A stretch of 45,593 nt of DNA, from contig JASEEX010000012.1 in assembly GCA_030019415.1 (NCBI GenBank), forward strand, positions 1-45,593, in the 5' to 3' direction. The stretch's first letter is position 1. Every line of letters starts with the position of its first letter. The notes under the pieces were generated by a model, which ran no database searches, was not told the origin of the DNA, and saw nothing but the letters and a program-made list of their open reading frames with translations. The translations under genes and the position numbers were made by a program. This document shows positions 1 to 45,593 of the stretch, in pieces. Source of the stretch: Thermodesulfovibrionales bacterium (GTDB lineage: Bacteria > Nitrospirota > Thermodesulfovibrionia > Thermodesulfovibrionales > SM23-35).

Positions 1-52
1 TTACATGAGGCAACGAATAGTCATTTCGTGTAGATTTTTACGTGAGGCAACA
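1..52. mobile_element. Possible right end of an IS21-like insertion sequence
   Basis: Two near-identical 14-bp direct repeats, TTACATGAGGCAAC at 1-14 and TTACGTGAGGCAAC at 38-51, lie 37 bp apart, and the second is followed by A, giving a terminal CA-3'. Reverse-complemented, the stretch begins TGTTGCCTCACG. IS21-family ends typically start with TG, end with CA and carry several subterminal repeats, so this fits the last bases of such an element cut by the window edge. No transposase is in the window, so the family is inferred from the ends only. Confidence 0.35.
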
Positions 53-114
53 GGGGAGGGTAACCACATGGGGTTAATTAAAGCAAAAGGATTATTTATT
101 AGCTGGGGTAAAGT

Positions 115-750
115 ATGCTAAATTTAGTCATGCACCCCAAGGGCTCAATTGACTACAAAATCGCACTGGCTTATCATCTTCAAGCGAACTTTGGTCAGGC
201 ATTGCTTCAGGATAAGGAGATACACGATCTACTGCTTCAGCTAAATCAGAATATTGAGGCAACATGGAAGGAGATGGTCTCCATCGGAGTAGTGAGAGAA
301 TGCAGGGATTGCGCAGTAAAAGAAGGGAGTTGTTGCGGGACAGGCATGGAGAATAGCTATGACGAGGTGCTCTTGTTGATAAACCTCTTGTTAGGGAGAA
401 CCCTTCCCAGCCAGGCATATGATATCAATTCCTGTTACTTCCTTAGAGAGAATGGATGTCTCCTCAGGGCTCGTGAGGTGATCTGCGTCAATTATCTCTG
501 CCAGAGAATATCCAGGAGTATTCAGAAAGAGAAACTCATCCACCTGCAAAAGACCGCAGGTGAGGAACTTACTACCCTTTTTATGCTCGAGAACCATATT
601 AAGAAAAGCTTAAAAGGCGGGGGCTTATTTAAAGTCTACATGGACTCCTTTAAATATTCTTGCCTCTTGGCCTGCAGGAGCTTATCTAATGCCTTATCTT
701 TAGGTTTTAAGGTATCCTCCCAAAACAGATTGAATCTTACCCATCTGTAG
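115..750 (+). CDS. Cysteine-containing hypothetical protein, possibly metal binding
   Basis: The function is not known. The 211-residue product has a cysteine-rich middle (CRDC, then SCCGTG at about residues 62-76, and further Cys at about 106, 114, 123 and 128), reminiscent of the CxxCxxCC metal-binding proteins; the next gene on the other strand is a clear member of that group. A GGGG stretch lies about 8 bases before the ATG. A short ORF at 69-122 with a better ribosome site (GGGGAGGG) ends just inside this start, so the true N terminus may be shifted. The last 38 or so residues are read antisense through the C terminus of the opposite gene. A one-base change near 605-612 would instead give a stop at 611-613, so the tail may be an indel artefact. 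It lies next to a likely IS end, which may have cut off its promoter. Confidence 0.55.
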   Translation: MLNLVMHPKGSIDYKIALAYHLQANFGQALLQDKEIHDLLLQLNQNIEATWKEMVSIGVVRECRDCAVKEGSCCGTGMENSYDEVLLLINLLLGRTLPSQAYDINSCYFLRENGCLLRAREVICVNYLCQRISRSIQKEKLIHLQKTAGEELTTLFMLENHIKKSLKGGGLFKVYMDSFKYSCLLACRSLSNALSLGFKVSSQNRLNLTHL

Positions 751-1487
751 CCAAAGCTTAAAAGTTCTTCTTCATCTTCCTTTATCTTTTCAATAACCTC
801 TTTCTCTACATCATATATATCAAAAAACCTTGTCTCAAAGAGGAATCTCCTGAATTCATTCAGGTCATAACAGGCCGTATAAAGCAACCTCGTTTTTCCT
901 GAATCAAGCTTATTCCCCTTCCGGAAATAATCATGTAAGGTGATCTCCTTGTAAGATTCATTCATTTTATCATAGATATCAATCCCCTGATCCTTCTTCC
1001 ACTCATCTATTGTCCATTGTTTCTCCTCTCTAAATGGTAGCACTTCATGGATGGTAGCACTATCTGATAGTGCTCCATGGAAGTGCTCCATAAATCCAAG
1101 GCATGAGGGCTTTTCCTCTATCAAAAACTCTTCTTCCTTCGAGGAAACCGGAAATACAGGATACATCCTGCATGACCATGGCCTGTCCTGGTATATCCTG
1201 CACCCATCTTGGGTGACAAAAGGACAGCTCTTATTTTCATCCTCCATCATCTTAAGCACAACCAGAGGTAACCCCTCCTCTCCTAAGAGAGGAATGGTAT
1301 ATCTCTTTAAAAACTCTCCAGAAGATAACCCAGTAGATCTTCTCATTCTCAGGACATCATAAGGTGTGAGAAAGATATTTATATCAGCGCAGCATGTGTT
1401 AAAACAGGAGAGTCCTTTATGACATGAGAATTTGAATTTCTCCTCCAGAGAGAGTCTTCGGTGTTTTTCGGTATATTCTTCATTCAT
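636..1487 (-). CDS. YkgJ-type cysteine cluster protein (zinc/iron-chelating domain)
   Basis: The 283-residue product carries the spaced cysteines of the CxxCxxCC/YkgJ family: CHKGLSCFNTCCAD near residues 22-35, then CPFVTQDGCRIYQDRPWSC at about 108-126. The middle segment LTPYDVLRMRRSTG is also typical. These proteins are thought to bind Zn or Fe-S; their cellular role is not established. The gene lies downstream of the aprA terminator and is read in the same direction. Its 3' end overlaps the convergent gene at 115-750 by 115 bp. Residues of about 132-151 come from a repeat-and-hairpin stretch at 1034-1090 that may be an in-frame insertion. Confidence 0.75.
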   Translation of the reverse strand: MNEEYTEKHRRLSLEEKFKFSCHKGLSCFNTCCADINIFLTPYDVLRMRRSTGLSSGEFLKRYTIPLLGEEGLPLVVLKMMEDENKSCPFVTQDGCRIYQDRPWSCRMYPVFPVSSKEEEFLIEEKPSCLGFMEHFHGALSDSATIHEVLPFREEKQWTIDEWKKDQGIDIYDKMNESYKEITLHDYFRKGNKLDSGKTRLLYTACYDLNEFRRFLFETRFFDIYDVEKEVIEKIKEDEEELLSFGYRWVRFNLFWEDTLKPKDKALDKLLQAKRQEYLKESM

Positions 1488-1501
1488 AATACTATTCTCT
1501 A

Positions 1502-1530
1502 AAAATGGGGGCGACCTGAAAGGTCGCCCC
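1502..1530 (-). terminator. Rho-independent terminator of the sulfate operon
   Basis: A 10-bp perfect stem (GGGGCGACCT at 1508-1517 with AGGTCGCCCC at 1521-1530) with a 3-base loop is followed on the minus strand by ATTTTTAG. It lies directly downstream of the aprA stop and before the next minus-strand gene. Confidence 0.75.
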
Positions 1531-1557
1531 TAACAAATACCCCTATGACCTACCGCC

Positions 1558-3474
1558 TTAAAGAATAGGGATCATTGGCCTTGTTAATACCTTCCATTCC
1601 TTCTTATCCACATCATACTTCACATTTATAAAGTGCTTCTGACCCTCATCCAGTTTCAGGTAATCGAATTTATGGTAATATCCAGGCCATCTTGACTCCT
1701 TCCTCGCCAATCTGGTCCTTGCACATGCCTCGGCAACCCAGTATCTGTGGATAGACTCCCAAGCCCTCAGCAGCTCATGAAGGTCCTTTGCAGCAATCTT
1801 CTCTATATCCTCTCCGCAGAACGCTAACTTCCAGAGGCCGGTCTCGAGCATCTTGTCAGATGTTCCATAAAAAGTCTCCCATCCACCGCAATACTCTCCC
1901 ATTATCTTCTGTATCCTGAATAGGAAATTATGCGGGGAGATATAGTTAGGATTCACATCAGGCATCGTTGTATATGTGCTTTTTTCGTCATAGAGGGCAA
2001 GTGGCCTATATACTGTTTCCTTGAGTTTATTTATCGTACCGTCAGATACCGTAGGTTTGAAGTCCTTCTTATCATTGGCAAATTTCACTGCTGCCTTTGC
2101 TGCAATCCTTCCCTGCACGTGTGAGCCACTTGAAAACTTGTGTGCACATGCACCTACTCCGCAACCTGCTGTGAATAGACCCATAACACCTGTCATACAG
2201 TTGTACTGGGCAGGGAAGGCATCCTTGTATTCTTTTGGCATAAGGTCTTCAGCACCACAGACCCATGCACCACAAGAGCAGGCATGTGAACCTATGAAGA
2301 CAGAATCTGACAACTGAAGCTCCATAGGTTTTTCCATTGGGTCAATATTATGGGCAGCCCAGTTTGTTGCACCTGCGATTGTCATGTCGAGGAAGTCCTC
2401 CCATGCCTCGCTCTCATACTCCTTTATCTTCTTCTTCAGCTCCTTTGGATCTGTTATCTCCTTCTGAAACCTTTCTACCACCCTGTTTGTGTGCATGAGG
2501 AATGGTGTCTTGCCTTCCTTCGCGCAGAGTATCATCTCATAGTTTCTCAAAGCAGTTGGACAGGGCTTCACACTGGCATAAGGATTCCACTTCGCTAGCT
2601 CGGTTGGATATGCACCAACATATGGCTCGTCATAGGCATTTGTTGCCGGTGTCTTAAAGAGCAGGAAGAATGTGCCAACAGGACCATAGGAATCCTTGAA
2701 CCTCGGAGGGACAAATGTCACATCCATCTGTGTCAGCTCACCACCTGCATGGAGAATGAGGGCATAACTCGTTCCTCCTAAAAATGGCGGCATCCATGAC
2801 CTGCCAAAGCCTTCACCCTGAGACCTTGGCCTGAATACATGGACTGCACCACCCATTATACAGAGAACTACATTTGCCTTAAACACATAGAATTTATTTT
2901 CCCTGTTGCTAAAGCCGACTGCACCACATACCCTGTTAGGCTCTTTCTCATCTTTCAGAAGGTGTGTGATGTAGACCCTCTCAATTATCTGGCCTTTATC
3001 ACCAAGGGTACCTATAGCGTTCTTTGCTGCCTCTGCCACGATGATCTTGTAACTCTCGCCGGATATCATCACCTGCCATTCACCTGATTTTTGAAGATTT
3101 CCTGCTTCATCCTTCCATATAGGAAGTCCCCACTTCTCATAGTGTCTGACTGTCGAATCCACATGTCTTGCAATATCATAGACCATATCCTGCCTTACCA
3201 GACCACACTGGTCATTCGTAACATACTCAACAAACCTTTCCGGCATACGGGGATTCCGGGTTACCTTTCCATCCATTCCCATATATGTATTGATGGCAGA
3301 AAGTCCCATCGCTACAGGACCACTTCTGTCAATGGCAGCCTTATCCACAAGGGTTACCTTTAAACCCAGTGGCTTTGCCCAGTATGCTGCCTCTACTGCA
3401 GCACCACAGCCGGCCATTCCTCCACCGAGTATCAATATATCAGTATCAACAACTTCTGTTGCAAATTCTCTCAT
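1558..3474 (-). CDS. aprA: Adenylylsulfate reductase subunit alpha
   Basis: AprA is the FAD subunit of dissimilatory APS reductase, which reduces APS to sulfite and AMP in the cytoplasm. The N terminus has the FAD-binding fold (GGGMAGCGAA at about residues 17-26). The active-site regions VPPRFKDSYGPVG (about 256-268) and GSHACSCGAW (about 395-404) are intact; they match the Arg and His that bind substrate in the Archaeoglobus enzyme. The 638 residues are a normal length. The start is set at the second ATG (3474): an earlier ATG at 3480 directly abuts the GGAGGG ribosome site (3481-3486), while the second has a normal 6-base gap. It is the last gene of adk-sat-orf2-aprB-aprA. The qmoABC genes that often follow aprBA in sulfate reducers are absent here. 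Confidence 0.97.
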   Translation of the reverse strand: MREFATEVVDTDILILGGGMAGCGAAVEAAYWAKPLGLKVTLVDKAAIDRSGPVAMGLSAINTYMGMDGKVTRNPRMPERFVEYVTNDQCGLVRQDMVYDIARHVDSTVRHYEKWGLPIWKDEAGNLQKSGEWQVMISGESYKIIVAEAAKNAIGTLGDKGQIIERVYITHLLKDEKEPNRVCGAVGFSNRENKFYVFKANVVLCIMGGAVHVFRPRSQGEGFGRSWMPPFLGGTSYALILHAGGELTQMDVTFVPPRFKDSYGPVGTFFLLFKTPATNAYDEPYVGAYPTELAKWNPYASVKPCPTALRNYEMILCAKEGKTPFLMHTNRVVERFQKEITDPKELKKKIKEYESEAWEDFLDMTIAGATNWAAHNIDPMEKPMELQLSDSVFIGSHACSCGAWVCGAEDLMPKEYKDAFPAQYNCMTGVMGLFTAGCGVGACAHKFSSGSHVQGRIAAKAAVKFANDKKDFKPTVSDGTINKLKETVYRPLALYDEKSTYTTMPDVNPNYISPHNFLFRIQKIMGEYCGGWETFYGTSDKMLETGLWKLAFCGEDIEKIAAKDLHELLRAWESIHRYWVAEACARTRLARKESRWPGYYHKFDYLKLDEGQKHFINVKYDVDKKEWKVLTRPMIPIL

Positions 3475-3490
3475 GGTCATCCCTCCTTTC

Positions 3491-3937
3491 TTATTTTTTC
3501 TTTGTCGGGAGTTCCTTCACTCCCATTATGTCAGGCTCTCCGAGGAGCAACTGAGTGGTTAAATCTGCTGCCTTTGCCTCAGGAAATCCCTCGAGTGCCT
3601 TTATCGAACCCTCTGGTGTAGTCCTCGTTGGATACTTAAACCTCTTGATCCTTTCATCCCTGAATGTGATTGTCCACATGATGTCCTCAGTTCCTCTCAG
3701 CGGAGTTGATGCAGCACCAAGGGGCATAAAATCTGCATAACCCCTGACATCCATAGCCTGTTGAGGGCAGATCTTTACACAACAGTAGCACTCCCAGCAG
3801 TAAGTAGGCTCCTGATTGTATGCCTTCATCCTCTCCTTGTCCAGAATCATCAGGTCGTTAGGGCATATGTACATGCAGGCAGTCTTGTCCTGCCCCTTGC
3901 AACCATCACACTTCTCATTAATTACAAAACTTGGCAT
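3491..3937 (-). CDS. aprB: Adenylylsulfate reductase subunit beta
   Basis: AprB carries the two [4Fe-4S] clusters that feed electrons to the FAD of AprA. Eight cysteines are visible at residues 10, 13, 21, 25, 47, 50, 53 and 57 in the expected ferredoxin-like arrangement. The C-terminal half, which in known structures wraps around AprA, is present (148 residues in all, normal). A strong ribosome site (AAGGAGGTG) precedes the ATG by 7 bases. The gene lies 16 bp upstream of aprA and is surely cotranscribed with it. Confidence 0.97.
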   Translation of the reverse strand: MPSFVINEKCDGCKGQDKTACMYICPNDLMILDKERMKAYNQEPTYCWECYCCVKICPQQAMDVRGYADFMPLGAASTPLRGTEDIMWTITFRDERIKRFKYPTRTTPEGSIKALEGFPEAKAADLTTQLLLGEPDIMGVKELPTKKK

Positions 3938-3960
3938 TCTAACACCTCCTTCGTTTTAGT

Positions 3961-3988
3961 TTAAAAGTTAAAAGTTAAAAGTTAAAAG
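3961..3988. repeat. Heptanucleotide tandem array (TTAAAAG)x4
   Basis: Four perfect consecutive copies of TTAAAAG lie in the 98-bp gap between aprB and orf2, inside the sulfate operon. This is one of the dispersed 7-bp-period arrays of this window. Confidence 0.9.
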
Positions 3989-4035
3989 GCTTTCTTTCAC
4001 CCCCTTTCCTCTTAGCTTCTGGTTCTGCTTAGTCC

Positions 4036-4422
4036 TTATGCAGCCTTTTTTTGTAATCCAAGTGCCTCACTAATATCAACATCAGGTATTGGTAATGACT
4101 CCGACTCCTTTGCAGCGAGTTCCTTTATCTTGGGAAGATCTGTAAGGACTGCATCAATTACCTCTGCACCGATAGACTTCATGGTCTTTATCTTTTCAAA
4201 GAGGGCCCTCTTGAAGGCAATGGGTGCTTCCTCTATGAAGAATCGGGCATCCAGCCTCGCACCCGGAAGATTTTCAATTATCTTGCCGGCAAGATTCTCT
4301 GGCACCTCTATAATCAATGCCTTTATCGCCCCTCCAAACATATCAGTTACCTTACTCTCAAGTGGCGACCCCTTAATATCAGAAATCCTTTTTGAATCTA
4401 ATAACACAGCCAAATAGTTCAT
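4036..4422 (-). CDS. Conserved small protein of the sat-apr operon (ORF2-like)
   Basis: This 128-residue soluble protein lies between sat and aprB. A small ORF sits at the same place in the sat-orf2-aprBA operon of Archaeoglobus fulgidus, and the protein is probably its counterpart. Nothing in the sequence suggests a catalytic site: it has no cysteines and no membrane segment, and looks mixed alpha/beta with a Lys/Glu-rich second half ending in GLQKKAA. A strong ribosome site (GGGGTGGAG) precedes the ATG, and the gap to sat is 14 bp. The function is unknown; a role tied to APS handling or to assembly of Sat/AprBA is only inferred from position. Confidence 0.85.
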   Translation of the reverse strand: MNYLAVLLDSKRISDIKGSPLESKVTDMFGGAIKALIIEVPENLAGKIIENLPGARLDARFFIEEAPIAFKRALFEKIKTMKSIGAEVIDAVLTDLPKIKELAAKESESLPIPDVDISEALGLQKKAA

Positions 4423-4436
4423 TCTCCACCCCCTTT

Positions 4437-5813
4437 TTATTTAAATTTAGGAATTTCCATTGGAGGCAGATCTACCTCCAGTTCCTTTTCTCTTTCTGTT
4501 AGATACCTCTTGTTATTGAACGGGTAGCCGAATTCCTTCCACCATTTGAGCACGATCTGGTAGACCTCTCGCCTCATGATAACTGGTGGTGGGAAAACAC
4601 CCTCTGCAAGCAGGCTTCTGATAAAGCTACCACTAAACCTCTGAAGCTCATCTTTATGAGTGCAGTTTTCGCTGTATGTCACCTCTCCGCAGTGAGGGCA
4701 GTACCAGAACTCAGCCATATTCTGAGGCCTCATATACAGTCCCTGAGGCACAGCATAAGGAGGAGCCTCGAAACCAAAGCTTGGAATTCCCTTCTCCCAG
4801 AGGATCTGTGCTGCGTACATATCATAATATGGTCCCAATGCTGCATGGTCTCTTCCGAACATGTGATATGAAACACCCATATTCTGCCTGATAATTCCAT
4901 GTAAAAGTGATTCAATGGGATTACCATACCTCATATCCCATAAACACATGGTTACCAGGTGTCTCTTTGGATTCACATAGCCTGCGAGATTCACCATCTC
5001 ATGAGCTTCAACTATTGCCTCATCTGGATAATCCCCTATCCTCTTAGCACCAATTATGGCATTGACAATTATACCGTCACATGGTTTTATGTCTCCAATG
5101 AAAGCAGCATTCCTCATCAGGGCTTCATGTCCGACATGGGGGACATTTCTTGTCTGGTGGGCAATTACAGTCGTCCATCCCCTCTTTTTGAATTCCTCCC
5201 TTGACTTGGCAGGTGGATACCAGAACCTATCGAAAGGTTTCCTTAGCTTTGGCTCATTTATTATCCTGTATTTTCCAGCTAAGATTATAGGGTTAAACGC
5301 ACTGTAAATGGTAAAACCTGGATGCTTAAAATCAAAGGGAACTTTTACAACCTCTGGATTCGCTTCAGGTGTCCCGAATGTCCTCGTGGCTACCTCACCC
5401 GGGTTGATCTCGTAGACTTCCTCGATATCAAGGATTGCAAAAGGCTGTCCTTTTAGCCTCAAAAGGAGCCTGTCTCCTGAAGTTACACCAAGCTTTTTGT
5501 GATCCTCCTTGCTGATGTCGAAAAGCATCGGGTAAGGGAAGACCCACCCGCTCAAAAGTCTTCTTTTCTCCAATAAACTCTCAAGCTCTGCAGATGTCAT
5601 CGAGCCTTCTACAGGGCTGAAGAAGCCGTAACATATGGACATGATCTCCCTGTAAACATTTCTTACAGGCATGTCCTTGTATAGGGTTGGTTTGATATCA
5701 TAAACAGCAGAACAGCCAGCAGCGAGCTTTTTCCCACGCTCTGGATCTCGAACAACCCTGTCAACCAGATTCCCACCATGGGGCGGTGGAAGTGTTGTCA
5801 TTTTTAGCTCCAT
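4437..5813 (-). CDS. sat: Sulfate adenylyltransferase (ATP sulfurylase)
   Basis: Sat activates sulfate with ATP to give APS and pyrophosphate, the first step of dissimilatory sulfate reduction. The nucleotide-binding signature QTRNVPHVGHE (residues 220-230) and GRDHA (320-324) are intact. A C-terminal metal site of the prokaryotic homo-oligomeric type is visible (YCPHCGE at 371-377, then Cys384 and His386), followed by FSGSFIRSLL. At 458 residues it is at the long end for the family, with an N-terminal extension of roughly 20-30 residues. The ribosome site AAAGGAGGT precedes the ATG. It lies 22 bp downstream of adk and 14 bp upstream of orf2. Confidence 0.97.
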   Translation of the reverse strand: MELKMTTLPPPHGGNLVDRVVRDPERGKKLAAGCSAVYDIKPTLYKDMPVRNVYREIMSICYGFFSPVEGSMTSAELESLLEKRRLLSGWVFPYPMLFDISKEDHKKLGVTSGDRLLLRLKGQPFAILDIEEVYEINPGEVATRTFGTPEANPEVVKVPFDFKHPGFTIYSAFNPIILAGKYRIINEPKLRKPFDRFWYPPAKSREEFKKRGWTTVIAHQTRNVPHVGHEALMRNAAFIGDIKPCDGIIVNAIIGAKRIGDYPDEAIVEAHEMVNLAGYVNPKRHLVTMCLWDMRYGNPIESLLHGIIRQNMGVSYHMFGRDHAALGPYYDMYAAQILWEKGIPSFGFEAPPYAVPQGLYMRPQNMAEFWYCPHCGEVTYSENCTHKDELQRFSGSFIRSLLAEGVFPPPVIMRREVYQIVLKWWKEFGYPFNNKRYLTEREKELEVDLPPMEIPKFK

Positions 5814-5835
5814 TATAACCTCCTTTCTTTAACTT

Positions 5836-6486
5836 TCATGACTTACTTTCAAGAACTGCACAAACATTTTTGAATATTTCATCAATACTGCCTATACCCT
5901 CTACCGATTTCAATATCCTCCTTTCCTTATAGTAGTTGATGAGGGGCGCTGTCTGGGCATCGTAGACATCAAGCCTCCTTCTGATTGTCTCTTCTTTGTC
6001 GTCATCCCTCTGAAAGAGTTCACCACCGCATTTATCGCACACTCCTTCTTTCTTGGGAGGAGAAAAATATATGTTATACATCTGCTGGCAGTTTCTGCAT
6101 GTCCTCCTTCCCGTTAGCCTCTTCATGAGGACATCTCTATCTACATCGACAACCAAAGAAGTATCGAGGGGTGCTCCCATTTCAGTAAGTACCTTATCTA
6201 AGGCCTCTGCCTGTGCCGTGTTCCTCGGAAAGCCATCAAGTATGTAGCCCTTCTTGCAGTCATCTTTGGCAATTCTTTCTTTGACAAGTCCTATTACAAC
6301 GCTATCAGGTACAAGCTCACCCTTGTCCATATAGGACTTAGCTTCTTTTCCGAGAGGTGTGCCCTGTGCGACAGCGGCCCTTAAAATATCTCCTGTAGAA
6401 ATCTGTGGAATGCCGTATTTCTCAATGAGTTTTTTTGCCTGAGTCCCTTTTCCAGCCCCTGGTGCACCGAGAAGGACAAGTCTCAT
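5836..6486 (-). CDS. adk: Adenylate kinase
   Basis: Adk catalyses AMP + ATP to 2 ADP. The P-loop GAPGAGKGTQ (residues 7-16), the DGFPRN segment (about 84-89) and a zinc-binding long LID with Cys130, 133, 150 and 153 are all present. The start is set at ATG 6486, which has an AGAGGGGAG ribosome site and gives the normal 216 residues; the open frame reaches upstream to a TTG at 6516. It is the first gene of the sulfate operon. APS reduction releases one AMP per sulfate, so cotranscription with sat and aprBA makes direct metabolic sense. Confidence 0.95.
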   Translation of the reverse strand: MRLVLLGAPGAGKGTQAKKLIEKYGIPQISTGDILRAAVAQGTPLGKEAKSYMDKGELVPDSVVIGLVKERIAKDDCKKGYILDGFPRNTAQAEALDKVLTEMGAPLDTSLVVDVDRDVLMKRLTGRRTCRNCQQMYNIYFSPPKKEGVCDKCGGELFQRDDDKEETIRRRLDVYDAQTAPLINYYKERRILKSVEGIGSIDEIFKNVCAVLESKS

Positions 6487-6518
6487 ATTCTCCCCTCTAA
6501 AGACTTTCTCGTTCAATT

Positions 6519-6557
6519 AAAAAATATAGAGGGCACCCAGAAAAAAGGTGGTGCCCC
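6519..6557 (-). terminator. Leader hairpin before adk (attenuator or rdgB terminator)
   Basis: On the minus strand GGGCACC (6556-6550) pairs with GGTGCCC (6537-6531) around a T-rich loop, and is followed by TCTATATTTTTT. It has the form of a rho-independent terminator. It lies between the candidate operon promoter (6623-6651) and the adk start, so it could attenuate the operon, or it could simply end rdgB transcription. Confidence 0.5.
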
Positions 6558-6605
6558 AATTACAATACAAAACTGATAGAGGCAACCTTGCGTTGAAAAC
6601 ACAAA

Positions 6606-6622
6606 AGTATAGTCACTATACT
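6606..6622. promoter_or_regulatory. Perfect 17-bp palindrome, candidate operator of the sulfate operon
   Basis: AGTATAGT-C-ACTATACT is a perfect inverted repeat with a single central base. It overlaps the expected transcription start (about -6 to +11) of the candidate promoter at 6623-6651, a classic repressor position. The binding protein is unknown. Confidence 0.45.
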
Positions 6623-6651
6623 ATCTTACTTAAGGTCAAACTTAAGGTCAA
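6623..6651 (-). promoter_or_regulatory. Candidate sigma-70-like promoter of the sulfate operon
   Basis: On the minus strand TTGACC (6651-6646), a 17-bp spacer and TAAGAT (6628-6623) match a housekeeping promoter moderately (5/6 and 4/6). The -35 box lies inside a perfect 12-bp tandem repeat, CTTAAGGTCAAA at 6629-6640 and 6641-6652, which could be a pair of activator half-sites. Confidence 0.4.
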
Positions 6652-6721
6652 ATTCATATTTCTGATAAGTAGATAAAATTTACTTATTAGACTCCTAAAA
6701 ATTACAAATTTATAAATAAAA

Positions 6722-7321
6722 TTATTCAAAAATTTTTATTTCCTCAAGATAACTCCGGAGCTCCCTTAGCGCCTTACCTCTATGACTCAGGGTATCTTTC
6801 TCCTCATCAGTCATCTCGGCAAATGTCCTGCTCTGTCCTTCTGGATAAAATACAGGGTCATAGCCGAAGCCGTTAAATCCCCGCGGCTCTTTACCTATCC
6901 TGCCCTCTACATGTCCGAAAAATGTTTTTACACTCCCGTCTGGAAATGCCAAGGCCATGCAGCACACGAACCTCGCACCCCTTTTCTCATCGTCTATCGA
7001 ATGCATCTCGTACAGCAGCTTTTCGATATTCTTCCTGTCATCTGCGCCCTCACCAGCATACCTCGAAGATAATATGCCCGGGGCTCCGTTCAACGCATAT
7101 ACCTCAAGACCTGAATCATCAGCGAGTGAAGGTTTCCCTACGCATTTTGCGATAGCCATTGCCTTCTTTACAGCATTTGCCTCAAACGTACTCCTGTCTT
7201 CCTCCACCTCGAGACATCCTGGAAAGTTATTGAGCGTTAGTATCGAGATTAATATATCCCCAATGATTCTCTTTATTTCTTCGATTTTCTTCTTATTTCT
7301 CGTTGCAAGAACAATTTCCAT
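6722..7321 (-). CDS. rdgB: XTP/dITP pyrophosphatase (Ham1/RdgB family)
   Basis: This enzyme hydrolyses non-canonical purine triphosphates (ITP, dITP, XTP) to monophosphates and keeps them out of DNA and RNA. The N terminus EIVLATRNKKKIEEI, the SLADDSGLEVYALNGAPGI block (about residues 65-83), the GYDPVF segment (about 153-158) and the SHRGKALREL end are diagnostic. Its 199 residues are normal. It lies upstream of the sulfate operon on the same strand, separated by a 205-bp regulatory gap. Confidence 0.95.
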   Translation of the reverse strand: MEIVLATRNKKKIEEIKRIIGDILISILTLNNFPGCLEVEEDRSTFEANAVKKAMAIAKCVGKPSLADDSGLEVYALNGAPGILSSRYAGEGADDRKNIEKLLYEMHSIDDEKRGARFVCCMALAFPDGSVKTFFGHVEGRIGKEPRGFNGFGYDPVFYPEGQSRTFAEMTDEEKDTLSHRGKALRELRSYLEEIKIFE

Positions 7322-7329
7322 ATTTTAGC

Positions 7330-7401
7330 CTATTGAGTTTATCGGGTTTACCCCGTTAGAAGGCGAAGTCTTCTAACGGGGTTTATCGGGTTTATTGAGT
7401 T
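7330..7401. repeat. Hairpin element with flanking direct repeats
   Basis: A 12-bp perfect stem (CCCCGTTAGAAG at 7351-7362 with CTTCTAACGGGG at 7370-7381) lies between two copies of GTTTATCGGGTTTA (7337-7350 and 7381-7394), themselves near TATTGAGTTT copies. It sits between divergent genes, so it is not an ordinary terminator. Parts recur at the end of mreC (TCTAACGGGGTAAA) and at the start of hom. Confidence 0.7.
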
Positions 7402-7489
7402 TTTATAACACAAGAAACTGTGTAAACACAATAAACTCTGTGAACCGAATTGCTCTTGAAAATTTGGGAATCTTCTGTTAATATTTTGA

Positions 7490-7936
7490 ATGTCTGAGGA
7501 ATTTAAAAAAGCAGGATTGCTTCTTAGAGCTATCGCCAAAATCCTTGACTTTATTATAATCGCAGCAGCGATAGAGGTAATTCCGAAGGCTGGCTTTTTT
7601 GCAGGGCTTGCCTATCTTTTGATAGGGGATAGCCTTTTTGATGGGAGAAGCTTGGGGAAAAAACTCATAGGGCTCAGGGTGGTCTCAGCAGATCTGAATA
7701 CACCATGTACACTCAGGGATTCTATATTAAGGAACAGTACACTCGGCATCGGGTTTCTTTTTTATAAAATACCTTGGATCGGATGGATTTTTATAGTGAT
7801 TGTCTCTACTGTTGAATTTATTATTTTGTTGGGAAGCAGAGATGGAATGCGTCTCGGTGACGAGATTGCAAAGACGAAGGTGGTGACGGTAAACACTGAC
7901 ACAGAGACTATAACCGGGAGGCTTAATGTTTCATAA
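7490..7936 (+). CDS. RDD family integral membrane protein
   Basis: This 148-residue membrane protein begins with an Arg-Ala-Ile-Ala-Lys-Ile-Leu-Asp segment (about residues 13-20) that resembles the RDD signature, then has GRSLGKKLIGLRVV (about 53-66), typical of the family. About three or four hydrophobic segments are visible (about 18-50 and 80-120). RDD proteins are poorly defined; some are linked to ion or compatible-solute transport. No strong ribosome site precedes the ATG. The 3' end overlaps mreB by 11 bp, so it is cotranscribed with the cell-shape cluster. Confidence 0.75.
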   Translation: MSEEFKKAGLLLRAIAKILDFIIIAAAIEVIPKAGFFAGLAYLLIGDSLFDGRSLGKKLIGLRVVSADLNTPCTLRDSILRNSTLGIGFLFYKIPWIGWIFIVIVSTVEFIILLGSRDGMRLGDEIAKTKVVTVNTDTETITGRLNVS

Positions 7937-8957
7937 TATTTTCGGATGGTTTTCGAACGATCTTGCCATAGACCTCGGCACAGCAACCACACTTGTTTAT
8001 GTTAAGGGAAAAGGTATCGTATGCAACGAGCCTTCCGTGGTTGTTATGAGGAAAGATGATAAAAAACCTGTGGCAGTTGGAGCTGAAGCAAAAAGAATGA
8101 TCGGTAAAACCCCTGCTAACATAACAGCAATAAGACCCATGAAGGATGGCGTTATAGCCGACTTTGACGCTACAGGGGAGATGCTGAAATATTTCATTAA
8201 AAAGGCCCATAACAGAAGGAGTTTTATCTCGCCCAGGATAATTATAGGAGTGCCTTCAGGCATTACACAGGTCGAACAGCGAGCAGTAAAAGATGCTGCT
8301 CAGGTATCCGGAGCAAGGGAGGTATATCTGATAGGAGAGCCTATGGCAGCGGCGATAGGAGTGGGTCTCTCCGTAGGTGAGCCATCAGGCAATATGATTG
8401 TAGACGTTGGAGGTGGCACAACTGACATTGCTGTCATATCCCTGGACGGGGTAGTTTGTAGCAAAGCCGTAAGGGTGGGCGGAGATAAGATGGATGAGGC
8501 CATTATAGCTTACATCAAGCGCAGATATAACTTAATGATAGGAGACATAACTGCTGAACAGATAAAGATTAATATTGGCTCAGCTTATAATACAAACGGT
8601 AACGAACAACGTGTGATGGAGATAAAGGGGAGGGATCTTATCTCGGGCATACCCAAGACTATGACAATTAACGAAACAGAAATCCGTGAGGCCCTCAGTG
8701 AAACTGTTAATATAATACTCGATACGATTAAGGCCATTCTCGAGAATACACCCCCTGAACTTGCAGCAGATATTGTAGATAAAGGTATCGTCCTTGCTGG
8801 AGGGGGTGCCCTTCTCAGGGGTCTTGACTTACTTATAAGAGAAGAGACAGGGCTTCCGGTCATAATAGCAGATGACCCCCTTACAGCGGTTGTCCGTGGA
8901 GTCGGCAAGATGCTTGATGAGTTAGACATGCTGAAAAGAGTAGCTATTAGCCAGTAA
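7926..8957 (+). CDS. mreB: Rod shape-determining protein MreB
   Basis: MreB is the bacterial actin that forms filaments under the inner membrane and positions the elongasome. The actin ATP-binding motifs are present: DLGTATTLVY (about residues 16-25), VDVGGGTTDIAVIS (about 159-172) and LAGGGALLRGLD (about 285-296). An N-terminal amphipathic stretch (FHNIFGWFS) suits membrane binding. A GGGAGG ribosome site lies inside the end of the RDD gene. The length of 343 is normal. It is the first gene of mreB-mreC-mreD-mrdA-rodA. Confidence 0.98.
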   Translation: MFHNIFGWFSNDLAIDLGTATTLVYVKGKGIVCNEPSVVVMRKDDKKPVAVGAEAKRMIGKTPANITAIRPMKDGVIADFDATGEMLKYFIKKAHNRRSFISPRIIIGVPSGITQVEQRAVKDAAQVSGAREVYLIGEPMAAAIGVGLSVGEPSGNMIVDVGGGTTDIAVISLDGVVCSKAVRVGGDKMDEAIIAYIKRRYNLMIGDITAEQIKINIGSAYNTNGNEQRVMEIKGRDLISGIPKTMTINETEIREALSETVNIILDTIKAILENTPPELAADIVDKGIVLAGGGALLRGLDLLIREETGLPVIIADDPLTAVVRGVGKMLDELDMLKRVAISQ

Positions 8958-9787
8958 TGCCTAAGAAGAAGAAGCCCCTGCTTTTTCTTTTTATCATCCT
9001 ATCTTTAGGCTTGATGACCTACCAGAGTAGCAGGGAACACCTCCTTACCTTTAGATTCCTGAATAATACACTTAACAAGTTTCATGCTATAGTGAATTCT
9101 GTAAAGGACTCGGTCACCTCGCCATTTAAAAGGTTGCTTCTCAGGGAAGAGGAAAATATAAGATTAAAGGTAGAAGTTAAAAGGTTGCTCAAGGAGCAGC
9201 AAGAGTATCAGGAAGCCCTACTTGAAAATAAAAGGCTCAGAGAACTTCTTTCGCTCAAAGAGAAAGAGCATAGGTATATTACCGCTGCATGTGTTATCGC
9301 AAGGGGTGCAGACCAGTGGTCAAACATACTTGTACTCGACAAAGGGCTTTCCGACGGAGTTACAAAAGATATGACGGCTATAACTCATAAGGGCCTAGTG
9401 GGAAAGATTTCAGGGGTATCTGATTCTTACTCATCCTTGCTTCTTCTCACTGACATAAACTTCTCGGCAGCAGTGAGGCTTCAGGAAAGCAGAAGAGAAG
9501 GAATAATCTCTGGGACAGGTCTAAGAAAGTGCCAGTTAAAATATATCCCCTATGAAGAAGACCTAAAGGTAGGCGATGTGGTAATAACATCAGGACTTGA
9601 TTCCCTGTTCCCAAAAGGAATACCCATTGGTTATGTATCAAGGGTCAATAAGAAGGGTAAAGGGCCTTTCCAGAACATAGAGGTAACCCCCTTTGAGGAC
9701 AATACAGAGATTGAGGAGATAGCAATAATAAACCCCTTTAGAAATAAGGATAGGGTAGCGGGGCTTTCTAACGGGGTAAAAAGATGA
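8957..9787 (+). CDS. mreC: Rod shape-determining protein MreC
   Basis: MreC is a bitopic inner-membrane protein that links MreB to periplasmic PBP2. The product has one N-terminal membrane segment (about residues 7-22), a coiled coil (about 60-97, rich in Glu/Lys/Leu) and two beta-domains with the typical GLVGKISGVSDSYSSLLLLTD block (about 145-166). Its start overlaps the mreB stop by one base, and its end overlaps mreD (ATGA). The last residues (LSNGVKR) are encoded by TCTAACGGGGTAAA, half of the hairpin element seen at 7351-7381, so the C terminus may have been altered by an insertion. Confidence 0.95.
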   Translation: MPKKKKPLLFLFIILSLGLMTYQSSREHLLTFRFLNNTLNKFHAIVNSVKDSVTSPFKRLLLREEENIRLKVEVKRLLKEQQEYQEALLENKRLRELLSLKEKEHRYITAACVIARGADQWSNILVLDKGLSDGVTKDMTAITHKGLVGKISGVSDSYSSLLLLTDINFSAAVRLQESRREGIISGTGLRKCQLKYIPYEEDLKVGDVVITSGLDSLFPKGIPIGYVSRVNKKGKGPFQNIEVTPFEDNTEIEEIAIINPFRNKDRVAGLSNGVKR

Positions 9788-10236
9788 CATACCTTCTCTG
9801 GGCAGTCATAATCCTCTTTACGTTCATTATCCAGGGAAGGGTATCATTGTTTGATGTCTCTCCGAACTTCACTTCTGTTTTAGCCTACTATGCCGGTGTA
9901 AGAAAAGGAGAGTTAGGAGGAATATTTCTTGGTTCCTTTATCGGTGTAATCGAAGACAGTCTCTCAGGGACATTTCTCGGCCCTAATCTCCTGAGTAAAG
10001 GCCTGGTGGGTTATTTTTCTTCTTTCATGTCTGGCAGTTTCTTTAGATGGACCCCTTTTTTAGGTGCCATCGCTATATCAGTCCTGACATTAATTGACGA
10101 CACCCTCGTTTTCGTGTCGAGGAGCTTCTTCGATAAAATGCCAACAAGCATACAGGCAGCTGTCTTCATTGGCGCCATACAATCCCTGATAAATGCCCCT
10201 TTAGGGATATTTTTGAGGCCAAAGGAGACACAATGA
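9784..10236 (+). CDS. mreD: Rod shape-determining protein MreD
   Basis: MreD is a small inner-membrane protein of the elongasome. The 150-residue product is almost entirely hydrophobic, with about five membrane segments, and shows the family's charged pocket region (GVRKGELGGIFLGSFIGVIEDSLSG at about 38-62, given here as two linked halves: Gly-Val-Arg-Lys then a glycine-rich helix). Identification rests on this and on its place between mreC and mrdA, with a 4-bp overlap with mreC. Confidence 0.9.
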   Translation: MTYLLWAVIILFTFIIQGRVSLFDVSPNFTSVLAYYAGVRKGELGGIFLGSFIGVIEDSLSGTFLGPNLLSKGLVGYFSSFMSGSFFRWTPFLGAIAISVLTLIDDTLVFVSRSFFDKMPTSIQAAVFIGAIQSLINAPLGIFLRPKETQ

Positions 10237-10252
10237 AGGCAGAAATAGCGAA

Positions 10253-10273
10253 AGTTGAAAGTGAAAAGTGAAT
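10253..10273. repeat. Heptanucleotide-period repeat at the mrdA start
   Basis: Three imperfect 7-bp units, AGTTGAA, AGTGAAA and AGTGAAT, cover the start of mrdA. An ATGA overlap at 10233 would couple mrdA to mreD, but that frame stops at 10269-10271, inside the repeat. The repeat may therefore have displaced the original start. Confidence 0.6.
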
Positions 10274-12057
10274 CTAAAAAAATCTTAATAATAAGCTACA
10301 TAGTGATTGCAGCCTTTCTACTTCTTACCATGAGGCTATGGCAGTTACAGGTACTACAGGGTAGCAAATACAGGAAACTCTCTGAAGCCAACAGGTTTAG
10401 GATAATGACGATACCAGCACCGCGGGGGATACTATTTGACAGAAATGGCATCCCTCTCGTAAAAAACTCCTCTTATTATTGCGCATCTATAATCTATGGA
10501 GAATTCGATAAGGGAAAGGTTGATTTACTATCAAAAGTCCTCAATATGCCGGTTGAGGAGATACTCGAAAAGACAAACAAGAAGGGAATGAGCCCCTTTG
10601 TACCCACAAGACTAAAACAGGGACTGTCCTTCAGTGAGGTTGCGTACATCGAATCGAGGCGGTCTGACTTTCCAGGCCTTATCATTGAAGTCGAGGTTAG
10701 CAGGGAATATACCTATGGTAATATTGGTTCACATCTCATAGGCTATCTCGGAAAACCTAATCTTTCCCAATCTAAAGACCCTGCATTCGGGGATGTCCCA
10801 CCAGATGCGTTCATCGGGCAATGGGGTGCCGAGATGCTCTTTGATAAATCCCTCAGAGGTACCCCCGGTGAGAGGGTTATCGAGGTTGATTCCCTCGGAA
10901 GAGAGATAAGGATGTTAATAGAGAAACAGCCAATAAAAGGAAAAGACATTGAACTGAGTATAGACATCGACTTACACAAAGAGGCTGAGAAGGCATTTGG
11001 GGAAAGGGCTGGTGCCCTTGTTGCTATCAAACCTGACACCGGAGAGATACTGGGCATGATAAGCAAACCTTCTTTCGATCCTAATCTCTTCACAAAAGGA
11101 ATTAGCTATGATGAATGGATAGCCCTTAGCCGGAATAAAAATAAACCTCTCCTTAACAGAACACTCCAGAGCCAGTACCCTCCTGGCTCAACATTCAAGA
11201 TTATCATGGCTATTGCAGGTCTTGAAGAAGGCGTAATTACTCCTGAGACGAAGGTTGACTGCAAAGGTGGAATCAATTATGGAAAATGGCATTTTGGATG
11301 CTGGCGGAAAAACGGACACGGAGTGGTCTCTCTGCACAGGGCATTAGTAGAATCCTGTGATGTGTATTTCTATGAAGTTGGTAAACGTCTCGGTATAGAT
11401 AAAATTTATGATTATGCCTCGACTTTCGGGTTTGGAAAAGAAACAGGCTGTGAACTCGTAAATGAACGAAGGGGAATAATACCAAATACGAAATGGAAGC
11501 AGGAGAAGAGAAGGCAGCCATGGTATCTGGGTGAAACCTTCAACACCGCAATAGGTCAGGGATATGTCGCTGTAACGCCTATACAGATGGCGGTTATGAT
11601 GGGTGCAGTAGCAAATGGTGGGCATATCTACAGGCCAACACTGATTAAAGATGCTGGTCCAGTCCTTTTGGGAAAGGCAAAAGCAAGGCCTGAGACCCTC
11701 GAAATTGTTAAAAGGGCACTTTACGGGGTTGTGAATGAGCCTGGAGGGACCGGGTGGGCTGCAAAGTCGCAACTAACAATAATTGGCGGCAAGACAGGCA
11801 CGGCCCAGGTTATAGCGATGAGAGATGGCTCTAAGTATCTACCAGAGAGGTTCAGGGACCATGCATGGTTTATTGCCTTTGCCCCGGTTGAGAAACCAGA
11901 GATAGCGCTCGCAGTATTTGTAGAGCACGGCGGACATGGTGGAGGGGCTGCAGCACCGATTGCAAAAAAGGCGATAGAAGGATACCTAAAAAATTCAACC
12001 CTGAATCAAGCTTGCCCTGGCGACAAGGCCAGGGTTCAGGGCAAAAAACAAAATTAA
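10255..12057 (+). CDS. mrdA: Penicillin-binding protein 2, peptidoglycan transpeptidase
   Basis: PBP2 cross-links side-wall peptidoglycan in the periplasm. The 600-residue product has an N-terminal membrane anchor (about residues 10-27), a dimerisation domain and a transpeptidase domain with Ser-Thr-Phe-Lys (active serine at about 312), Ser-Cys-Asp (about 368) and Lys-Thr-Gly-Thr (about 512). The start is uncertain: the listed TTG and a GTG at 10261 both lie in a heptamer repeat, with weak ribosome sites. The last 15 or so residues are encoded by a nested palindrome (12004-12041) and look added. It lies between mreD and rodA, its natural polymerase partner. Confidence 0.95.
   Translation: MKVKSESKKILIISYIVIAAFLLLTMRLWQLQVLQGSKYRKLSEANRFRIMTIPAPRGILFDRNGIPLVKNSSYYCASIIYGEFDKGKVDLLSKVLNMPVEEILEKTNKKGMSPFVPTRLKQGLSFSEVAYIESRRSDFPGLIIEVEVSREYTYGNIGSHLIGYLGKPNLSQSKDPAFGDVPPDAFIGQWGAEMLFDKSLRGTPGERVIEVDSLGREIRMLIEKQPIKGKDIELSIDIDLHKEAEKAFGERAGALVAIKPDTGEILGMISKPSFDPNLFTKGISYDEWIALSRNKNKPLLNRTLQSQYPPGSTFKIIMAIAGLEEGVITPETKVDCKGGINYGKWHFGCWRKNGHGVVSLHRALVESCDVYFYEVGKRLGIDKIYDYASTFGFGKETGCELVNERRGIIPNTKWKQEKRRQPWYLGETFNTAIGQGYVAVTPIQMAVMMGAVANGGHIYRPTLIKDAGPVLLGKAKARPETLEIVKRALYGVVNEPGGTGWAAKSQLTIIGGKTGTAQVIAMRDGSKYLPERFRDHAWFIAFAPVEKPEIALAVFVEHGGHGGGAAAPIAKKAIEGYLKNSTLNQACPGDKARVQGKKQN
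12004..12041. repeat. Nested palindrome at the mrdA 3' end
   Basis: CCCTGAA pairs with TTCAGGG around an inner GCCCTGGC / GCCAGGG stem. It encodes the final residues of MrdA (about QACPGDKARVQGKKQN) and is followed by an A-rich stretch. It resembles the other palindromic inserts in the window. Confidence 0.6.
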
Positions 12058-12058
12058 A

Positions 12059-13180
12059 ATGTTACGTATAGACCGCAGGCTGATTAAGAACTTTGATTGG
12101 ATAACCCTCTCTGTTGTTATGGTCATAGCCCTTATCGGAATTATGACCATATACAGTGCCACACGTCCACTTATAGAGGGAGAGCACCCACAATTTTATA
12201 TAAGACAGGCCTTATGGCTCATACTTGGAGTTATTGCATTATTCTTGATGGTTAGCTTTGACTACATCTGGCTGGGTAGATTTTCACTTTACCTTTATAT
12301 TGTGGGCACTATTCTTTTAATAGCGGTATTCATCTTCAGTAAAGCAGGCATGGGGGCTCAGAGATGGCTGAGCCTCGGACCTATCTCTTTTCAACCCTCG
12401 GAATTTTTCAAGCTCATATATATAATAATGCTCTCACAACATTTAAGCATAACGAAAGGCCCAATTAACACAATCTCGCTTTTTCGGGTATTCTTTTTGA
12501 TTGTCTTTCTTCCTTTCATCCTTCTCTTGAAACAACCCAACCTCGGAACAGCACTAATAATCCTGGCAATCTTTGTCCCCTTGATGCTCGCAAAGGGTCT
12601 CCACAAAAAAATTGCAATACTCTTCGTGATTATAGGCCTGATATCCCTGCCCTTCCTTGGCAATATACTCTGGGAAGGACTCAGAGACTACCAGAAGAGC
12701 AGGCTTATTGTTTTTCTGGAACCCGGTGTAGACCCGACGGGGATAGGCTATCACATAAGCCAATCAAAGATTACTGTGGGATCAGGTAAGTTCCTCGGAA
12801 AGGGCTACCTGAGAGGCACACAGGGACCCTTCAGGTTCCTGCCTGAAAAGCACACGGACTTTATATTCGCGGTCTTTGCTGAGGAGTGGGGATTCCTCGG
12901 AAGCCTCCTGCTTTTATTCCTCTATCTTGTCTTAATACGGAGAGGCCTTGATACAGCAAAGAATGCAAGGGATGACTTTGGAAGGTTCCTTGCACTCGGG
13001 ATAACATTCATGTTTTCAACCTATTTCTTCGTTAATGTAGGGATGACCTTAGGCATCATGCCAGTCGTTGGAATACCTTTACCTTTCATGAGCTACGGAG
13101 GCACTGCTCTCCTGTCAAATCTTTTAGCAGTAGGGTTACTTATAAGTATAAGGACACGAAGGTTTGAACTCTTCCACTAA
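12059..13180 (+). CDS. rodA: Peptidoglycan glycosyltransferase RodA (SEDS family)
   Basis: RodA polymerises glycan strands from lipid II together with PBP2. The 373-residue product is a polytopic membrane protein with about ten hydrophobic segments. The SEDS blocks are clear: GAQRWLSLGPISFQPSEFFK (about residues 98-117), FLPEKHTDFIFAVFAEEWGF (about 258-277) and the end block PFMSYGGTALLSN. It starts one base after the mrdA stop and closes the mre/mrd cluster. Confidence 0.97.
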   Translation: MLRIDRRLIKNFDWITLSVVMVIALIGIMTIYSATRPLIEGEHPQFYIRQALWLILGVIALFLMVSFDYIWLGRFSLYLYIVGTILLIAVFIFSKAGMGAQRWLSLGPISFQPSEFFKLIYIIMLSQHLSITKGPINTISLFRVFFLIVFLPFILLLKQPNLGTALIILAIFVPLMLAKGLHKKIAILFVIIGLISLPFLGNILWEGLRDYQKSRLIVFLEPGVDPTGIGYHISQSKITVGSGKFLGKGYLRGTQGPFRFLPEKHTDFIFAVFAEEWGFLGSLLLLFLYLVLIRRGLDTAKNARDDFGRFLALGITFMFSTYFFVNVGMTLGIMPVVGIPLPFMSYGGTALLSNLLAVGLLISIRTRRFELFH

Positions 13181-13190
13181 ATAATGATAG

Positions 13191-13328
13191 AATAACCAAA
13201 TTCCAAGCACCAATAATCAAACAATAACCAAATAACTAAATTCCAATAACCAAACTGTTTAGAACTTGGTGCTTGATTATTGAGATTTATTTGGAATTTG
13301 GGATTTGGTTATTGAAAATTGGTTTTTT
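13191..13328. repeat. Long imperfect inverted repeat of 7-8 bp words
   Basis: The left arm (13191-13256) is made of words such as AATAACCAAAT, CAATAATCAA and AATTCCAA. The right arm (about 13264-13315) carries their complements, including TTGATTATTG (13273-13282), TTGGAATTTGG and TTTGGTTATT, in a partly shuffled order. The stretch can fold into a large hairpin in several registers. It shares words with the repeat at 26900-27045 and directly precedes a tRNA gene. Confidence 0.8.
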
Positions 13329-13331
13329 GAT

Positions 13332-13408
13332 GGCGGTGTAGCTCAGGTGGTCAGAGCATGCGGCTCATATCCGCAGTGTCCGGGGTTCAAATCCCTGCAC
13401 CGCCACCA
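13332..13408 (+). tRNA. tRNA with CAT anticodon (elongator Met, or Ile2)
   Basis: A full cloverleaf is visible: acceptor GGCGGTG/CACCGCC, D arm TAGCTCAGGTGGTCAGAGCA, anticodon stem TGCGG/CCGCA with loop CTCATAT (anticodon 13366-13368), T arm with GTTCAAAT, and an encoded CCA at 13406-13408. The paired first base rules out initiator tRNA. Elongator Met is the likeliest; Ile2, whose CAT is modified to lysidine, cannot be excluded by eye. Confidence 0.95.
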
Positions 13409-13413
13409 GGTCA

Positions 13414-13637
13414 TAAATGTCAGAAAAAAACAGCTACGTGATATAGCTCAGAGATTCCTCTCCCTGATAAGAAGCTCTGGCATTCCCATGGAACGAGAGA
13501 GCTTGAGAGTTACCGTTTCTATTGGCGCAACCCTTGCGAAGCCGAGCGACACAGTAAATTCAGTCATAAAAAGGGCTGACCGTCTCATATATAAAAGTAA
13601 AGCTTCAGGGGGAGATTGTATATCAGTGGATAGATGA
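13414..13637 (+). pseudogene. C-terminal fragment of a GGDEF (diguanylate cyclase) domain
   Basis: The open frame directly after the tRNA encodes about 70 residues matching the end of a GGDEF domain: LRVTVSIGATLAKPSDTVNS, then VIKRADRLIYKSKASGGD, and a stop at 13635-13637. The catalytic GGDEF motif and everything before it are missing, and no start codon with a ribosome site is in frame. The fragment begins where the tRNA ends, suggesting a past recombination at the tRNA 3' end that removed the rest of the gene. Confidence 0.8.
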
Positions 13638-13673
13638 CAGGGCTTTCTCGATTGAAAGCCTGAGAGCCTGCAG

Positions 13674-14828
13674 ATGGTAATAACAGACACATTCACTACC
13701 CACGCCATTGAGAGGATATTTAAAGGTGAATTTTCTCCTGCCACCAATATCCATCTCCTCTGGAAAAGCAGTGAATCTTTCAAAAAAATTTTTGATGCTG
13801 TCAGGGACGCACAACAATTCATATGCCTTCAATTTTACATATTCAGAAATGATGAGACAGGCAGGGAATTATCTGAACTTTTAAAACAGAAAAGTCAAGA
13901 AGGCATCAGTGTCTATATTTTGTATGACCACTTTGGTTCCTTTGGAACACCGGGGAGTTTCTGGAAAGAAATGAAAAAAGCAGGTATTCATGTAAGATCC
14001 TCTCATCCTTTTAAATGGACGGCCCCTTTCCACTACGTGCACAGAGATCACCGTAAACTTATTGTGATAGATGCTGAGAAGGCATTTACAGGAGGGTTAA
14101 ACATTGCTAATGAATACAGTGGTTTTCATTTTAGAACAAAGGGAAGGGTTTGGCGGGATACAGGTGTACTGCTTGAGGGACCCATAGTAAATGCACTTTT
14201 CAAGACCTTCAAAAAAAGCTGGTATACCTGGGGAAGAGAAAAGATTGAGTTTCAAGGAAAATCTGAAGAAGCACCGAGAGGTATTCCAGCAATTCCTATT
14301 TTTGTAGATTCCAGTAGAGGCAGAAGAAGGATGAGAAGACTTATCTACTACAGCATTAACCATGCAAAAAAATGCATTTCTCTGACAACAGCGTACTTCA
14401 CACCGAGCAGAAGAATGGTTGAAACTCTCGAAGAAGCTGAAAGACGTGGAGTGAGGGTAAGATTACTTGTTCCTGGTAAAAGTGATGTTCCCGCTGCATC
14501 GTATGCAGGAAGGGCATTCTTTTCGAAACTCTTAAAAGCTGGTGTAGAGATATACACCTACATGGGAGAAATACTTCATGCAAAGACTTACATATTTGAT
14601 GAATGCTGGAGCATCATCGGTTCAACGAACCTCGATTTTCAGTCCCTCAGATATAACGATGAAGGGAATGTCGGAATTCTTGATACCGGATTTGCCTCAC
14701 AGATGACGAAGATATTTGAAGAGGATCTGAAGCATTCTCACAAGGTAGATAGAGAGCAGTGGTTAAAACGACCTCTTTCAGAAAAAATAAAGGAACACTT
14801 TTTCTCATTATTCAGGAGAAGGCTCTAA
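13674..14828 (+). CDS. Cardiolipin synthase-like phospholipase D family protein
   Basis: The 384-residue product has two HKD motifs, His-Arg-Lys-x4-Asp followed by AEKAFTGGLNIANEY (about residues 124-143) and His-Ala-Lys-x4-Asp followed by ECWSIIGSTNLD (about 301-320). This is the arrangement of cardiolipin synthases, which join two phosphatidylglycerol molecules at the inner membrane. There is no N-terminal membrane segment, so it is closer to the ClsB type than to ClsA. It lies 36 bp after the GGDEF remnant and overlaps the convergent purL gene by 4 bp at the 3' ends. No strong ribosome site is visible. Confidence 0.9.
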   Translation: MVITDTFTTHAIERIFKGEFSPATNIHLLWKSSESFKKIFDAVRDAQQFICLQFYIFRNDETGRELSELLKQKSQEGISVYILYDHFGSFGTPGSFWKEMKKAGIHVRSSHPFKWTAPFHYVHRDHRKLIVIDAEKAFTGGLNIANEYSGFHFRTKGRVWRDTGVLLEGPIVNALFKTFKKSWYTWGREKIEFQGKSEEAPRGIPAIPIFVDSSRGRRRMRRLIYYSINHAKKCISLTTAYFTPSRRMVETLEEAERRGVRVRLLVPGKSDVPAASYAGRAFFSKLLKAGVEIYTYMGEILHAKTYIFDECWSIIGSTNLDFQSLRYNDEGNVGILDTGFASQMTKIFEEDLKHSHKVDREQWLKRPLSEKIKEHFFSLFRRRL

Positions 14829-17800
14829 AGCTTTTTTTTATTTCCTTCGCACCACTCCATCGCATTCTGGAACATCCTTAGCCAGGGAGAGGCATCAAGG
14901 TTTTTCTTCCAATCTTTAGGCATATAGGCCCACTGCCATTTGAGAAATGTCCTTTCTGGATGCGGCATCATTGCTAAGTGTCTACCGTCGGGTGAGCATA
15001 GGGCTGTTATTCCAAAGGGAGAACCATTCGGATTCAATGGATATGTCTCGGTGAATTCTCCATTATCATCGATGAACCTTATAGGTGCCAAATCTCTTTT
15101 TTGCACTTCTTGCATTATTTCCTTTCCGGGGAAATAGACCCTTCCTTCACCATGCGCAATCCATACACCTAAGGTAGAACCTTCCATTCCTCTTAGCATG
15201 ATGGCAGGACTCGGCAGGATGTGGACTGTTGAAAATCTCGATTCAAATCTGCCTGATTTATTATGGATGAATCTTGGTTGAATTCTGTCAGGGATCCCCT
15301 TCCAAGGAACCCAGCCGAGGAGTGCTATAAGCTGACAACCATTACAGACACCGAGACTAAAGGTATCAGGTCTTTCATAGAACCTTTCGAATTGCTCATA
15401 GAGTTTTTTATTAAACCTGATCACCCCTGCCCAGCCCTTTGCTGAATCGAGGACATCTGCATAACTGAATCCTCCCACAAAGGCAATGCCCCTAAAGTCA
15501 TCGAGATTTGCTCTACTCTCAAGAAGGTCTACCATTGTTATATCCCATACCTCAAATCCAGCCTGATAAAAGGCAGAGGTCATCTCACGATCTCCGTTGC
15601 TGCCTTCTTCACGGACGATGGCTACTTTGGGTTTAATATTATTCTCAAGGAATCTCTGGGGTGTCTTCTGTGGATTGAATTTAAGTAAATAAGGAGGCCC
15701 TTTTCTGTCAAAATTTACCTTCCTTTCCTCATTAACACACTCTGGATTTGCCTGGAGCCTGTCGAGGTGATAACTCGTTTCCTCCCAGATATCTCTGAGA
15801 ACCCTCATATCCTCATTCAAGATTAATTCATCGTTGAAACTTATCCTGATTCTTTTTTCTGATAAGCTCCTGCCAATAATCTGATAAGGAACGGAGAAAT
15901 CCTTAAGTACTGAAATTATTTCATCTTCTTTGTCAGGGATGTATTCGATGACCAGTCCGAGTTCCTCTGAAAATAATAAAGAAAGTGCTGGGTGCTGAGT
16001 GTTGAGTGCTGAGTTTTTCTCTCTGACTCCTGACCCCTGACTCCGCCTGAGGCGGATGACTCCTGACACAGCATCATGTTTTATATTTATCTCCAATCCG
16101 CAATTCCCAGAAAAGGCCATCTCAAGGAGCGTTGTTATCAAGCCCCCATCACTCCTGTCATGACCAGAAAGGATCAGATCCTCAGAGATAAGCCTCTGAA
16201 TGGCATTAAAGGTACGTTTAAGAAGTTGAGGGTCATCCAGATCAGGGGATTCATTTCCGATCTGCCCATAAACGTGGGCTAAGGCAGTTCCTCCCATTCT
16301 GTATTTACCTTTGCCGAGGTCGATATAGAACAGTCTGCTTTCACCCGGCCTTTTTATATCGGGTGCGACAACCTTTGTAATATTAGGGCATGTGACATAG
16401 GCAGAAATAACGAGGCTTCCAGGGGCCTTGACTACCTCAGTCTTTCCAGAAAAGGGAACAACAGCAGCCATTGATAGACTATCCTTACCACCATCGATGG
16501 CTATACCGAGTTCAATCATTATATCTCTCAACGCTACAGCAGCATTATAAAGTCTTGCACCTTCACCGGGAAGCTTTGCTGCCCACATCCAGTTCCCTGA
16601 GCATTTAATATCTTCGAGGGCACTCACCTTTGCCCATAGGATATTTGTTAGTGCCTCGCCGACACTCATTCGAGCCATTGCCTGAGGGCTTATCAAGCCC
16701 TTTATTGGTTGTTCACCAATGGCAATAGCTGCTCCTGTTAATACAAAATGGCTCTGGCTGACGACTGATACATTGGATAGGGTAAGCTGAAGAGGTCCAA
16801 CGCATTGCTGTTGAGCAATAAGGCCTGTAACAGACCTGTCCACCTTATTGGTGAGAAATCTCTTTGAGCCGACTGAGACAAGTCGGAGCACCCTTTCGAG
16901 AGCATCTCTTACTTTTATTCCATCTGGCAATTTTAAAGGTTCAAGTTGGGATTTTATTCTTTTAATATTAAAGGTTTTCTGGGGCATCTCACCGAGAACC
17001 TTTGACAATTCAAGATTCACAGGAGTACCTCTATCTATCTCGTCATGAAGCACAATATAACCATCTCCTGTAATTTCTCCTATAATGGAGCATGGAACTT
17101 TCTCCCTTTTACATGTCTCCATGAATATTTTAACCCTGTCAGCCTCTATAAGTAGGGCATCATTTTCCTGATACTCAGCTCCCCATATCTCAAGGACAGA
17201 GAGGGTATCGTCACCAACGAGGATATTTCTCACCTCAATACGTGCACCTTCTGGATATATAATCTCCTTGATCACATTAGAATTCCCTCCAGCACCCTGG
17301 TCATGGATGCTGATGACAGGATTCTCGTCTCCCATCTCTACACATGCTCTGATGACCCTGTTAACCTTCTGCTCCATCTCCGCATCACCGCGTTGCACAG
17401 CATTGAAATCCAGTTCTTCTGTTAGCTCACCAGCTAAAACAGATGAGGCAGCGCCACCCCCTATCCCTATCCTGTATGCAGGACCTCCAATCTTCACTAC
17501 CAGCATACCCCTTTCTGGTTTCCCTTTTTCAATATGCCTGTTATCTATCTGTCCTACACCGCCTGTAAACATTATAGGCTTAACCCATTCTCTCCTTTCA
17601 CCATTCGGCAGTCTCAAACCAAAGGACCTTGTAAAACCTTGTATGACAGGCTCACCAAATTTGTTTCCATAATCAGAGGCACCATTGCTTGCCTCGATCT
17701 CTATCTGAAGAGGTGTTGCCAGGTTCGGTGGATATTCGAAGGATAGGTCTTCCCATGATAGAGGATATCCTGGTATCAGCAGATTACCGACACAATATGC

Positions 17801-18904
17801 AGCAGTACCTGCTATGACTAAGCTTCCTCTGCCTGTTGCATGAACATCTCTTATCCTTCCACCTGTGCCTGTCTCTGCTCCAGGGAAGGGGGCTACACCG
17901 GTCGGAAAATTGTGGGTCTCGGCCGTGAAGATGATATGGTAATTTAGTCTTGCATCCCGAAAGCGGGAGGGTTTGCCTGGATGTTCGGGGATTATGGTCA
18001 ATATCTCATAGCCACGAATGGCACTTGAGTTATCCTTAAACGCAATGACGCTATTGCCTGGGTTATCACTCAAGGGCTGTTTAATTATATCCATTAATGA
18101 ATTTGGCATTTCTTCCCCGTCAATAATCAATCTGCCCTTAAAAAACCAGTGTCTTGAATGTTCGCTGTTTGACTGACCGAGGTCAAAACATTCTACATTT
18201 GTGGGATTACGACCTATATCATTGACAAAAAGGTTGTAATAATAGTCTATGTCCCAGTCATCCAGACCAAGTCCCATATCAGTGTTTATCTTCCTGAGAG
18301 CCTCTTTGCCCTCTTCGATCAATGATACCAGAAAAACGGACTCTGGTTTTATACCTGTCTCAAAGATAGTGAGAGGTTCAGGGTATGGGCATTCTGTCAT
18401 CCGGTCATGAATAAGATTTAAAAAGGCATCAAGGGGTCGAGGATTCAAGGATTCAAGTGATTGATTTTTTTTCACTTGAACCCTCGAATCCTTGAATCCC
18501 TGAACCCTATCTTCGAACATTAGTTTATATCTCCTCGATCGTTCAATTCGGGTAATCTTTGTCAATCCACAGGCATGGCATACCGAGACTGCATTTGTTG
18601 ACCATGCAGTAGTAAAATTCATCCTCGGCCCAACCTCGAAAAGACAGTGACGAGTGACGAGTGACGAGTGACGAGTTAAGAAACTTTCACCAGAAAAGTT
18701 CTCAGGCTCGAAGGTTTCTGCTAAAAGCCATCGAAGCATGTGAAACTCCTCACCTGTGAGTGGAGCAGTGGTCTCGATATTAAAACAGTATTCTGTTTCT
18801 ATATCTCTTATCTCAGATGAGACATTCTGTCTTACAATTGATAAAAGCTCGTTTTTCTTCGCAAAAGAAAGGGCTGGTCTTCGATAAAGATGAAATAGAC
18901 TCAT
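14825..18904 (-). CDS. purL: Phosphoribosylformylglycinamidine synthase, single-chain form
   Basis: This enzyme converts FGAR, glutamine and ATP to FGAM in purine synthesis. The 1359 residues comprise an N-terminal domain, a linker with SNSEHSRHW (about 245-253), synthetase domains with THNFPTGVAPFPGAETGTGG (about 330-349), and a C-terminal glutaminase domain with GVCNGCQ (Cys at about 1188) and MPHPERTF near the end. It is the fused large form, longer than usual by about 60 residues. The excess matches three repeat-derived in-frame inserts, at about residues 75-86, 133-157 and 943-973. Its ATG overlaps the stop of a small upstream ORF (ATGA), suggesting translational coupling. The 3' end meets the cardiolipin synthase gene head-on. 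Confidence 0.96.
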   Translation of the reverse strand: MSLFHLYRRPALSFAKKNELLSIVRQNVSSEIRDIETEYCFNIETTAPLTGEEFHMLRWLLAETFEPENFSGESFLTRHSSLVTRHCLFEVGPRMNFTTAWSTNAVSVCHACGLTKITRIERSRRYKLMFEDRVQGFKDSRVQVKKNQSLESLNPRPLDAFLNLIHDRMTECPYPEPLTIFETGIKPESVFLVSLIEEGKEALRKINTDMGLGLDDWDIDYYYNLFVNDIGRNPTNVECFDLGQSNSEHSRHWFFKGRLIIDGEEMPNSLMDIIKQPLSDNPGNSVIAFKDNSSAIRGYEILTIIPEHPGKPSRFRDARLNYHIIFTAETHNFPTGVAPFPGAETGTGGRIRDVHATGRGSLVIAGTAAYCVGNLLIPGYPLSWEDLSFEYPPNLATPLQIEIEASNGASDYGNKFGEPVIQGFTRSFGLRLPNGERREWVKPIMFTGGVGQIDNRHIEKGKPERGMLVVKIGGPAYRIGIGGGAASSVLAGELTEELDFNAVQRGDAEMEQKVNRVIRACVEMGDENPVISIHDQGAGGNSNVIKEIIYPEGARIEVRNILVGDDTLSVLEIWGAEYQENDALLIEADRVKIFMETCKREKVPCSIIGEITGDGYIVLHDEIDRGTPVNLELSKVLGEMPQKTFNIKRIKSQLEPLKLPDGIKVRDALERVLRLVSVGSKRFLTNKVDRSVTGLIAQQQCVGPLQLTLSNVSVVSQSHFVLTGAAIAIGEQPIKGLISPQAMARMSVGEALTNILWAKVSALEDIKCSGNWMWAAKLPGEGARLYNAAVALRDIMIELGIAIDGGKDSLSMAAVVPFSGKTEVVKAPGSLVISAYVTCPNITKVVAPDIKRPGESRLFYIDLGKGKYRMGGTALAHVYGQIGNESPDLDDPQLLKRTFNAIQRLISEDLILSGHDRSDGGLITTLLEMAFSGNCGLEINIKHDAVSGVIRLRRSQGSGVREKNSALNTQHPALSLLFSEELGLVIEYIPDKEDEIISVLKDFSVPYQIIGRSLSEKRIRISFNDELILNEDMRVLRDIWEETSYHLDRLQANPECVNEERKVNFDRKGPPYLLKFNPQKTPQRFLENNIKPKVAIVREEGSNGDREMTSAFYQAGFEVWDITMVDLLESRANLDDFRGIAFVGGFSYADVLDSAKGWAGVIRFNKKLYEQFERFYERPDTFSLGVCNGCQLIALLGWVPWKGIPDRIQPRFIHNKSGRFESRFSTVHILPSPAIMLRGMEGSTLGVWIAHGEGRVYFPGKEIMQEVQKRDLAPIRFIDDNGEFTETYPLNPNGSPFGITALCSPDGRHLAMMPHPERTFLKWQWAYMPKDWKKNLDASPWLRMFQNAMEWCEGNKKKL
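15985..16076. repeat. In-frame heptamer arrays plus palindrome in purL
   Basis: Four 7-bp units (GTGCTGG, GTGCTGA, GTGTTGA, GTGCTGA at 15985-16012) are followed by three more of another type (CTGACTC, CTGACCC, CTGACTC at 16023-16043) and by the palindrome TCCGCCTGAGGCGGA (16042-16056). Together they encode about 30 extra residues just before the LFSEELG block of PurL. Confidence 0.9.
18431..18507. repeat. In-frame inverted 8-bp arrays in purL
   Basis: GGATTCAA occurs twice in tandem and is followed by GTG; after a T-rich spacer, CACTTGAA and the units TCGAATCC, TTGAATCC, CTGAACCC follow. The second half is close to the reverse complement of the first, so the stretch can form a hairpin. It encodes about 25 residues rich in Lys, Gln, Ser and Val in a linker of PurL. 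Confidence 0.85.
18647..18674. repeat. In-frame heptamer array (GTGACGA)x4 in purL
   Basis: Four perfect 7-bp units encode the near-repeat LTRHSSLVTRH (about residues 76-86 of PurL). In this gene it is the third insert of the same general kind. Confidence 0.95.
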
Positions 18905-19095
18905 GTAAGTTTACCTAAACATTGCAAAAATTGTTTTCGATATGGAAGGCAGATGTGCTGAAAAAGGCTTGCCAGCGACACCTTATAGCCCTCAAGCGAG
19001 GCCAGCCAGCCTTCTTGTAAAATGCACTTACCTTTAGAATTGCAGTCATGTGAATCATAATAAAAACTTGTCGCTTTGCAAGGGTTTTTCAGCAT
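18901..19095 (-). CDS. Small cysteine-containing ORF upstream of purL
   Basis: A 64-residue frame starts at an ATG preceded by a strong ribosome site (GAGGAAGG, 6 bases away) and ends in an ATGA overlap with purL. It has five cysteines and a Leu-rich second half. I do not recognise the family. The good ribosome site and the coupling argue that it is translated; it may be a real small protein or a leader peptide whose translation sets purL expression. Confidence 0.45.
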   Translation of the reverse strand: MLKNPCKATSFYYDSHDCNSKGKCILQEGWLASLEGYKVSLASLFQHICLPYRKQFLQCLGKLT

Positions 19096-19179
19096 ATTTG
19101 CCTTCCTCGTTATGCAACGTTAAGGTTTATTTTAGCAGAAATGGAAGATTGGCTGTTCGTGGTTATCCTCGACCAACTG

Positions 19180-19728
19180 TTAAACTATATCGATCCCTCC
19201 GGGATGACAGAAGACTTTACCACCAAGGTGATGAAGGGTTTTTGCCTGATCAAGGTCAACTCTGAGGTAGCCATCAAAGATCCCCTCTTTTACTGAAGCA
19301 GCTACGACCTCTCCTACAAAGATAGTGTGATCACCGGCTTCGTGATGGGAATAAAGCCTGCATTCGATATTACCGATGCATTCTTTGATGAGTGGAACAG
19401 CGACCTTTTGGGCCTTCACAGGGGTAAGTTTGCAAACCTTGAACTTGTCTGTATCCCTTCCTGAGTGTGTTCCACAACACAATACTTCTTTAATTATCCC
19501 AAGATGAGGTATGTTAATAACGAACTCGCAGCTCTCCAGGATAAGCTTATGAGAAAATCTCTCATGACCTATGGAAACGGCTACAAGCATTGGCTTGAAG
19601 CTGACAGGCATCTGCCACGCAGCAGTCATAACATTGATTTTTTCTCCAAGCTTTGATGTTATAAGAACAGTCGGACCATGATTAATCAGACGATTTGCAT
19701 TTGTTATAGGAATGTTTTTGAATGACAT
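19180..19728 (-). CDS. Flavin reductase family protein
   Basis: The 182-residue product has the split-barrel FMN-binding fold of flavin reductase-like proteins. The N-terminal block with GPTVLITSKLGEKINVMTAAW (about residues 18-38; note the TAAW signature), the VSIGHERFSHKLI segment (about 51-63) and ECRLYSHHEAGDHTIFVGEV (about 122-141) are typical. Such proteins reduce FMN with NAD(P)H or simply bind FMN; the substrate cannot be told. A good ribosome site (AAAGGAG) precedes the ATG. It lies between purB and the small ORF before purL, all on the minus strand. Confidence 0.9.
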   Translation of the reverse strand: MSFKNIPITNANRLINHGPTVLITSKLGEKINVMTAAWQMPVSFKPMLVAVSIGHERFSHKLILESCEFVINIPHLGIIKEVLCCGTHSGRDTDKFKVCKLTPVKAQKVAVPLIKECIGNIECRLYSHHEAGDHTIFVGEVVAASVKEGIFDGYLRVDLDQAKTLHHLGGKVFCHPGGIDIV

Positions 19729-19749
19729 ATTACTCCTTTCTGAAATGAC

Positions 19750-21051
19750 TCATTCAGATGATCCAAAGACCCTTTTGAATATATAATCCACGTTTTTCAG
19801 ATAATAGGAAAGGTCGAAAATTTCGTCAATCTCTTTTGCCATCAGATATTTTTTAACCTCCTTGTCCTTTGACAATAACTTCTTGAAATCAATCCCTGCC
19901 TTCCAGCTTCTCATTGCATTCCTCTGCACGATGCTATATGCATCTTCACGACTAAGACCCTTTTCTATAAGTACAAGCATGACCCTCTGGGAATTATAGA
20001 GGCCGTAGCTTTTGGCCATATTGTCTTTCATCCTCCTCGGGTACACCTGAAGTCCCTCAAGGATTCCCTTAACTCTATCGAGCATATAATCAACGAGTAT
20101 TGAGCTATCAGGAATTATCACACGCTCAACGGAAGAATGGGAGATGTCTCTTTCGTGCCAGAGTGCGATATTTTCGAGGGCTGCCATAGCATTTGTCCTT
20201 ACGAGCCTTGCAAGGCCGGAGAGGTTTTCACAACCAACAGGATTACGCTTATGGGGCATTGCTGATGAGCCCTTCTGCCCCACCATGAATGGTTCTTCTA
20301 CCTCAAGGACCTCTGACCTCTGTAGATGCCTTATCTCAATAGCTATCTTTTCTACAGAAGCTGCAATCAGTGCGAGGGTTATGAGATACTCAGCATGTCT
20401 GTCCCTCTGGACTACCTGTGTTGCAACGGGTTCAGGTCTGAGACCAAGTCTTCTGCATACCTTCTCTTCTATCAGAGGGGGGATATTAGAGAATGTACCA
20501 ACGGCACCAGAAACCTTCCCCACACTTATTATATCCCTTGCCCTCTTCATCCTTTCGAGGTTTCTCTCCATATCTTCAAACCAGAGGGCAAACTTGAGGC
20601 CGAATGTTATCGGTTCTGCATGGACACCGTGGCTTCTGCCCATCATTGGTACATCTTTATATTTATATGCCTGTTTTTCGAGGACACCCATCAGTTCATG
20701 GATGTCTTTGATGATTATATCTGAGGCCTGTCGCATGAGAAGGGCAAGGGCTGTATCGAGTATATCTGATGAGGTTAACCCCTTATGGATAAATCTTGCC
20801 TCAGAACCGAGATTCTGAGCCACTGATGTAAGGAATGCTATAACATCATGTTTTACAACCTTCTCTATCTCATCAATCTGCTGGATATCAAATTTTGCCT
20901 TTTTCTTTATTGCCCTTAAGGCATCCTTTGGTATCTCGCCAAGCTCTGCCCATGCCTCACATACAGCAATTTCCACATCAAGCCACTTCTGGTATTTTGT
21001 CTCAATATCCCATAACCTTCCCATCTCAGGGCGTGTATAACGTGGTATCAT
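19750..21051 (-). CDS. purB: Adenylosuccinate lyase
   Basis: PurB acts twice in purine synthesis, splitting fumarate from SAICAR and from adenylosuccinate. The fumarase/aspartase signature GSSAMPHKRNP (about residues 263-273) and GRSHGVHAEPITFG (about 138-151) are intact; 433 residues is normal. The ribosome site AAAGGAG precedes the ATG. It is followed by the flavin reductase and purL on the same strand, consistent with a purine transcription unit. Confidence 0.97.
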   Translation of the reverse strand: MIPRYTRPEMGRLWDIETKYQKWLDVEIAVCEAWAELGEIPKDALRAIKKKAKFDIQQIDEIEKVVKHDVIAFLTSVAQNLGSEARFIHKGLTSSDILDTALALLMRQASDIIIKDIHELMGVLEKQAYKYKDVPMMGRSHGVHAEPITFGLKFALWFEDMERNLERMKRARDIISVGKVSGAVGTFSNIPPLIEEKVCRRLGLRPEPVATQVVQRDRHAEYLITLALIAASVEKIAIEIRHLQRSEVLEVEEPFMVGQKGSSAMPHKRNPVGCENLSGLARLVRTNAMAALENIALWHERDISHSSVERVIIPDSSILVDYMLDRVKGILEGLQVYPRRMKDNMAKSYGLYNSQRVMLVLIEKGLSREDAYSIVQRNAMRSWKAGIDFKKLLSKDKEVKKYLMAKEIDEIFDLSYYLKNVDYIFKRVFGSSE

Positions 21052-21066
21052 AATATTCTCCTTTTA

Positions 21067-21414
21067 TTATCCCCAGAAAATCCCTGTAGGGTCGTCATCT
21101 ATTTCTTTTAGAAGTTTATTTATATCTTTTGACGATTCAATATCCCAATATTCATGCCATTTATCGTTTCTATCGGCATAGTAAAGAGTCCATTCCCCTG
21201 TCTTTCCGTCATATCTCATCTGAGCAATCGCCATAGAAGTCCATTCCTTCATACCTTCCCACCACGGTGCTCTATTCTCAAAAATAGTAACGCTGTTACC
21301 CCTGAATTTGTAGGAAAGTTTCACTTGACCCTGGGCATGCTCAGGAACTCTCCTTCTGCAGAATTCATCTACCTTCTTTTCAATAAGTGTTTTAACTAAT
21401 GGTGGTAGTGGCAT
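21067..21414 (-). CDS. DUF3024 family protein
   Basis: This 115-residue soluble protein has the DUF3024 pattern: an N-terminal helix, SVTIFENRAPWWEG, the AIAQMRYDGKTGEWTLYYAD block (about residues 68-87) and a DDDPTGIFWG end. No function is known for the family. It lies 15 bp upstream of purB and may share its transcript. Confidence 0.85.
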   Translation of the reverse strand: MPLPPLVKTLIEKKVDEFCRRRVPEHAQGQVKLSYKFRGNSVTIFENRAPWWEGMKEWTSMAIAQMRYDGKTGEWTLYYADRNDKWHEYWDIESSKDINKLLKEIDDDPTGIFWG

Positions 21415-21457
21415 CTGAAATTCCTTCTGAAGAAAATATTATTATAGTGATAAATAA

Positions 21458-22192
21458 TTATAATATCTTTATTAACTCCATTACCACCCTCTGACAATTC
21501 TCTGCTGCCAGCTTTAAGCCCCACTTTTTTGTATCCCTGTCCTCAACGGTATTGCTTATGCCTCTTATCTCGACCATTGGAATCCCATGTAAAGTACACA
21601 CATGCGCTACTGAGGCACCTTCCATATTTTCGCAGATAGCATGATATATCTTCTCAAGTTCTTTTGCCCTTTCAGATGTCCCCGTGCATGTAGAGAGGGT
21701 AAGAAAGGGGCCTGATTTTATTTTAGTGACGAGATTAAAAGACTTAAGGGCTTCCTTCAAAAGCTTCCTATCGAGCTGGAATTCGTTGAAATACTTCTTC
21801 TTGCCTTTCTTGAAGAACGGAATACCCATAAATTCTGCCCCATGAAAACCATCTCCGCTCAGAACCCCCTCATCCCCATAAATCTCCTTTTCTGCAATTA
21901 CAATATCTCCTATTTTCAGGCCCGATGAAGGATATGCGCCACCAACTCCAAAATTAATAATTATATTGGGGGAAAACCTTTCAATTAAAATAGTTGCCCC
22001 ATGGGAGGCGTTTGTCTTTCCAATCCCAGAGGTAATATAGACGATGGATTTATCATATATCTTTCCTTTATATAAGGCTAACCCGAAAGGTACCTTCTTA
22101 TTAATCTTCTTAAGATGTCTCAGGATAATCTTACCTTCAAGGGGCACGGCTGATATTAACCCTATTCGTAATACCAATCTTGAAGTTGCCAT
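21458..22192 (-). CDS. mqnB: Futalosine hydrolase
   Basis: MqnB hydrolyses futalosine (or aminodeoxyfutalosine) in the alternative menaquinone pathway. The 244-residue product belongs to the nucleoside phosphorylase-like hydrolases. The blocks NFGVGGAYPSSGLKIGDIVI (about residues 80-99), LSTCTGTSERAKELE (about 167-181) and CENMEGASVAHVC (about 187-199), followed by EIRGISNTVEDRDTKKWGL, match futalosine hydrolases better than MTA/SAH nucleosidases. A ribosome site (GAAGGA) precedes the ATG. Menaquinone is the expected quinone for electron flow to APS reductase. Confidence 0.9.
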   Translation of the reverse strand: MATSRLVLRIGLISAVPLEGKIILRHLKKINKKVPFGLALYKGKIYDKSIVYITSGIGKTNASHGATILIERFSPNIIINFGVGGAYPSSGLKIGDIVIAEKEIYGDEGVLSGDGFHGAEFMGIPFFKKGKKKYFNEFQLDRKLLKEALKSFNLVTKIKSGPFLTLSTCTGTSERAKELEKIYHAICENMEGASVAHVCTLHGIPMVEIRGISNTVEDRDTKKWGLKLAAENCQRVVMELIKIL

Positions 22193-22332
22193 TGTTCATC
22201 CTTCATTAATTTTACTATCAGAAAATCCATAATTCTGGATTCAATCAAAACAAGACAATTTTTAAACCTTTCATATGAAGTAGAGATATTATAATAGAAA
22301 ACACTCTACCTTTTATGGGATAAATATCTGAT
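22193..22332. other. Intergenic stretch, no gene seen
   Basis: The gap between divergent mqnB and the aminotransferase gene is 222 bp and AT-rich. Apart from the candidate promoter near its right end, I see no gene, hairpin or repeat. Confidence 0.6.
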
Positions 22333-22361
22333 TTGACAAAGTTTTATATTTCCTTTATGTT
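22333..22361 (+). promoter_or_regulatory. Candidate promoter of the alaC-hom operon
   Basis: TTGACA (22333-22338, perfect) and TATGTT (22356-22361, 4/6) are separated by 17 bp, about 50 bases before the aminotransferase start. Confidence 0.5.
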
Positions 22362-22414
22362 TAAACATTGTGCTATAGCTTTTATTGCAATGCAAAATAC
22401 ACGAAGTATAATAA

Positions 22415-23593
22415 ATGTTTGAGTTCAAAAGGATTCAAAGGCTTCCACCGTATGTATTCAGTATAGTTAATGCCCTCAAGATTGAGGCGAGACGTCGAGG
22501 GGAAGATATCATTGACCTCGGTATGGGGAATCCTGACGGCGCTACACCAAAATATATTGTGGATAAACTTATCGAGGCTGCAAGAAACCCTAAAAATCAC
22601 AGGTATTCTGCCTCTAAAGGCATAGCCCAGTTGAGGAAAGCCATATGCGAATGGTATCTGAGGCGTTATGATGTCATCCTTGATCCTGACTTAGAGGCTG
22701 TCGTGACAATAGGCTCTAAAGAGGGCCTTTCTCACCTCGTTCTTGCAACTGTAGGGCCTGGCGATGTAGTGATGACGCCTACGCCTGCCTATCCTATACA
22801 TCCCTATAGCGTTATTATAGCGGGTGGTGAGGTAAGGAGTATTCTTATAGGCCCCGGAGTAGACTTCCTCGAGGAGATGGAAAAGGCATACAAAACATCG
22901 TGGCCAAGGCCAAAGATGCTTATAGTAAATTTTCCTCATAACCCAACAACGCAGGTCGTAGAGGGACTTGATTTTTTTAAAAAGGTTGCAGATTTTGCAA
23001 AAGAGAATAATTTAATCGTTGTGCATGACCTGGCCTATGCAGACCTGTGCTTTGATGGTTATAGGGCACCGAGTTTTCTTCAGGCTCCAGGTGCAAAGGA
23101 CGTGGGTGTAGAGTTTTTCTCGATGACAAAGAGCTACTCTATGGCAGGCTGGAGGGTGGGTTTCTGCGTGGGGAATCAGGAGATTGTGGGAACGCTGGCA
23201 AAGATAAAGAGTTATCTTGACTACGGTGTGTTTCAGCCGATACAGATAGCAAGCGTCATAGCATTACGAGGTCCCCAGGATTGTGTTGAGGATATAAGGA
23301 GGACCTATGAGTCAAGGCGCAATGCACTGATAAAGGGGCTTCGGAGGGCTGGCTGGAACGTGCAACCCCCAAAGGCAACAATGTTTGTATGGGCAGAGAT
23401 ACCGGAACCCTTCAAGAAAATGGGTTCTCTGGAGTTTAGCAAACTGCTTCTCACGGAGGGAGGCGTAGCTGTATCCCCTGGGGTCGGATTCGGAGAAGGG
23501 GGGGATAACTATGTAAGGTTTGCCCTCGTAGAAAATGAGCACAGGATCAGACAGGCTACAAGGGGAATAAAGAAGGTGCTTAACAAATGGTAA
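22415..23593 (+). CDS. alaC: Class I aminotransferase, AlaC-like
   Basis: This 392-residue PLP enzyme is close to the alanine-synthesising AlaC group, which moves amino groups between glutamate and pyruvate; LL-diaminopimelate-type activity cannot be ruled out. Fold type I features are clear: [14 protein letters not shown] (about residues 63-76), [10 protein letters not shown] (about 172-181) and the PLP lysine in [15 protein letters not shown] (about 233-247). It overlaps hom by 7 bp, so the two are cotranscribed. Confidence 0.85.
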
Positions 23594-24921
23594 ACCCCGT
23601 TGGAATTCATCCCTACGGGGTAAACATCGGCATAATCGGTTTCGGGACTGTAGGCACAGGTACCGTAAAAATCCTTCTCGAAAATAGGGGAATCCTTAAG
23701 GAGAGGCTCGGATTTGAAATAAACCTGAGGAGGATTGCTGATCTTGATATAGAGCGAGACAGAGGCATAAATATACCTGAAGGGGTCCTGACTACAGATG
23801 TGAATGCCCTATTGAATGACCCTCATATTGATATAATAGTTGAACTAATAGGTGGCATCAGGCCAGCAAAGGACTTCATACTAAAGGCAATCAGTAATGG
23901 TAAACATGTGGTCACGGCGAATAAGGCCCTTCTTGCCACTGCGGGAGATGAAATATTTACTGCTGCCCTGCAGGCCGGAGTTGAGATAGGTTTTGAGGCA
24001 TCTGTGGCAGGTGGCATCCCCATTATAAAGGTAATAAGGGAAGGCCTTGTTGCAAACAGGATAAAGGCTGTATACGGGATAATAAACGGCACTTCGAATT
24101 ATATACTCACAAAGATGACGGAGGAGAATGTTGAGTTTCCGGAAGCACTGAAAGAGGCACAAGATCTTGGCTATGCTGAAGCTGATCCAGCTCTGGATAT
24201 TGAAGGTATAGATTCTGCTCATAAGCTCGCAATCCTTGCATCTCTTTCATACGGCATCTCCATCTCTTATGAAGATGTCTACACGGAAGGGATTTCTAAG
24301 ATCTCTCCGCAGGATATAGGGTTTGCATCTGAGCTGGGCTATAAGGTAAAACTCCTCGCTATTGCAAAAGACTCAGATAGTGAGATAGAGCTCAGGGTTC
24401 ATCCAACGATGCTTCCAAAAGAATATCTCATATCAAAAGTTGACGGCTCCTTCAATGCGGTATATATCGAGGGGGATGCTACAGGCTCTACCTTATATTA
24501 TGGCAGAGGTGCTGGAGATATGCCTGCTGGGAGTGCTGTCGTCAGCGACATTGTGGATATAGCGAGGAACGTTAGAAAGAATGCTATAGGAAGGGTACCT
24601 GTAATAACAAGGACTTTTAGGGATGTCAGGATAAAGAGGATGGATGATGTGATATCTATGTACTATTTCAGGTTTTCTGCACTCGACAGGCCAGGAGTCC
24701 TCTCGAAGATTTCAGGCATACTCGGCAATTACAATATCAGTATTGCCTCGGTGATACAGAAAGGCAGAAGGGTTGGCGAAGCCGTTCCTGTCGTTGTCCT
24801 TACCCATGAGGCGAAGGAGAGGGATGTAAGACAGGCGGTTAATGAGATAGACCAGCTCCCCGTTGTAATGGACAAGACGGTTTTCATAAGGGTTGAAGGA
24901 GAAGAAGATATTAGTAGATAG
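23587..24921 (+). CDS. hom: Homoserine dehydrogenase
   Basis: Hom reduces aspartate semialdehyde to homoserine, the branch to threonine and methionine. The NAD(P)-binding [13 protein letters not shown] (about residues 18-30), the catalytic domain with [14 protein letters not shown] (about 165-178) and a C-terminal ACT domain (about 360-435) that usually gives threonine feedback are all present; 444 residues is normal. Residues 3-12 come from a palindromic insert. Cutting between the two GGTAAAC copies (23589-23595 and 23619-23625) removes exactly 30 bp and leaves [10 protein letters not shown], the expected N terminus. Its start overlaps alaC. Confidence 0.97.
23589..23625. repeat. Palindromic insert flanked by GGTAAAC direct repeats
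   Basis: CCCCGT (23595-23600) and ACGGGG (23615-23620) form the arms of an imperfect hairpin, and GGTAAAC copies lie at both edges. The arms match the hairpin element at 7351-7381. The insertion adds ten codons to hom without shifting the frame. Confidence 0.75.
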
Positions 24922-25026
24922 ATAAGGAAACACACCCGAAGTTTGCCTCCTCTTTGAATTATCATCCATTTTGAAGTAAAATATTTATATTTCTTCGCCT
25001 GAGGTAAACAGAAAGGAGATGCTGGC

Positions 25027-26268
25027 ATGGGCTATGTAAAAGGTCTTAAATGTAGAGAATGCAACAGAGAATATCCTGTTGAGCCAATTTATGTATGCGA
25101 ATTCTGTTTCGGCCCTCTTGAGGTGGTCTATGACTATAAAAATATGAGAAAGGTACTGACAAAAAAGGCAATCGAAAAAAGGGAAAAAACCCTATGGAGA
25201 TACAGAGAGCTACTTCCAATAGATAGTGAGCCTCAGGTAGGTCTCGACTCAGGTTTTACCCCCTTTTTAAAGGCAGATAACCTTGCAAAAGAGCTCGGAA
25301 TAGATGAACTCTATATCAAGGACGATTCGGTTGTCCATCCCACGCTTTCATTTAAGGACAGGGTTGTAGCCGTTGCCCTTACAAAGGCGAAGGAATTTGG
25401 TTTCGACACCGTAGCATGTGCATCAACAGGAAATCTTGCCCATTCTGTCTCAGCGCTGGGCGCAAAGGCAGGTTTCAGGAGGTTTATATTTATCCCTGCA
25501 ACACTGGAACCGAGCAAGATAGTCGCATCTCTTGTATATGAACCCAATCTTATTGCGGTGGACGGTAATTATGACGATGTTAACAGGCTCTGTATCGAGA
25601 TAGCGAACAAATATAGATGGGCCTTCGTGAATATAAACATAAGGCCATTCTATGCAGAGGGTTCAAAGACGCATGGATTTGAGATCATAGAGCAGCTCGG
25701 ATGGAAGGCCCCAGACAATATAGTAGTGCCCTGTGCGAGCGGTTCGCTCCTTGCAAAAATATGGAAGGGCTTTAAAGAGTTTATGGATATAGGGATTATT
25801 AAAGAATTAAGGACAAAGGTATTCGCCGCCCAAGCCACGGCATGTTCCCCTGTATCCACAGCAATTAAACAGGGAAGTGATATTATCAGGCCTGTAAAAC
25901 CTGATCCCCACTCAATAGCCAAGTCCCTCGCAATAGGAAGCCCTGCTGAGGGGTATGATGCGATCAAGGCTGTTAGGGAAAGCGGTGGATATGGCGAAGA
26001 TATATCAGATGATGAGATTATAGAGGCAATAAAACTCCTCGCAAGGACGGAGGGCATATTTGCTGAAACAGCAGGTGGTGTAACTGTTGCTGTTACTAAG
26101 AAACTCATCAATATGGGCAGGATAGCACGGGATGAATTAACGGTAATCTGCATTACTGGAAATGGACTAAAGACACAGGAAGCCTTGAATGGCAAGACCA
26201 TTTCCCCTTATTACATAAAGCCCAATCTGGCATCTTTTGAAGAAGTACTGAATGAAATTGAAAAATGA
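25027..26268 (+). CDS. thrC: Threonine synthase (zinc-finger N terminus)
   Basis: ThrC converts O-phosphohomoserine to threonine with PLP. The 413-residue product starts with a four-cysteine zinc-like site (CRECNREYP, then CEFCFGP, about residues 8-32), followed by the fold type II PLP domain with SFKDR (Lys at about 110) and CASTGNLAHSVSALGA (about 131-146). An AAAGGAGATG ribosome site precedes the ATG. A second, shorter thrC-like gene lies 0.8 kb downstream, so one of the two may have another substrate. Downstream are a broken sulfur-carrier gene and a NIL-domain gene. Confidence 0.92.
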   Translation: MGYVKGLKCRECNREYPVEPIYVCEFCFGPLEVVYDYKNMRKVLTKKAIEKREKTLWRYRELLPIDSEPQVGLDSGFTPFLKADNLAKELGIDELYIKDDSVVHPTLSFKDRVVAVALTKAKEFGFDTVACASTGNLAHSVSALGAKAGFRRFIFIPATLEPSKIVASLVYEPNLIAVDGNYDDVNRLCIEIANKYRWAFVNINIRPFYAEGSKTHGFEIIEQLGWKAPDNIVVPCASGSLLAKIWKGFKEFMDIGIIKELRTKVFAAQATACSPVSTAIKQGSDIIRPVKPDPHSIAKSLAIGSPAEGYDAIKAVRESGGYGEDISDDEIIEAIKLLARTEGIFAETAGGVTVAVTKKLINMGRIARDELTVICITGNGLKTQEALNGKTISPYYIKPNLASFEEVLNEIEK

Positions 26269-26339
26269 AAAATTAAGGAATATTAAATTTTTGAACTTTG
26301 CATTTTGATATTTGCATTTATAGTAGAGGAGGTAAATAG

Positions 26340-26622
26340 ATGGCAGTTAAGGTAAGGATTCCGACACCTCTTCAGAGGTTGACACAGGGACAGGAAGAGA
26401 TAGAGGGTAGACCAGGGACAGTAATAGCCCTTATCAATGATCTTGATAAGACTTGATAAGAGATTTCCAGGAATAGGCGAGAGGATTTCTGAGGCAGGGA
26501 AGATAAGAAAGTTTGTGAATATCTATGTAAACGAGGAGGACGTAAGATTTCTAAGGGCTGAGGAGACAGAAGTTAAAGACGGAGACGAGGTATCAATTGT
26601 ACCCGCTATTGCAGGTGGGTAA
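26340..26622 (+). pseudogene. MoaD/ThiS-like sulfur carrier broken by a 10-bp tandem duplication
   Basis: The first frame starts at ATG 26340 (ribosome site GAGGAGG) and stops at 26454-26456 after 38 residues; the rest of the protein is in another frame up to 26622. The break is exactly a duplicated CTTGATAAGA (26442-26451 and 26452-26461). With one copy, the two parts join into a MoaD/ThiS-fold protein of about 90 residues ending in IAGG, the Gly-Gly tail that is thiolated in this family. The carrier may serve homocysteine/methionine sulfur transfer, judging from the NIL gene next to it. The duplication may be a recent mutation, a reversible switch or an assembly error. Confidence 0.85.
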
Positions 26623-26631
26623 GGAGGGACT

Positions 26632-26868
26632 ATGAAGAAACGGGTAAAATTGACTTTTCCGCAGCACTTAATTAAGGAGCCTGTTATCTTTACAATGGCT
26701 AAGAAATATGATGTGATGCCGAACATCAGAAGGGCAAGGGTCACAGAAACGGTTGGTGAGATGGTCCTCGAGCTTGAAGGAACAGGGGAAAACCTCGAGA
26801 AAGGGATACAGTCCCTCAGGGATCAAGGGGTTGAGGTAGAACTTGTTGAAGGAGACATCATTGAGTAA
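26632..26868 (+). CDS. NIL-domain protein
   Basis: The 78-residue product is a single NIL domain, a small ferredoxin-like fold first seen at the C terminus of methionine importers. The KRVKLTFPQHLIKEPVIF start and the central MVLELEGTGENLEKGI block are typical. In methanogens and sulfate reducers NIL proteins are linked to homocysteine synthesis from aspartate semialdehyde and sulfide; the neighbours hom, thrC and a MoaD-like carrier fit that here. It lies 9 bp after the broken carrier gene, with its own ribosome site (AAGGAGGG). Confidence 0.88.
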   Translation: MKKRVKLTFPQHLIKEPVIFTMAKKYDVMPNIRRARVTETVGEMVLELEGTGENLEKGIQSLRDQGVEVELVEGDIIE

Positions 26869-26899
26869 AAAATCGTCTTTTGACGTTATGTGACTAACT

Positions 26900-27045
26900 A
26901 AAATAACCAATAACCAAATTACAATTACCAAATAATAACCAATCACCAAACCTGTCCTGACGACAGGTCAGGATTCCAATAATCAGTCACTGGTTATTGG
27001 TAATTGGAATTTATTTGGTGTTTGGTTATTGATTATTGATTATGG
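26900..27045. repeat. Long inverted repeat of 7-bp words with a central hairpin
   Basis: The left arm (26900-26950) consists of CA-rich words such as AATAACC and AATTACC. A hairpin CCTGTC-CTGAC-GACAGG with GTCAGG follows (26951-26972). The right arm carries TG-rich complements (TTATTGG, TAATTGG, TGTTTGG, TTATTGA twice). It fills most of the gap before the second thrC and shares words with the repeat at 13191-13328. Confidence 0.85.
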
Positions 27046-27096
27046 GGTCACGTGACAAGAATTCGTCATGAGGCATGAATAATTTTGAGAGATGAT

Positions 27097-28188
27097 ATGA
27101 AAGTAGGAGAATGTAAGGGCATAAGGTTTCCGTGGAGAGGTATCATTGAAGAGTATCGAGAATTTTTCCCCGTAATGGAAAAGACACCAATTGTTACCCT
27201 GAAGGAGGGAAACACACCTCTGATAAAGGCAGAGAACCTGAAGAAGAAATTAGGTATAGACCTCGAGCTTTATTTTAAATTTGACGGTGCAAACCCCACG
27301 GGATCTTTTAAGGATAGAGGGATGACCCTTGCGCTTTCGAAGGCGATGGAGGAAGATTCGAAGGCAGTTATCTGTGCTTCAACTGGTAATACTTCAGCAT
27401 CCGCATCGGCTTATGCTGCCAAGGCTGGTATCAAGGCTATAGTTCTGATTCCAGAAGGAAAGATTGCCCTCGGAAAACTTGCCCAGGCCCTTGTACACAG
27501 AGCACATGTTATTCAGATAACGGGAAACTTTGATGAGGCATTGAATATTGTTAAGGCCCTCGTAGAGAAATATCCTATAACCTTGGTGAATTCTATAAAC
27601 CCCTACAGGCTTGAAGGGCAAAAATCCGCAGCCTTTGAGATCTGCGACCAGCTCGGTTTTCCACCTAAATTCCATGCTCTGCCTGTAGGCAATGCAGGAA
27701 ATATAACTGCCTGCTGGAAGGGATACAAAGAATACAAGAGGGCTGAGAAGATTACTTCTTTACCGATAATGCTTGGATTCCAGGCAGCAGGGGCTGCACC
27801 TATTGTACGCGGTAGACCCATAAAAAACCCCGAGACTATTGCTACAGCGATCAGGATTGGAAATCCTGCAAACTGGAAAGGGGCGATCGAGTCGAGGGAT
27901 GAATCTGGTGGCAGGATCGAGGCAGTAACTGATGATGAGATACTTAATGCTTATACCCTCATTGCGTCTGTAGAGGGCATTTTCTGTGAGCCTGCATCTG
28001 CTGCTTCCCTTGCCGGTGTGATGAAATTGTATAAAGAGAATTATTTCAGGGCGGGCGACTGTGTTGTCTGCACACTTACAGGTAATGGGCTTAAGGACGC
28101 TGATGTTGTTTTTAAGGTTTTAAAGGAACCGCTTAAGGTTAAGGCTGACATACAGGCCGTAGTGAAGGCATTAGAGGGGATTATATGA
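27097..28188 (+). CDS. Second threonine synthase-like protein
   Basis: This 363-residue PLP protein is the shorter ThrC type without the zinc-finger N terminus. It has EGNTPLIKAENLKKKLG (about residues 31-47), the PLP lysine in GSFKDRGMTLA (about 69-79), CASTGNTSASASAYA (about 93-107) and the LTGNGLKD end block. The start is set at ATG 27097; the open frame extends four codons upstream to a TTG. It overlaps the apgM-like gene by 4 bp (ATGA). With two ThrC paralogues so close, one may be the true threonine synthase and the other may act on a related phosphorylated substrate. Confidence 0.9.
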   Translation: MKVGECKGIRFPWRGIIEEYREFFPVMEKTPIVTLKEGNTPLIKAENLKKKLGIDLELYFKFDGANPTGSFKDRGMTLALSKAMEEDSKAVICASTGNTSASASAYAAKAGIKAIVLIPEGKIALGKLAQALVHRAHVIQITGNFDEALNIVKALVEKYPITLVNSINPYRLEGQKSAAFEICDQLGFPPKFHALPVGNAGNITACWKGYKEYKRAEKITSLPIMLGFQAAGAAPIVRGRPIKNPETIATAIRIGNPANWKGAIESRDESGGRIEAVTDDEILNAYTLIASVEGIFCEPASAASLAGVMKLYKENYFRAGDCVVCTLTGNGLKDADVVFKVLKEPLKVKADIQAVVKALEGII

Positions 28189-29396
28189 AATACGTTGTTA
28201 TTATTGGTGACGGTATGGCAGACAGACCTATAAAAGAACTTGGTGGAAAAACGCCTCTTCAGAAGGCCTTCACTCCCAATATGGATAAGCTTGCACGTGA
28301 GGGGATAATAGGTAAGGTCAGGACCATACCACAGGATTTTTATTCTGGCTCAGACATCGCGAATCTGAGTATCCTCGGTTATAACCCCTTAGAGTTTTAT
28401 ACAGGTAGGGCCCCCTTTGAGGCAGCCAGTATCGGGATAAGACTCGAAGAAGATGATGTACCCTTCAGGTGCAACCTGGTTACCCTCAGATTTAACAGAT
28501 ACAAGACAAGGGCCATTATGGAAGACTACAGCAGTGGCCATATAACAACAGAGGAAGCAAAGGAACTTATCTATGAAATCGACAGAGAGCTCGGCTCAGA
28601 AAACATCCGTTTCTATCCAGGGGTGAGTTATAGGCATCTTATGGTCTGGTCTGGAGGCAAAGCGGATATTGAATGCATTCCACCTCATGATATTATCGGT
28701 AAGGATATAGCAGATTACCTACCTACTGGAAATGGAGAGGACGTGTTGAGAAGGATAATGCTCAGATCAACGGGGACACTCGAAAGACATCCTGTTAACA
28801 AGGAGAGGGTAAGAAAAGGCAAAAAACCCGCCAACAGCATCTGGCTATGGGGGCAGGGGAAAAAGCCGGCGCTTCCGGCCTTCAGACAGAAATATTCCCT
28901 TAATGGTGCACTTGTCTCTGCTGTTGACCTTATCAGGGGGCTTGGCATATATGCTGGATTTGAGATACTCGAGGTCCCGGGTATTACAGGATATTTAGAT
29001 ACTGACTATGTTGGAAAGGCAGAGGCATCTCTGAGAGCTCTCGAGAGGGTTGACCTTGTCTATATACATGTTGAAGCCCCTGATGAGGCAGGCCATTCTG
29101 GTAATTATAAGGATAAGATAAAGACAATAGAGGATTTTGATGCCCTCGTGGTTGGCACAGTCATGAAAGGATTAGAAAAGTTTAAGGAGTATCGAGTCCT
29201 TCTGATGCCTGACCATGCGACACCGATAGAGATCAGGACTCACACGGATGAACCTGTTCCATTTGCAATATTTGACAGCAGGCTAAAGATACATAATGAG
29301 GGTGCCGCCTTTGATGAGACACTCCTCGAAAGGGAGGATATAATTAATTTCGAGGAGGGTTATAAATTGATGGATTATTTCATCAAAGCTAAGTGA
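28185..29396 (+). CDS. apgM: Archaeal-type cofactor-independent phosphoglycerate mutase or homoserine kinase analogue
   Basis: The 403-residue product belongs to the alkaline phosphatase superfamily, ApgM group. Metal-binding and active-site parts are visible: VVIIGDGMADRP (about residues 4-15), GSDIANLSILGYNP (about 55-68, with the nucleophilic serine), VHVEAPDEAGHSG-like segment (about 291-303) and MPDHATPIEIRTH. Members beside thrC have been annotated as a predicted functional analogue of homoserine kinase. No GHMP-type thrB is in this block, which otherwise holds lysC, hom and thrC. The call between mutase and kinase cannot be made from sequence. Confidence 0.88.
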   Translation: MKYVVIIGDGMADRPIKELGGKTPLQKAFTPNMDKLAREGIIGKVRTIPQDFYSGSDIANLSILGYNPLEFYTGRAPFEAASIGIRLEEDDVPFRCNLVTLRFNRYKTRAIMEDYSSGHITTEEAKELIYEIDRELGSENIRFYPGVSYRHLMVWSGGKADIECIPPHDIIGKDIADYLPTGNGEDVLRRIMLRSTGTLERHPVNKERVRKGKKPANSIWLWGQGKKPALPAFRQKYSLNGALVSAVDLIRGLGIYAGFEILEVPGITGYLDTDYVGKAEASLRALERVDLVYIHVEAPDEAGHSGNYKDKIKTIEDFDALVVGTVMKGLEKFKEYRVLLMPDHATPIEIRTHTDEPVPFAIFDSRLKIHNEGAAFDETLLEREDIINFEEGYKLMDYFIKAK

Positions 29397-29462
29397 TGCC
29401 TTGGAAAATTTTCCTTTCTTCCCGCAATGAGCAGATAACTGCTGTAAATATGCGGTTAGGTC

Positions 29463-29913
29463 TTATGTTATAGAAAATATAGGGACACTTCCCATGTTAT
29501 TTCTTCCTCCTCTTTCTCCCTGTCTTGCTGGTTTGTATTTTCTCCAATATTCTCTTATAATTTCTAATGCCTTCCCGGAAAGCAATGTATATCTATCCTT
29601 TCTCCCCTTCGCCCCTTTGACATGGAGAAGCATCCTTTTGCTGTCTATGTCTTCAGGTTTTAATCTGACCACCTCTCCAACTCTCAATCCTGCTGAATAA
29701 ACCAGCATGAGGATTGCCCTGTGCTTTACATTATCCACCAATGAGAGAATCTTTGCAACTTCTTCTTTGCTTAAAACTACTGGTAACTTTTTTATCTTTT
29801 CTGGGACGCTTAATCTCGTATAAAAACTTCTTCTTTGGCATTATTCCGCAATAAAACTTCAGGGCGTTTATGGCTTGGTTCAGTGGGTCTTCAATGGATT
29901 TGACCTTCGCAAC
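29463..29913 (-). pseudogene. Decayed tyrosine recombinase (XerD/IntI-like) fragment
   Basis: The minus strand encodes an integrase core, MLVYSAGLRVGEVVRLKPED and VKGAKGRKDRYT, including the first catalytic arginine. Upstream, NQAINALKFYCGIMPKKKF continues the protein but in another frame; the break falls at a run of six A (near RKDKK / LPVVLSKEE). The C-terminal His-x-x-Arg and Tyr parts are missing, and the N terminus ends at a palindromic repeat near 29920. It is inactive: at least one frameshift plus truncation at both ends. Confidence 0.85.
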
Positions 29914-29930
29914 AGACTGAGGGTCGTTCT

Positions 29931-30014
29931 GACTGCAAAGCAGTCATCCTGAGGGCAACGCCTGAAGGATCTCAATGTCATTCTTCGTCCGCCTCTGGCG
30001 GACTCAGAATGACA
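29931..30014. repeat. Cluster of palindromes before lysC
   Basis: GACTGC-AAA-GCAGTC (29931-29945) is followed by a compound hairpin, TGTCATTCT (29976-29984) with AGAATGACA (30006-30014), enclosing GTCCGCC-TCT-GGCGGAC (29987-30003). This lies between the integrase remnant and lysC. The TCCGCC core recurs in purL and lgt. Confidence 0.8.
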
Positions 30015-30118
30015 CGAAGTGTCAGATTGCCACGTACCCTTTTGGGCTCTATACCGAGAGCAAAGGGTTTGAGATTGTTTATTTTTACATGTTATATTAC
30101 AAAAGAGGTCTTAGGTTA

Positions 30119-31339
30119 ATGCTCATTGTACAGAAATATGGTGGTACATCTGTTGCGAATGTAGAGAGGATTAAAGCTGTTGCAAAGCGTGTGGTACGGG
30201 CAGCCAAAGAAGGCCACAGGCTTGTGGTCGTGATCTCTGCCATGGCGGGAGAGACAGACAAGCTCATTAACCTTGCTCATCAGGTTTCACCAAATCCCGG
30301 TGAAAGGGAACTGGACATGCTCCTCTCCTCAGGCGAAAGGATTACCAGTGCTTTAACGGTAATGGCTATTGAAGATCTTGGATACAGGGCAAGGTCACTC
30401 ACGGGGAGGCAGGCAGGAATAATAACAGATGCGGTACATACTAAAGCAAGTATAGAGATGATAAGAAGCGACAGGATGAGAAAGGTACTCGACGATGGTT
30501 ATATTGCGGTGGTTGCCGGATTTCAGGGAATCACAGAGGACGAAGACGTAACGACCCTCGGGAGAGGCGGGTCTGACCTCTCGGCAGTCGCAATAGCGTC
30601 AGCATTAAATGCGAATTTATGCGAGATCTATACCGATGTTGATGGCGTTTATACCACAGATCCTAATATCGTGCCTGAGGCAAGAAAACTCGACAAGGTC
30701 TCCTATGAAGAGATGATGGAACTCGCAAGCCTCGGTGCAAAGGTGCTACAGACAAGGTCTGTTGAGTTTGCTATGAAATACGGTGTCCCTGTTGTTGTCA
30801 GATCAAGTTTCAATGAAAACCCAGGAACTCTGGTTACCAAGGAGGACGAAGATATGGAAAAGGTCACAGTGTCAGGGGTTGCCTATGACAAGAATCAGGC
30901 AAAGATCACCATAATGGGGGTCCCTGATAGGCCTGGTATCGCTGCTAAACTCTTTAAAGGAATTGCAGATGCCAATATAGTGGTAGATATGATCGTTCAG
31001 AATGTGAGCAGTGATGGAAAGGCAACGGACATCTCATTTACAGTGCCCAGAACAGACAGCAAAAAGGCACTCAAATTGACAGAGGAGATTTCGAAAGAGC
31101 TAAATGCAAGGGGCGTTAACCTCAAAGAAGATATAGCAAAGGTCTCTATTATAGGTGTTGGCATGAGGACCCATTCTGGCGTTGCGGCAAAGATGTTCGA
31201 GACACTTGCAAAGGACAGCATAAACATCATGATGATAAGCACATCCGAGATAAAGGTCTCTTGCGTTATTGAGGCAAAATATACAGAGCTTGCCGTAAGA
31301 GTACTTCATGATGCCTTTGGGTTGGCAGAAAGCAAATAA
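30119..31339 (+). CDS. lysC: Aspartate kinase
   Basis: LysC phosphorylates aspartate, the first step to lysine, threonine and methionine. The start is set at ATG 30119 (GAGG about 10 bases upstream), giving [12 protein letters not shown] and 406 residues, the usual length; the open frame extends 48 codons upstream through repeat DNA with no similarity to the family. The kinase core has [10 protein letters not shown] and [14 protein letters not shown] (about residues 145-158), and two C-terminal ACT domains (about 265-400) suggest feedback control by lysine or threonine. cimA follows after 3 bp. Confidence 0.97.
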
Positions 31340-31342
31340 TCC

Positions 31343-32917
31343 ATGCACCAGATAGAAATATACGATACGACATTGAGGGATGGGGCACAGGCAGAGGATA
31401 TATCCTTCTCTGTTGAGGACAAGCTCAGGATCACAGAGAAGCTTGATGAACTCGGCGTTCATTATATAGAGAGTGGATGGCCTGGCTCTAATCCAAAGGA
31501 TATCGAATATTTTAAAAAAGTAAAAAAACTCAGCCTCGAGAACTCTAAGGTTGTTGCCTTCGGGAGCACGCACAGGCCAAGGCACAGGGTTTATGAAGAT
31601 ACAAATATAAAGGCCCTCCTCGATTCAAAGGCAAAGATTATAACTATATTTGGAAAGACCTGGGATCTTCATGTTAAGGAGGTCCTGAAGATCTCACCCG
31701 AGGAGAATCTTGATATAATACATGATTCTGTCGCCTATCTTAAGAAGCACGTTGAGAAGGTCTTCTTCGATGCTGAACATTTCTTCGATGGTTGTAAAAG
31801 TAATCCTGATTTTGCAATAAAATGCCTTTTTGCAGCTCAAGATGCCGGCGCAGACTGTCTTGTACTCTGTGATACAAATGGAGGAACACTTCCTGATGAT
31901 GTAAAAAATATTATAAGCGACATAATGAAAAATGTGCGTACACCTCTCGGCATCCACGCACATAATGATTCAGAGTGTGCTGTTGCAAATTCAGTAATTG
32001 CAGTTGAAAGTGGTGCATCACATGTGCAGGGTACGATCAATGGACTTGGTGAAAGATGCGGTAATGCAAACCTGTGCTCAGTGATTCCTAATATCCAGGT
32101 TAAACTCGGAATGAGCTGTATTAGTGATGAACAGCTAAAGAGGCTCAGGGATGTATCGAGGTTTGTGAACGAGATAGCAAATCTCAGACATTTTAAGAGG
32201 CAGCCCTTTGTGGGAGACAGCGCCTTTGCGCATAAAGCTGGTATCCATGTCAGCGCAGTAAGGAAAAGACCGGAAACATATGAACATATAAGACCCGACC
32301 TTGTCGGTAATTCCCAGAGGGTCTTAATATCAGACCTTGCAGGCAAGAGCAATATATTAAGAAAGGCAGAGGAATTCGGAATCCACCTTGACCCTAATTC
32401 TCCTCAGGTACAGGATATAGTTACTACCTTGAAGAATCTTGAAAACGAGGGTTTCCAGTTTGAGGCGGCAGAGGCATCTTTCGAGCTCTTAATGAAAAAG
32501 TCTTTAGGTCTTCACAGAAGATTCTTTGACTTGATAGGCTTCAGGGTTATAGTTGATAAGAGAAAAGAGGGAGAGGAACCTATCAGCGAGGCGACCTTAA
32601 TGGTAAAGGTTGGTGGTCACATCGAACACACCGCAGCAACAGGAAATGGCCCTGTCAATGCGATTGACAATGCCCTGAGGAAGGCACTCGATAAGTTCTA
32701 TCCTGAATTGAAAGATGTAAGACTTCATGACTATAAAGTCCGAGTCCTCGCAGCAGGCAAAGGCACTGCTGCAAAGGTAAGGGTACTTGTTGAGTCTGGC
32801 GACTCAGAGAAGAGGTGGGGTACTGTTGGGGTCTCAGAGAATATCATCGAGGCCTCCTATCAGGCACTTGTCGATAGCATTGAGTACAAACTCCTCAAGG
32901 ACGGTACAAGCTCCTGA
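31343..32917 (+). CDS. cimA: (R)-citramalate synthase
   Basis: CimA condenses pyruvate and acetyl-CoA to citramalate, giving a threonine-independent route to 2-oxobutyrate and isoleucine. The 524-residue product has the HMG-CoA lyase-like barrel: [20 protein letters not shown] (about residues 5-24), the [13 protein letters not shown] metal-site segment (about 204-216) and [11 protein letters not shown] (about 233-243). The C-terminal LeuA-type allosteric domain (about 395-515) is present, so isoleucine feedback is likely. AlphaIPM synthase and homocitrate synthase are the alternatives, but length and N terminus favour CimA. Confidence 0.93.
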
Positions 32918-32942
32918 GGAAAACTGTTACAATTAGTAGTCA

Positions 32943-32970
32943 CTTTTAATTTTTAATTTTTGATTTTTGA
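32943..32970. repeat. Heptanucleotide array (CTTTTAA, TTTTTAA, TTTTTGA, TTTTTGA)
   Basis: Four 7-bp units lie in the 73-bp gap between cimA and the EF-G-like gene, just before its GAGGGGG ribosome site. Confidence 0.85.
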
Positions 32971-32990
32971 TTTCAAATGAGGGGGTATCT

Positions 32991-35093
32991 ATGGCAGACC
33001 TTGAGGTGGACAAAATACGCAATATAGCAGTTATTGCACATGGAGGTGCTGGTAAGACCTCACTTGTGGAGGCTATGCTTTTTAATTCCGGCTCTATCGA
33101 CAGGCTTGGTAATGTCCAGGATGGAACCACAACAACCGATTATGAGCCGGAAGAGACAGCAAGAAAGATAACTATTTCATCATCCCTCGCATTCTGTAAC
33201 TGGAAGGGTTACAGGATTAACCTGACAGACACACCAGGCCTTATCAATTTTCTTGAAGACACGAGGGGCTGCCTCAGGGCTGTTGATGGAGCTGTTGTCA
33301 TAATTAGCGCAGTCTCGGGTGTTAAGGCAGAGACAGAGAAGATATGGAGATATGCAGATGAATTTGAGGTGCCGAGGGTTGTCTTCATAAATAAAATGGA
33401 CAGGGATATTGCAAACTTTTCGAGGGCAGTAGGAGAGATTGAAAGATCTTTTGAGACAGAGGCTATACCCCTCTATATACCCATAGGCTTAGGGGATAGT
33501 TTTACCGGCGTTATTGACCTGGTAAAGATGAAGGCCTATAAATTTCATAATGGAAAGGCAGAGGAATCTGATATATCTTCTGAAATGGTTTCAGAAGCCG
33601 AAGGATACAAGAAGAAACTTGTAGAAAAGATTGCAGAGTCTGATGACAAGCTCCTTGAGAAATACCTTGAGGGTGGAGAGCTCTCGGAGGATGAAATTAT
33701 TAAAGGTACAAGAGAGGGCGCCTTAACAGGGAGGTTCACACCTGTTACGTGTGGCTCTGCAATCAGGAATATAGCAATCCCTCAGCTTCTTGATACCGTG
33801 CTTCTCTGTCTCCCCTCACCAGTAGAAATGGCACGCCTATCACCTATTAAGGGTACAAATCCGAAGAATGGAAAGGAGATCGAGAGAAGTCCCTCAAAGA
33901 CTGAACCCCTTTCAGCATATGTGTTCAAAACTATAGCTGACCCTTACGCGGGGAGGCTATCTGTCTTCAGGGTCTATTCCGGCATACTCAGGGCTGACTC
34001 TAATATCCTGAATACGTCAACGGGTACAAAGGAAAGGGTCGGCCAGGTCTTTTATCTCATGGGCAAAAAACAGATACCAGCGCATACAATAGGGCCAGGT
34101 GAAATAGGTGCTGTGGCAAAACTCAAGGAAACATATACAGGGGATACGCTCTCTGATGAGGCGCACCCGATTGTCTTTGAAAAGGTGAAATTTGCTGAGC
34201 CTATAATTTCTTATGCAATAGCGCCTAAGAGCAAGGGAGACGAAGAAAAGGTAAGCCTGAGCCTTCACAGGATCCTCGAAGAGGACACAACATTAAGGTT
34301 TCAAAGGGATGACGAGACAAAGGAGATGCTTCTCTCAGGTATGGGGCAGGTCCACCTCGAGGTAACAATCGAGAGGCTAAAAAGGAAGTTTGGAGTAGAA
34401 GTCTTGATGAAAACTCCGAAGATCCCTTATAGAGAGACGATCAAGGCCTCAGCGAAGGCCCAGGGCAAATACAAGAAACAGTCCGGTGGTCGCGGACAGT
34501 ATGGTGATTGCCGGATAGAGATAGAGCCACTGCCGAGAGGAGGCGGATATGAGTTTATCAATAAGATTGTAGGCGGTGTAATACCTCAACAATACAGGCC
34601 AGCGGTTGAGAAGGGAATACTGGGAACAATGCGCGAAGGGGTTATAGCAGGCTACCCCATAATTGATATAAAGGTAACCCTTTATGATGGTTCCTACCAC
34701 TCAGTAGATTCATCAGAAATGGCATTCAGGATCGCAGGCTCCATGGCCCTGAAAAAGGCCTTCCAGGATGCAAAGCCTGTATTGCTTGAGCCAATAATGA
34801 AGGTTGAGGTGATAACTCCAGATGATGCCCTCGGTGCAGTAATAGGAGATCTGAACTCAAAGAGGGGCAGAGTTCAGGGAGTAGAACCACAGGCAGGTGG
34901 CAACCAGAAAATCATTTCCCTTGTCCCCATGGCCGAAATGCTCACCTATGCGAACCAGCTCCATAGTCTTACTTCAGGCAGAGGGCTTTATTCAATGGAA
35001 TTTTCATATTATGAAGAGGTGCCTCCACATATCTCACAGAAGTTAATTGCAGAGCGCGAGGCCCAGAGGAAGGAGAAGGCAGAGGAGAAGTGA
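32991..35093 (+). CDS. EF-G-like translational GTPase (EF-G II type)
   Basis: The 700-residue product has the domain order of elongation factor G: GTPase (about 1-275), then domains II-V. G1 is AHGGAGKTS (about 16-24) and G4 is NKMD (134-137). The G3 motif reads DTPGL (80-84) instead of the usual DTPGH, so the catalytic histidine is missing, and G1 lacks the AHVDAGKTT form. Both mark the paralogous EF-G II group, whose role is less clear than that of canonical EF-G. The start is at ATG 32991 with GAGGGGG upstream; the frame opens 8 codons earlier. It overlaps ileS by 4 bp (GTGA). Confidence 0.9.
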   Translation: MADLEVDKIRNIAVIAHGGAGKTSLVEAMLFNSGSIDRLGNVQDGTTTTDYEPEETARKITISSSLAFCNWKGYRINLTDTPGLINFLEDTRGCLRAVDGAVVIISAVSGVKAETEKIWRYADEFEVPRVVFINKMDRDIANFSRAVGEIERSFETEAIPLYIPIGLGDSFTGVIDLVKMKAYKFHNGKAEESDISSEMVSEAEGYKKKLVEKIAESDDKLLEKYLEGGELSEDEIIKGTREGALTGRFTPVTCGSAIRNIAIPQLLDTVLLCLPSPVEMARLSPIKGTNPKNGKEIERSPSKTEPLSAYVFKTIADPYAGRLSVFRVYSGILRADSNILNTSTGTKERVGQVFYLMGKKQIPAHTIGPGEIGAVAKLKETYTGDTLSDEAHPIVFEKVKFAEPIISYAIAPKSKGDEEKVSLSLHRILEEDTTLRFQRDDETKEMLLSGMGQVHLEVTIERLKRKFGVEVLMKTPKIPYRETIKASAKAQGKYKKQSGGRGQYGDCRIEIEPLPRGGGYEFINKIVGGVIPQQYRPAVEKGILGTMREGVIAGYPIIDIKVTLYDGSYHSVDSSEMAFRIAGSMALKKAFQDAKPVLLEPIMKVEVITPDDALGAVIGDLNSKRGRVQGVEPQAGGNQKIISLVPMAEMLTYANQLHSLTSGRGLYSMEFSYYEEVPPHISQKLIAEREAQRKEKAEEK

Positions 35094-37981
35094 GTATCCT
35101 GTCAAAGGACTATAAAAACACCCTTAATCTTCCCCAGACAGACTTTCCGATGAAGGCAAATCTTTCCCAGAGAGAGCCAGAGATACTTAAGTTCTGGGAG
35201 GAGAGAAAGATATACGACAGGATCCAGGAAAAGAATCAAGGCAAAACTCCTTATATCCTGCATGACGGGCCTCCCTATGCAAATGAACGCATCCACATTG
35301 GACATGCATTAAACAAGATACTCAAGGACATAATTGTCAAATACAAATCAATGAAGGGCTTTTATTCTCCGTTCGTTCCCGGCTGGGACTGCCACGGCCT
35401 TCCAATAGAACATCAGGTTGACAAAAAACTCGAACTCGAAGGCATAAAAGACAAGGTAGATATTCTTGAAAAGAGAAAGCACTGTAAGGATTATGCGGAA
35501 ACATTCGTGGATATACAGAAACATGACTTCTGGAGGCTCGGGGTTTTTGGTGACTGGAAAATTCCTTATCTAACAATGTCCTCCAGATATGTAGCATACA
35601 TAGTTAGGGAGTTTACCCATTTTGTGAAAGAGGGATATGTTTATAGAAAGAGAAAGCCTGTACACTGGTGCCCTTCCTGTGTCACCGCCCTTGCAGAGGC
35701 AGAGGTGGAGTATGCTGATAAGGAATCACCCTCGATCTATGTGAAGTTCAGGGTTGAAAGTATTCCTGAAGGAAAAGAAATTTTGTTTGACGAGTTTCCC
35801 AGGATCGAACATTATTTTGTTGCATGGACGACCACACCATGGACGCTTGTAGCCAATCTGGCTTTGTGTTTACATCCTGCATATTCTTACCATTTAGTAA
35901 AGGTAAATATTGGGCAGGGTAGATATGAGATCTACATCATTGTAGGAAAACTCTTGGATGTTTGCATGAAAGAGTTTGGTTTCAAGTCCTGCAGGGATAA
36001 GGATGTACCTGATGTTGGAGAATATCAAGTTATTGCTACCTGGGGGGGCGAAATTCTTGAAGGAATAATGTGCAAACATCCGTTTATTGATAGGAAATCA
36101 AAAGTAATCCTTGGTGACTTTGTTACTGTTGGCGAGGGAACTGGTATTGTGCATATCGCACCGGGTCACGGAGAAGACGACTACGAGATTGGACTTAAGT
36201 ATGGCCTTGATATCTATGCGCCCGTTGACGATAGAGGAAGATTCACAAAAGAGGCAGGGGAACTTGAAGGCCAATTCGTATTTAAGGCAAATGCGAAAAT
36301 AATAGAGATTTTGAAAAATAAGAATTCCTTGATAAAAGAAGAGAGGTTTATCCATTCTTATCCCCATTGCTGGAGATGCAAGAAGCCTGTTATTTTCCGC
36401 GCAACAGAGCAGTGGTTCATCTCGATCGAGCATAACGGTCTGCGGAAACGTTGTCTCGAAGAGATTGACAGAGTAAACTGGATTCCCCGCTGGGGAAGGG
36501 ACAGGATTTATGGTATGGTCTTAAACAGACCTGACTGGTGCATATCGAGACAGAGGGCATGGGGAGTTCCAATAACACTGATAAAATGCGATAGCTGTAG
36601 TGGATTTATTAAGGAAGAGGAAGTGTTCGAAGGGATTATAAAATCTTTTGAAGAAAAGGATGCTGATATATGGTTTATAAAAAGTGTAGATGAGTTTTTA
36701 CCTTCAGGGTATAAGTGTAAAAAGTGTGGAGGTAATTCATTTTCAAAGGAGATGGATATACTTGATGTCTGGTTTGATTCAGGTATAAGCCATGCTGCTG
36801 TCATAGGTATAGATAAAAGGCTTAACTGGCCTGCTGATATATATCTTGAAGGGAGTGACCAGCACAGGGGATGGTTCCAGAGCTCGCTGCTAACAGCTGT
36901 AGGGACAAAAGGTAAAGCTCCTTACAAGACTGTACTCACACACGGCTTTGTTGTTGATGGCCAGGGTAAAAAGATGTCCAAATCTCTCGGAAATGTCGTA
37001 GCACCACAGGAGGTCATAAAGTCGGATGGTGCAGAGATACTGAGATTATGGGTTTCGGCCAAGGATTATAGAGATGACATAAGGATATCTAAAGAGATCC
37101 TCGAGAGGCTTACAGAGGCATACAGGAAGATAAGGAATACCTGCAGGTTTCTGCTTGGTAACCTTTACGATTTTGATTATAGGGATTATAGCTATGCCCT
37201 TTTAGAGATAGACTCAAAGATAGACAGATGGGCAATGAGCAGGCTCCAGACACTTATAGAAACGGTTACCTCAGCATATGAGAATTTTAACTTTCATGAG
37301 GTCTTTCATGCCCTCTACAATTTCTGCGTTGTTGACATGAGCTCCTTTTATCTCGATGTCTTGAAAGACAGGCTCTATACATTTAAACCGGGCTCTATGG
37401 AAAGGCGTGTTACCCAATGGGTCCTTTACCAGATACTCTCAACAATGACACGATTAATGGCGCCAGTACTTTCATTCACCGCAGAAGAGGTCTGGCAGAA
37501 TATAAAGCAAAGAGCAAAGAGCAAAGAGCAAAGAGAAGAAGACATAGAAGATTCGGTTTTTCTTGCCTCATTCCCGGAGGTTGATGAAAAGTATTATGAC
37601 CAGGAGCTTGAAAAAAAGTGGGATGATCTATTTGTACTGAGAAGTGAGGTGAATAAGGCACTCGAGATTAAAAGGGCGGAGAAGTTCCTGGGGAATTCCC
37701 TCGAGGCAAAGGTAATACTCTATCCACCGGAGAGATATAATGCCCTCCTTTCAGAATACAGAGATTTCTTACCAGCATTTTTTATTGTCTCAGCAGTAGA
37801 GATTACAGATCAAAGTCCTGATGCCTCCTATAAAAGCAGAGAGATAGAGGGGTTTGAGGTTAAGGTAGAGAAGGCATCAGGGGCAAAATGTCAGAGGTGC
37901 TGGAATTGGAGCGAGAGTGTTGGTAGATTTAAAGAGGCACCCGAAATCTGCGAGAGGTGTTATGAGGTTATCTCTGGATAA
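35090..37981 (+). CDS. ileS: Isoleucyl-tRNA synthetase
   Basis: IleS charges tRNA-Ile. The 963-residue product has the HIGH motif in GPPYANERIHIGHALNK (about residues 58-74), the editing domain (TTPWTL at about 247-252), KMSKSLGN (about 627-634) and a C-terminal zinc site CQRCWNW / CERCYE (about 933-958). The GTG start overlaps the upstream stop. Residues 806-815 (KQRAKSKEQR) come from a (GCAAAGA)x4 array in a variable linker of the anticodon-binding domain. lspA follows directly, a common ileS-lspA arrangement. Confidence 0.98.
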   Translation: MSILSKDYKNTLNLPQTDFPMKANLSQREPEILKFWEERKIYDRIQEKNQGKTPYILHDGPPYANERIHIGHALNKILKDIIVKYKSMKGFYSPFVPGWDCHGLPIEHQVDKKLELEGIKDKVDILEKRKHCKDYAETFVDIQKHDFWRLGVFGDWKIPYLTMSSRYVAYIVREFTHFVKEGYVYRKRKPVHWCPSCVTALAEAEVEYADKESPSIYVKFRVESIPEGKEILFDEFPRIEHYFVAWTTTPWTLVANLALCLHPAYSYHLVKVNIGQGRYEIYIIVGKLLDVCMKEFGFKSCRDKDVPDVGEYQVIATWGGEILEGIMCKHPFIDRKSKVILGDFVTVGEGTGIVHIAPGHGEDDYEIGLKYGLDIYAPVDDRGRFTKEAGELEGQFVFKANAKIIEILKNKNSLIKEERFIHSYPHCWRCKKPVIFRATEQWFISIEHNGLRKRCLEEIDRVNWIPRWGRDRIYGMVLNRPDWCISRQRAWGVPITLIKCDSCSGFIKEEEVFEGIIKSFEEKDADIWFIKSVDEFLPSGYKCKKCGGNSFSKEMDILDVWFDSGISHAAVIGIDKRLNWPADIYLEGSDQHRGWFQSSLLTAVGTKGKAPYKTVLTHGFVVDGQGKKMSKSLGNVVAPQEVIKSDGAEILRLWVSAKDYRDDIRISKEILERLTEAYRKIRNTCRFLLGNLYDFDYRDYSYALLEIDSKIDRWAMSRLQTLIETVTSAYENFNFHEVFHALYNFCVVDMSSFYLDVLKDRLYTFKPGSMERRVTQWVLYQILSTMTRLMAPVLSFTAEEVWQNIKQRAKSKEQREEDIEDSVFLASFPEVDEKYYDQELEKKWDDLFVLRSEVNKALEIKRAEKFLGNSLEAKVILYPPERYNALLSEYRDFLPAFFIVSAVEITDQSPDASYKSREIEGFEVKVEKASGAKCQRCWNWSESVGRFKEAPEICERCYEVISG
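37507..37534. repeat. In-frame heptamer array (GCAAAGA)x4 in ileS
   Basis: Four perfect 7-bp units encode the Lys/Gln/Arg-rich linker of IleS. The same unit (CAAAGAG in another register) and its variant CAGAGAG make up the array in tsaD. Confidence 0.95.
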
Positions 37982-37984
37982 ATA

Positions 37985-38437
37985 ATGAGACGGTTCAGAA
38001 ATGTATCCCTTATCTCGTCATTTGTAATAGCAATAGACCAAGTAACAAAGTATCTTGTTGTCAGCTATATAAATCCCTTTGATTCTATAAAGATCTTCCC
38101 TTTCCTGCATTTAGTAAGTGTCAGGAATACGGGTGCTGCATTCGGGATGCTTGAGAATGTGGGCAGTGGTTTTTTTATAACGGTATCGGTAATCGCCATA
38201 GTCTTTGTGGTATGGCTTCTGATCAAAGATAAAAGGGATTATCTCGGCCTTTCCCTCATACTCGGTGGTGCAACAGGCAACCTCATAGACAGGATATTTC
38301 TCGGGCAGGTTGTGGATTTCATAGACATCTCGATAGGGAGATTTCACTGGCCAGCATTTAATGTGGCCGACTCTTCCCTTACAGTCGGTATCATGATTGT
38401 CCTCTTAACCCCTCTTTTAAAGAAGAGGCACCTCTGA
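37985..38437 (+). CDS. lspA: Lipoprotein signal peptidase
   Basis: LspA cleaves the signal peptide of diacylated prolipoproteins in the inner membrane. The 150-residue product has four membrane segments and the family motifs: DQVTKYLV (about residues 19-26), VRNTGAAFG (about 46-54), GNLIDR (about 99-104) and FNVADSSL with the second catalytic Asp (about 125-132). It lies between ileS and lgt; Lgt performs the preceding step on the same substrates. Confidence 0.97.
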   Translation: MRRFRNVSLISSFVIAIDQVTKYLVVSYINPFDSIKIFPFLHLVSVRNTGAAFGMLENVGSGFFITVSVIAIVFVVWLLIKDKRDYLGLSLILGGATGNLIDRIFLGQVVDFIDISIGRFHWPAFNVADSSLTVGIMIVLLTPLLKKRHL

Positions 38438-38439
38438 CG

Positions 38440-39228
38440 ATGCACCCTGTATTATTCAAGATTGGCCCTTTGACAATACACACCTACGGAGTCCTTGTGG
38501 CTTCTGGTTTTCTCCTCGGCCTCGGCCTCGCTGTCAGGCGGGCGAGGAAAGAGGGCATCCCATCAGATAAGATAGTGGACCTCGGCTTCTATATTCTCCT
38601 GTCAGCTATCATAGGTTCAAGGCTATTCTTCATTTTAATGAACGCCGGCTACTATCTTAAAAATCCCCTGGAGATATTAAAGATATGGGAAGGTGGTCTC
38701 GTCTTTTATGGAGGCCTTATATTGGCCATTCCAACAGCTGTCTGGTATGTAAAAAAAAATACCCTGGGCGTCTGGAATACAGCAGATTTGTTTGCCCCTT
38801 CAATAGCGATTGGTCATGCTATGGGAAGGATCGGGTGTTTTTTTGCTGGCTGCTGCTATGGGAAGCCATCAGAAGGGCTTCCATGGGCGGTTACATTCAC
38901 CGACTCCCAATCCCTCGCCATGACAGGAGTCCCACTGCATCCGACACAACTTTATGAGTCCATGGGTGAGTTCATTAGTTTTCTCTTACTCGTAATCTTA
39001 AGAAAATACAAGTCCTTTAATGGCCAACTTTTCCTGACATATATACTCCTTTATTCTGTCCTGAGGTTTATAGTTGAATTCTACAGAGGTGATGTGGATA
39101 GAGGGTTTATTACATCTCAACTCTCTCTGGCCCAGGGAATCAGTATACTGATGTTTTTGGTTGCGGTAGCGGGACTTGTTATTTTAAGACAAAGAAAAGT
39201 CCGCCTCAGGCGAAAAGGTAAGACTTAG
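38440..39228 (+). CDS. lgt: Prolipoprotein diacylglyceryl transferase
   Basis: Lgt moves diacylglycerol from phosphatidylglycerol to the lipobox cysteine of prolipoproteins. The polytopic 262-residue product has the signature around AMGRIGCFFAGCCYGKPS (about residues 127-144), the GGLVFYGG block (about 86-93) and HPTQLYES (about 167-174). The last residues (KVRLRRKGKT) are encoded by TCCGCCTCAGGCG (39200-39212), a palindrome shared with purL and the lysC leader. It starts 2 bp after lspA and ends 14 bp from convergent tsaD. Confidence 0.97.
   Translation: MHPVLFKIGPLTIHTYGVLVASGFLLGLGLAVRRARKEGIPSDKIVDLGFYILLSAIIGSRLFFILMNAGYYLKNPLEILKIWEGGLVFYGGLILAIPTAVWYVKKNTLGVWNTADLFAPSIAIGHAMGRIGCFFAGCCYGKPSEGLPWAVTFTDSQSLAMTGVPLHPTQLYESMGEFISFLLLVILRKYKSFNGQLFLTYILLYSVLRFIVEFYRGDVDRGFITSQLSLAQGISILMFLVAVAGLVILRQRKVRLRRKGKT
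39200..39212. repeat. TCCGCCTNAGGCGGA-type palindrome in lgt
   Basis: TCCGCCTCAGGCG lies in the last codons of lgt. Related copies lie at 16042-16056 (purL) and 29987-30003 (before lysC), and a half copy (CGCCTGAGG) lies just before thrC near 24988. Confidence 0.65.
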
Positions 39229-39242
39229 GATTTATCCTCTCT

Positions 39243-40277
39243 TTAGAGTGGCATGTATGCCTTTGGATTTAAATCAAGCCCGACGGTATCTCCTGCCTCA
39301 AGATGGTAATATCCTGCTGATGCAATCATGGCTGCGTTGTCAGTGCAAAAAGATGCAGAAGGTGTGAAGATTTCTACTTCTCTTTCGTCTCCCATCTCTT
39401 TCATCCTTCTCCTTAGCTCTCTGTTTGCAGCCACCCCGCCTGTGAGGACAACCCGTTTAATGCCCTCTTTTTTGATTGCCCATTCTGTTTTCCTTACAAG
39501 GACATCGATTATAGAAGCTTGGAAGGAAGCGGCTATATCGTTTACTCTCTGCTCTCTGCTCTCTGCTCTTTGCTCTTTCACGAAATTCAGTACTGCTGTT
39601 TTCAGTCCGCTGAAGCTGAAATCAAAGGACTCTGGCAGGTATGCCCTCGGGAAGTCTATTGCCTTGGGATTTCCATCTTGTGCGATTTTCTCGATTATCG
39701 GGCCACCAGGGTATCCGAGGCCAAGGAGCTTTGAGACCTTATCATATGCCTCACCTGCTGCATCATCCCTCGTCCTGCCAAGCTCCCTGTATTTACCAAA
39801 ATCGTCAACTCTGTAAAGGCATGTATGTCCTCCCGATACAATGAGGGCAAGGAATGGAAAGGATGGAGTGCGTGGGGGAAACTCTGTTTCCCCCACGGGC
39901 CCCCTTTCACTTAAAAAGCAGGAGAATATGTGACCCTCGAGATGGTTCACTGCAACGAGGGGAATTCCTTTTGAATAGCATAAGGCCTTTGCAAAAGAGC
40001 AGCCTACAAGGAGAGAGCCTATCAGGCCAGGACCATGACATGCAGCAACACCGGAAAGATCCTCAAGTTTAATATTGGCAGCCTTTAATGCCTCATCAAC
40101 AACAGGCCATATCATCTCTATATGCCGGCGGGATGCAAGTTCAGGGACAATACCACCGTATTTTTTGTGTACCTCTGTCTGGTTTGAGACAATGTTGGAT
40201 AGGACCTTTGTTCCATTCTCGACGACAGCTGCTGTTGTGTCATCACAGGAGGTATCAATCCCTAAGATTAGGCTCAT
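39243..40277 (-). CDS. tsaD: tRNA N6-adenosine threonylcarbamoyltransferase
   Basis: TsaD adds the threonylcarbamoyl group of t6A37 to ANN-reading tRNAs. The 344-residue product has the ASKHA fold with GIDTSCDDTTAAVVENG (about residues 6-22), VNHLEGHIF metal-site histidines (about 107-115), LIVSGGHTCLY (about 143-153) and the C-terminal GGVAANRELRRRM. Two inserts are visible: residues about 127-135 from a perfect 12-bp hairpin (39871-39897), and about 233-244 from a heptamer array (39545-39579). Its start overlaps the end of lolA by 23 bp. Confidence 0.97.
   Translation of the reverse strand: MSLILGIDTSCDDTTAAVVENGTKVLSNIVSNQTEVHKKYGGIVPELASRRHIEMIWPVVDEALKAANIKLEDLSGVAACHGPGLIGSLLVGCSFAKALCYSKGIPLVAVNHLEGHIFSCFLSERGPVGETEFPPRTPSFPFLALIVSGGHTCLYRVDDFGKYRELGRTRDDAAGEAYDKVSKLLGLGYPGGPIIEKIAQDGNPKAIDFPRAYLPESFDFSFSGLKTAVLNFVKEQRAESREQRVNDIAASFQASIIDVLVRKTEWAIKKEGIKRVVLTGGVAANRELRRRMKEMGDEREVEIFTPSASFCTDNAAMIASAGYYHLEAGDTVGLDLNPKAYMPL
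39545..39579. repeat. In-frame heptamer array (CTCTCTG)x3 plus CTCTTTG, CTCTTTC in tsaD
   Basis: Five 7-bp units encode KEQRAESREQR in TsaD. On the coding strand the units read CAGAGAG and CAAAGAG, the same family as the ileS array 2 kb away. Confidence 0.95.
39871..39897. repeat. In-frame perfect hairpin in tsaD
   Basis: CGTGGGGGAAAC (39871-39882) pairs over 12 bp with GTTTCCCCCACG (39886-39897) around a 3-base loop. It encodes about ten residues (GPVGETEFPP) in a surface-loop position before the ALIVSGGHT block. No T-run follows and it is inside a gene, so it is not a normal terminator. Confidence 0.9.
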
Positions 40278-40938
40278 ATATAGTTACGCCCTTTGGTAAG
40301 GAAGGCTCAAACAATCCGTCTTCCAACCCTGTATTAATCTTCACATCCTTCAGCGTTATCTCTATTCTGTTTGAATAAGAATCGTTTACGGTGAACGAAC
40401 CTATTGGGAATTCGCCCTCAGAAGGTTCGATCTCTATAGAGAGTATCCCTCCCATTGAAGTTTTTGGTTTCAGGAGAAGACTTCCGTTCTTTCCAGATAC
40501 AAAGAACTCTTCCTGAATTCTTCCAAATCCACTCAGAAGGGCTATCGGTGCCCGGCCATAGGTATTCCTGCCAAATTTTCCCCTGAATGCCTGCCTTTCC
40601 TTTTTCTGATATATTATGATCTCATCACTATTAATAAGAACCTCCTGGGCTACTTCTCCCTTATACTCCCACCTCATCTTCATCGGCCTCTTTATGAAGA
40701 ATTGACCTTTATATGTATCAATGCGCTTAAGGTCCTTAATATGGCTCTTCTGAATAAAGCTACCCCTTATGTCTTTAATGTTCTCATATGCCTTTTGAAT
40801 CCTTGCAATGTCCTCCTCAACGGATGAGGCAGCAATAGAAACAGTGAAAAGTGAACAGTGAAAAGTGAACAGTGAAAAAACCCAAACTATTAAAGGCAGA
40901 AGATTACTTTTTAGCCGCTTGCTAATTATCTTTTTCAT
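40255..40938 (-). CDS. lolA: LolA-like outer-membrane lipoprotein carrier protein
   Basis: LolA-like proteins carry lipoproteins across the periplasm. The 227-residue product has an N-terminal signal peptide (about residues 1-37, Lys-rich then hydrophobic, ending SIAAS) and the LolA fold with IRGSFIQKSHIKDL (about 57-70), KRPMKMRWEY (about 83-92) and repeated beta strands. Part of the hydrophobic core of the signal peptide (about residues 21-32, FSLFTFHCSLFT) is encoded by a 7-bp-period array. It overlaps tsaD. A lipoprotein role agrees with lspA and lgt nearby. Confidence 0.88.
   Translation of the reverse strand: MKKIISKRLKSNLLPLIVWVFSLFTFHCSLFTVSIAASSVEEDIARIQKAYENIKDIRGSFIQKSHIKDLKRIDTYKGQFFIKRPMKMRWEYKGEVAQEVLINSDEIIIYQKKERQAFRGKFGRNTYGRAPIALLSGFGRIQEEFFVSGKNGSLLLKPKTSMGGILSIEIEPSEGEFPIGSFTVNDSYSNRIEITLKDVKINTGLEDGLFEPSLPKGVTIYEPNLRD
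40842..40876. repeat. In-frame heptamer array (CAGTGAA/AAGTGAA alternating) in lolA
   Basis: The units CAGTGAA, AAGTGAA, CAGTGAA, AAGTGAA and CAGTGAA follow in tandem. On the minus strand they encode part of the LolA signal peptide. Confidence 0.95.
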
Positions 40939-41039
40939 TACTTTTAACCTTTTCAGAAGTCCCTTTTGGGCAGCCTGCGATTGATTTATGAAATACTAAA
41001 ATAGCATACCACATAGAAATTTTCCTTTACAATATTAGT
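40939..41039. other. Upstream region of lolA, no gene seen
   Basis: About 100 bp precede lolA on the minus strand. The stretch is AT-rich and probably holds its promoter, but I cannot assign boxes with confidence. Confidence 0.4.
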
Positions 41040-41290
41040 TTTACAGCAGTAAGCATCTCCAATTCCGTGAGGGCAGGATATAGTGTTTGAGCGGATTCTT
41101 TTGCCGATCCTGAACTTGATTCAGGACCCATTGAGAATTTATTAATATAAAGAGGCAAAAGCCTCGGAGTCCCGCACTATGACATAGTGCGGGACGAGAA
41201 TGAGCGAAAACACTATATCCTGCCCTTTATTACCATTTAAAAATTAAAGTTAAATCCTGTCACGAAAAAAGAGATGCTTACTTTACAGCA
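41040..41290. mobile_element. MITE-like element with terminal inverted repeats and 9-bp target duplication
   Basis: A 9-bp direct repeat, TTTACAGCA at 41040-41048 and 41282-41290, flanks 233 bp. The ends of this segment are perfect 11-bp inverted repeats (GTAAGCATCTC at 41049-41059, GAGATGCTTAC at 41271-41281). Inside is an 18-bp perfect inverted pair (GGGCAGGATATAGTGTTT at 41071-41088 and its complement at 41208-41225), an inner CTTTTGCC/GGCAAAAG pair, a TCCTGAA/TTCAGGA hairpin and a 13-bp hairpin GTCCCGCACTATG-A-CATAGTGCGGGAC. It has no coding capacity. It lies between divergent lolA and the moaE-like gene. Confidence 0.75.
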
Positions 41291-41426
41291 ATTCCCTCTT
41301 ACGTACATAATAAAATGTATAGTAATAAGATTTTCCGAGTCGACAATTAAAGACAGTTGTGCATTATTGATTAAAACAGGTCATAGGGTTTATAGTTTTC
41401 CATTGATGTAATAAAGGGGGTCTTAA
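41291..41426. other. Leader region of the moaE-like gene
   Basis: These 136 bp are AT-rich and end in an AAAGGGGG ribosome site at about 41413-41420. I see no gene or clear promoter. Confidence 0.4.
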
Positions 41427-41777
41427 GTGATTGAAAAATGGATAGCAGAGATAAAGGGAAGCTCAAATCTTAGGGAACTCGGGATGATCCTTATACATAA
41501 TGGAATTGTGAGAGCTACCTCAAAAGATGGAAAGAGCGTAAAAGGCGTGCATCTCTCTTACGATAAGGAAAAACTAAACTTCCTGATAGCCGAGTTTAAG
41601 AAAAAAGAGGGTATCGTCGCAATAAAGGCCTGGATAAATGAAGGGACCCTTAATGCTGGCGATGATATAATGTATGTATTAGTTGCCGGAAGGCTGAGAA
41701 CAGACGTCCTACCAACATTTGAAGAGCTTTTGTCGAGGATAAAAAGAGAGGTTGTTTCCAAAGAGGAGTTCTCTTAG
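41427..41777 (+). CDS. MoaE-like molybdopterin synthase large subunit
   Basis: The 116-residue product resembles MoaE, which with thiolated MoaD inserts the dithiolene sulfurs into molybdopterin. Typical parts are GMILIHNGIVRATSKDGKSV (about residues 19-38), AWINEGTLNAGDDIMYVLVAG (about 67-87, here described as the Gly-rich strand pair) and the end VVSKEE with the conserved lysine. It is shorter than E. coli MoaE (150). The GTG start has a strong ribosome site. No intact MoaD lies beside it; the only carrier in the window is the broken one at 26340. Confidence 0.8.
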   Translation: MIEKWIAEIKGSSNLRELGMILIHNGIVRATSKDGKSVKGVHLSYDKEKLNFLIAEFKKKEGIVAIKAWINEGTLNAGDDIMYVLVAGRLRTDVLPTFEELLSRIKREVVSKEEFS

Positions 41778-41844
41778 AAAAGAAGATAGGTGTGATAGAA
41801 TTTGTGAAAGAAGCAGAAATCTATCGATAATTTAAGGAGACACC

Positions 41845-42300
41845 ATGCTTAGCGCAAAGGATATAATGACCAAGGATGTAATAACAGTTAAACTAGCCAC
41901 TACCATAGAAGATCTGGCACGGATACTCATAAAACACCGAATCAGCGGTACCCCTGTAGTTGATGAAGATGGTAATTTAATAGGCATAGTCACAGAGAAT
42001 GACCTCATAAGCAAAAACAAGAGGCTCCATATCCCTACCATATTAAGGTTGTTCGATGCCTTTATACCACTCGGTACAAGCAGACTGGAGGGGGAGATTA
42101 AAAGGATGGCTGCATCCACTGTAGGCGAGATATATACAAGAAATGTGATTACTATAGATAAAGACACGCCCATGGAGGATATCGCCACAATAATGACGGA
42201 GAAAAAGATACATCTCTTACCCGTTTTAAAGGAAGGAAGATTAGTCGGAATCATTGGCAAAAAGGATCTCATAAAGGGCATCGCTGGTCAATCTGAATAA
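41845..42300 (+). CDS. Two-CBS-domain protein
   Basis: The 151-residue product is a tandem CBS pair (about residues 7-60 and 93-148), marked by DIMTKDVITVKLATTIEDLA, SGTPVVDEDGNLIGIVTEND and a second LLPVLKEGRLVGIIGKKDL. Such stand-alone pairs bind adenine nucleotides and act as energy sensors; the partner is unknown. An AAGGAGAC ribosome site precedes the ATG. It lies 67 bp after the moaE-like gene and 111 bp before ilvE. Confidence 0.92.
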   Translation: MLSAKDIMTKDVITVKLATTIEDLARILIKHRISGTPVVDEDGNLIGIVTENDLISKNKRLHIPTILRLFDAFIPLGTSRLEGEIKRMAASTVGEIYTRNVITIDKDTPMEDIATIMTEKKIHLLPVLKEGRLVGIIGKKDLIKGIAGQSE

Positions 42301-42411
42301 AAGACCTCAAAAATTTATTTCTCTCGGAAATATCCTCATGTGCTAAAATGTCAATTATGAAAACTTAATTATTGAACAGGCTCAAATTAATTATTCGGTA
42401 TAATTAAGGCT

Positions 42412-43302
42412 ATGCAAGTTCACTTAAAGGGAAGGCTCGTACCTGTAAAAGAAGCGGTGGTTTCTGTCTTTGACCATGGCTTCCTTTACGGAGACGGAGT
42501 GTATGAGACGATGAGGGTCTACGAGGGGGTCACATTCATGCTCGATGAGCACCTCAGAAGACTCTATCGCTCTGCATCGATGATAGGACTTACGATTCCC
42601 CTTGAGATGGACTCTCTAAAAACCTCTATTTATGACACCCTCATTGCCAACTCTCTCAAGAACGCCTTTGTGAGGTTGACTGTATCGAGGGGCCACGGGC
42701 CCATCGGCCTTGATCCTGACCTCTGCCCCGAGCCCACCATCGTCATCATCGCACAGGAACTGAAGGACTACCCGAAGTCATTCTATGAAAAAGGCATAAG
42801 CCTCGTCATTCCGGAAACGAAAAGAAACCTCATGGAGGCACTAAATCCTCGTATAAAGTCCCTGAACTTTCTTAATAATATTCTCGCCAAGATCGAAACA
42901 AAAAAAAGAGGCGCCTACGAGGCTGTAATGCTGAATGTATATGGGAAGTTAACGGAAGGCACGATCAGCAATGTTTTCTTCTATAAGGATGGTATTCTCT
43001 GCACGCCTTCTCTTGAGTGCGGAATACTTGATGGCATTACAAGAGGAGTAGTCATAGACCTTGCCCTGAGAGATGGTTTAGGTGTAAAAGAGGGTGAATT
43101 TACAAAGGAGGATCTCTACCCCGCAGCCGAGGTATTCATAACGAGCACGACCCTCGAGCTCATGCCAGTCTCAAAGGTTGACGACCAGAAGTATGCTGTA
43201 GGTAACATAACAAAACTCCTCCATAAAGCATACAGAGAGGAAGTAAATGTTTATGTGGCAAATGTCAAGGCAGAAGGGCCATCTCTCTGGGGATACGAAT
43301 AA
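42412..43302 (+). CDS. ilvE: Branched-chain amino acid aminotransferase (class IV)
   Basis: IlvE moves amino groups to the keto acids of leucine, isoleucine and valine. The 296-residue product is a fold type IV PLP enzyme with HGFLYGDGVYETMRVYEG (about residues 22-39), a PLP lysine in RIKSLNFLNNI (about 149-159), LTEGTISNVFF (about 184-194) and GITRGVVIDLA (about 214-224). D-amino-acid aminotransferase or aminodeoxychorismate lyase are related alternatives. With cimA, hom and alaC in the window, a branched-chain role is reasonable. Confidence 0.88.
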   Translation: MQVHLKGRLVPVKEAVVSVFDHGFLYGDGVYETMRVYEGVTFMLDEHLRRLYRSASMIGLTIPLEMDSLKTSIYDTLIANSLKNAFVRLTVSRGHGPIGLDPDLCPEPTIVIIAQELKDYPKSFYEKGISLVIPETKRNLMEALNPRIKSLNFLNNILAKIETKKRGAYEAVMLNVYGKLTEGTISNVFFYKDGILCTPSLECGILDGITRGVVIDLALRDGLGVKEGEFTKEDLYPAAEVFITSTTLELMPVSKVDDQKYAVGNITKLLHKAYREEVNVYVANVKAEGPSLWGYE

Positions 43303-43314
43303 GATTATGCAGGT

Positions 43315-43443
43315 GTTAAATCAGAAGGATATAGCAGGGCTGCAGGTGGTATAAGGACACTTAGACAGGTCCTCAATATGCTCAGGGCTGGTGCCACAAG
43401 GATAGGAACATCAGCAGGGGTGAAGATTATAAAGGGGGTTTGA
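43315..43443 (+). pseudogene. deoC: C-terminal remnant of deoxyribose-phosphate aldolase
   Basis: An open frame of 42 codons ending in TGA at 43441-43443 encodes AAGGIRTLRQVLNMLRAGAT and RIGTSAGVKIIKG, matching the last 40 or so residues of DeoC, including the phosphate-binding GIR and GTS parts. The barrel's first 180 or so residues, with the catalytic lysine, are absent, and no start codon with a ribosome site precedes it. It lies 12 bp after ilvE. Confidence 0.85.
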
Positions 43444-43497
43444 AGAGAAAGGGGCTAACCCTTATGAAATACCTAAGTTTGAAAAGGGAGAAAAAAA

Positions 43498-43710
43498 TTG
43501 AAGGAAGAAAGAATATTAAAAGAAAGGATTAATCTCCTCGAGAAGGAGCTCGTAACACTAACAGAAAAGTTAGAAGAGATAAGCGCAGCCCTGAAAGACA
43601 TAGAAGATCTAAAGCTCAAAATGAAAGGGTTGAAGATGTTTCTTGGGAGGGTATATCCAGAGTTCAAAAGTGAGTTTCCTGAGATAATGCAGAAAATTTT
43701 CAAGAAGTAA
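43498..43710 (+). CDS. Small coiled-coil protein of unknown function
   Basis: The 70-residue product is highly charged and has a clear heptad pattern over about residues 5-46 (ERINLLEKELVTLTEKLEEI and onward), ending in a Phe-rich tail. The family is not recognised. The TTG start has an AAGGGAG ribosome site 7 bases upstream, and a strong terminator follows the stop directly, both of which support a real gene. Confidence 0.65.
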   Translation: MKEERILKERINLLEKELVTLTEKLEEISAALKDIEDLKLKMKGLKMFLGRVYPEFKSEFPEIMQKIFKK

Positions 43711-43711
43711 A

Positions 43712-43737
43712 CCCCGCACTTTCACAAAAGTGCGGGG
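43712..43737. terminator. Bidirectional terminator between convergent genes
   Basis: CCCCGCACTTT (43712-43722) pairs over 11 bp with AAAGTGCGGGG (43727-43737). It lies between the small coiled-coil gene (plus) and the phospholipase C-like gene (minus), directly after the former's stop. The T-run is weak on both strands. The ACCCCG/CGGGGT ends match the dispersed hairpin family. Confidence 0.65.
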
Positions 43738-43775
43738 TAGCTTTCTGTGGTGCGAGGTACAGGATGGACCGAGTC

Positions 43776-44492
43776 TCACCTTGCAATTGGATTTTTCTTA
43801 AGAATAGCAGAGCGATTTCCATTACGGAGGACATCAATGATTCTGTCAAGAGATTCTTCATGGAGTTTCTTAACATCCTCTTTTTTTGCTGAGATTAAAA
43901 GATTTCTATCAATGAAATCACCAAATTTCTCCTTATTAAGGCCCGAGAGGAAGAGCATCCCCTTGAATATCCTTTTGTTGGTCTTGAAAGAGAAGATAAC
44001 ACGCTCGAGAGACCTCTCCAGAAATTTATCATTTCTGGACTGGATATCTCTGCCAATACCTACGGCTTGAAGCCAATATCTCCTGTCAATGAGGCTGTCT
44101 GCCCTTAGTTCAAGAAATGTGTGCTCGAGACTTTTTCTGCGGGTATATATGCCGTGAGCGACGGTATCGGCAGCCAGATGACTTATATAGCCAAGGGAAA
44201 AGGCCTTTTCAGGGGGATTTTCTGCAGATTCTAAAAGACTGAATGCCACCTCCCAGCTATGGGTATTCTTTTCTGAGGGTAAAAGATTCTTCGCCAGTAT
44301 AATATCTGCCATAAGATTGCCGTAAAGATAGTCCTCTCTGTATCGCCTTAAAAGGTTAAAGACCCATGCAGGCAGGAGGGAGCCTAAATAATAAATCTCG
44401 TTGCCAAAATAGATGTGTGTTAAAGGTCCCCATGCGAAGGCCAGCGAGGGAATCAGTAAGAAAAATATGACCATTAATAGCCTGAAAAACAT
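43776..44492 (-). CDS. Zinc-dependent phospholipase C-like exported protein
   Basis: The 238-residue product has a signal peptide (about residues 1-20, cleaved after SLAFA), leaving an N-terminal Trp-Gly-Pro. In zinc-dependent phospholipases C the mature N-terminal Trp is a zinc ligand, and further ligands appear in LTHI, THSWE (about 77-81) and ISHLAADTVAHG (about 103-114). The substrate is not known; many environmental members of this family are uncharacterised. Its 3' end faces the terminator at 43712-43737. Confidence 0.85.
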   Translation of the reverse strand: MFFRLLMVIFFLLIPSLAFAWGPLTHIYFGNEIYYLGSLLPAWVFNLLRRYREDYLYGNLMADIILAKNLLPSEKNTHSWEVAFSLLESAENPPEKAFSLGYISHLAADTVAHGIYTRRKSLEHTFLELRADSLIDRRYWLQAVGIGRDIQSRNDKFLERSLERVIFSFKTNKRIFKGMLFLSGLNKEKFGDFIDRNLLISAKKEDVKKLHEESLDRIIDVLRNGNRSAILKKNPIAR

Positions 44493-44548
44493 TCAACAAT
44501 TATAACAGATAGTCCATATCCAATCAAACAATCCCCCTAAACCCTATT

Positions 44549-45439
44549 CTATCCTTCGGGTTGCTTATTCGAAGATTCAATGGAATTTAAGAGAGAAAGG
44601 ATTTCTTTTTTTGAAACAGCATACTCTGTCCTGCAGAACTCGCACTGGACGTTTAGAGCCTCTCCTTTTTTGGCAAGGTCTTCTATATCCTTTTTACCGA
44701 GGGCTACTATTGCATCCAGGACCCTGTCTTTGGTGCATGGGCAATAATAAAGAACATCTCTCCATTCAAATACCTCAATCGGGAGGCCGATTGCCTCCTC
44801 CATTATCTCCTTTGGGCTGAGGCCATTCAGAATCATGGTACTAACGGGAAGAAGCCCCTTCAACCTTTCCTCCAGGTATTCTACTGTCTCATCCCTCAAG
44901 CCCGGGAGGGCATGTATCATAAATCCTCCAGATGCTTTCACAGAGTTGTCAGTACCAACATATACCCCGAGGGAGACGGCAGCGGGTATCTGTTCAGAAA
45001 CCCTGAAATAATAGGCAAGGTCTGTAGCAATCTCACCTGTCTGTAAAGGGACAGTCCCGTGGTAATATTCCCTCAGGCCGAGGTCCTTTATCACATTCAG
45101 GAATCCCTTTCCAATGCCCCTTCCAACATCCAGCCTCCCATCCTTTAGACCGAGGTGGATGTGTGGTCTCTTCACATATCCCCTTACCCTACAGAGCCAG
45201 TCTGCCTCTGCCACAATCTCTCTTAGGGGACCATCTCCTACCACCTGAAGGATCACCCTCTGTCCTTCTTTTAGGATAGATGAAAGAAGAATGGATCCGC
45301 TTATTACCCTGCCGAGGGCTGCAGAGGCAGTTGGATACGTATCGTGAATAGACCTTGCCTTTTCAACAGTCTCGGTATCAACAAGCCCAACCACTAAAAG
45401 GGGCTCTTCTTTCGCCATCCCTTTTAAAAGTAGGTCCAT
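44549..45439 (-). CDS. hslO: Hsp33 redox-regulated chaperone
   Basis: Hsp33 is a cytoplasmic holdase switched on by oxidation of a zinc-bound cysteine centre. The 296-residue product has the N-terminal domain and the C-terminal redox switch CPCTKDRVLDAI (Cys-x-Cys at about residues 234-236) and CEFC (Cys-x-x-Cys at about 267-270). All four zinc cysteines are intact. It is useful for an anaerobe that meets oxidants. It is the last gene before the right edge. Confidence 0.97.
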   Translation of the reverse strand: MDLLLKGMAKEEPLLVVGLVDTETVEKARSIHDTYPTASAALGRVISGSILLSSILKEGQRVILQVVGDGPLREIVAEADWLCRVRGYVKRPHIHLGLKDGRLDVGRGIGKGFLNVIKDLGLREYYHGTVPLQTGEIATDLAYYFRVSEQIPAAVSLGVYVGTDNSVKASGGFMIHALPGLRDETVEYLEERLKGLLPVSTMILNGLSPKEIMEEAIGLPIEVFEWRDVLYYCPCTKDRVLDAIVALGKKDIEDLAKKGEALNVQCEFCRTEYAVSKKEILSLLNSIESSNKQPEG

Positions 45440-45540
45440 AAGATTAGTATAGAAATCCCTTTCTTCTTTTACAACTTATCTTCTGATCAGTGTAAGTTAC
45501 AAGAGAGGGCAAAGGAGAGGGTGCAACATTTCGCCAAGAG

Positions 45541-45593
45541 TGTCACGTCCCAGGTAACCGATACCACTTCATTCCCAGGTAACGGAGACCACC
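45541..45593. mobile_element. Possible left end of an IS21-like insertion sequence
   Basis: From 45541 the sequence reads TGTCACGTCCCAGGTAACCG, and the unit CCCAGGTAAC occurs twice, at 45549-45558 and 45574-45583, each followed by a similar block (CGATACCAC and GGAGACCAC). A TGTCA start with closely spaced subterminal repeats is the usual look of an IS21-family end. The element would continue beyond the window; its transposase is not seen. Confidence 0.45.

Follow-up and report, generated by a model that had tools for sequence, protein, structure and literature searches.

Heptanucleotides are the most abundant category of long simple sequence repeats (SSRs) in most genomes, for which a hypothesis of slippage set by polymerase contacts has been put forward (Mrazek 2007, as related in PMC4679880 and PMC4692102), and why repeats of seven bases prevail among the longer simple repeats of bacteria has been asked since at least 2007, in the account of PMC4679880. 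Two heptamers have been described individually: the TAACTGA direct repeats of Beggiatoaceae, a single unit placed mostly just upstream of start codons (as described in PMC4679880), and the GGGAATC repeats of Xanthomonas, which mostly come as arrays of four units, some of these arrays being paired in inverted orientation (as described in PMC4692102). The tandem repeats of archaeal Borg elements are portrayed as genic and intergenic, recently formed, independently arisen and frame-keeping, with ORF units divisible by three (in the account of PMC9879509). Here we describe a genome of the phylum Nitrospirota that, like many of its relatives, carries seven-base tandem words throughout, many of them inside essential genes with the frame intact. 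An excess of heptanucleotide repeats is already published, while the genic, ACT-core form looks new; the literature matches listed contained no account of heptad repeats in Nitrospirota or Nitrospirae, in a search of open-access papers that does not establish absence from print.

Heptanucleotide arrays in the window and the host genome

The window, meaning the whole stretch of DNA analysed, covers 45,593 nt of contig JASEEX010000012.1 from Thermodesulfovibrionales bacterium GCA_030019415.1 (Nitrospirota, uncultured). The host genome is a fragmented metagenome-assembled genome (MAG) of 166 contigs, and genome-wide counts were taken from 889,962 bp. A sequence-only reading of the window had claimed nine or more loci with 7-bp units. 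Tandem Repeats Finder (TRF) reports such arrays at 3961, 15984, 16023, 18646, 32944, 37506, 39545 and 40838, along with further weaker ones, and the claimed 8-bp version at 18431 is recovered as 8-bp arrays at 18429 and 18475. Less secure is the array claimed at 10253, a stretch of just 2.1 copies with 8 matches that TRF does not list, and the inverted arrays claimed at 13191 and 26900 are different in kind, being members of a dispersed foldback family with shared sequence. The features are as follows.

3961..3988, no strand: TTAAAAG, 4.0 copies, intergenic, between an aprB-like gene (3491-3937) and the ORF 4036-4422
10258..10272, no strand: weak AAAGTGA pair, 2.1 copies, at the start of a penicillin-binding-protein-2-like ORF; inseparable from chance alone
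13185..13335, no strand: degenerate heptads forming a long foldback element, which abuts tRNA-Met (13332-13408)
15984..16014, minus strand: imperfect AGTGCTG array, 4.4 copies, in purL
16023..16044, minus strand: CTGACTC array, 3.1 copies, in purL; it merges with a CCGCCTGAGGCGG palindrome (16031-16067)
18429..18508, minus strand: inverted pair of 8-bp arrays, TCAAGGAT / CTTGAACC, in purL
18646..18676, minus strand: perfect AGTGACG array, 4.4 copies, in purL; sense strand ACTCGTC, peptide TRHSSLVTRH
26890..27055, no strand: degenerate heptads (AATAACC / TTATTGA) forming a long foldback element
32944..32973, no strand: TTTTAAT/TTTTGAT, 4.3 copies, at the start of the elongation factor G ORF
37506..37535, plus strand: perfect AGCAAAG array, 4.3 copies, in ileS; peptide KQRAKSKEQRE
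39545..39578, minus strand: CTCTCTG, 4.6 copies, in tsaD; peptide KEQRAESREQR
40838..40878, minus strand: 14-bp/7-bp array AACAGTGAAAAGTG, in a LolA-family gene, where it falls in the hydrophobic N-terminal stretch

The palindrome in purL is similar to six other places in the sampled host genome. The elongation factor G ORF is listed from a TTG at 32967, and its family match starts only at residue 9. An Rfam scan of the window returned tRNA only, and purL as a query found no match in a plasmid collection.

Counting as exact runs those with at least 11 consecutive matches at a given lag, we found seven lag-7 runs in six arrays of the window against 0.1 expected from 20 order-3 Markov shuffles, and zero or one run at every other lag from 2 to 30; two of the seven overlap at 32944-32973, and that at 27026 is part of a foldback element. 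The host MAG (889,962 bp) has 81 runs at lag 7 and 1, 1, 7, 1 and 3 at lags 5, 6, 8, 9 and 10, and a separate scan gave 4 at lag 11 against 87 at lag 7; across the genome, lag 7 and its multiples, 14 and 21, are set apart from the other lags. In 890 kb, a series of five ACT copies is found 41 times with spacing 7, and spacings of 4-6 and 8-12 yield none. As with heptanucleotide long SSRs, therefore, 7-bp units form arrays longer than chance and 7 dominates among periods 5-11. Period 7 being far commoner than other periods in the host, the process suggested from the window, one that generates or maintains 7-bp periodicity, is real and genome-wide, and it is visible in part of the phylum, where an ACT-heptad pattern matches one or more times in 82 of 198 genomes.

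The units themselves share more than their length. ACT or AGT is present in 56 of the 87 host array units, compared with 17.5% of random 7-mers, and the ACT-core arrays start at A in 17 and end at T in 23 of 56 cases (8 expected each). The exact lag-7 runs in the host genome comprise 35 unit types. In the perfect arrays, 11 types are common to host and relatives, random 7-mers giving a mean of 2.9 and a maximum of 9 in 300 draws. The view that the arrays are not the spread of one sequence consequently holds in part: units do differ between loci, but the shared core, the recurring unit types and the two long inverted arrays, which are copies of a dispersed family, speak against it. Imperfect arrays make up 64 of the 87, many others are perfect and lineage-specific, and some are common to several genera. 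In the imperfect arrays, mismatches fall on the core T in 47/421, A in 24/436 and C in 22/433 cases, within a range of 0.04-0.14 over all positions, a spread that fits neutral decay; with core T mismatches not rarer, we rejected selection for the core within arrays. A sense-strand RNA element was likewise rejected, since sense strands with ACT (22 of the 67 genic arrays) are about as frequent as those with AGT (20), and 25 have neither.

Across the phylum, the ACT-heptad pattern gave 0 to 140 matches per genome, overlapping matches within one array being counted separately, and the matches keep ACT while the other four bases vary, the search pattern itself having demanded ACT. Numbers vary widely within genera (0 in G131 and 37 in G199 of genus g30; 0 to 77 in g89), although a 42,111-bp sample of G199 was free of lag-7 arrays. 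Given this range and these within-genus differences, the cause should be traceable by comparative genomics.

Arrays in genes: frame, length and turnover

With a permissive ORF caller, 67 of the 87 host arrays lie inside ORFs, a share that is only approximate because callers differ (90% coding against 66% for a conservative one). The genic arrays of the window sit in the intact ORFs of purL, ileS, tsaD and the LolA-family gene, so that the sequence-only reading was correct in stating that coding-sequence arrays all keep the frame, which is likely to reflect selection. An evolutionary filter is at work in the arrays: seven is no multiple of three, yet they lie in essential genes whose frame stays intact. 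They also suggest a route by which linkers and signal peptides can arise de novo. Perfect genic arrays have a length peak at 31-34 bp. The ORFs of at least 200 aa in host and related loci hold 80 arrays whose perfect span reaches 25 bp or more, of which 56 measure 28-34 bp and none exceeds 39 bp; of these 56, 46 extend at least 3 bases beyond 28 (m, the bases beyond 28, being >= 3), for which chance extension would give about 5%. The same length survey included seven strictly intergenic arrays.

Comparisons with relatives, which concern differences between genera, reveal that the residues of the host proteins are not the same throughout, as the loops of PurL and IleS carry different units in relatives, or none, and orthologous array sites hold unrelated units or palindromes. 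Of the two refuting outcomes named in the sequence-only reading, neither was observed, the scan of periods having been made in the host genome. The PurL loop has 22 aa in L026 and L039 and 29 aa in the window, L044, L045, L046, L047 and L103, and the outer units of the L045 loop are the two units of L026; array-bearing PurL loops have other lengths too (27 aa in L083). The IleS loop has 12 aa in L198 and L200 and 19 aa in the window and L223. Exact differences of 21 bp, or three heptads, were found at five sites, namely PurL, IleS, L149:4225 (21 bp shorter in three relatives), L130:11586 and L141:7514 (in one relative each); L141:7458 also showed -21 bp in a separate comparison, a site not placed in the recount. 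The recount covered three operon stretches with 17 array sites, of which 15 yielded 64 placed comparisons; -21 came up five times (three at one site), -36 five times (four at one site), 0 fourteen times, and each of many other values between one and three times. Near-perfect host arrays set against array-less relatives gave -21 in 4 of 18 comparisons. A difference of 21 bp is thus not a general rule, most comparisons giving other values, and in a survey of indels at the protein level a length of 7 residues did not clearly stand out (31 cases, with 28 of 6 residues and 21 of 8). Gain in PurL is recurrent: 24 of 89 genes hold a lag-7 run of at least 12, with at least 16 state changes on the tree, compared with 0, 1, 6, 0, 0 and 0 genes at lags 5, 6, 8, 9, 10 and 11.

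Possible origins of the arrays

The data show the period, the unit bias, the typical length of the arrays, their recurrence and turnover in particular loops and, at some sites, differences of 21 bp. Our favoured reading, which we hold tentatively, is that a slippage-like process adds heptads and that selection keeps the frame-preserving products in tolerant loops. Heptad-biased tandem duplication would resemble replication slippage with a seven-base ruler: a growing strand or repair intermediate would re-anneal seven bases off on a short microhomology, often the ACT/AGT core, the same seven bases would be copied again, and the cycle would repeat. Between genes any number of units could survive, and within genes only frame-keeping products, of which the addition of three heptads (21 bp) is the smallest. 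An array of 28 + m bases would thus grow from a seed of 7 + m, in keeping with the peak at 31-34 bp. Such inserts would persist in variable loops, linkers and signal peptides, later to decay by point mutation or be replaced. The dominance of lag 7, the sizes of 28-34 bp, the five 21-bp sites and the recurrent gain in PurL support slippage; the limited reach of the 21-bp rule, the 27-aa PurL loop and the missing indel spike at 7 residues count against it. Moreover, plain slippage predicts neither an ACT core nor unit types that recur at unrelated loci and in other genomes.

That recurrence would be expected if the arrays were small mobile elements, a ready-made array of about 31-34 bp or a foldback arm being inserted whole at permissive sites, which we consider rather unlikely. 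Rickettsia palindromic elements insert inside genes, and these and REP/RAYT inserts are tolerated within proteins. In the host, the long heptad foldbacks of the 13191 and 26900 types are dispersed, with 22 and 28 places respectively in 890 kb when the copy itself is counted, palindromic inserts occupy the same linkers in relatives, many length differences with and without the array are not 21 bp, and one array with its 10-bp flanks is identical over 54 bp between the host and G012, the identity in the wider flanks being 77-82%. Within 120 bp, 11 of 87 arrays have an inverted counterpart (score >= 13), compared with 1 of 87 random stretches, which leaves 76 without the hairpin palindrome of REP/RAYT or palindromic elements; the 35 unit types, and a 21-bp difference at five sites that is smaller than an array, also argue against insertion. 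We rejected a RAYT/Y1 transposase as mobiliser: none of the seven host Y1_Tnp loci (2.1-3.3 kb each) holds an array, array-rich G147 has no Y1_Tnp match, and array-rich G054 lies outside the 141 of 198 genomes that match.

The patchiness within genera could instead point to a dedicated generator in some lineages, a telomerase-like reverse transcriptase or error-prone polymerase that would write the repeats; the array-free sample of G199 weakens this point, and we judge such an enzyme unlikely. Reverse transcriptase was rejected, RVT_1 having no match in the host, G127, G054, G130, G147 and G203 among 22 chosen genomes, and so was a Y-family polymerase, with no match in G127 (the richest genome), G147, G192, G203 and G186, and with G054 outside the 135 matching genomes. 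RAYT transposase, Y-family polymerase and reverse transcriptase are, in other words, each missing from some array-rich genomes. The omega-type ribbon-helix-helix protein of plasmid pSM19035 reads 7-bp heptads of conserved sequence, and by analogy the arrays might be selected sites at which a protein, for instance of this type, would bind ACT-type heptads chromosome-wide. The common core and spacing, the arrays that begin at A or end at T above expectation, and the constancy of ACT in other genomes (demanded by the pattern) would suit such sites; strongly divergent units, the location of 67 of 87 arrays in ORFs, the equal use of ACT and AGT on the sense strand, core T mismatches at 47/421, and unrelated units or palindromes at orthologous sites make them a shade less probable still than a dedicated enzyme. 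Chance or an assembly artefact, for which the fragmentation of the MAG could speak, is highly improbable, since shuffled sequences give almost no arrays and orthologous arrays stand in independent assemblies, including an IleS array (a run of 18) in the one-contig genome G029.

We offer a bolder reading as a doubtful but not negligible possibility: part of the Nitrospirota may carry a dedicated, hitherto undescribed activity that would write repeats by recognising ACT/AGT and advancing seven bases at a time (eight in some few lineages, such as G061), independently of RAYT, Y-family polymerase and reverse transcriptase. It might also underlie TAACTGA in Beggiatoaceae and GTGATTA in H. pylori (whose complement likewise contains ACT), and would feed new in-frame peptides, including signal peptides, into essential proteins.

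Comparison with described repeat systems

Like Rickettsia palindromic and REP/RAYT elements, the host arrays are tolerated inside proteins, but they consist of direct repeats, for the most part with no partner to form a hairpin, and some genomes rich in arrays have no Y1 transposase match. Beggiatoaceae TAACTGA shares their period of seven and, as a rotation of ACTGATA, their ACT core; as far as the accounts of TAACTGA and GGGAATC go, each concerns a single unit type that is mostly or notably intergenic (PMC4679880, PMC4692102), whereas the host has 35 unit types and 67 of 87 arrays in ORFs. Borg repeats, as portrayed in PMC9879509, resemble the host arrays in lying within and between genes and in keeping the frame; the host unit in ORFs is seven rather than a multiple of three, so that the frame is kept by unit number, and the arrays lie on chromosomal MAG contigs, many of them imperfect. 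With the heptanucleotide long SSRs, to the extent that PMC4679880 and PMC4692102 describe them, the host arrays share the 7-bp class, from which they are set apart by their largely genic location, their ACT core and, at some sites, a length 21 bp off that of empty orthologues.

Period seven in the genome and across the phylum

The genome containing the window comprises 1.94 Mb in 166 contigs. Most named relatives of the window PurL come from Nitrospirota MAGs, several of which bear the label Thermodesulfovibrionales or Thermodesulfovibrionia; identity is 77% (best segment) to the first listed and 80% to the nearest genome. The sequence-only reading had claimed dispersed arrays of tandem 7-bp units (heptads), and this periodicity is borne out: seven exact lag-7 runs (consecutive matches seven bases apart) of at least 11 matches lie in six arrays of the window, versus 0.1 in shuffles, while the other lags from 2 to 30 give at most one run each. 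The excess extends to 246,915 bp of own sequence picked without regard to arrays, with 22 lag-7 runs versus none in the shuffle, 0–2 runs at each of lags 3–6 and 8–13, and elevated multiples of seven (15 runs at lag 14, five at lag 21). An 889,962-bp own sample, which takes in the window and ten stretches picked for matching purL arrays, gave 81 runs at lag 7 and 1, 1, 7, 1 and 3 at lags 5, 6, 8, 9 and 10. A mismatch-tolerant scan of 490,758 bp returned 87 lag-7 arrays versus none in the shuffle, and 1, 1, 6, 0, 0, 4 and 1 at lags 5, 6, 8, 9, 10, 11 and 13. Period 7 also leads in 1.83 Mb of relatives (104 versus 18 for the runner-up, lag 8, with thresholds scaled to period). Four further genomes of the phylum (G numbers) were sampled, with uneven results: 12 lag-7 arrays in 84 kb of G127, six in 74 kb of G175, six in 74 kb of G130 (besides five at lag 9 and two at lag 6), and none in 42 kb of G199. 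The 7-bp period is real.

Some own arrays have a period of 14 and alternate two heptads, as if unit pairs were copied together; examples are window 40840, L141:4841 and L149:5699 (L numbers being stretches of own or related genomes). Window segments 13185–13335 and 26890–27055 belong to a foldback family that consists of degenerate heptads and is dispersed in the genome, with 22 and 28 places, respectively, in 890 kb (own copy counted); one copy adjoins tRNA-Met.

Of 198 genomes from the phylum, 82 match an ACT pattern at spacing 7, and contrasts within genera are steep (0 and 37 matches in g30, 0 to 77 in g89); in all ACT and TCA counts, matches that overlap within a single array are each counted. 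The built-in control, the backward pattern TCA, keeps spacing 7 and is thus no control for the period itself. It was often far above zero, and G171 (63+98 matches versus 0+4 for ACT) points to another core. ACT at spacing 8 gave 74 matches in 8 of 22 genomes, versus 1131 at spacing 7 in those 22, which were picked for high spacing-7 counts, a selection favouring spacing 7; 33 of the 74 lie in G061, and 12 in G054 are a plain ACTG repeat. High counts of TCA at spacing 8 (G135 22+56, G035 31+21, G061 24+28) indicate that period 8 with other cores is also present in the phylum. Several G061 contigs carry period-8 ACT-core arrays (ACTCATTG types, 29+4 matches) alongside period-7 arrays, and the own genome has a distinct period-8 repeat, unit AGGATTCA/TGAATCCT, at window 18429–18508, L131:8557 and L233:18615.

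Arrays within genes and at orthologous sites

With a permissive ORF caller, 67 of the 87 arrays fall within ORFs; densities of 151 per Mb in coding sequence versus 426 elsewhere show that genes are depleted of arrays yet not free of them. Peptides recurring in the translations include SSLVTRHSS, NSELRTQNSE and RAKSKEQ. Relative to the best solved structures, the window ileS and tsaD products have 10 and four additional residues at their arrays, and the LolA-family array (40838–40878) lies within an N-terminal hydrophobic stretch. Array starts fall within the first 45 codons in 13 of 57 genic arrays (7.9 expected; binomial 0.046). Signal-peptide-like N-termini made of heptad arrays occur at this LolA-family site and at L125:7090–7179, L125:5120–5189, L130:5674 and L132:10580; in L125, two neighbouring arrays of roughly opposite sense encode Lys-rich KLKVKSLKFKV and hydrophobic SLLTSHFSLLT.

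The PurL loop at residues 76–86 was read between the same anchors in 84 sequences (lengths include anchors). L026 and L039 have a loop of 22 residues; a 29-residue loop is found in the window, L044, L045, L046, L047 and L103, where the units differ (ACTCGTC, ACGCATC, AACTCTC, AGCTATC; decayed in L047). The L045 loop can be read as the two units of L026 with three further units in between. The array-bearing loop of L083 (27 residues) and the array-free loop of L054 (29) speak against a simple length rule. The IleS loop was readable in 25 of 30 loci: L198 and L200 have 12 residues there, the window and L223 19; other units form runs of 18 in L210 and 13 in L217, with weaker arrays (runs of 8) in L199 and L202. 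In a quick tree of 89 PurL genes with 26 weak forks, arrays (run of at least 12) in 24 genes require at least 16 state changes. In-frame REP-like palindromes (peptides like NPPxPPFxKGGxGG) occupy loops that contain heptad arrays in other relatives, among them PurL of L040, L041, L042, L067 and others, and orthologues of L130:6975 in G001 and G012; a palindrome is also found in the IleS loop of L199 and L217.

We compared 17 arrays in three operon stretches with six family members, placing 64 comparisons at 15 sites (12 locus alignments were not placeable). The length difference was 0 bp in 14, -21 in five, -36 in five (four at L141:4841) and +21 in three, with other values one to three times each. 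At L149:4225, the array is absent from G001, G010 and G014 (-21 each), no clear one is seen in G003 (+3), and G012 and G013 (both 0) have one, of different unit in G013. Differences were -21, -24, -24, -27, -9 and 0 at L130:11586; -21, -36, -45, -9, 0 and +33 at L141:7514; -42, -15 and +18 at L141:5136; and -39, -12, +21 and 0 (G012, identical) at L149:5348, while L130:7408 has a single length across five genomes (own, G001, G003, G012, G014). Given this spread, 21 bp is recurrent but not the rule. Around the array at L149:5338–5391, 54 bp are identical in the own genome and G012, of two genera, with wider flanks at 77–82%; recent transfer, conversion or strong constraint would account for this.

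Unit core and origin of the arrays

Aligned over rotations and strands, the 87 units yield a core [A/G][C/A]T, with T in 97% and a score of 3.78 per unit (2.48–2.76 in 15 sets of random genomic 7-mers). ACT/AGT lies within 56 of the 87 own units (17.5% expected) and in 14 of 20 non-genic arrays, so coding is not the cause of the core. ACT/AGT has the largest lag-7 recurrence excess of all trinucleotides (572 versus 209), and five ACT at spacing 7 occur 41 times in the own sample, with none at spacings 4–6 and 8–12. Among perfect arrays of own and related genomes, 56 of 103 have the ACT core, 17 starting at A and 23 stopping at T (8 expected). Relatives' arrays have a smaller ACT share (45 of 96).

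We read the arrays as microhomology-guided copying in seven-base steps, whose products would be sieved by reading frame and by what the protein tolerates. If a seed is 7 + m bases long, the addition of three heptads would yield a span of 28 + m. Own and related loci contain, within ORFs of 200 aa or more, 101 arrays with runs of at least 14, and 80 of these have a perfect span of at least 25 bp; 56 of the 80 fall at 28–34 bp, a range picked after the data were seen, and six are longer (maximum 39 bp). In 46 of those 56, m is at least 3, versus 5% from chance extension alone. Within arrays, mutations at the core T are about as frequent as those elsewhere in the unit (47 of 421; range 0.04–0.14 across the unit), which argues against selection for binding. 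Plain slippage leaves unexplained the ACT core and the recurring unit types, 11 of which are common to own and related genomes (2.9 in random draws, maximum 9, n = 300); a dedicated activity, or mobile arrays, is therefore still in play. Some array-rich genomes lack RAYT, some lack Y-family polymerase and some lack reverse transcriptase.

Relation to known heptanucleotide repeats

An excess of heptanucleotide repeats has already been published (Mrazek 2007, as described in PMC4679880 and PMC4692102). No earlier description of abundant genic ACT-core heptad arrays in Nitrospirota was found in the open-access literature searched, and it is this form that looks like the new aspect. Borg repeats (PMC9879509) are a close analogue of the present arrays, and the Beggiatoaceae repeat TAACTGA is itself an ACT heptad.

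Follow-up and report, generated by a model that had tools for sequence, protein, structure and literature searches.

What is the 233-bp non-coding element at positions 41049-41281 of the window (the whole 45,593-nucleotide stretch of Thermodesulfovibrionales DNA analysed here), and does it represent one genetic object or several? The element sits between lolA (40255-40938, minus strand) and a 116-codon gene (41427-41777, plus strand). The initial annotation read it as a layered, MITE-like foldback without coding capacity that might be mobilised by a transposase or might encode a structured RNA. The reading that we consider moderately probable is a composite of independent layers, in which a MITE carries a copy of an extragenic repeat that is defined by its fold.

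Nested architecture of the locus

No open reading frame of at least 60 amino acids overlaps the element, in keeping with the lack of coding capacity given in the initial annotation, and the layered foldback that the latter described is present in full. GTAAGCATCTC and GAGATGCTTAC are the two ends of the element, complementary without mismatch over 11 bp. The nested inverted pairs are 41048-41070 with 41260-41282 (23 nt, 83%), 41070-41106 with 41190-41226 (37 nt, 81%) and the 13-bp hairpin 41169-41181 with 41183-41195 (13 nt, 100%). The inner 161 nt fold with an energy of -81.5 kcal/mol, compared with -36.0 ± 4.0 kcal/mol for shuffled sequences (z = -11.5; 0 of 200 shuffles). The features are as follows, with the basis for each in brackets.

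41040..41048, no strand: left copy of the 9-bp target-site duplication TTTACAGCA (sequence, coordinates checked)
41282..41290, no strand: right copy of the 9-bp target-site duplication TTTACAGCA (sequence)
41049..41281, no strand: outer MITE, non-coding, 233 bp (terminal repeats and duplication; own-genome copies)
41049..41070, plus: left terminal inverted repeat, 11 bp perfect and imperfect to ~22 bp, GKAAGCATCWCYNNNTYCGT (pattern common to copies)
41260..41281, minus: right terminal inverted repeat (inverted pair; pattern in copies)
41068..41228, plus: inner three-way-junction core (covariance model R1, 131.5 bits)
41070..41088, plus: 5' arm of P1, the 19-bp closing stem (inverted pair, alignment)
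41208..41226, plus: 3' arm of P1 (inverted pair, alignment)
41089..41094, plus: junction GAGCGG (near-invariant in 71 copies of a relative)
41098..41161, plus: P2 domain, in which CTTTTGCC (41098-41105) pairs with GGCAAAAG (41154-41161) (compensated P2 pairs)
41106..41129, no strand: third layer, a palindromic repeat GATCCTGAACTTGATTCAGGACCC within P2 (copy comparison)
41162..41169, plus: junction CCTCGGAG (alignment)
41169..41195, plus: P3 hairpin, perfect 13 bp (inverted pair, alignment)
41195..41207, plus: junction CGAGAATGAGCGA (alignment)

Within the junction, the GA of GAGCGG lies opposite GA at 41206-41207, its GC pairs with 41204-41205 and its GG pairs with CC at 41162-41163. The palindrome GATCCTGAACTTGATTCAGGACCC is found inside P2 of three copies (L001, L003 and L004), and other copies lack it and have CGATAGTCC instead; it also occurs elsewhere in the genome, once in an apparent coding region (L027).

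Other simple repeats were observed nearby. The conserved proteins of ileS (35090-37981) and tsaD (39243-40277) both contain in-frame low-complexity stretches (QRAKSKEQREE; KEQRAESREQRV) that apparently derive from one simple repeat type, and at the start of lolA (40840-40880) a tandem GTGAACAGTGAAAA repeat encodes FHCSLFTVS in the signal-peptide region.

Further genomic copies identify the outer layer as a MITE

The genome to which the window belongs (G000) is a 1.94 Mb draft in 166 contigs and holds at least five two-ended copies of the outer element besides that in the window. Perfect 9-bp duplications flank four of the sites, namely the window, L004 (AGGAGTTAT), L006 (GAAGCATGT) and L007 (TTTCCTCTC), and each is different; at L003 the duplication matches at 8 of 9 positions, and L002 shows an 8-bp repeat with a two-base offset. 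Because several further two-ended copies exist, three of them with perfect and differing 9-bp duplications, identification of the outer layer as a MITE, a small non-coding transposon relic, is well supported: it is short, non-coding and bounded by terminal inverted repeats, it has a target-site duplication of constant length, and its copies are multiple and dispersed. The 9-bp duplication proposed in the initial annotation is thereby borne out, and the further genomic copies that it suggested looking for exist, so that the locus is not the single-copy sequence that would have spoken against mobility. One copy (L003/L008, G000:C79:15090-15322) carries the 74-bp left half of its core inverted in place.

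Of 121 genomes searched for the extended end pattern GKAAGCATCWCYNNNTYCGT, only two contain it, G000 with 11 occurrences and G019 with two, and for this reason the MITE family looks young and local. The partner IS that the initial annotation had envisaged was not seen: a search of the own genome and 120 relatives with the exact end pattern, over draft contigs, returned no IS sharing the MITE ends. A two-step insertion had also been proposed on the basis of AATTCC, which follows the left repeat and recurs in the right flank. This loses its footing, since other copies have AATTCC within their terminal repeat (CCAATTCCGT) and its recurrence in the flank looks like chance.

The inner foldback occurs independently of the MITE

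BLAST matches together with inspection by hand reveal the core at many sites that lack MITE ends, and at each of them it is closed by an inverted repeat particular to that copy. Matches to the covariance model R1 give ~20 distinct copies in G000, most of them outside the MITE, and 112 copies in G052 (2.8 Mb, ~1 copy per 25 kb). Across the phylum the distribution of cores is patchy, with 59 of 295 genomes containing them. Scanning a public genome collection with an exact pattern returned at least 117 stretches; record titles among the matches listed include Nitrospirae/Thermodesulfovibrionales, Latescibacterota, Gemmatimonadetes, Desulfobacterales, Desulfobulbaceae, Desulfurivibrio sp. AMeS2 and Parcubacteria, which places the core in Latescibacterota, Gemmatimonadota, Desulfobacterota and Parcubacteria beside Nitrospirota, although a few of these contigs may be misbinned because most of the records are metagenome bins. 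In these records the helix letters are wholly different and the junction is the same, and R1 recovers these copies. The inner foldback is thus an element independent of the MITE, and the word nested in the initial annotation holds more strongly than was meant, with the foldback standing without the MITE in G000 and in other phyla. Viral contigs and plasmids gave no match, and a literature search with the motif letters returned only unrelated work.

In the window, the core model finds only a single copy. The initial annotation had compared the core hairpin to those at 43712 and ~1050; both of these lack the junction motifs, and their kinship with the core is not supported. The former (43712-43738) is a simple CCCCGCACTTT hairpin directly past a stop codon and not a copy of the core.

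In G019, the same MITE ends bear a different, putatively folded element of ~190 nt. This larger element also occurs without the MITE in G000 (C118:4504), G015, G027, G043 and G052 (loci L413 and L425-L431, for example G000:C118:4504-4676 and G052:C9:57131-57304), and its closing stem is variable as in the core, with a TTGAGCG / AGCGAAA junction that resembles the core's. Six sequences of this predicted fold were aligned, and it has no match in Rfam.

The core is conserved in fold and maintained on one strand

The core is a ~125-nt three-way junction with a 19-bp closing stem, P1, and two hairpins, P2 and P3, arranged in the order GAGCGG, P2, CCTCGGAG, P3, CGAGAATGAGCGA; the near-invariance of the junction was checked in 71 copies from G052. 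With the structure taken from one copy, an alignment of 29 copies representing several genera has 93% of cells paired and 37 of 48 pairs with changes on both sides, and none of 500 shuffles of this alignment reaches any of the measures, while slid controls are 40-50% paired. A cross-phylum set is 90% paired compared with ~40% in slid controls; because its alignment (A3) had been fitted to the R1 model, the structure is favoured by construction. The core is therefore conserved in fold, not in sequence, across phyla.

Which strand is it that folds? On the plus strand of the core, G.U pairs in P1 outnumber A.C mismatches 77 to 15, with ratios of 134:20 in G052 cores, 138:21 in a further, partly overlapping set and 19:4 outside Nitrospirota, these sets sharing members in part. 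A fold of the other strand would reverse the ratio, and a strand-neutral process would give parity. The excess holds where the neighbouring genes are transcribed against the core (67:13) and where they are transcribed with it (25:2), which argues that neither the neighbours' mRNA nor transcription-linked mutation lies behind it. For this reason, the fold that is maintained is that of the plus strand. Compensatory changes combined with a G.U preference on one strand are the signature expected of a structured RNA, and the initial suggestion of such an RNA, as far as the sequence can speak to it, appears to fit the inner part of the element; the asymmetry itself is compatible with RNA and single-stranded DNA alike.

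The closing stem behaves differently from the interior

Pairing in P1 runs for ~18-19 bp and then falls sharply. Among 71 copies in G052, identity in P1 is unrelated to identity in the interior (r = 0.07 for the proximal and 0.05 for the distal part), and two copies have identical 83-nt interiors closed by different self-complementary stems. Similarly, G000 copies L016 and L018 are 99% identical in the interior and 78% identical in the P1 arms, the distal pairs having changed in both arms. MITE-borne cores have P1 arms that are 93% alike around interiors that are 78% alike, compared with 50% likeness for the arms of free copies. The stability of MITE-borne P1 indicates that P1 is not simply hypermutable and that its diversity is a property of free copies.

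Several explanations of P1 were considered and set aside. It does not appear to be a pre-existing hairpin that received the interior (252 kb of G052 contain no P1-like hairpin that stands empty), nor a duplicated target, being absent from the aligned empty sites, although site L314 gives an ambiguous hint of one. A -10-like promoter within P1 was dismissed, as it is not accompanied by a conserved -35.

Free copies lie at gene ends and appear to turn over

Free cores are intergenic, and most have a stop codon no more than ~20 nt away; in G052 the median distance from the P1 end to the stop codon of the gene reading towards the core is ~8 nt, these distances being approximate as genes were taken as longest open frames. 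In co-directional gene pairs of G052 the folding strand is antisense by 37 to 12, and two further samples, which overlap in part, give 36:11 and 40:16. No recurrent mobile-element protein adjoins the cores, and their neighbours belong to unrelated housekeeping families. The trpE-trpG junction holds a core in more than one genome (L108 in G274 and L310 in G043); in G000 there is no core beside trpG.

Within one genus, core counts are 12 (G032), 13 (G270), 1 (G233) and 2 (G043). G032 and G270 share no occupied site, and both G043 sites match G032 sites, where P1 and P3 differ by compensated changes. Six G032 sites could be aligned to G270: the element is missing from four, a different repeat occupies one, and one retains an apparent remnant of P1. 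The remnant points to deletion, and hence some absences are losses. Empty sites give no clean insertion junction and their flanking intergenic bases also differ; short direct repeats at two of them could come from slippage deletion. These comparisons suggest that core copies may be gained and lost fast.

Which explanation fits both layers?

A single transposon, with the core as the middle of the MITE and free copies as MITEs that lost their ends, could account for the seven own-genome copies that join a core to at least one MITE end. However, exact MITE ends occur in only 2 of 121 related genomes, and cores occur in dozens as well as in other phyla; free cores differ in P1 and have no MITE remnants, and the G019 ends hold another folded element. 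Because cores exist in genomes without the MITE, this explanation is contradicted, and we regard it as highly improbable. It is also very unlikely that the palindromes lack a function and owe their self-complementarity to template switching as the DNA replicates. Such a process would explain why arms remain complementary as their sequence changes, and why orthologous sites differ in P1 and P3, yet it is strand-symmetric, and the G.U excess over A.C is about five- to seven-fold; nor would it leave the junction near-invariant and the MITE-borne P1 stable. A repeat of the REP/BIME type, in which a RAYT-like Y1 transposase acts on the folded strand with the GGAG before P3 as its tag, is suggested by the extragenic position, the high copy number, the GGAG at the foot of P3 and the RAYT-sized Y1 proteins in the own genome. 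Y1 transposases (PF01797), however, are not enriched in core-bearing genomes (44 of 59, compared with 199 of 295 in the phylum; Fisher p = 0.22) and are absent from G158 and G299, with at least 10 cores each, and from G020, with 8; in the own genome, where three of seven Y1 places were listed, the RAYTs among these three share no contig with a core. We consider this origin improbable. Movement of the core by a reverse transcriptase was rejected, as RVT_1 (PF00078) does not co-occur with it (21 of 59 core genomes, 109 of 295 overall, p = 0.88; none in the own genome).

A further hypothesis sees in the core a non-coding RNA or cis-regulatory family with a function at 3' ends, in processing or in protein binding, which is kept for the benefit of the host and is not selfish; variable occupancy would then be regulation gained and lost. 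A near-invariant junction with free helices is what known structured RNAs display, cores adjoin stop codons, and some junctions such as trpE-trpG are occupied across several genomes. However, the maintained strand is mostly antisense to the flanking genes, copy number ranges from 0 to 112 among related genomes, G032 and G270 have no occupied site in common, and the genes that adjoin cores are unrelated to one another, which makes this hypothesis rather unlikely. Somewhat more doubtful is a fold-defined mobile element, in which a putative enzyme would read the junction and the 19-bp stem and each insertion would gain its own self-complementary stem, the TTGAGCG / AGCGAAA closing junction being common to the ~125-nt and ~190-nt versions; such an element would need a mover that reads shape.

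Returning to the composite reading, we hypothesize that the MITE was mobilised in trans through its GTAAGCATC ends by a transposase, and that its passenger was thereby copied along with the P1 stem. The passenger may be a REP-like extragenic repeat whose shape is kept since something binds or processes the folded plus strand, possibly as RNA more readily than as single-stranded DNA. Interiors would be transferred from one resident copy to another, either through gene conversion or through insertions that make new arms, and this proposed transfer would account for each free copy having its own self-complementary P1.

Repeat families are normally found by shared sequence. The core holds its shape in five phyla or more, even as its letters turn over, and ordinary annotation misses it for that reason. 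It stands at gene ends within operons, the trp operon among them, and if it is an RNA, it would constitute an undescribed class of structured RNA in little-studied phyla.

Comparison with known systems

The outer element resembles bacterial MITEs, the non-autonomous derivatives of IS, in its shortness, non-coding nature, terminal inverted repeats, duplication and several copies; it differs from them in bearing an independent folded passenger, and the search of the own genome and 120 relatives, over draft contigs, showed no IS with the same ends.

Integron attC sites have variable stems that are recognised by fold, and the core likewise lies just past stop codons with its folding strand antisense to the gene. 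However, the foot of P1 is variable in 71 copies and carries no conserved RYYYAAC/GTTRRRY-like bases of an R box. A gene-cassette reading was rejected, as the examined clusters are conserved operons, such as the trp operon, whose order is not cassette-like.

Like the structured RNA families of Rfam 15, the core has covarying helices around a near-invariant junction, but the small and large versions searched at E values up to 1 gave no credible match and none above the gathering score. RsmW was rejected as its identity (E = 0.26; 18 bits against a gathering score of 52), and this weak match probably reflects GGA loops that are absent from some copies.

REP, BIME and REPIN repeats are extragenic, intercistronic, hairpin-based and of high and variable copy number, with GGAG before the hairpin and a unit that is a single hairpin of 20-40 bp (PMC2817692, PMC3116915, PMC3733652). 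The core shares with them its extragenic position, its high and variable copy number and the GGAG before one hairpin; in contrast, it is a ~125-nt three-way junction rather than a single 20-40 bp hairpin, with a 19-bp closing stem, a fold held across phyla, and neither linkage to nor co-occurrence with RAYT/Y1 genes. The inner layer is best read as an undescribed repeat that falls outside both the REP definition and the Rfam families, and that is REP-like in habit and structured-RNA-like in conservation.
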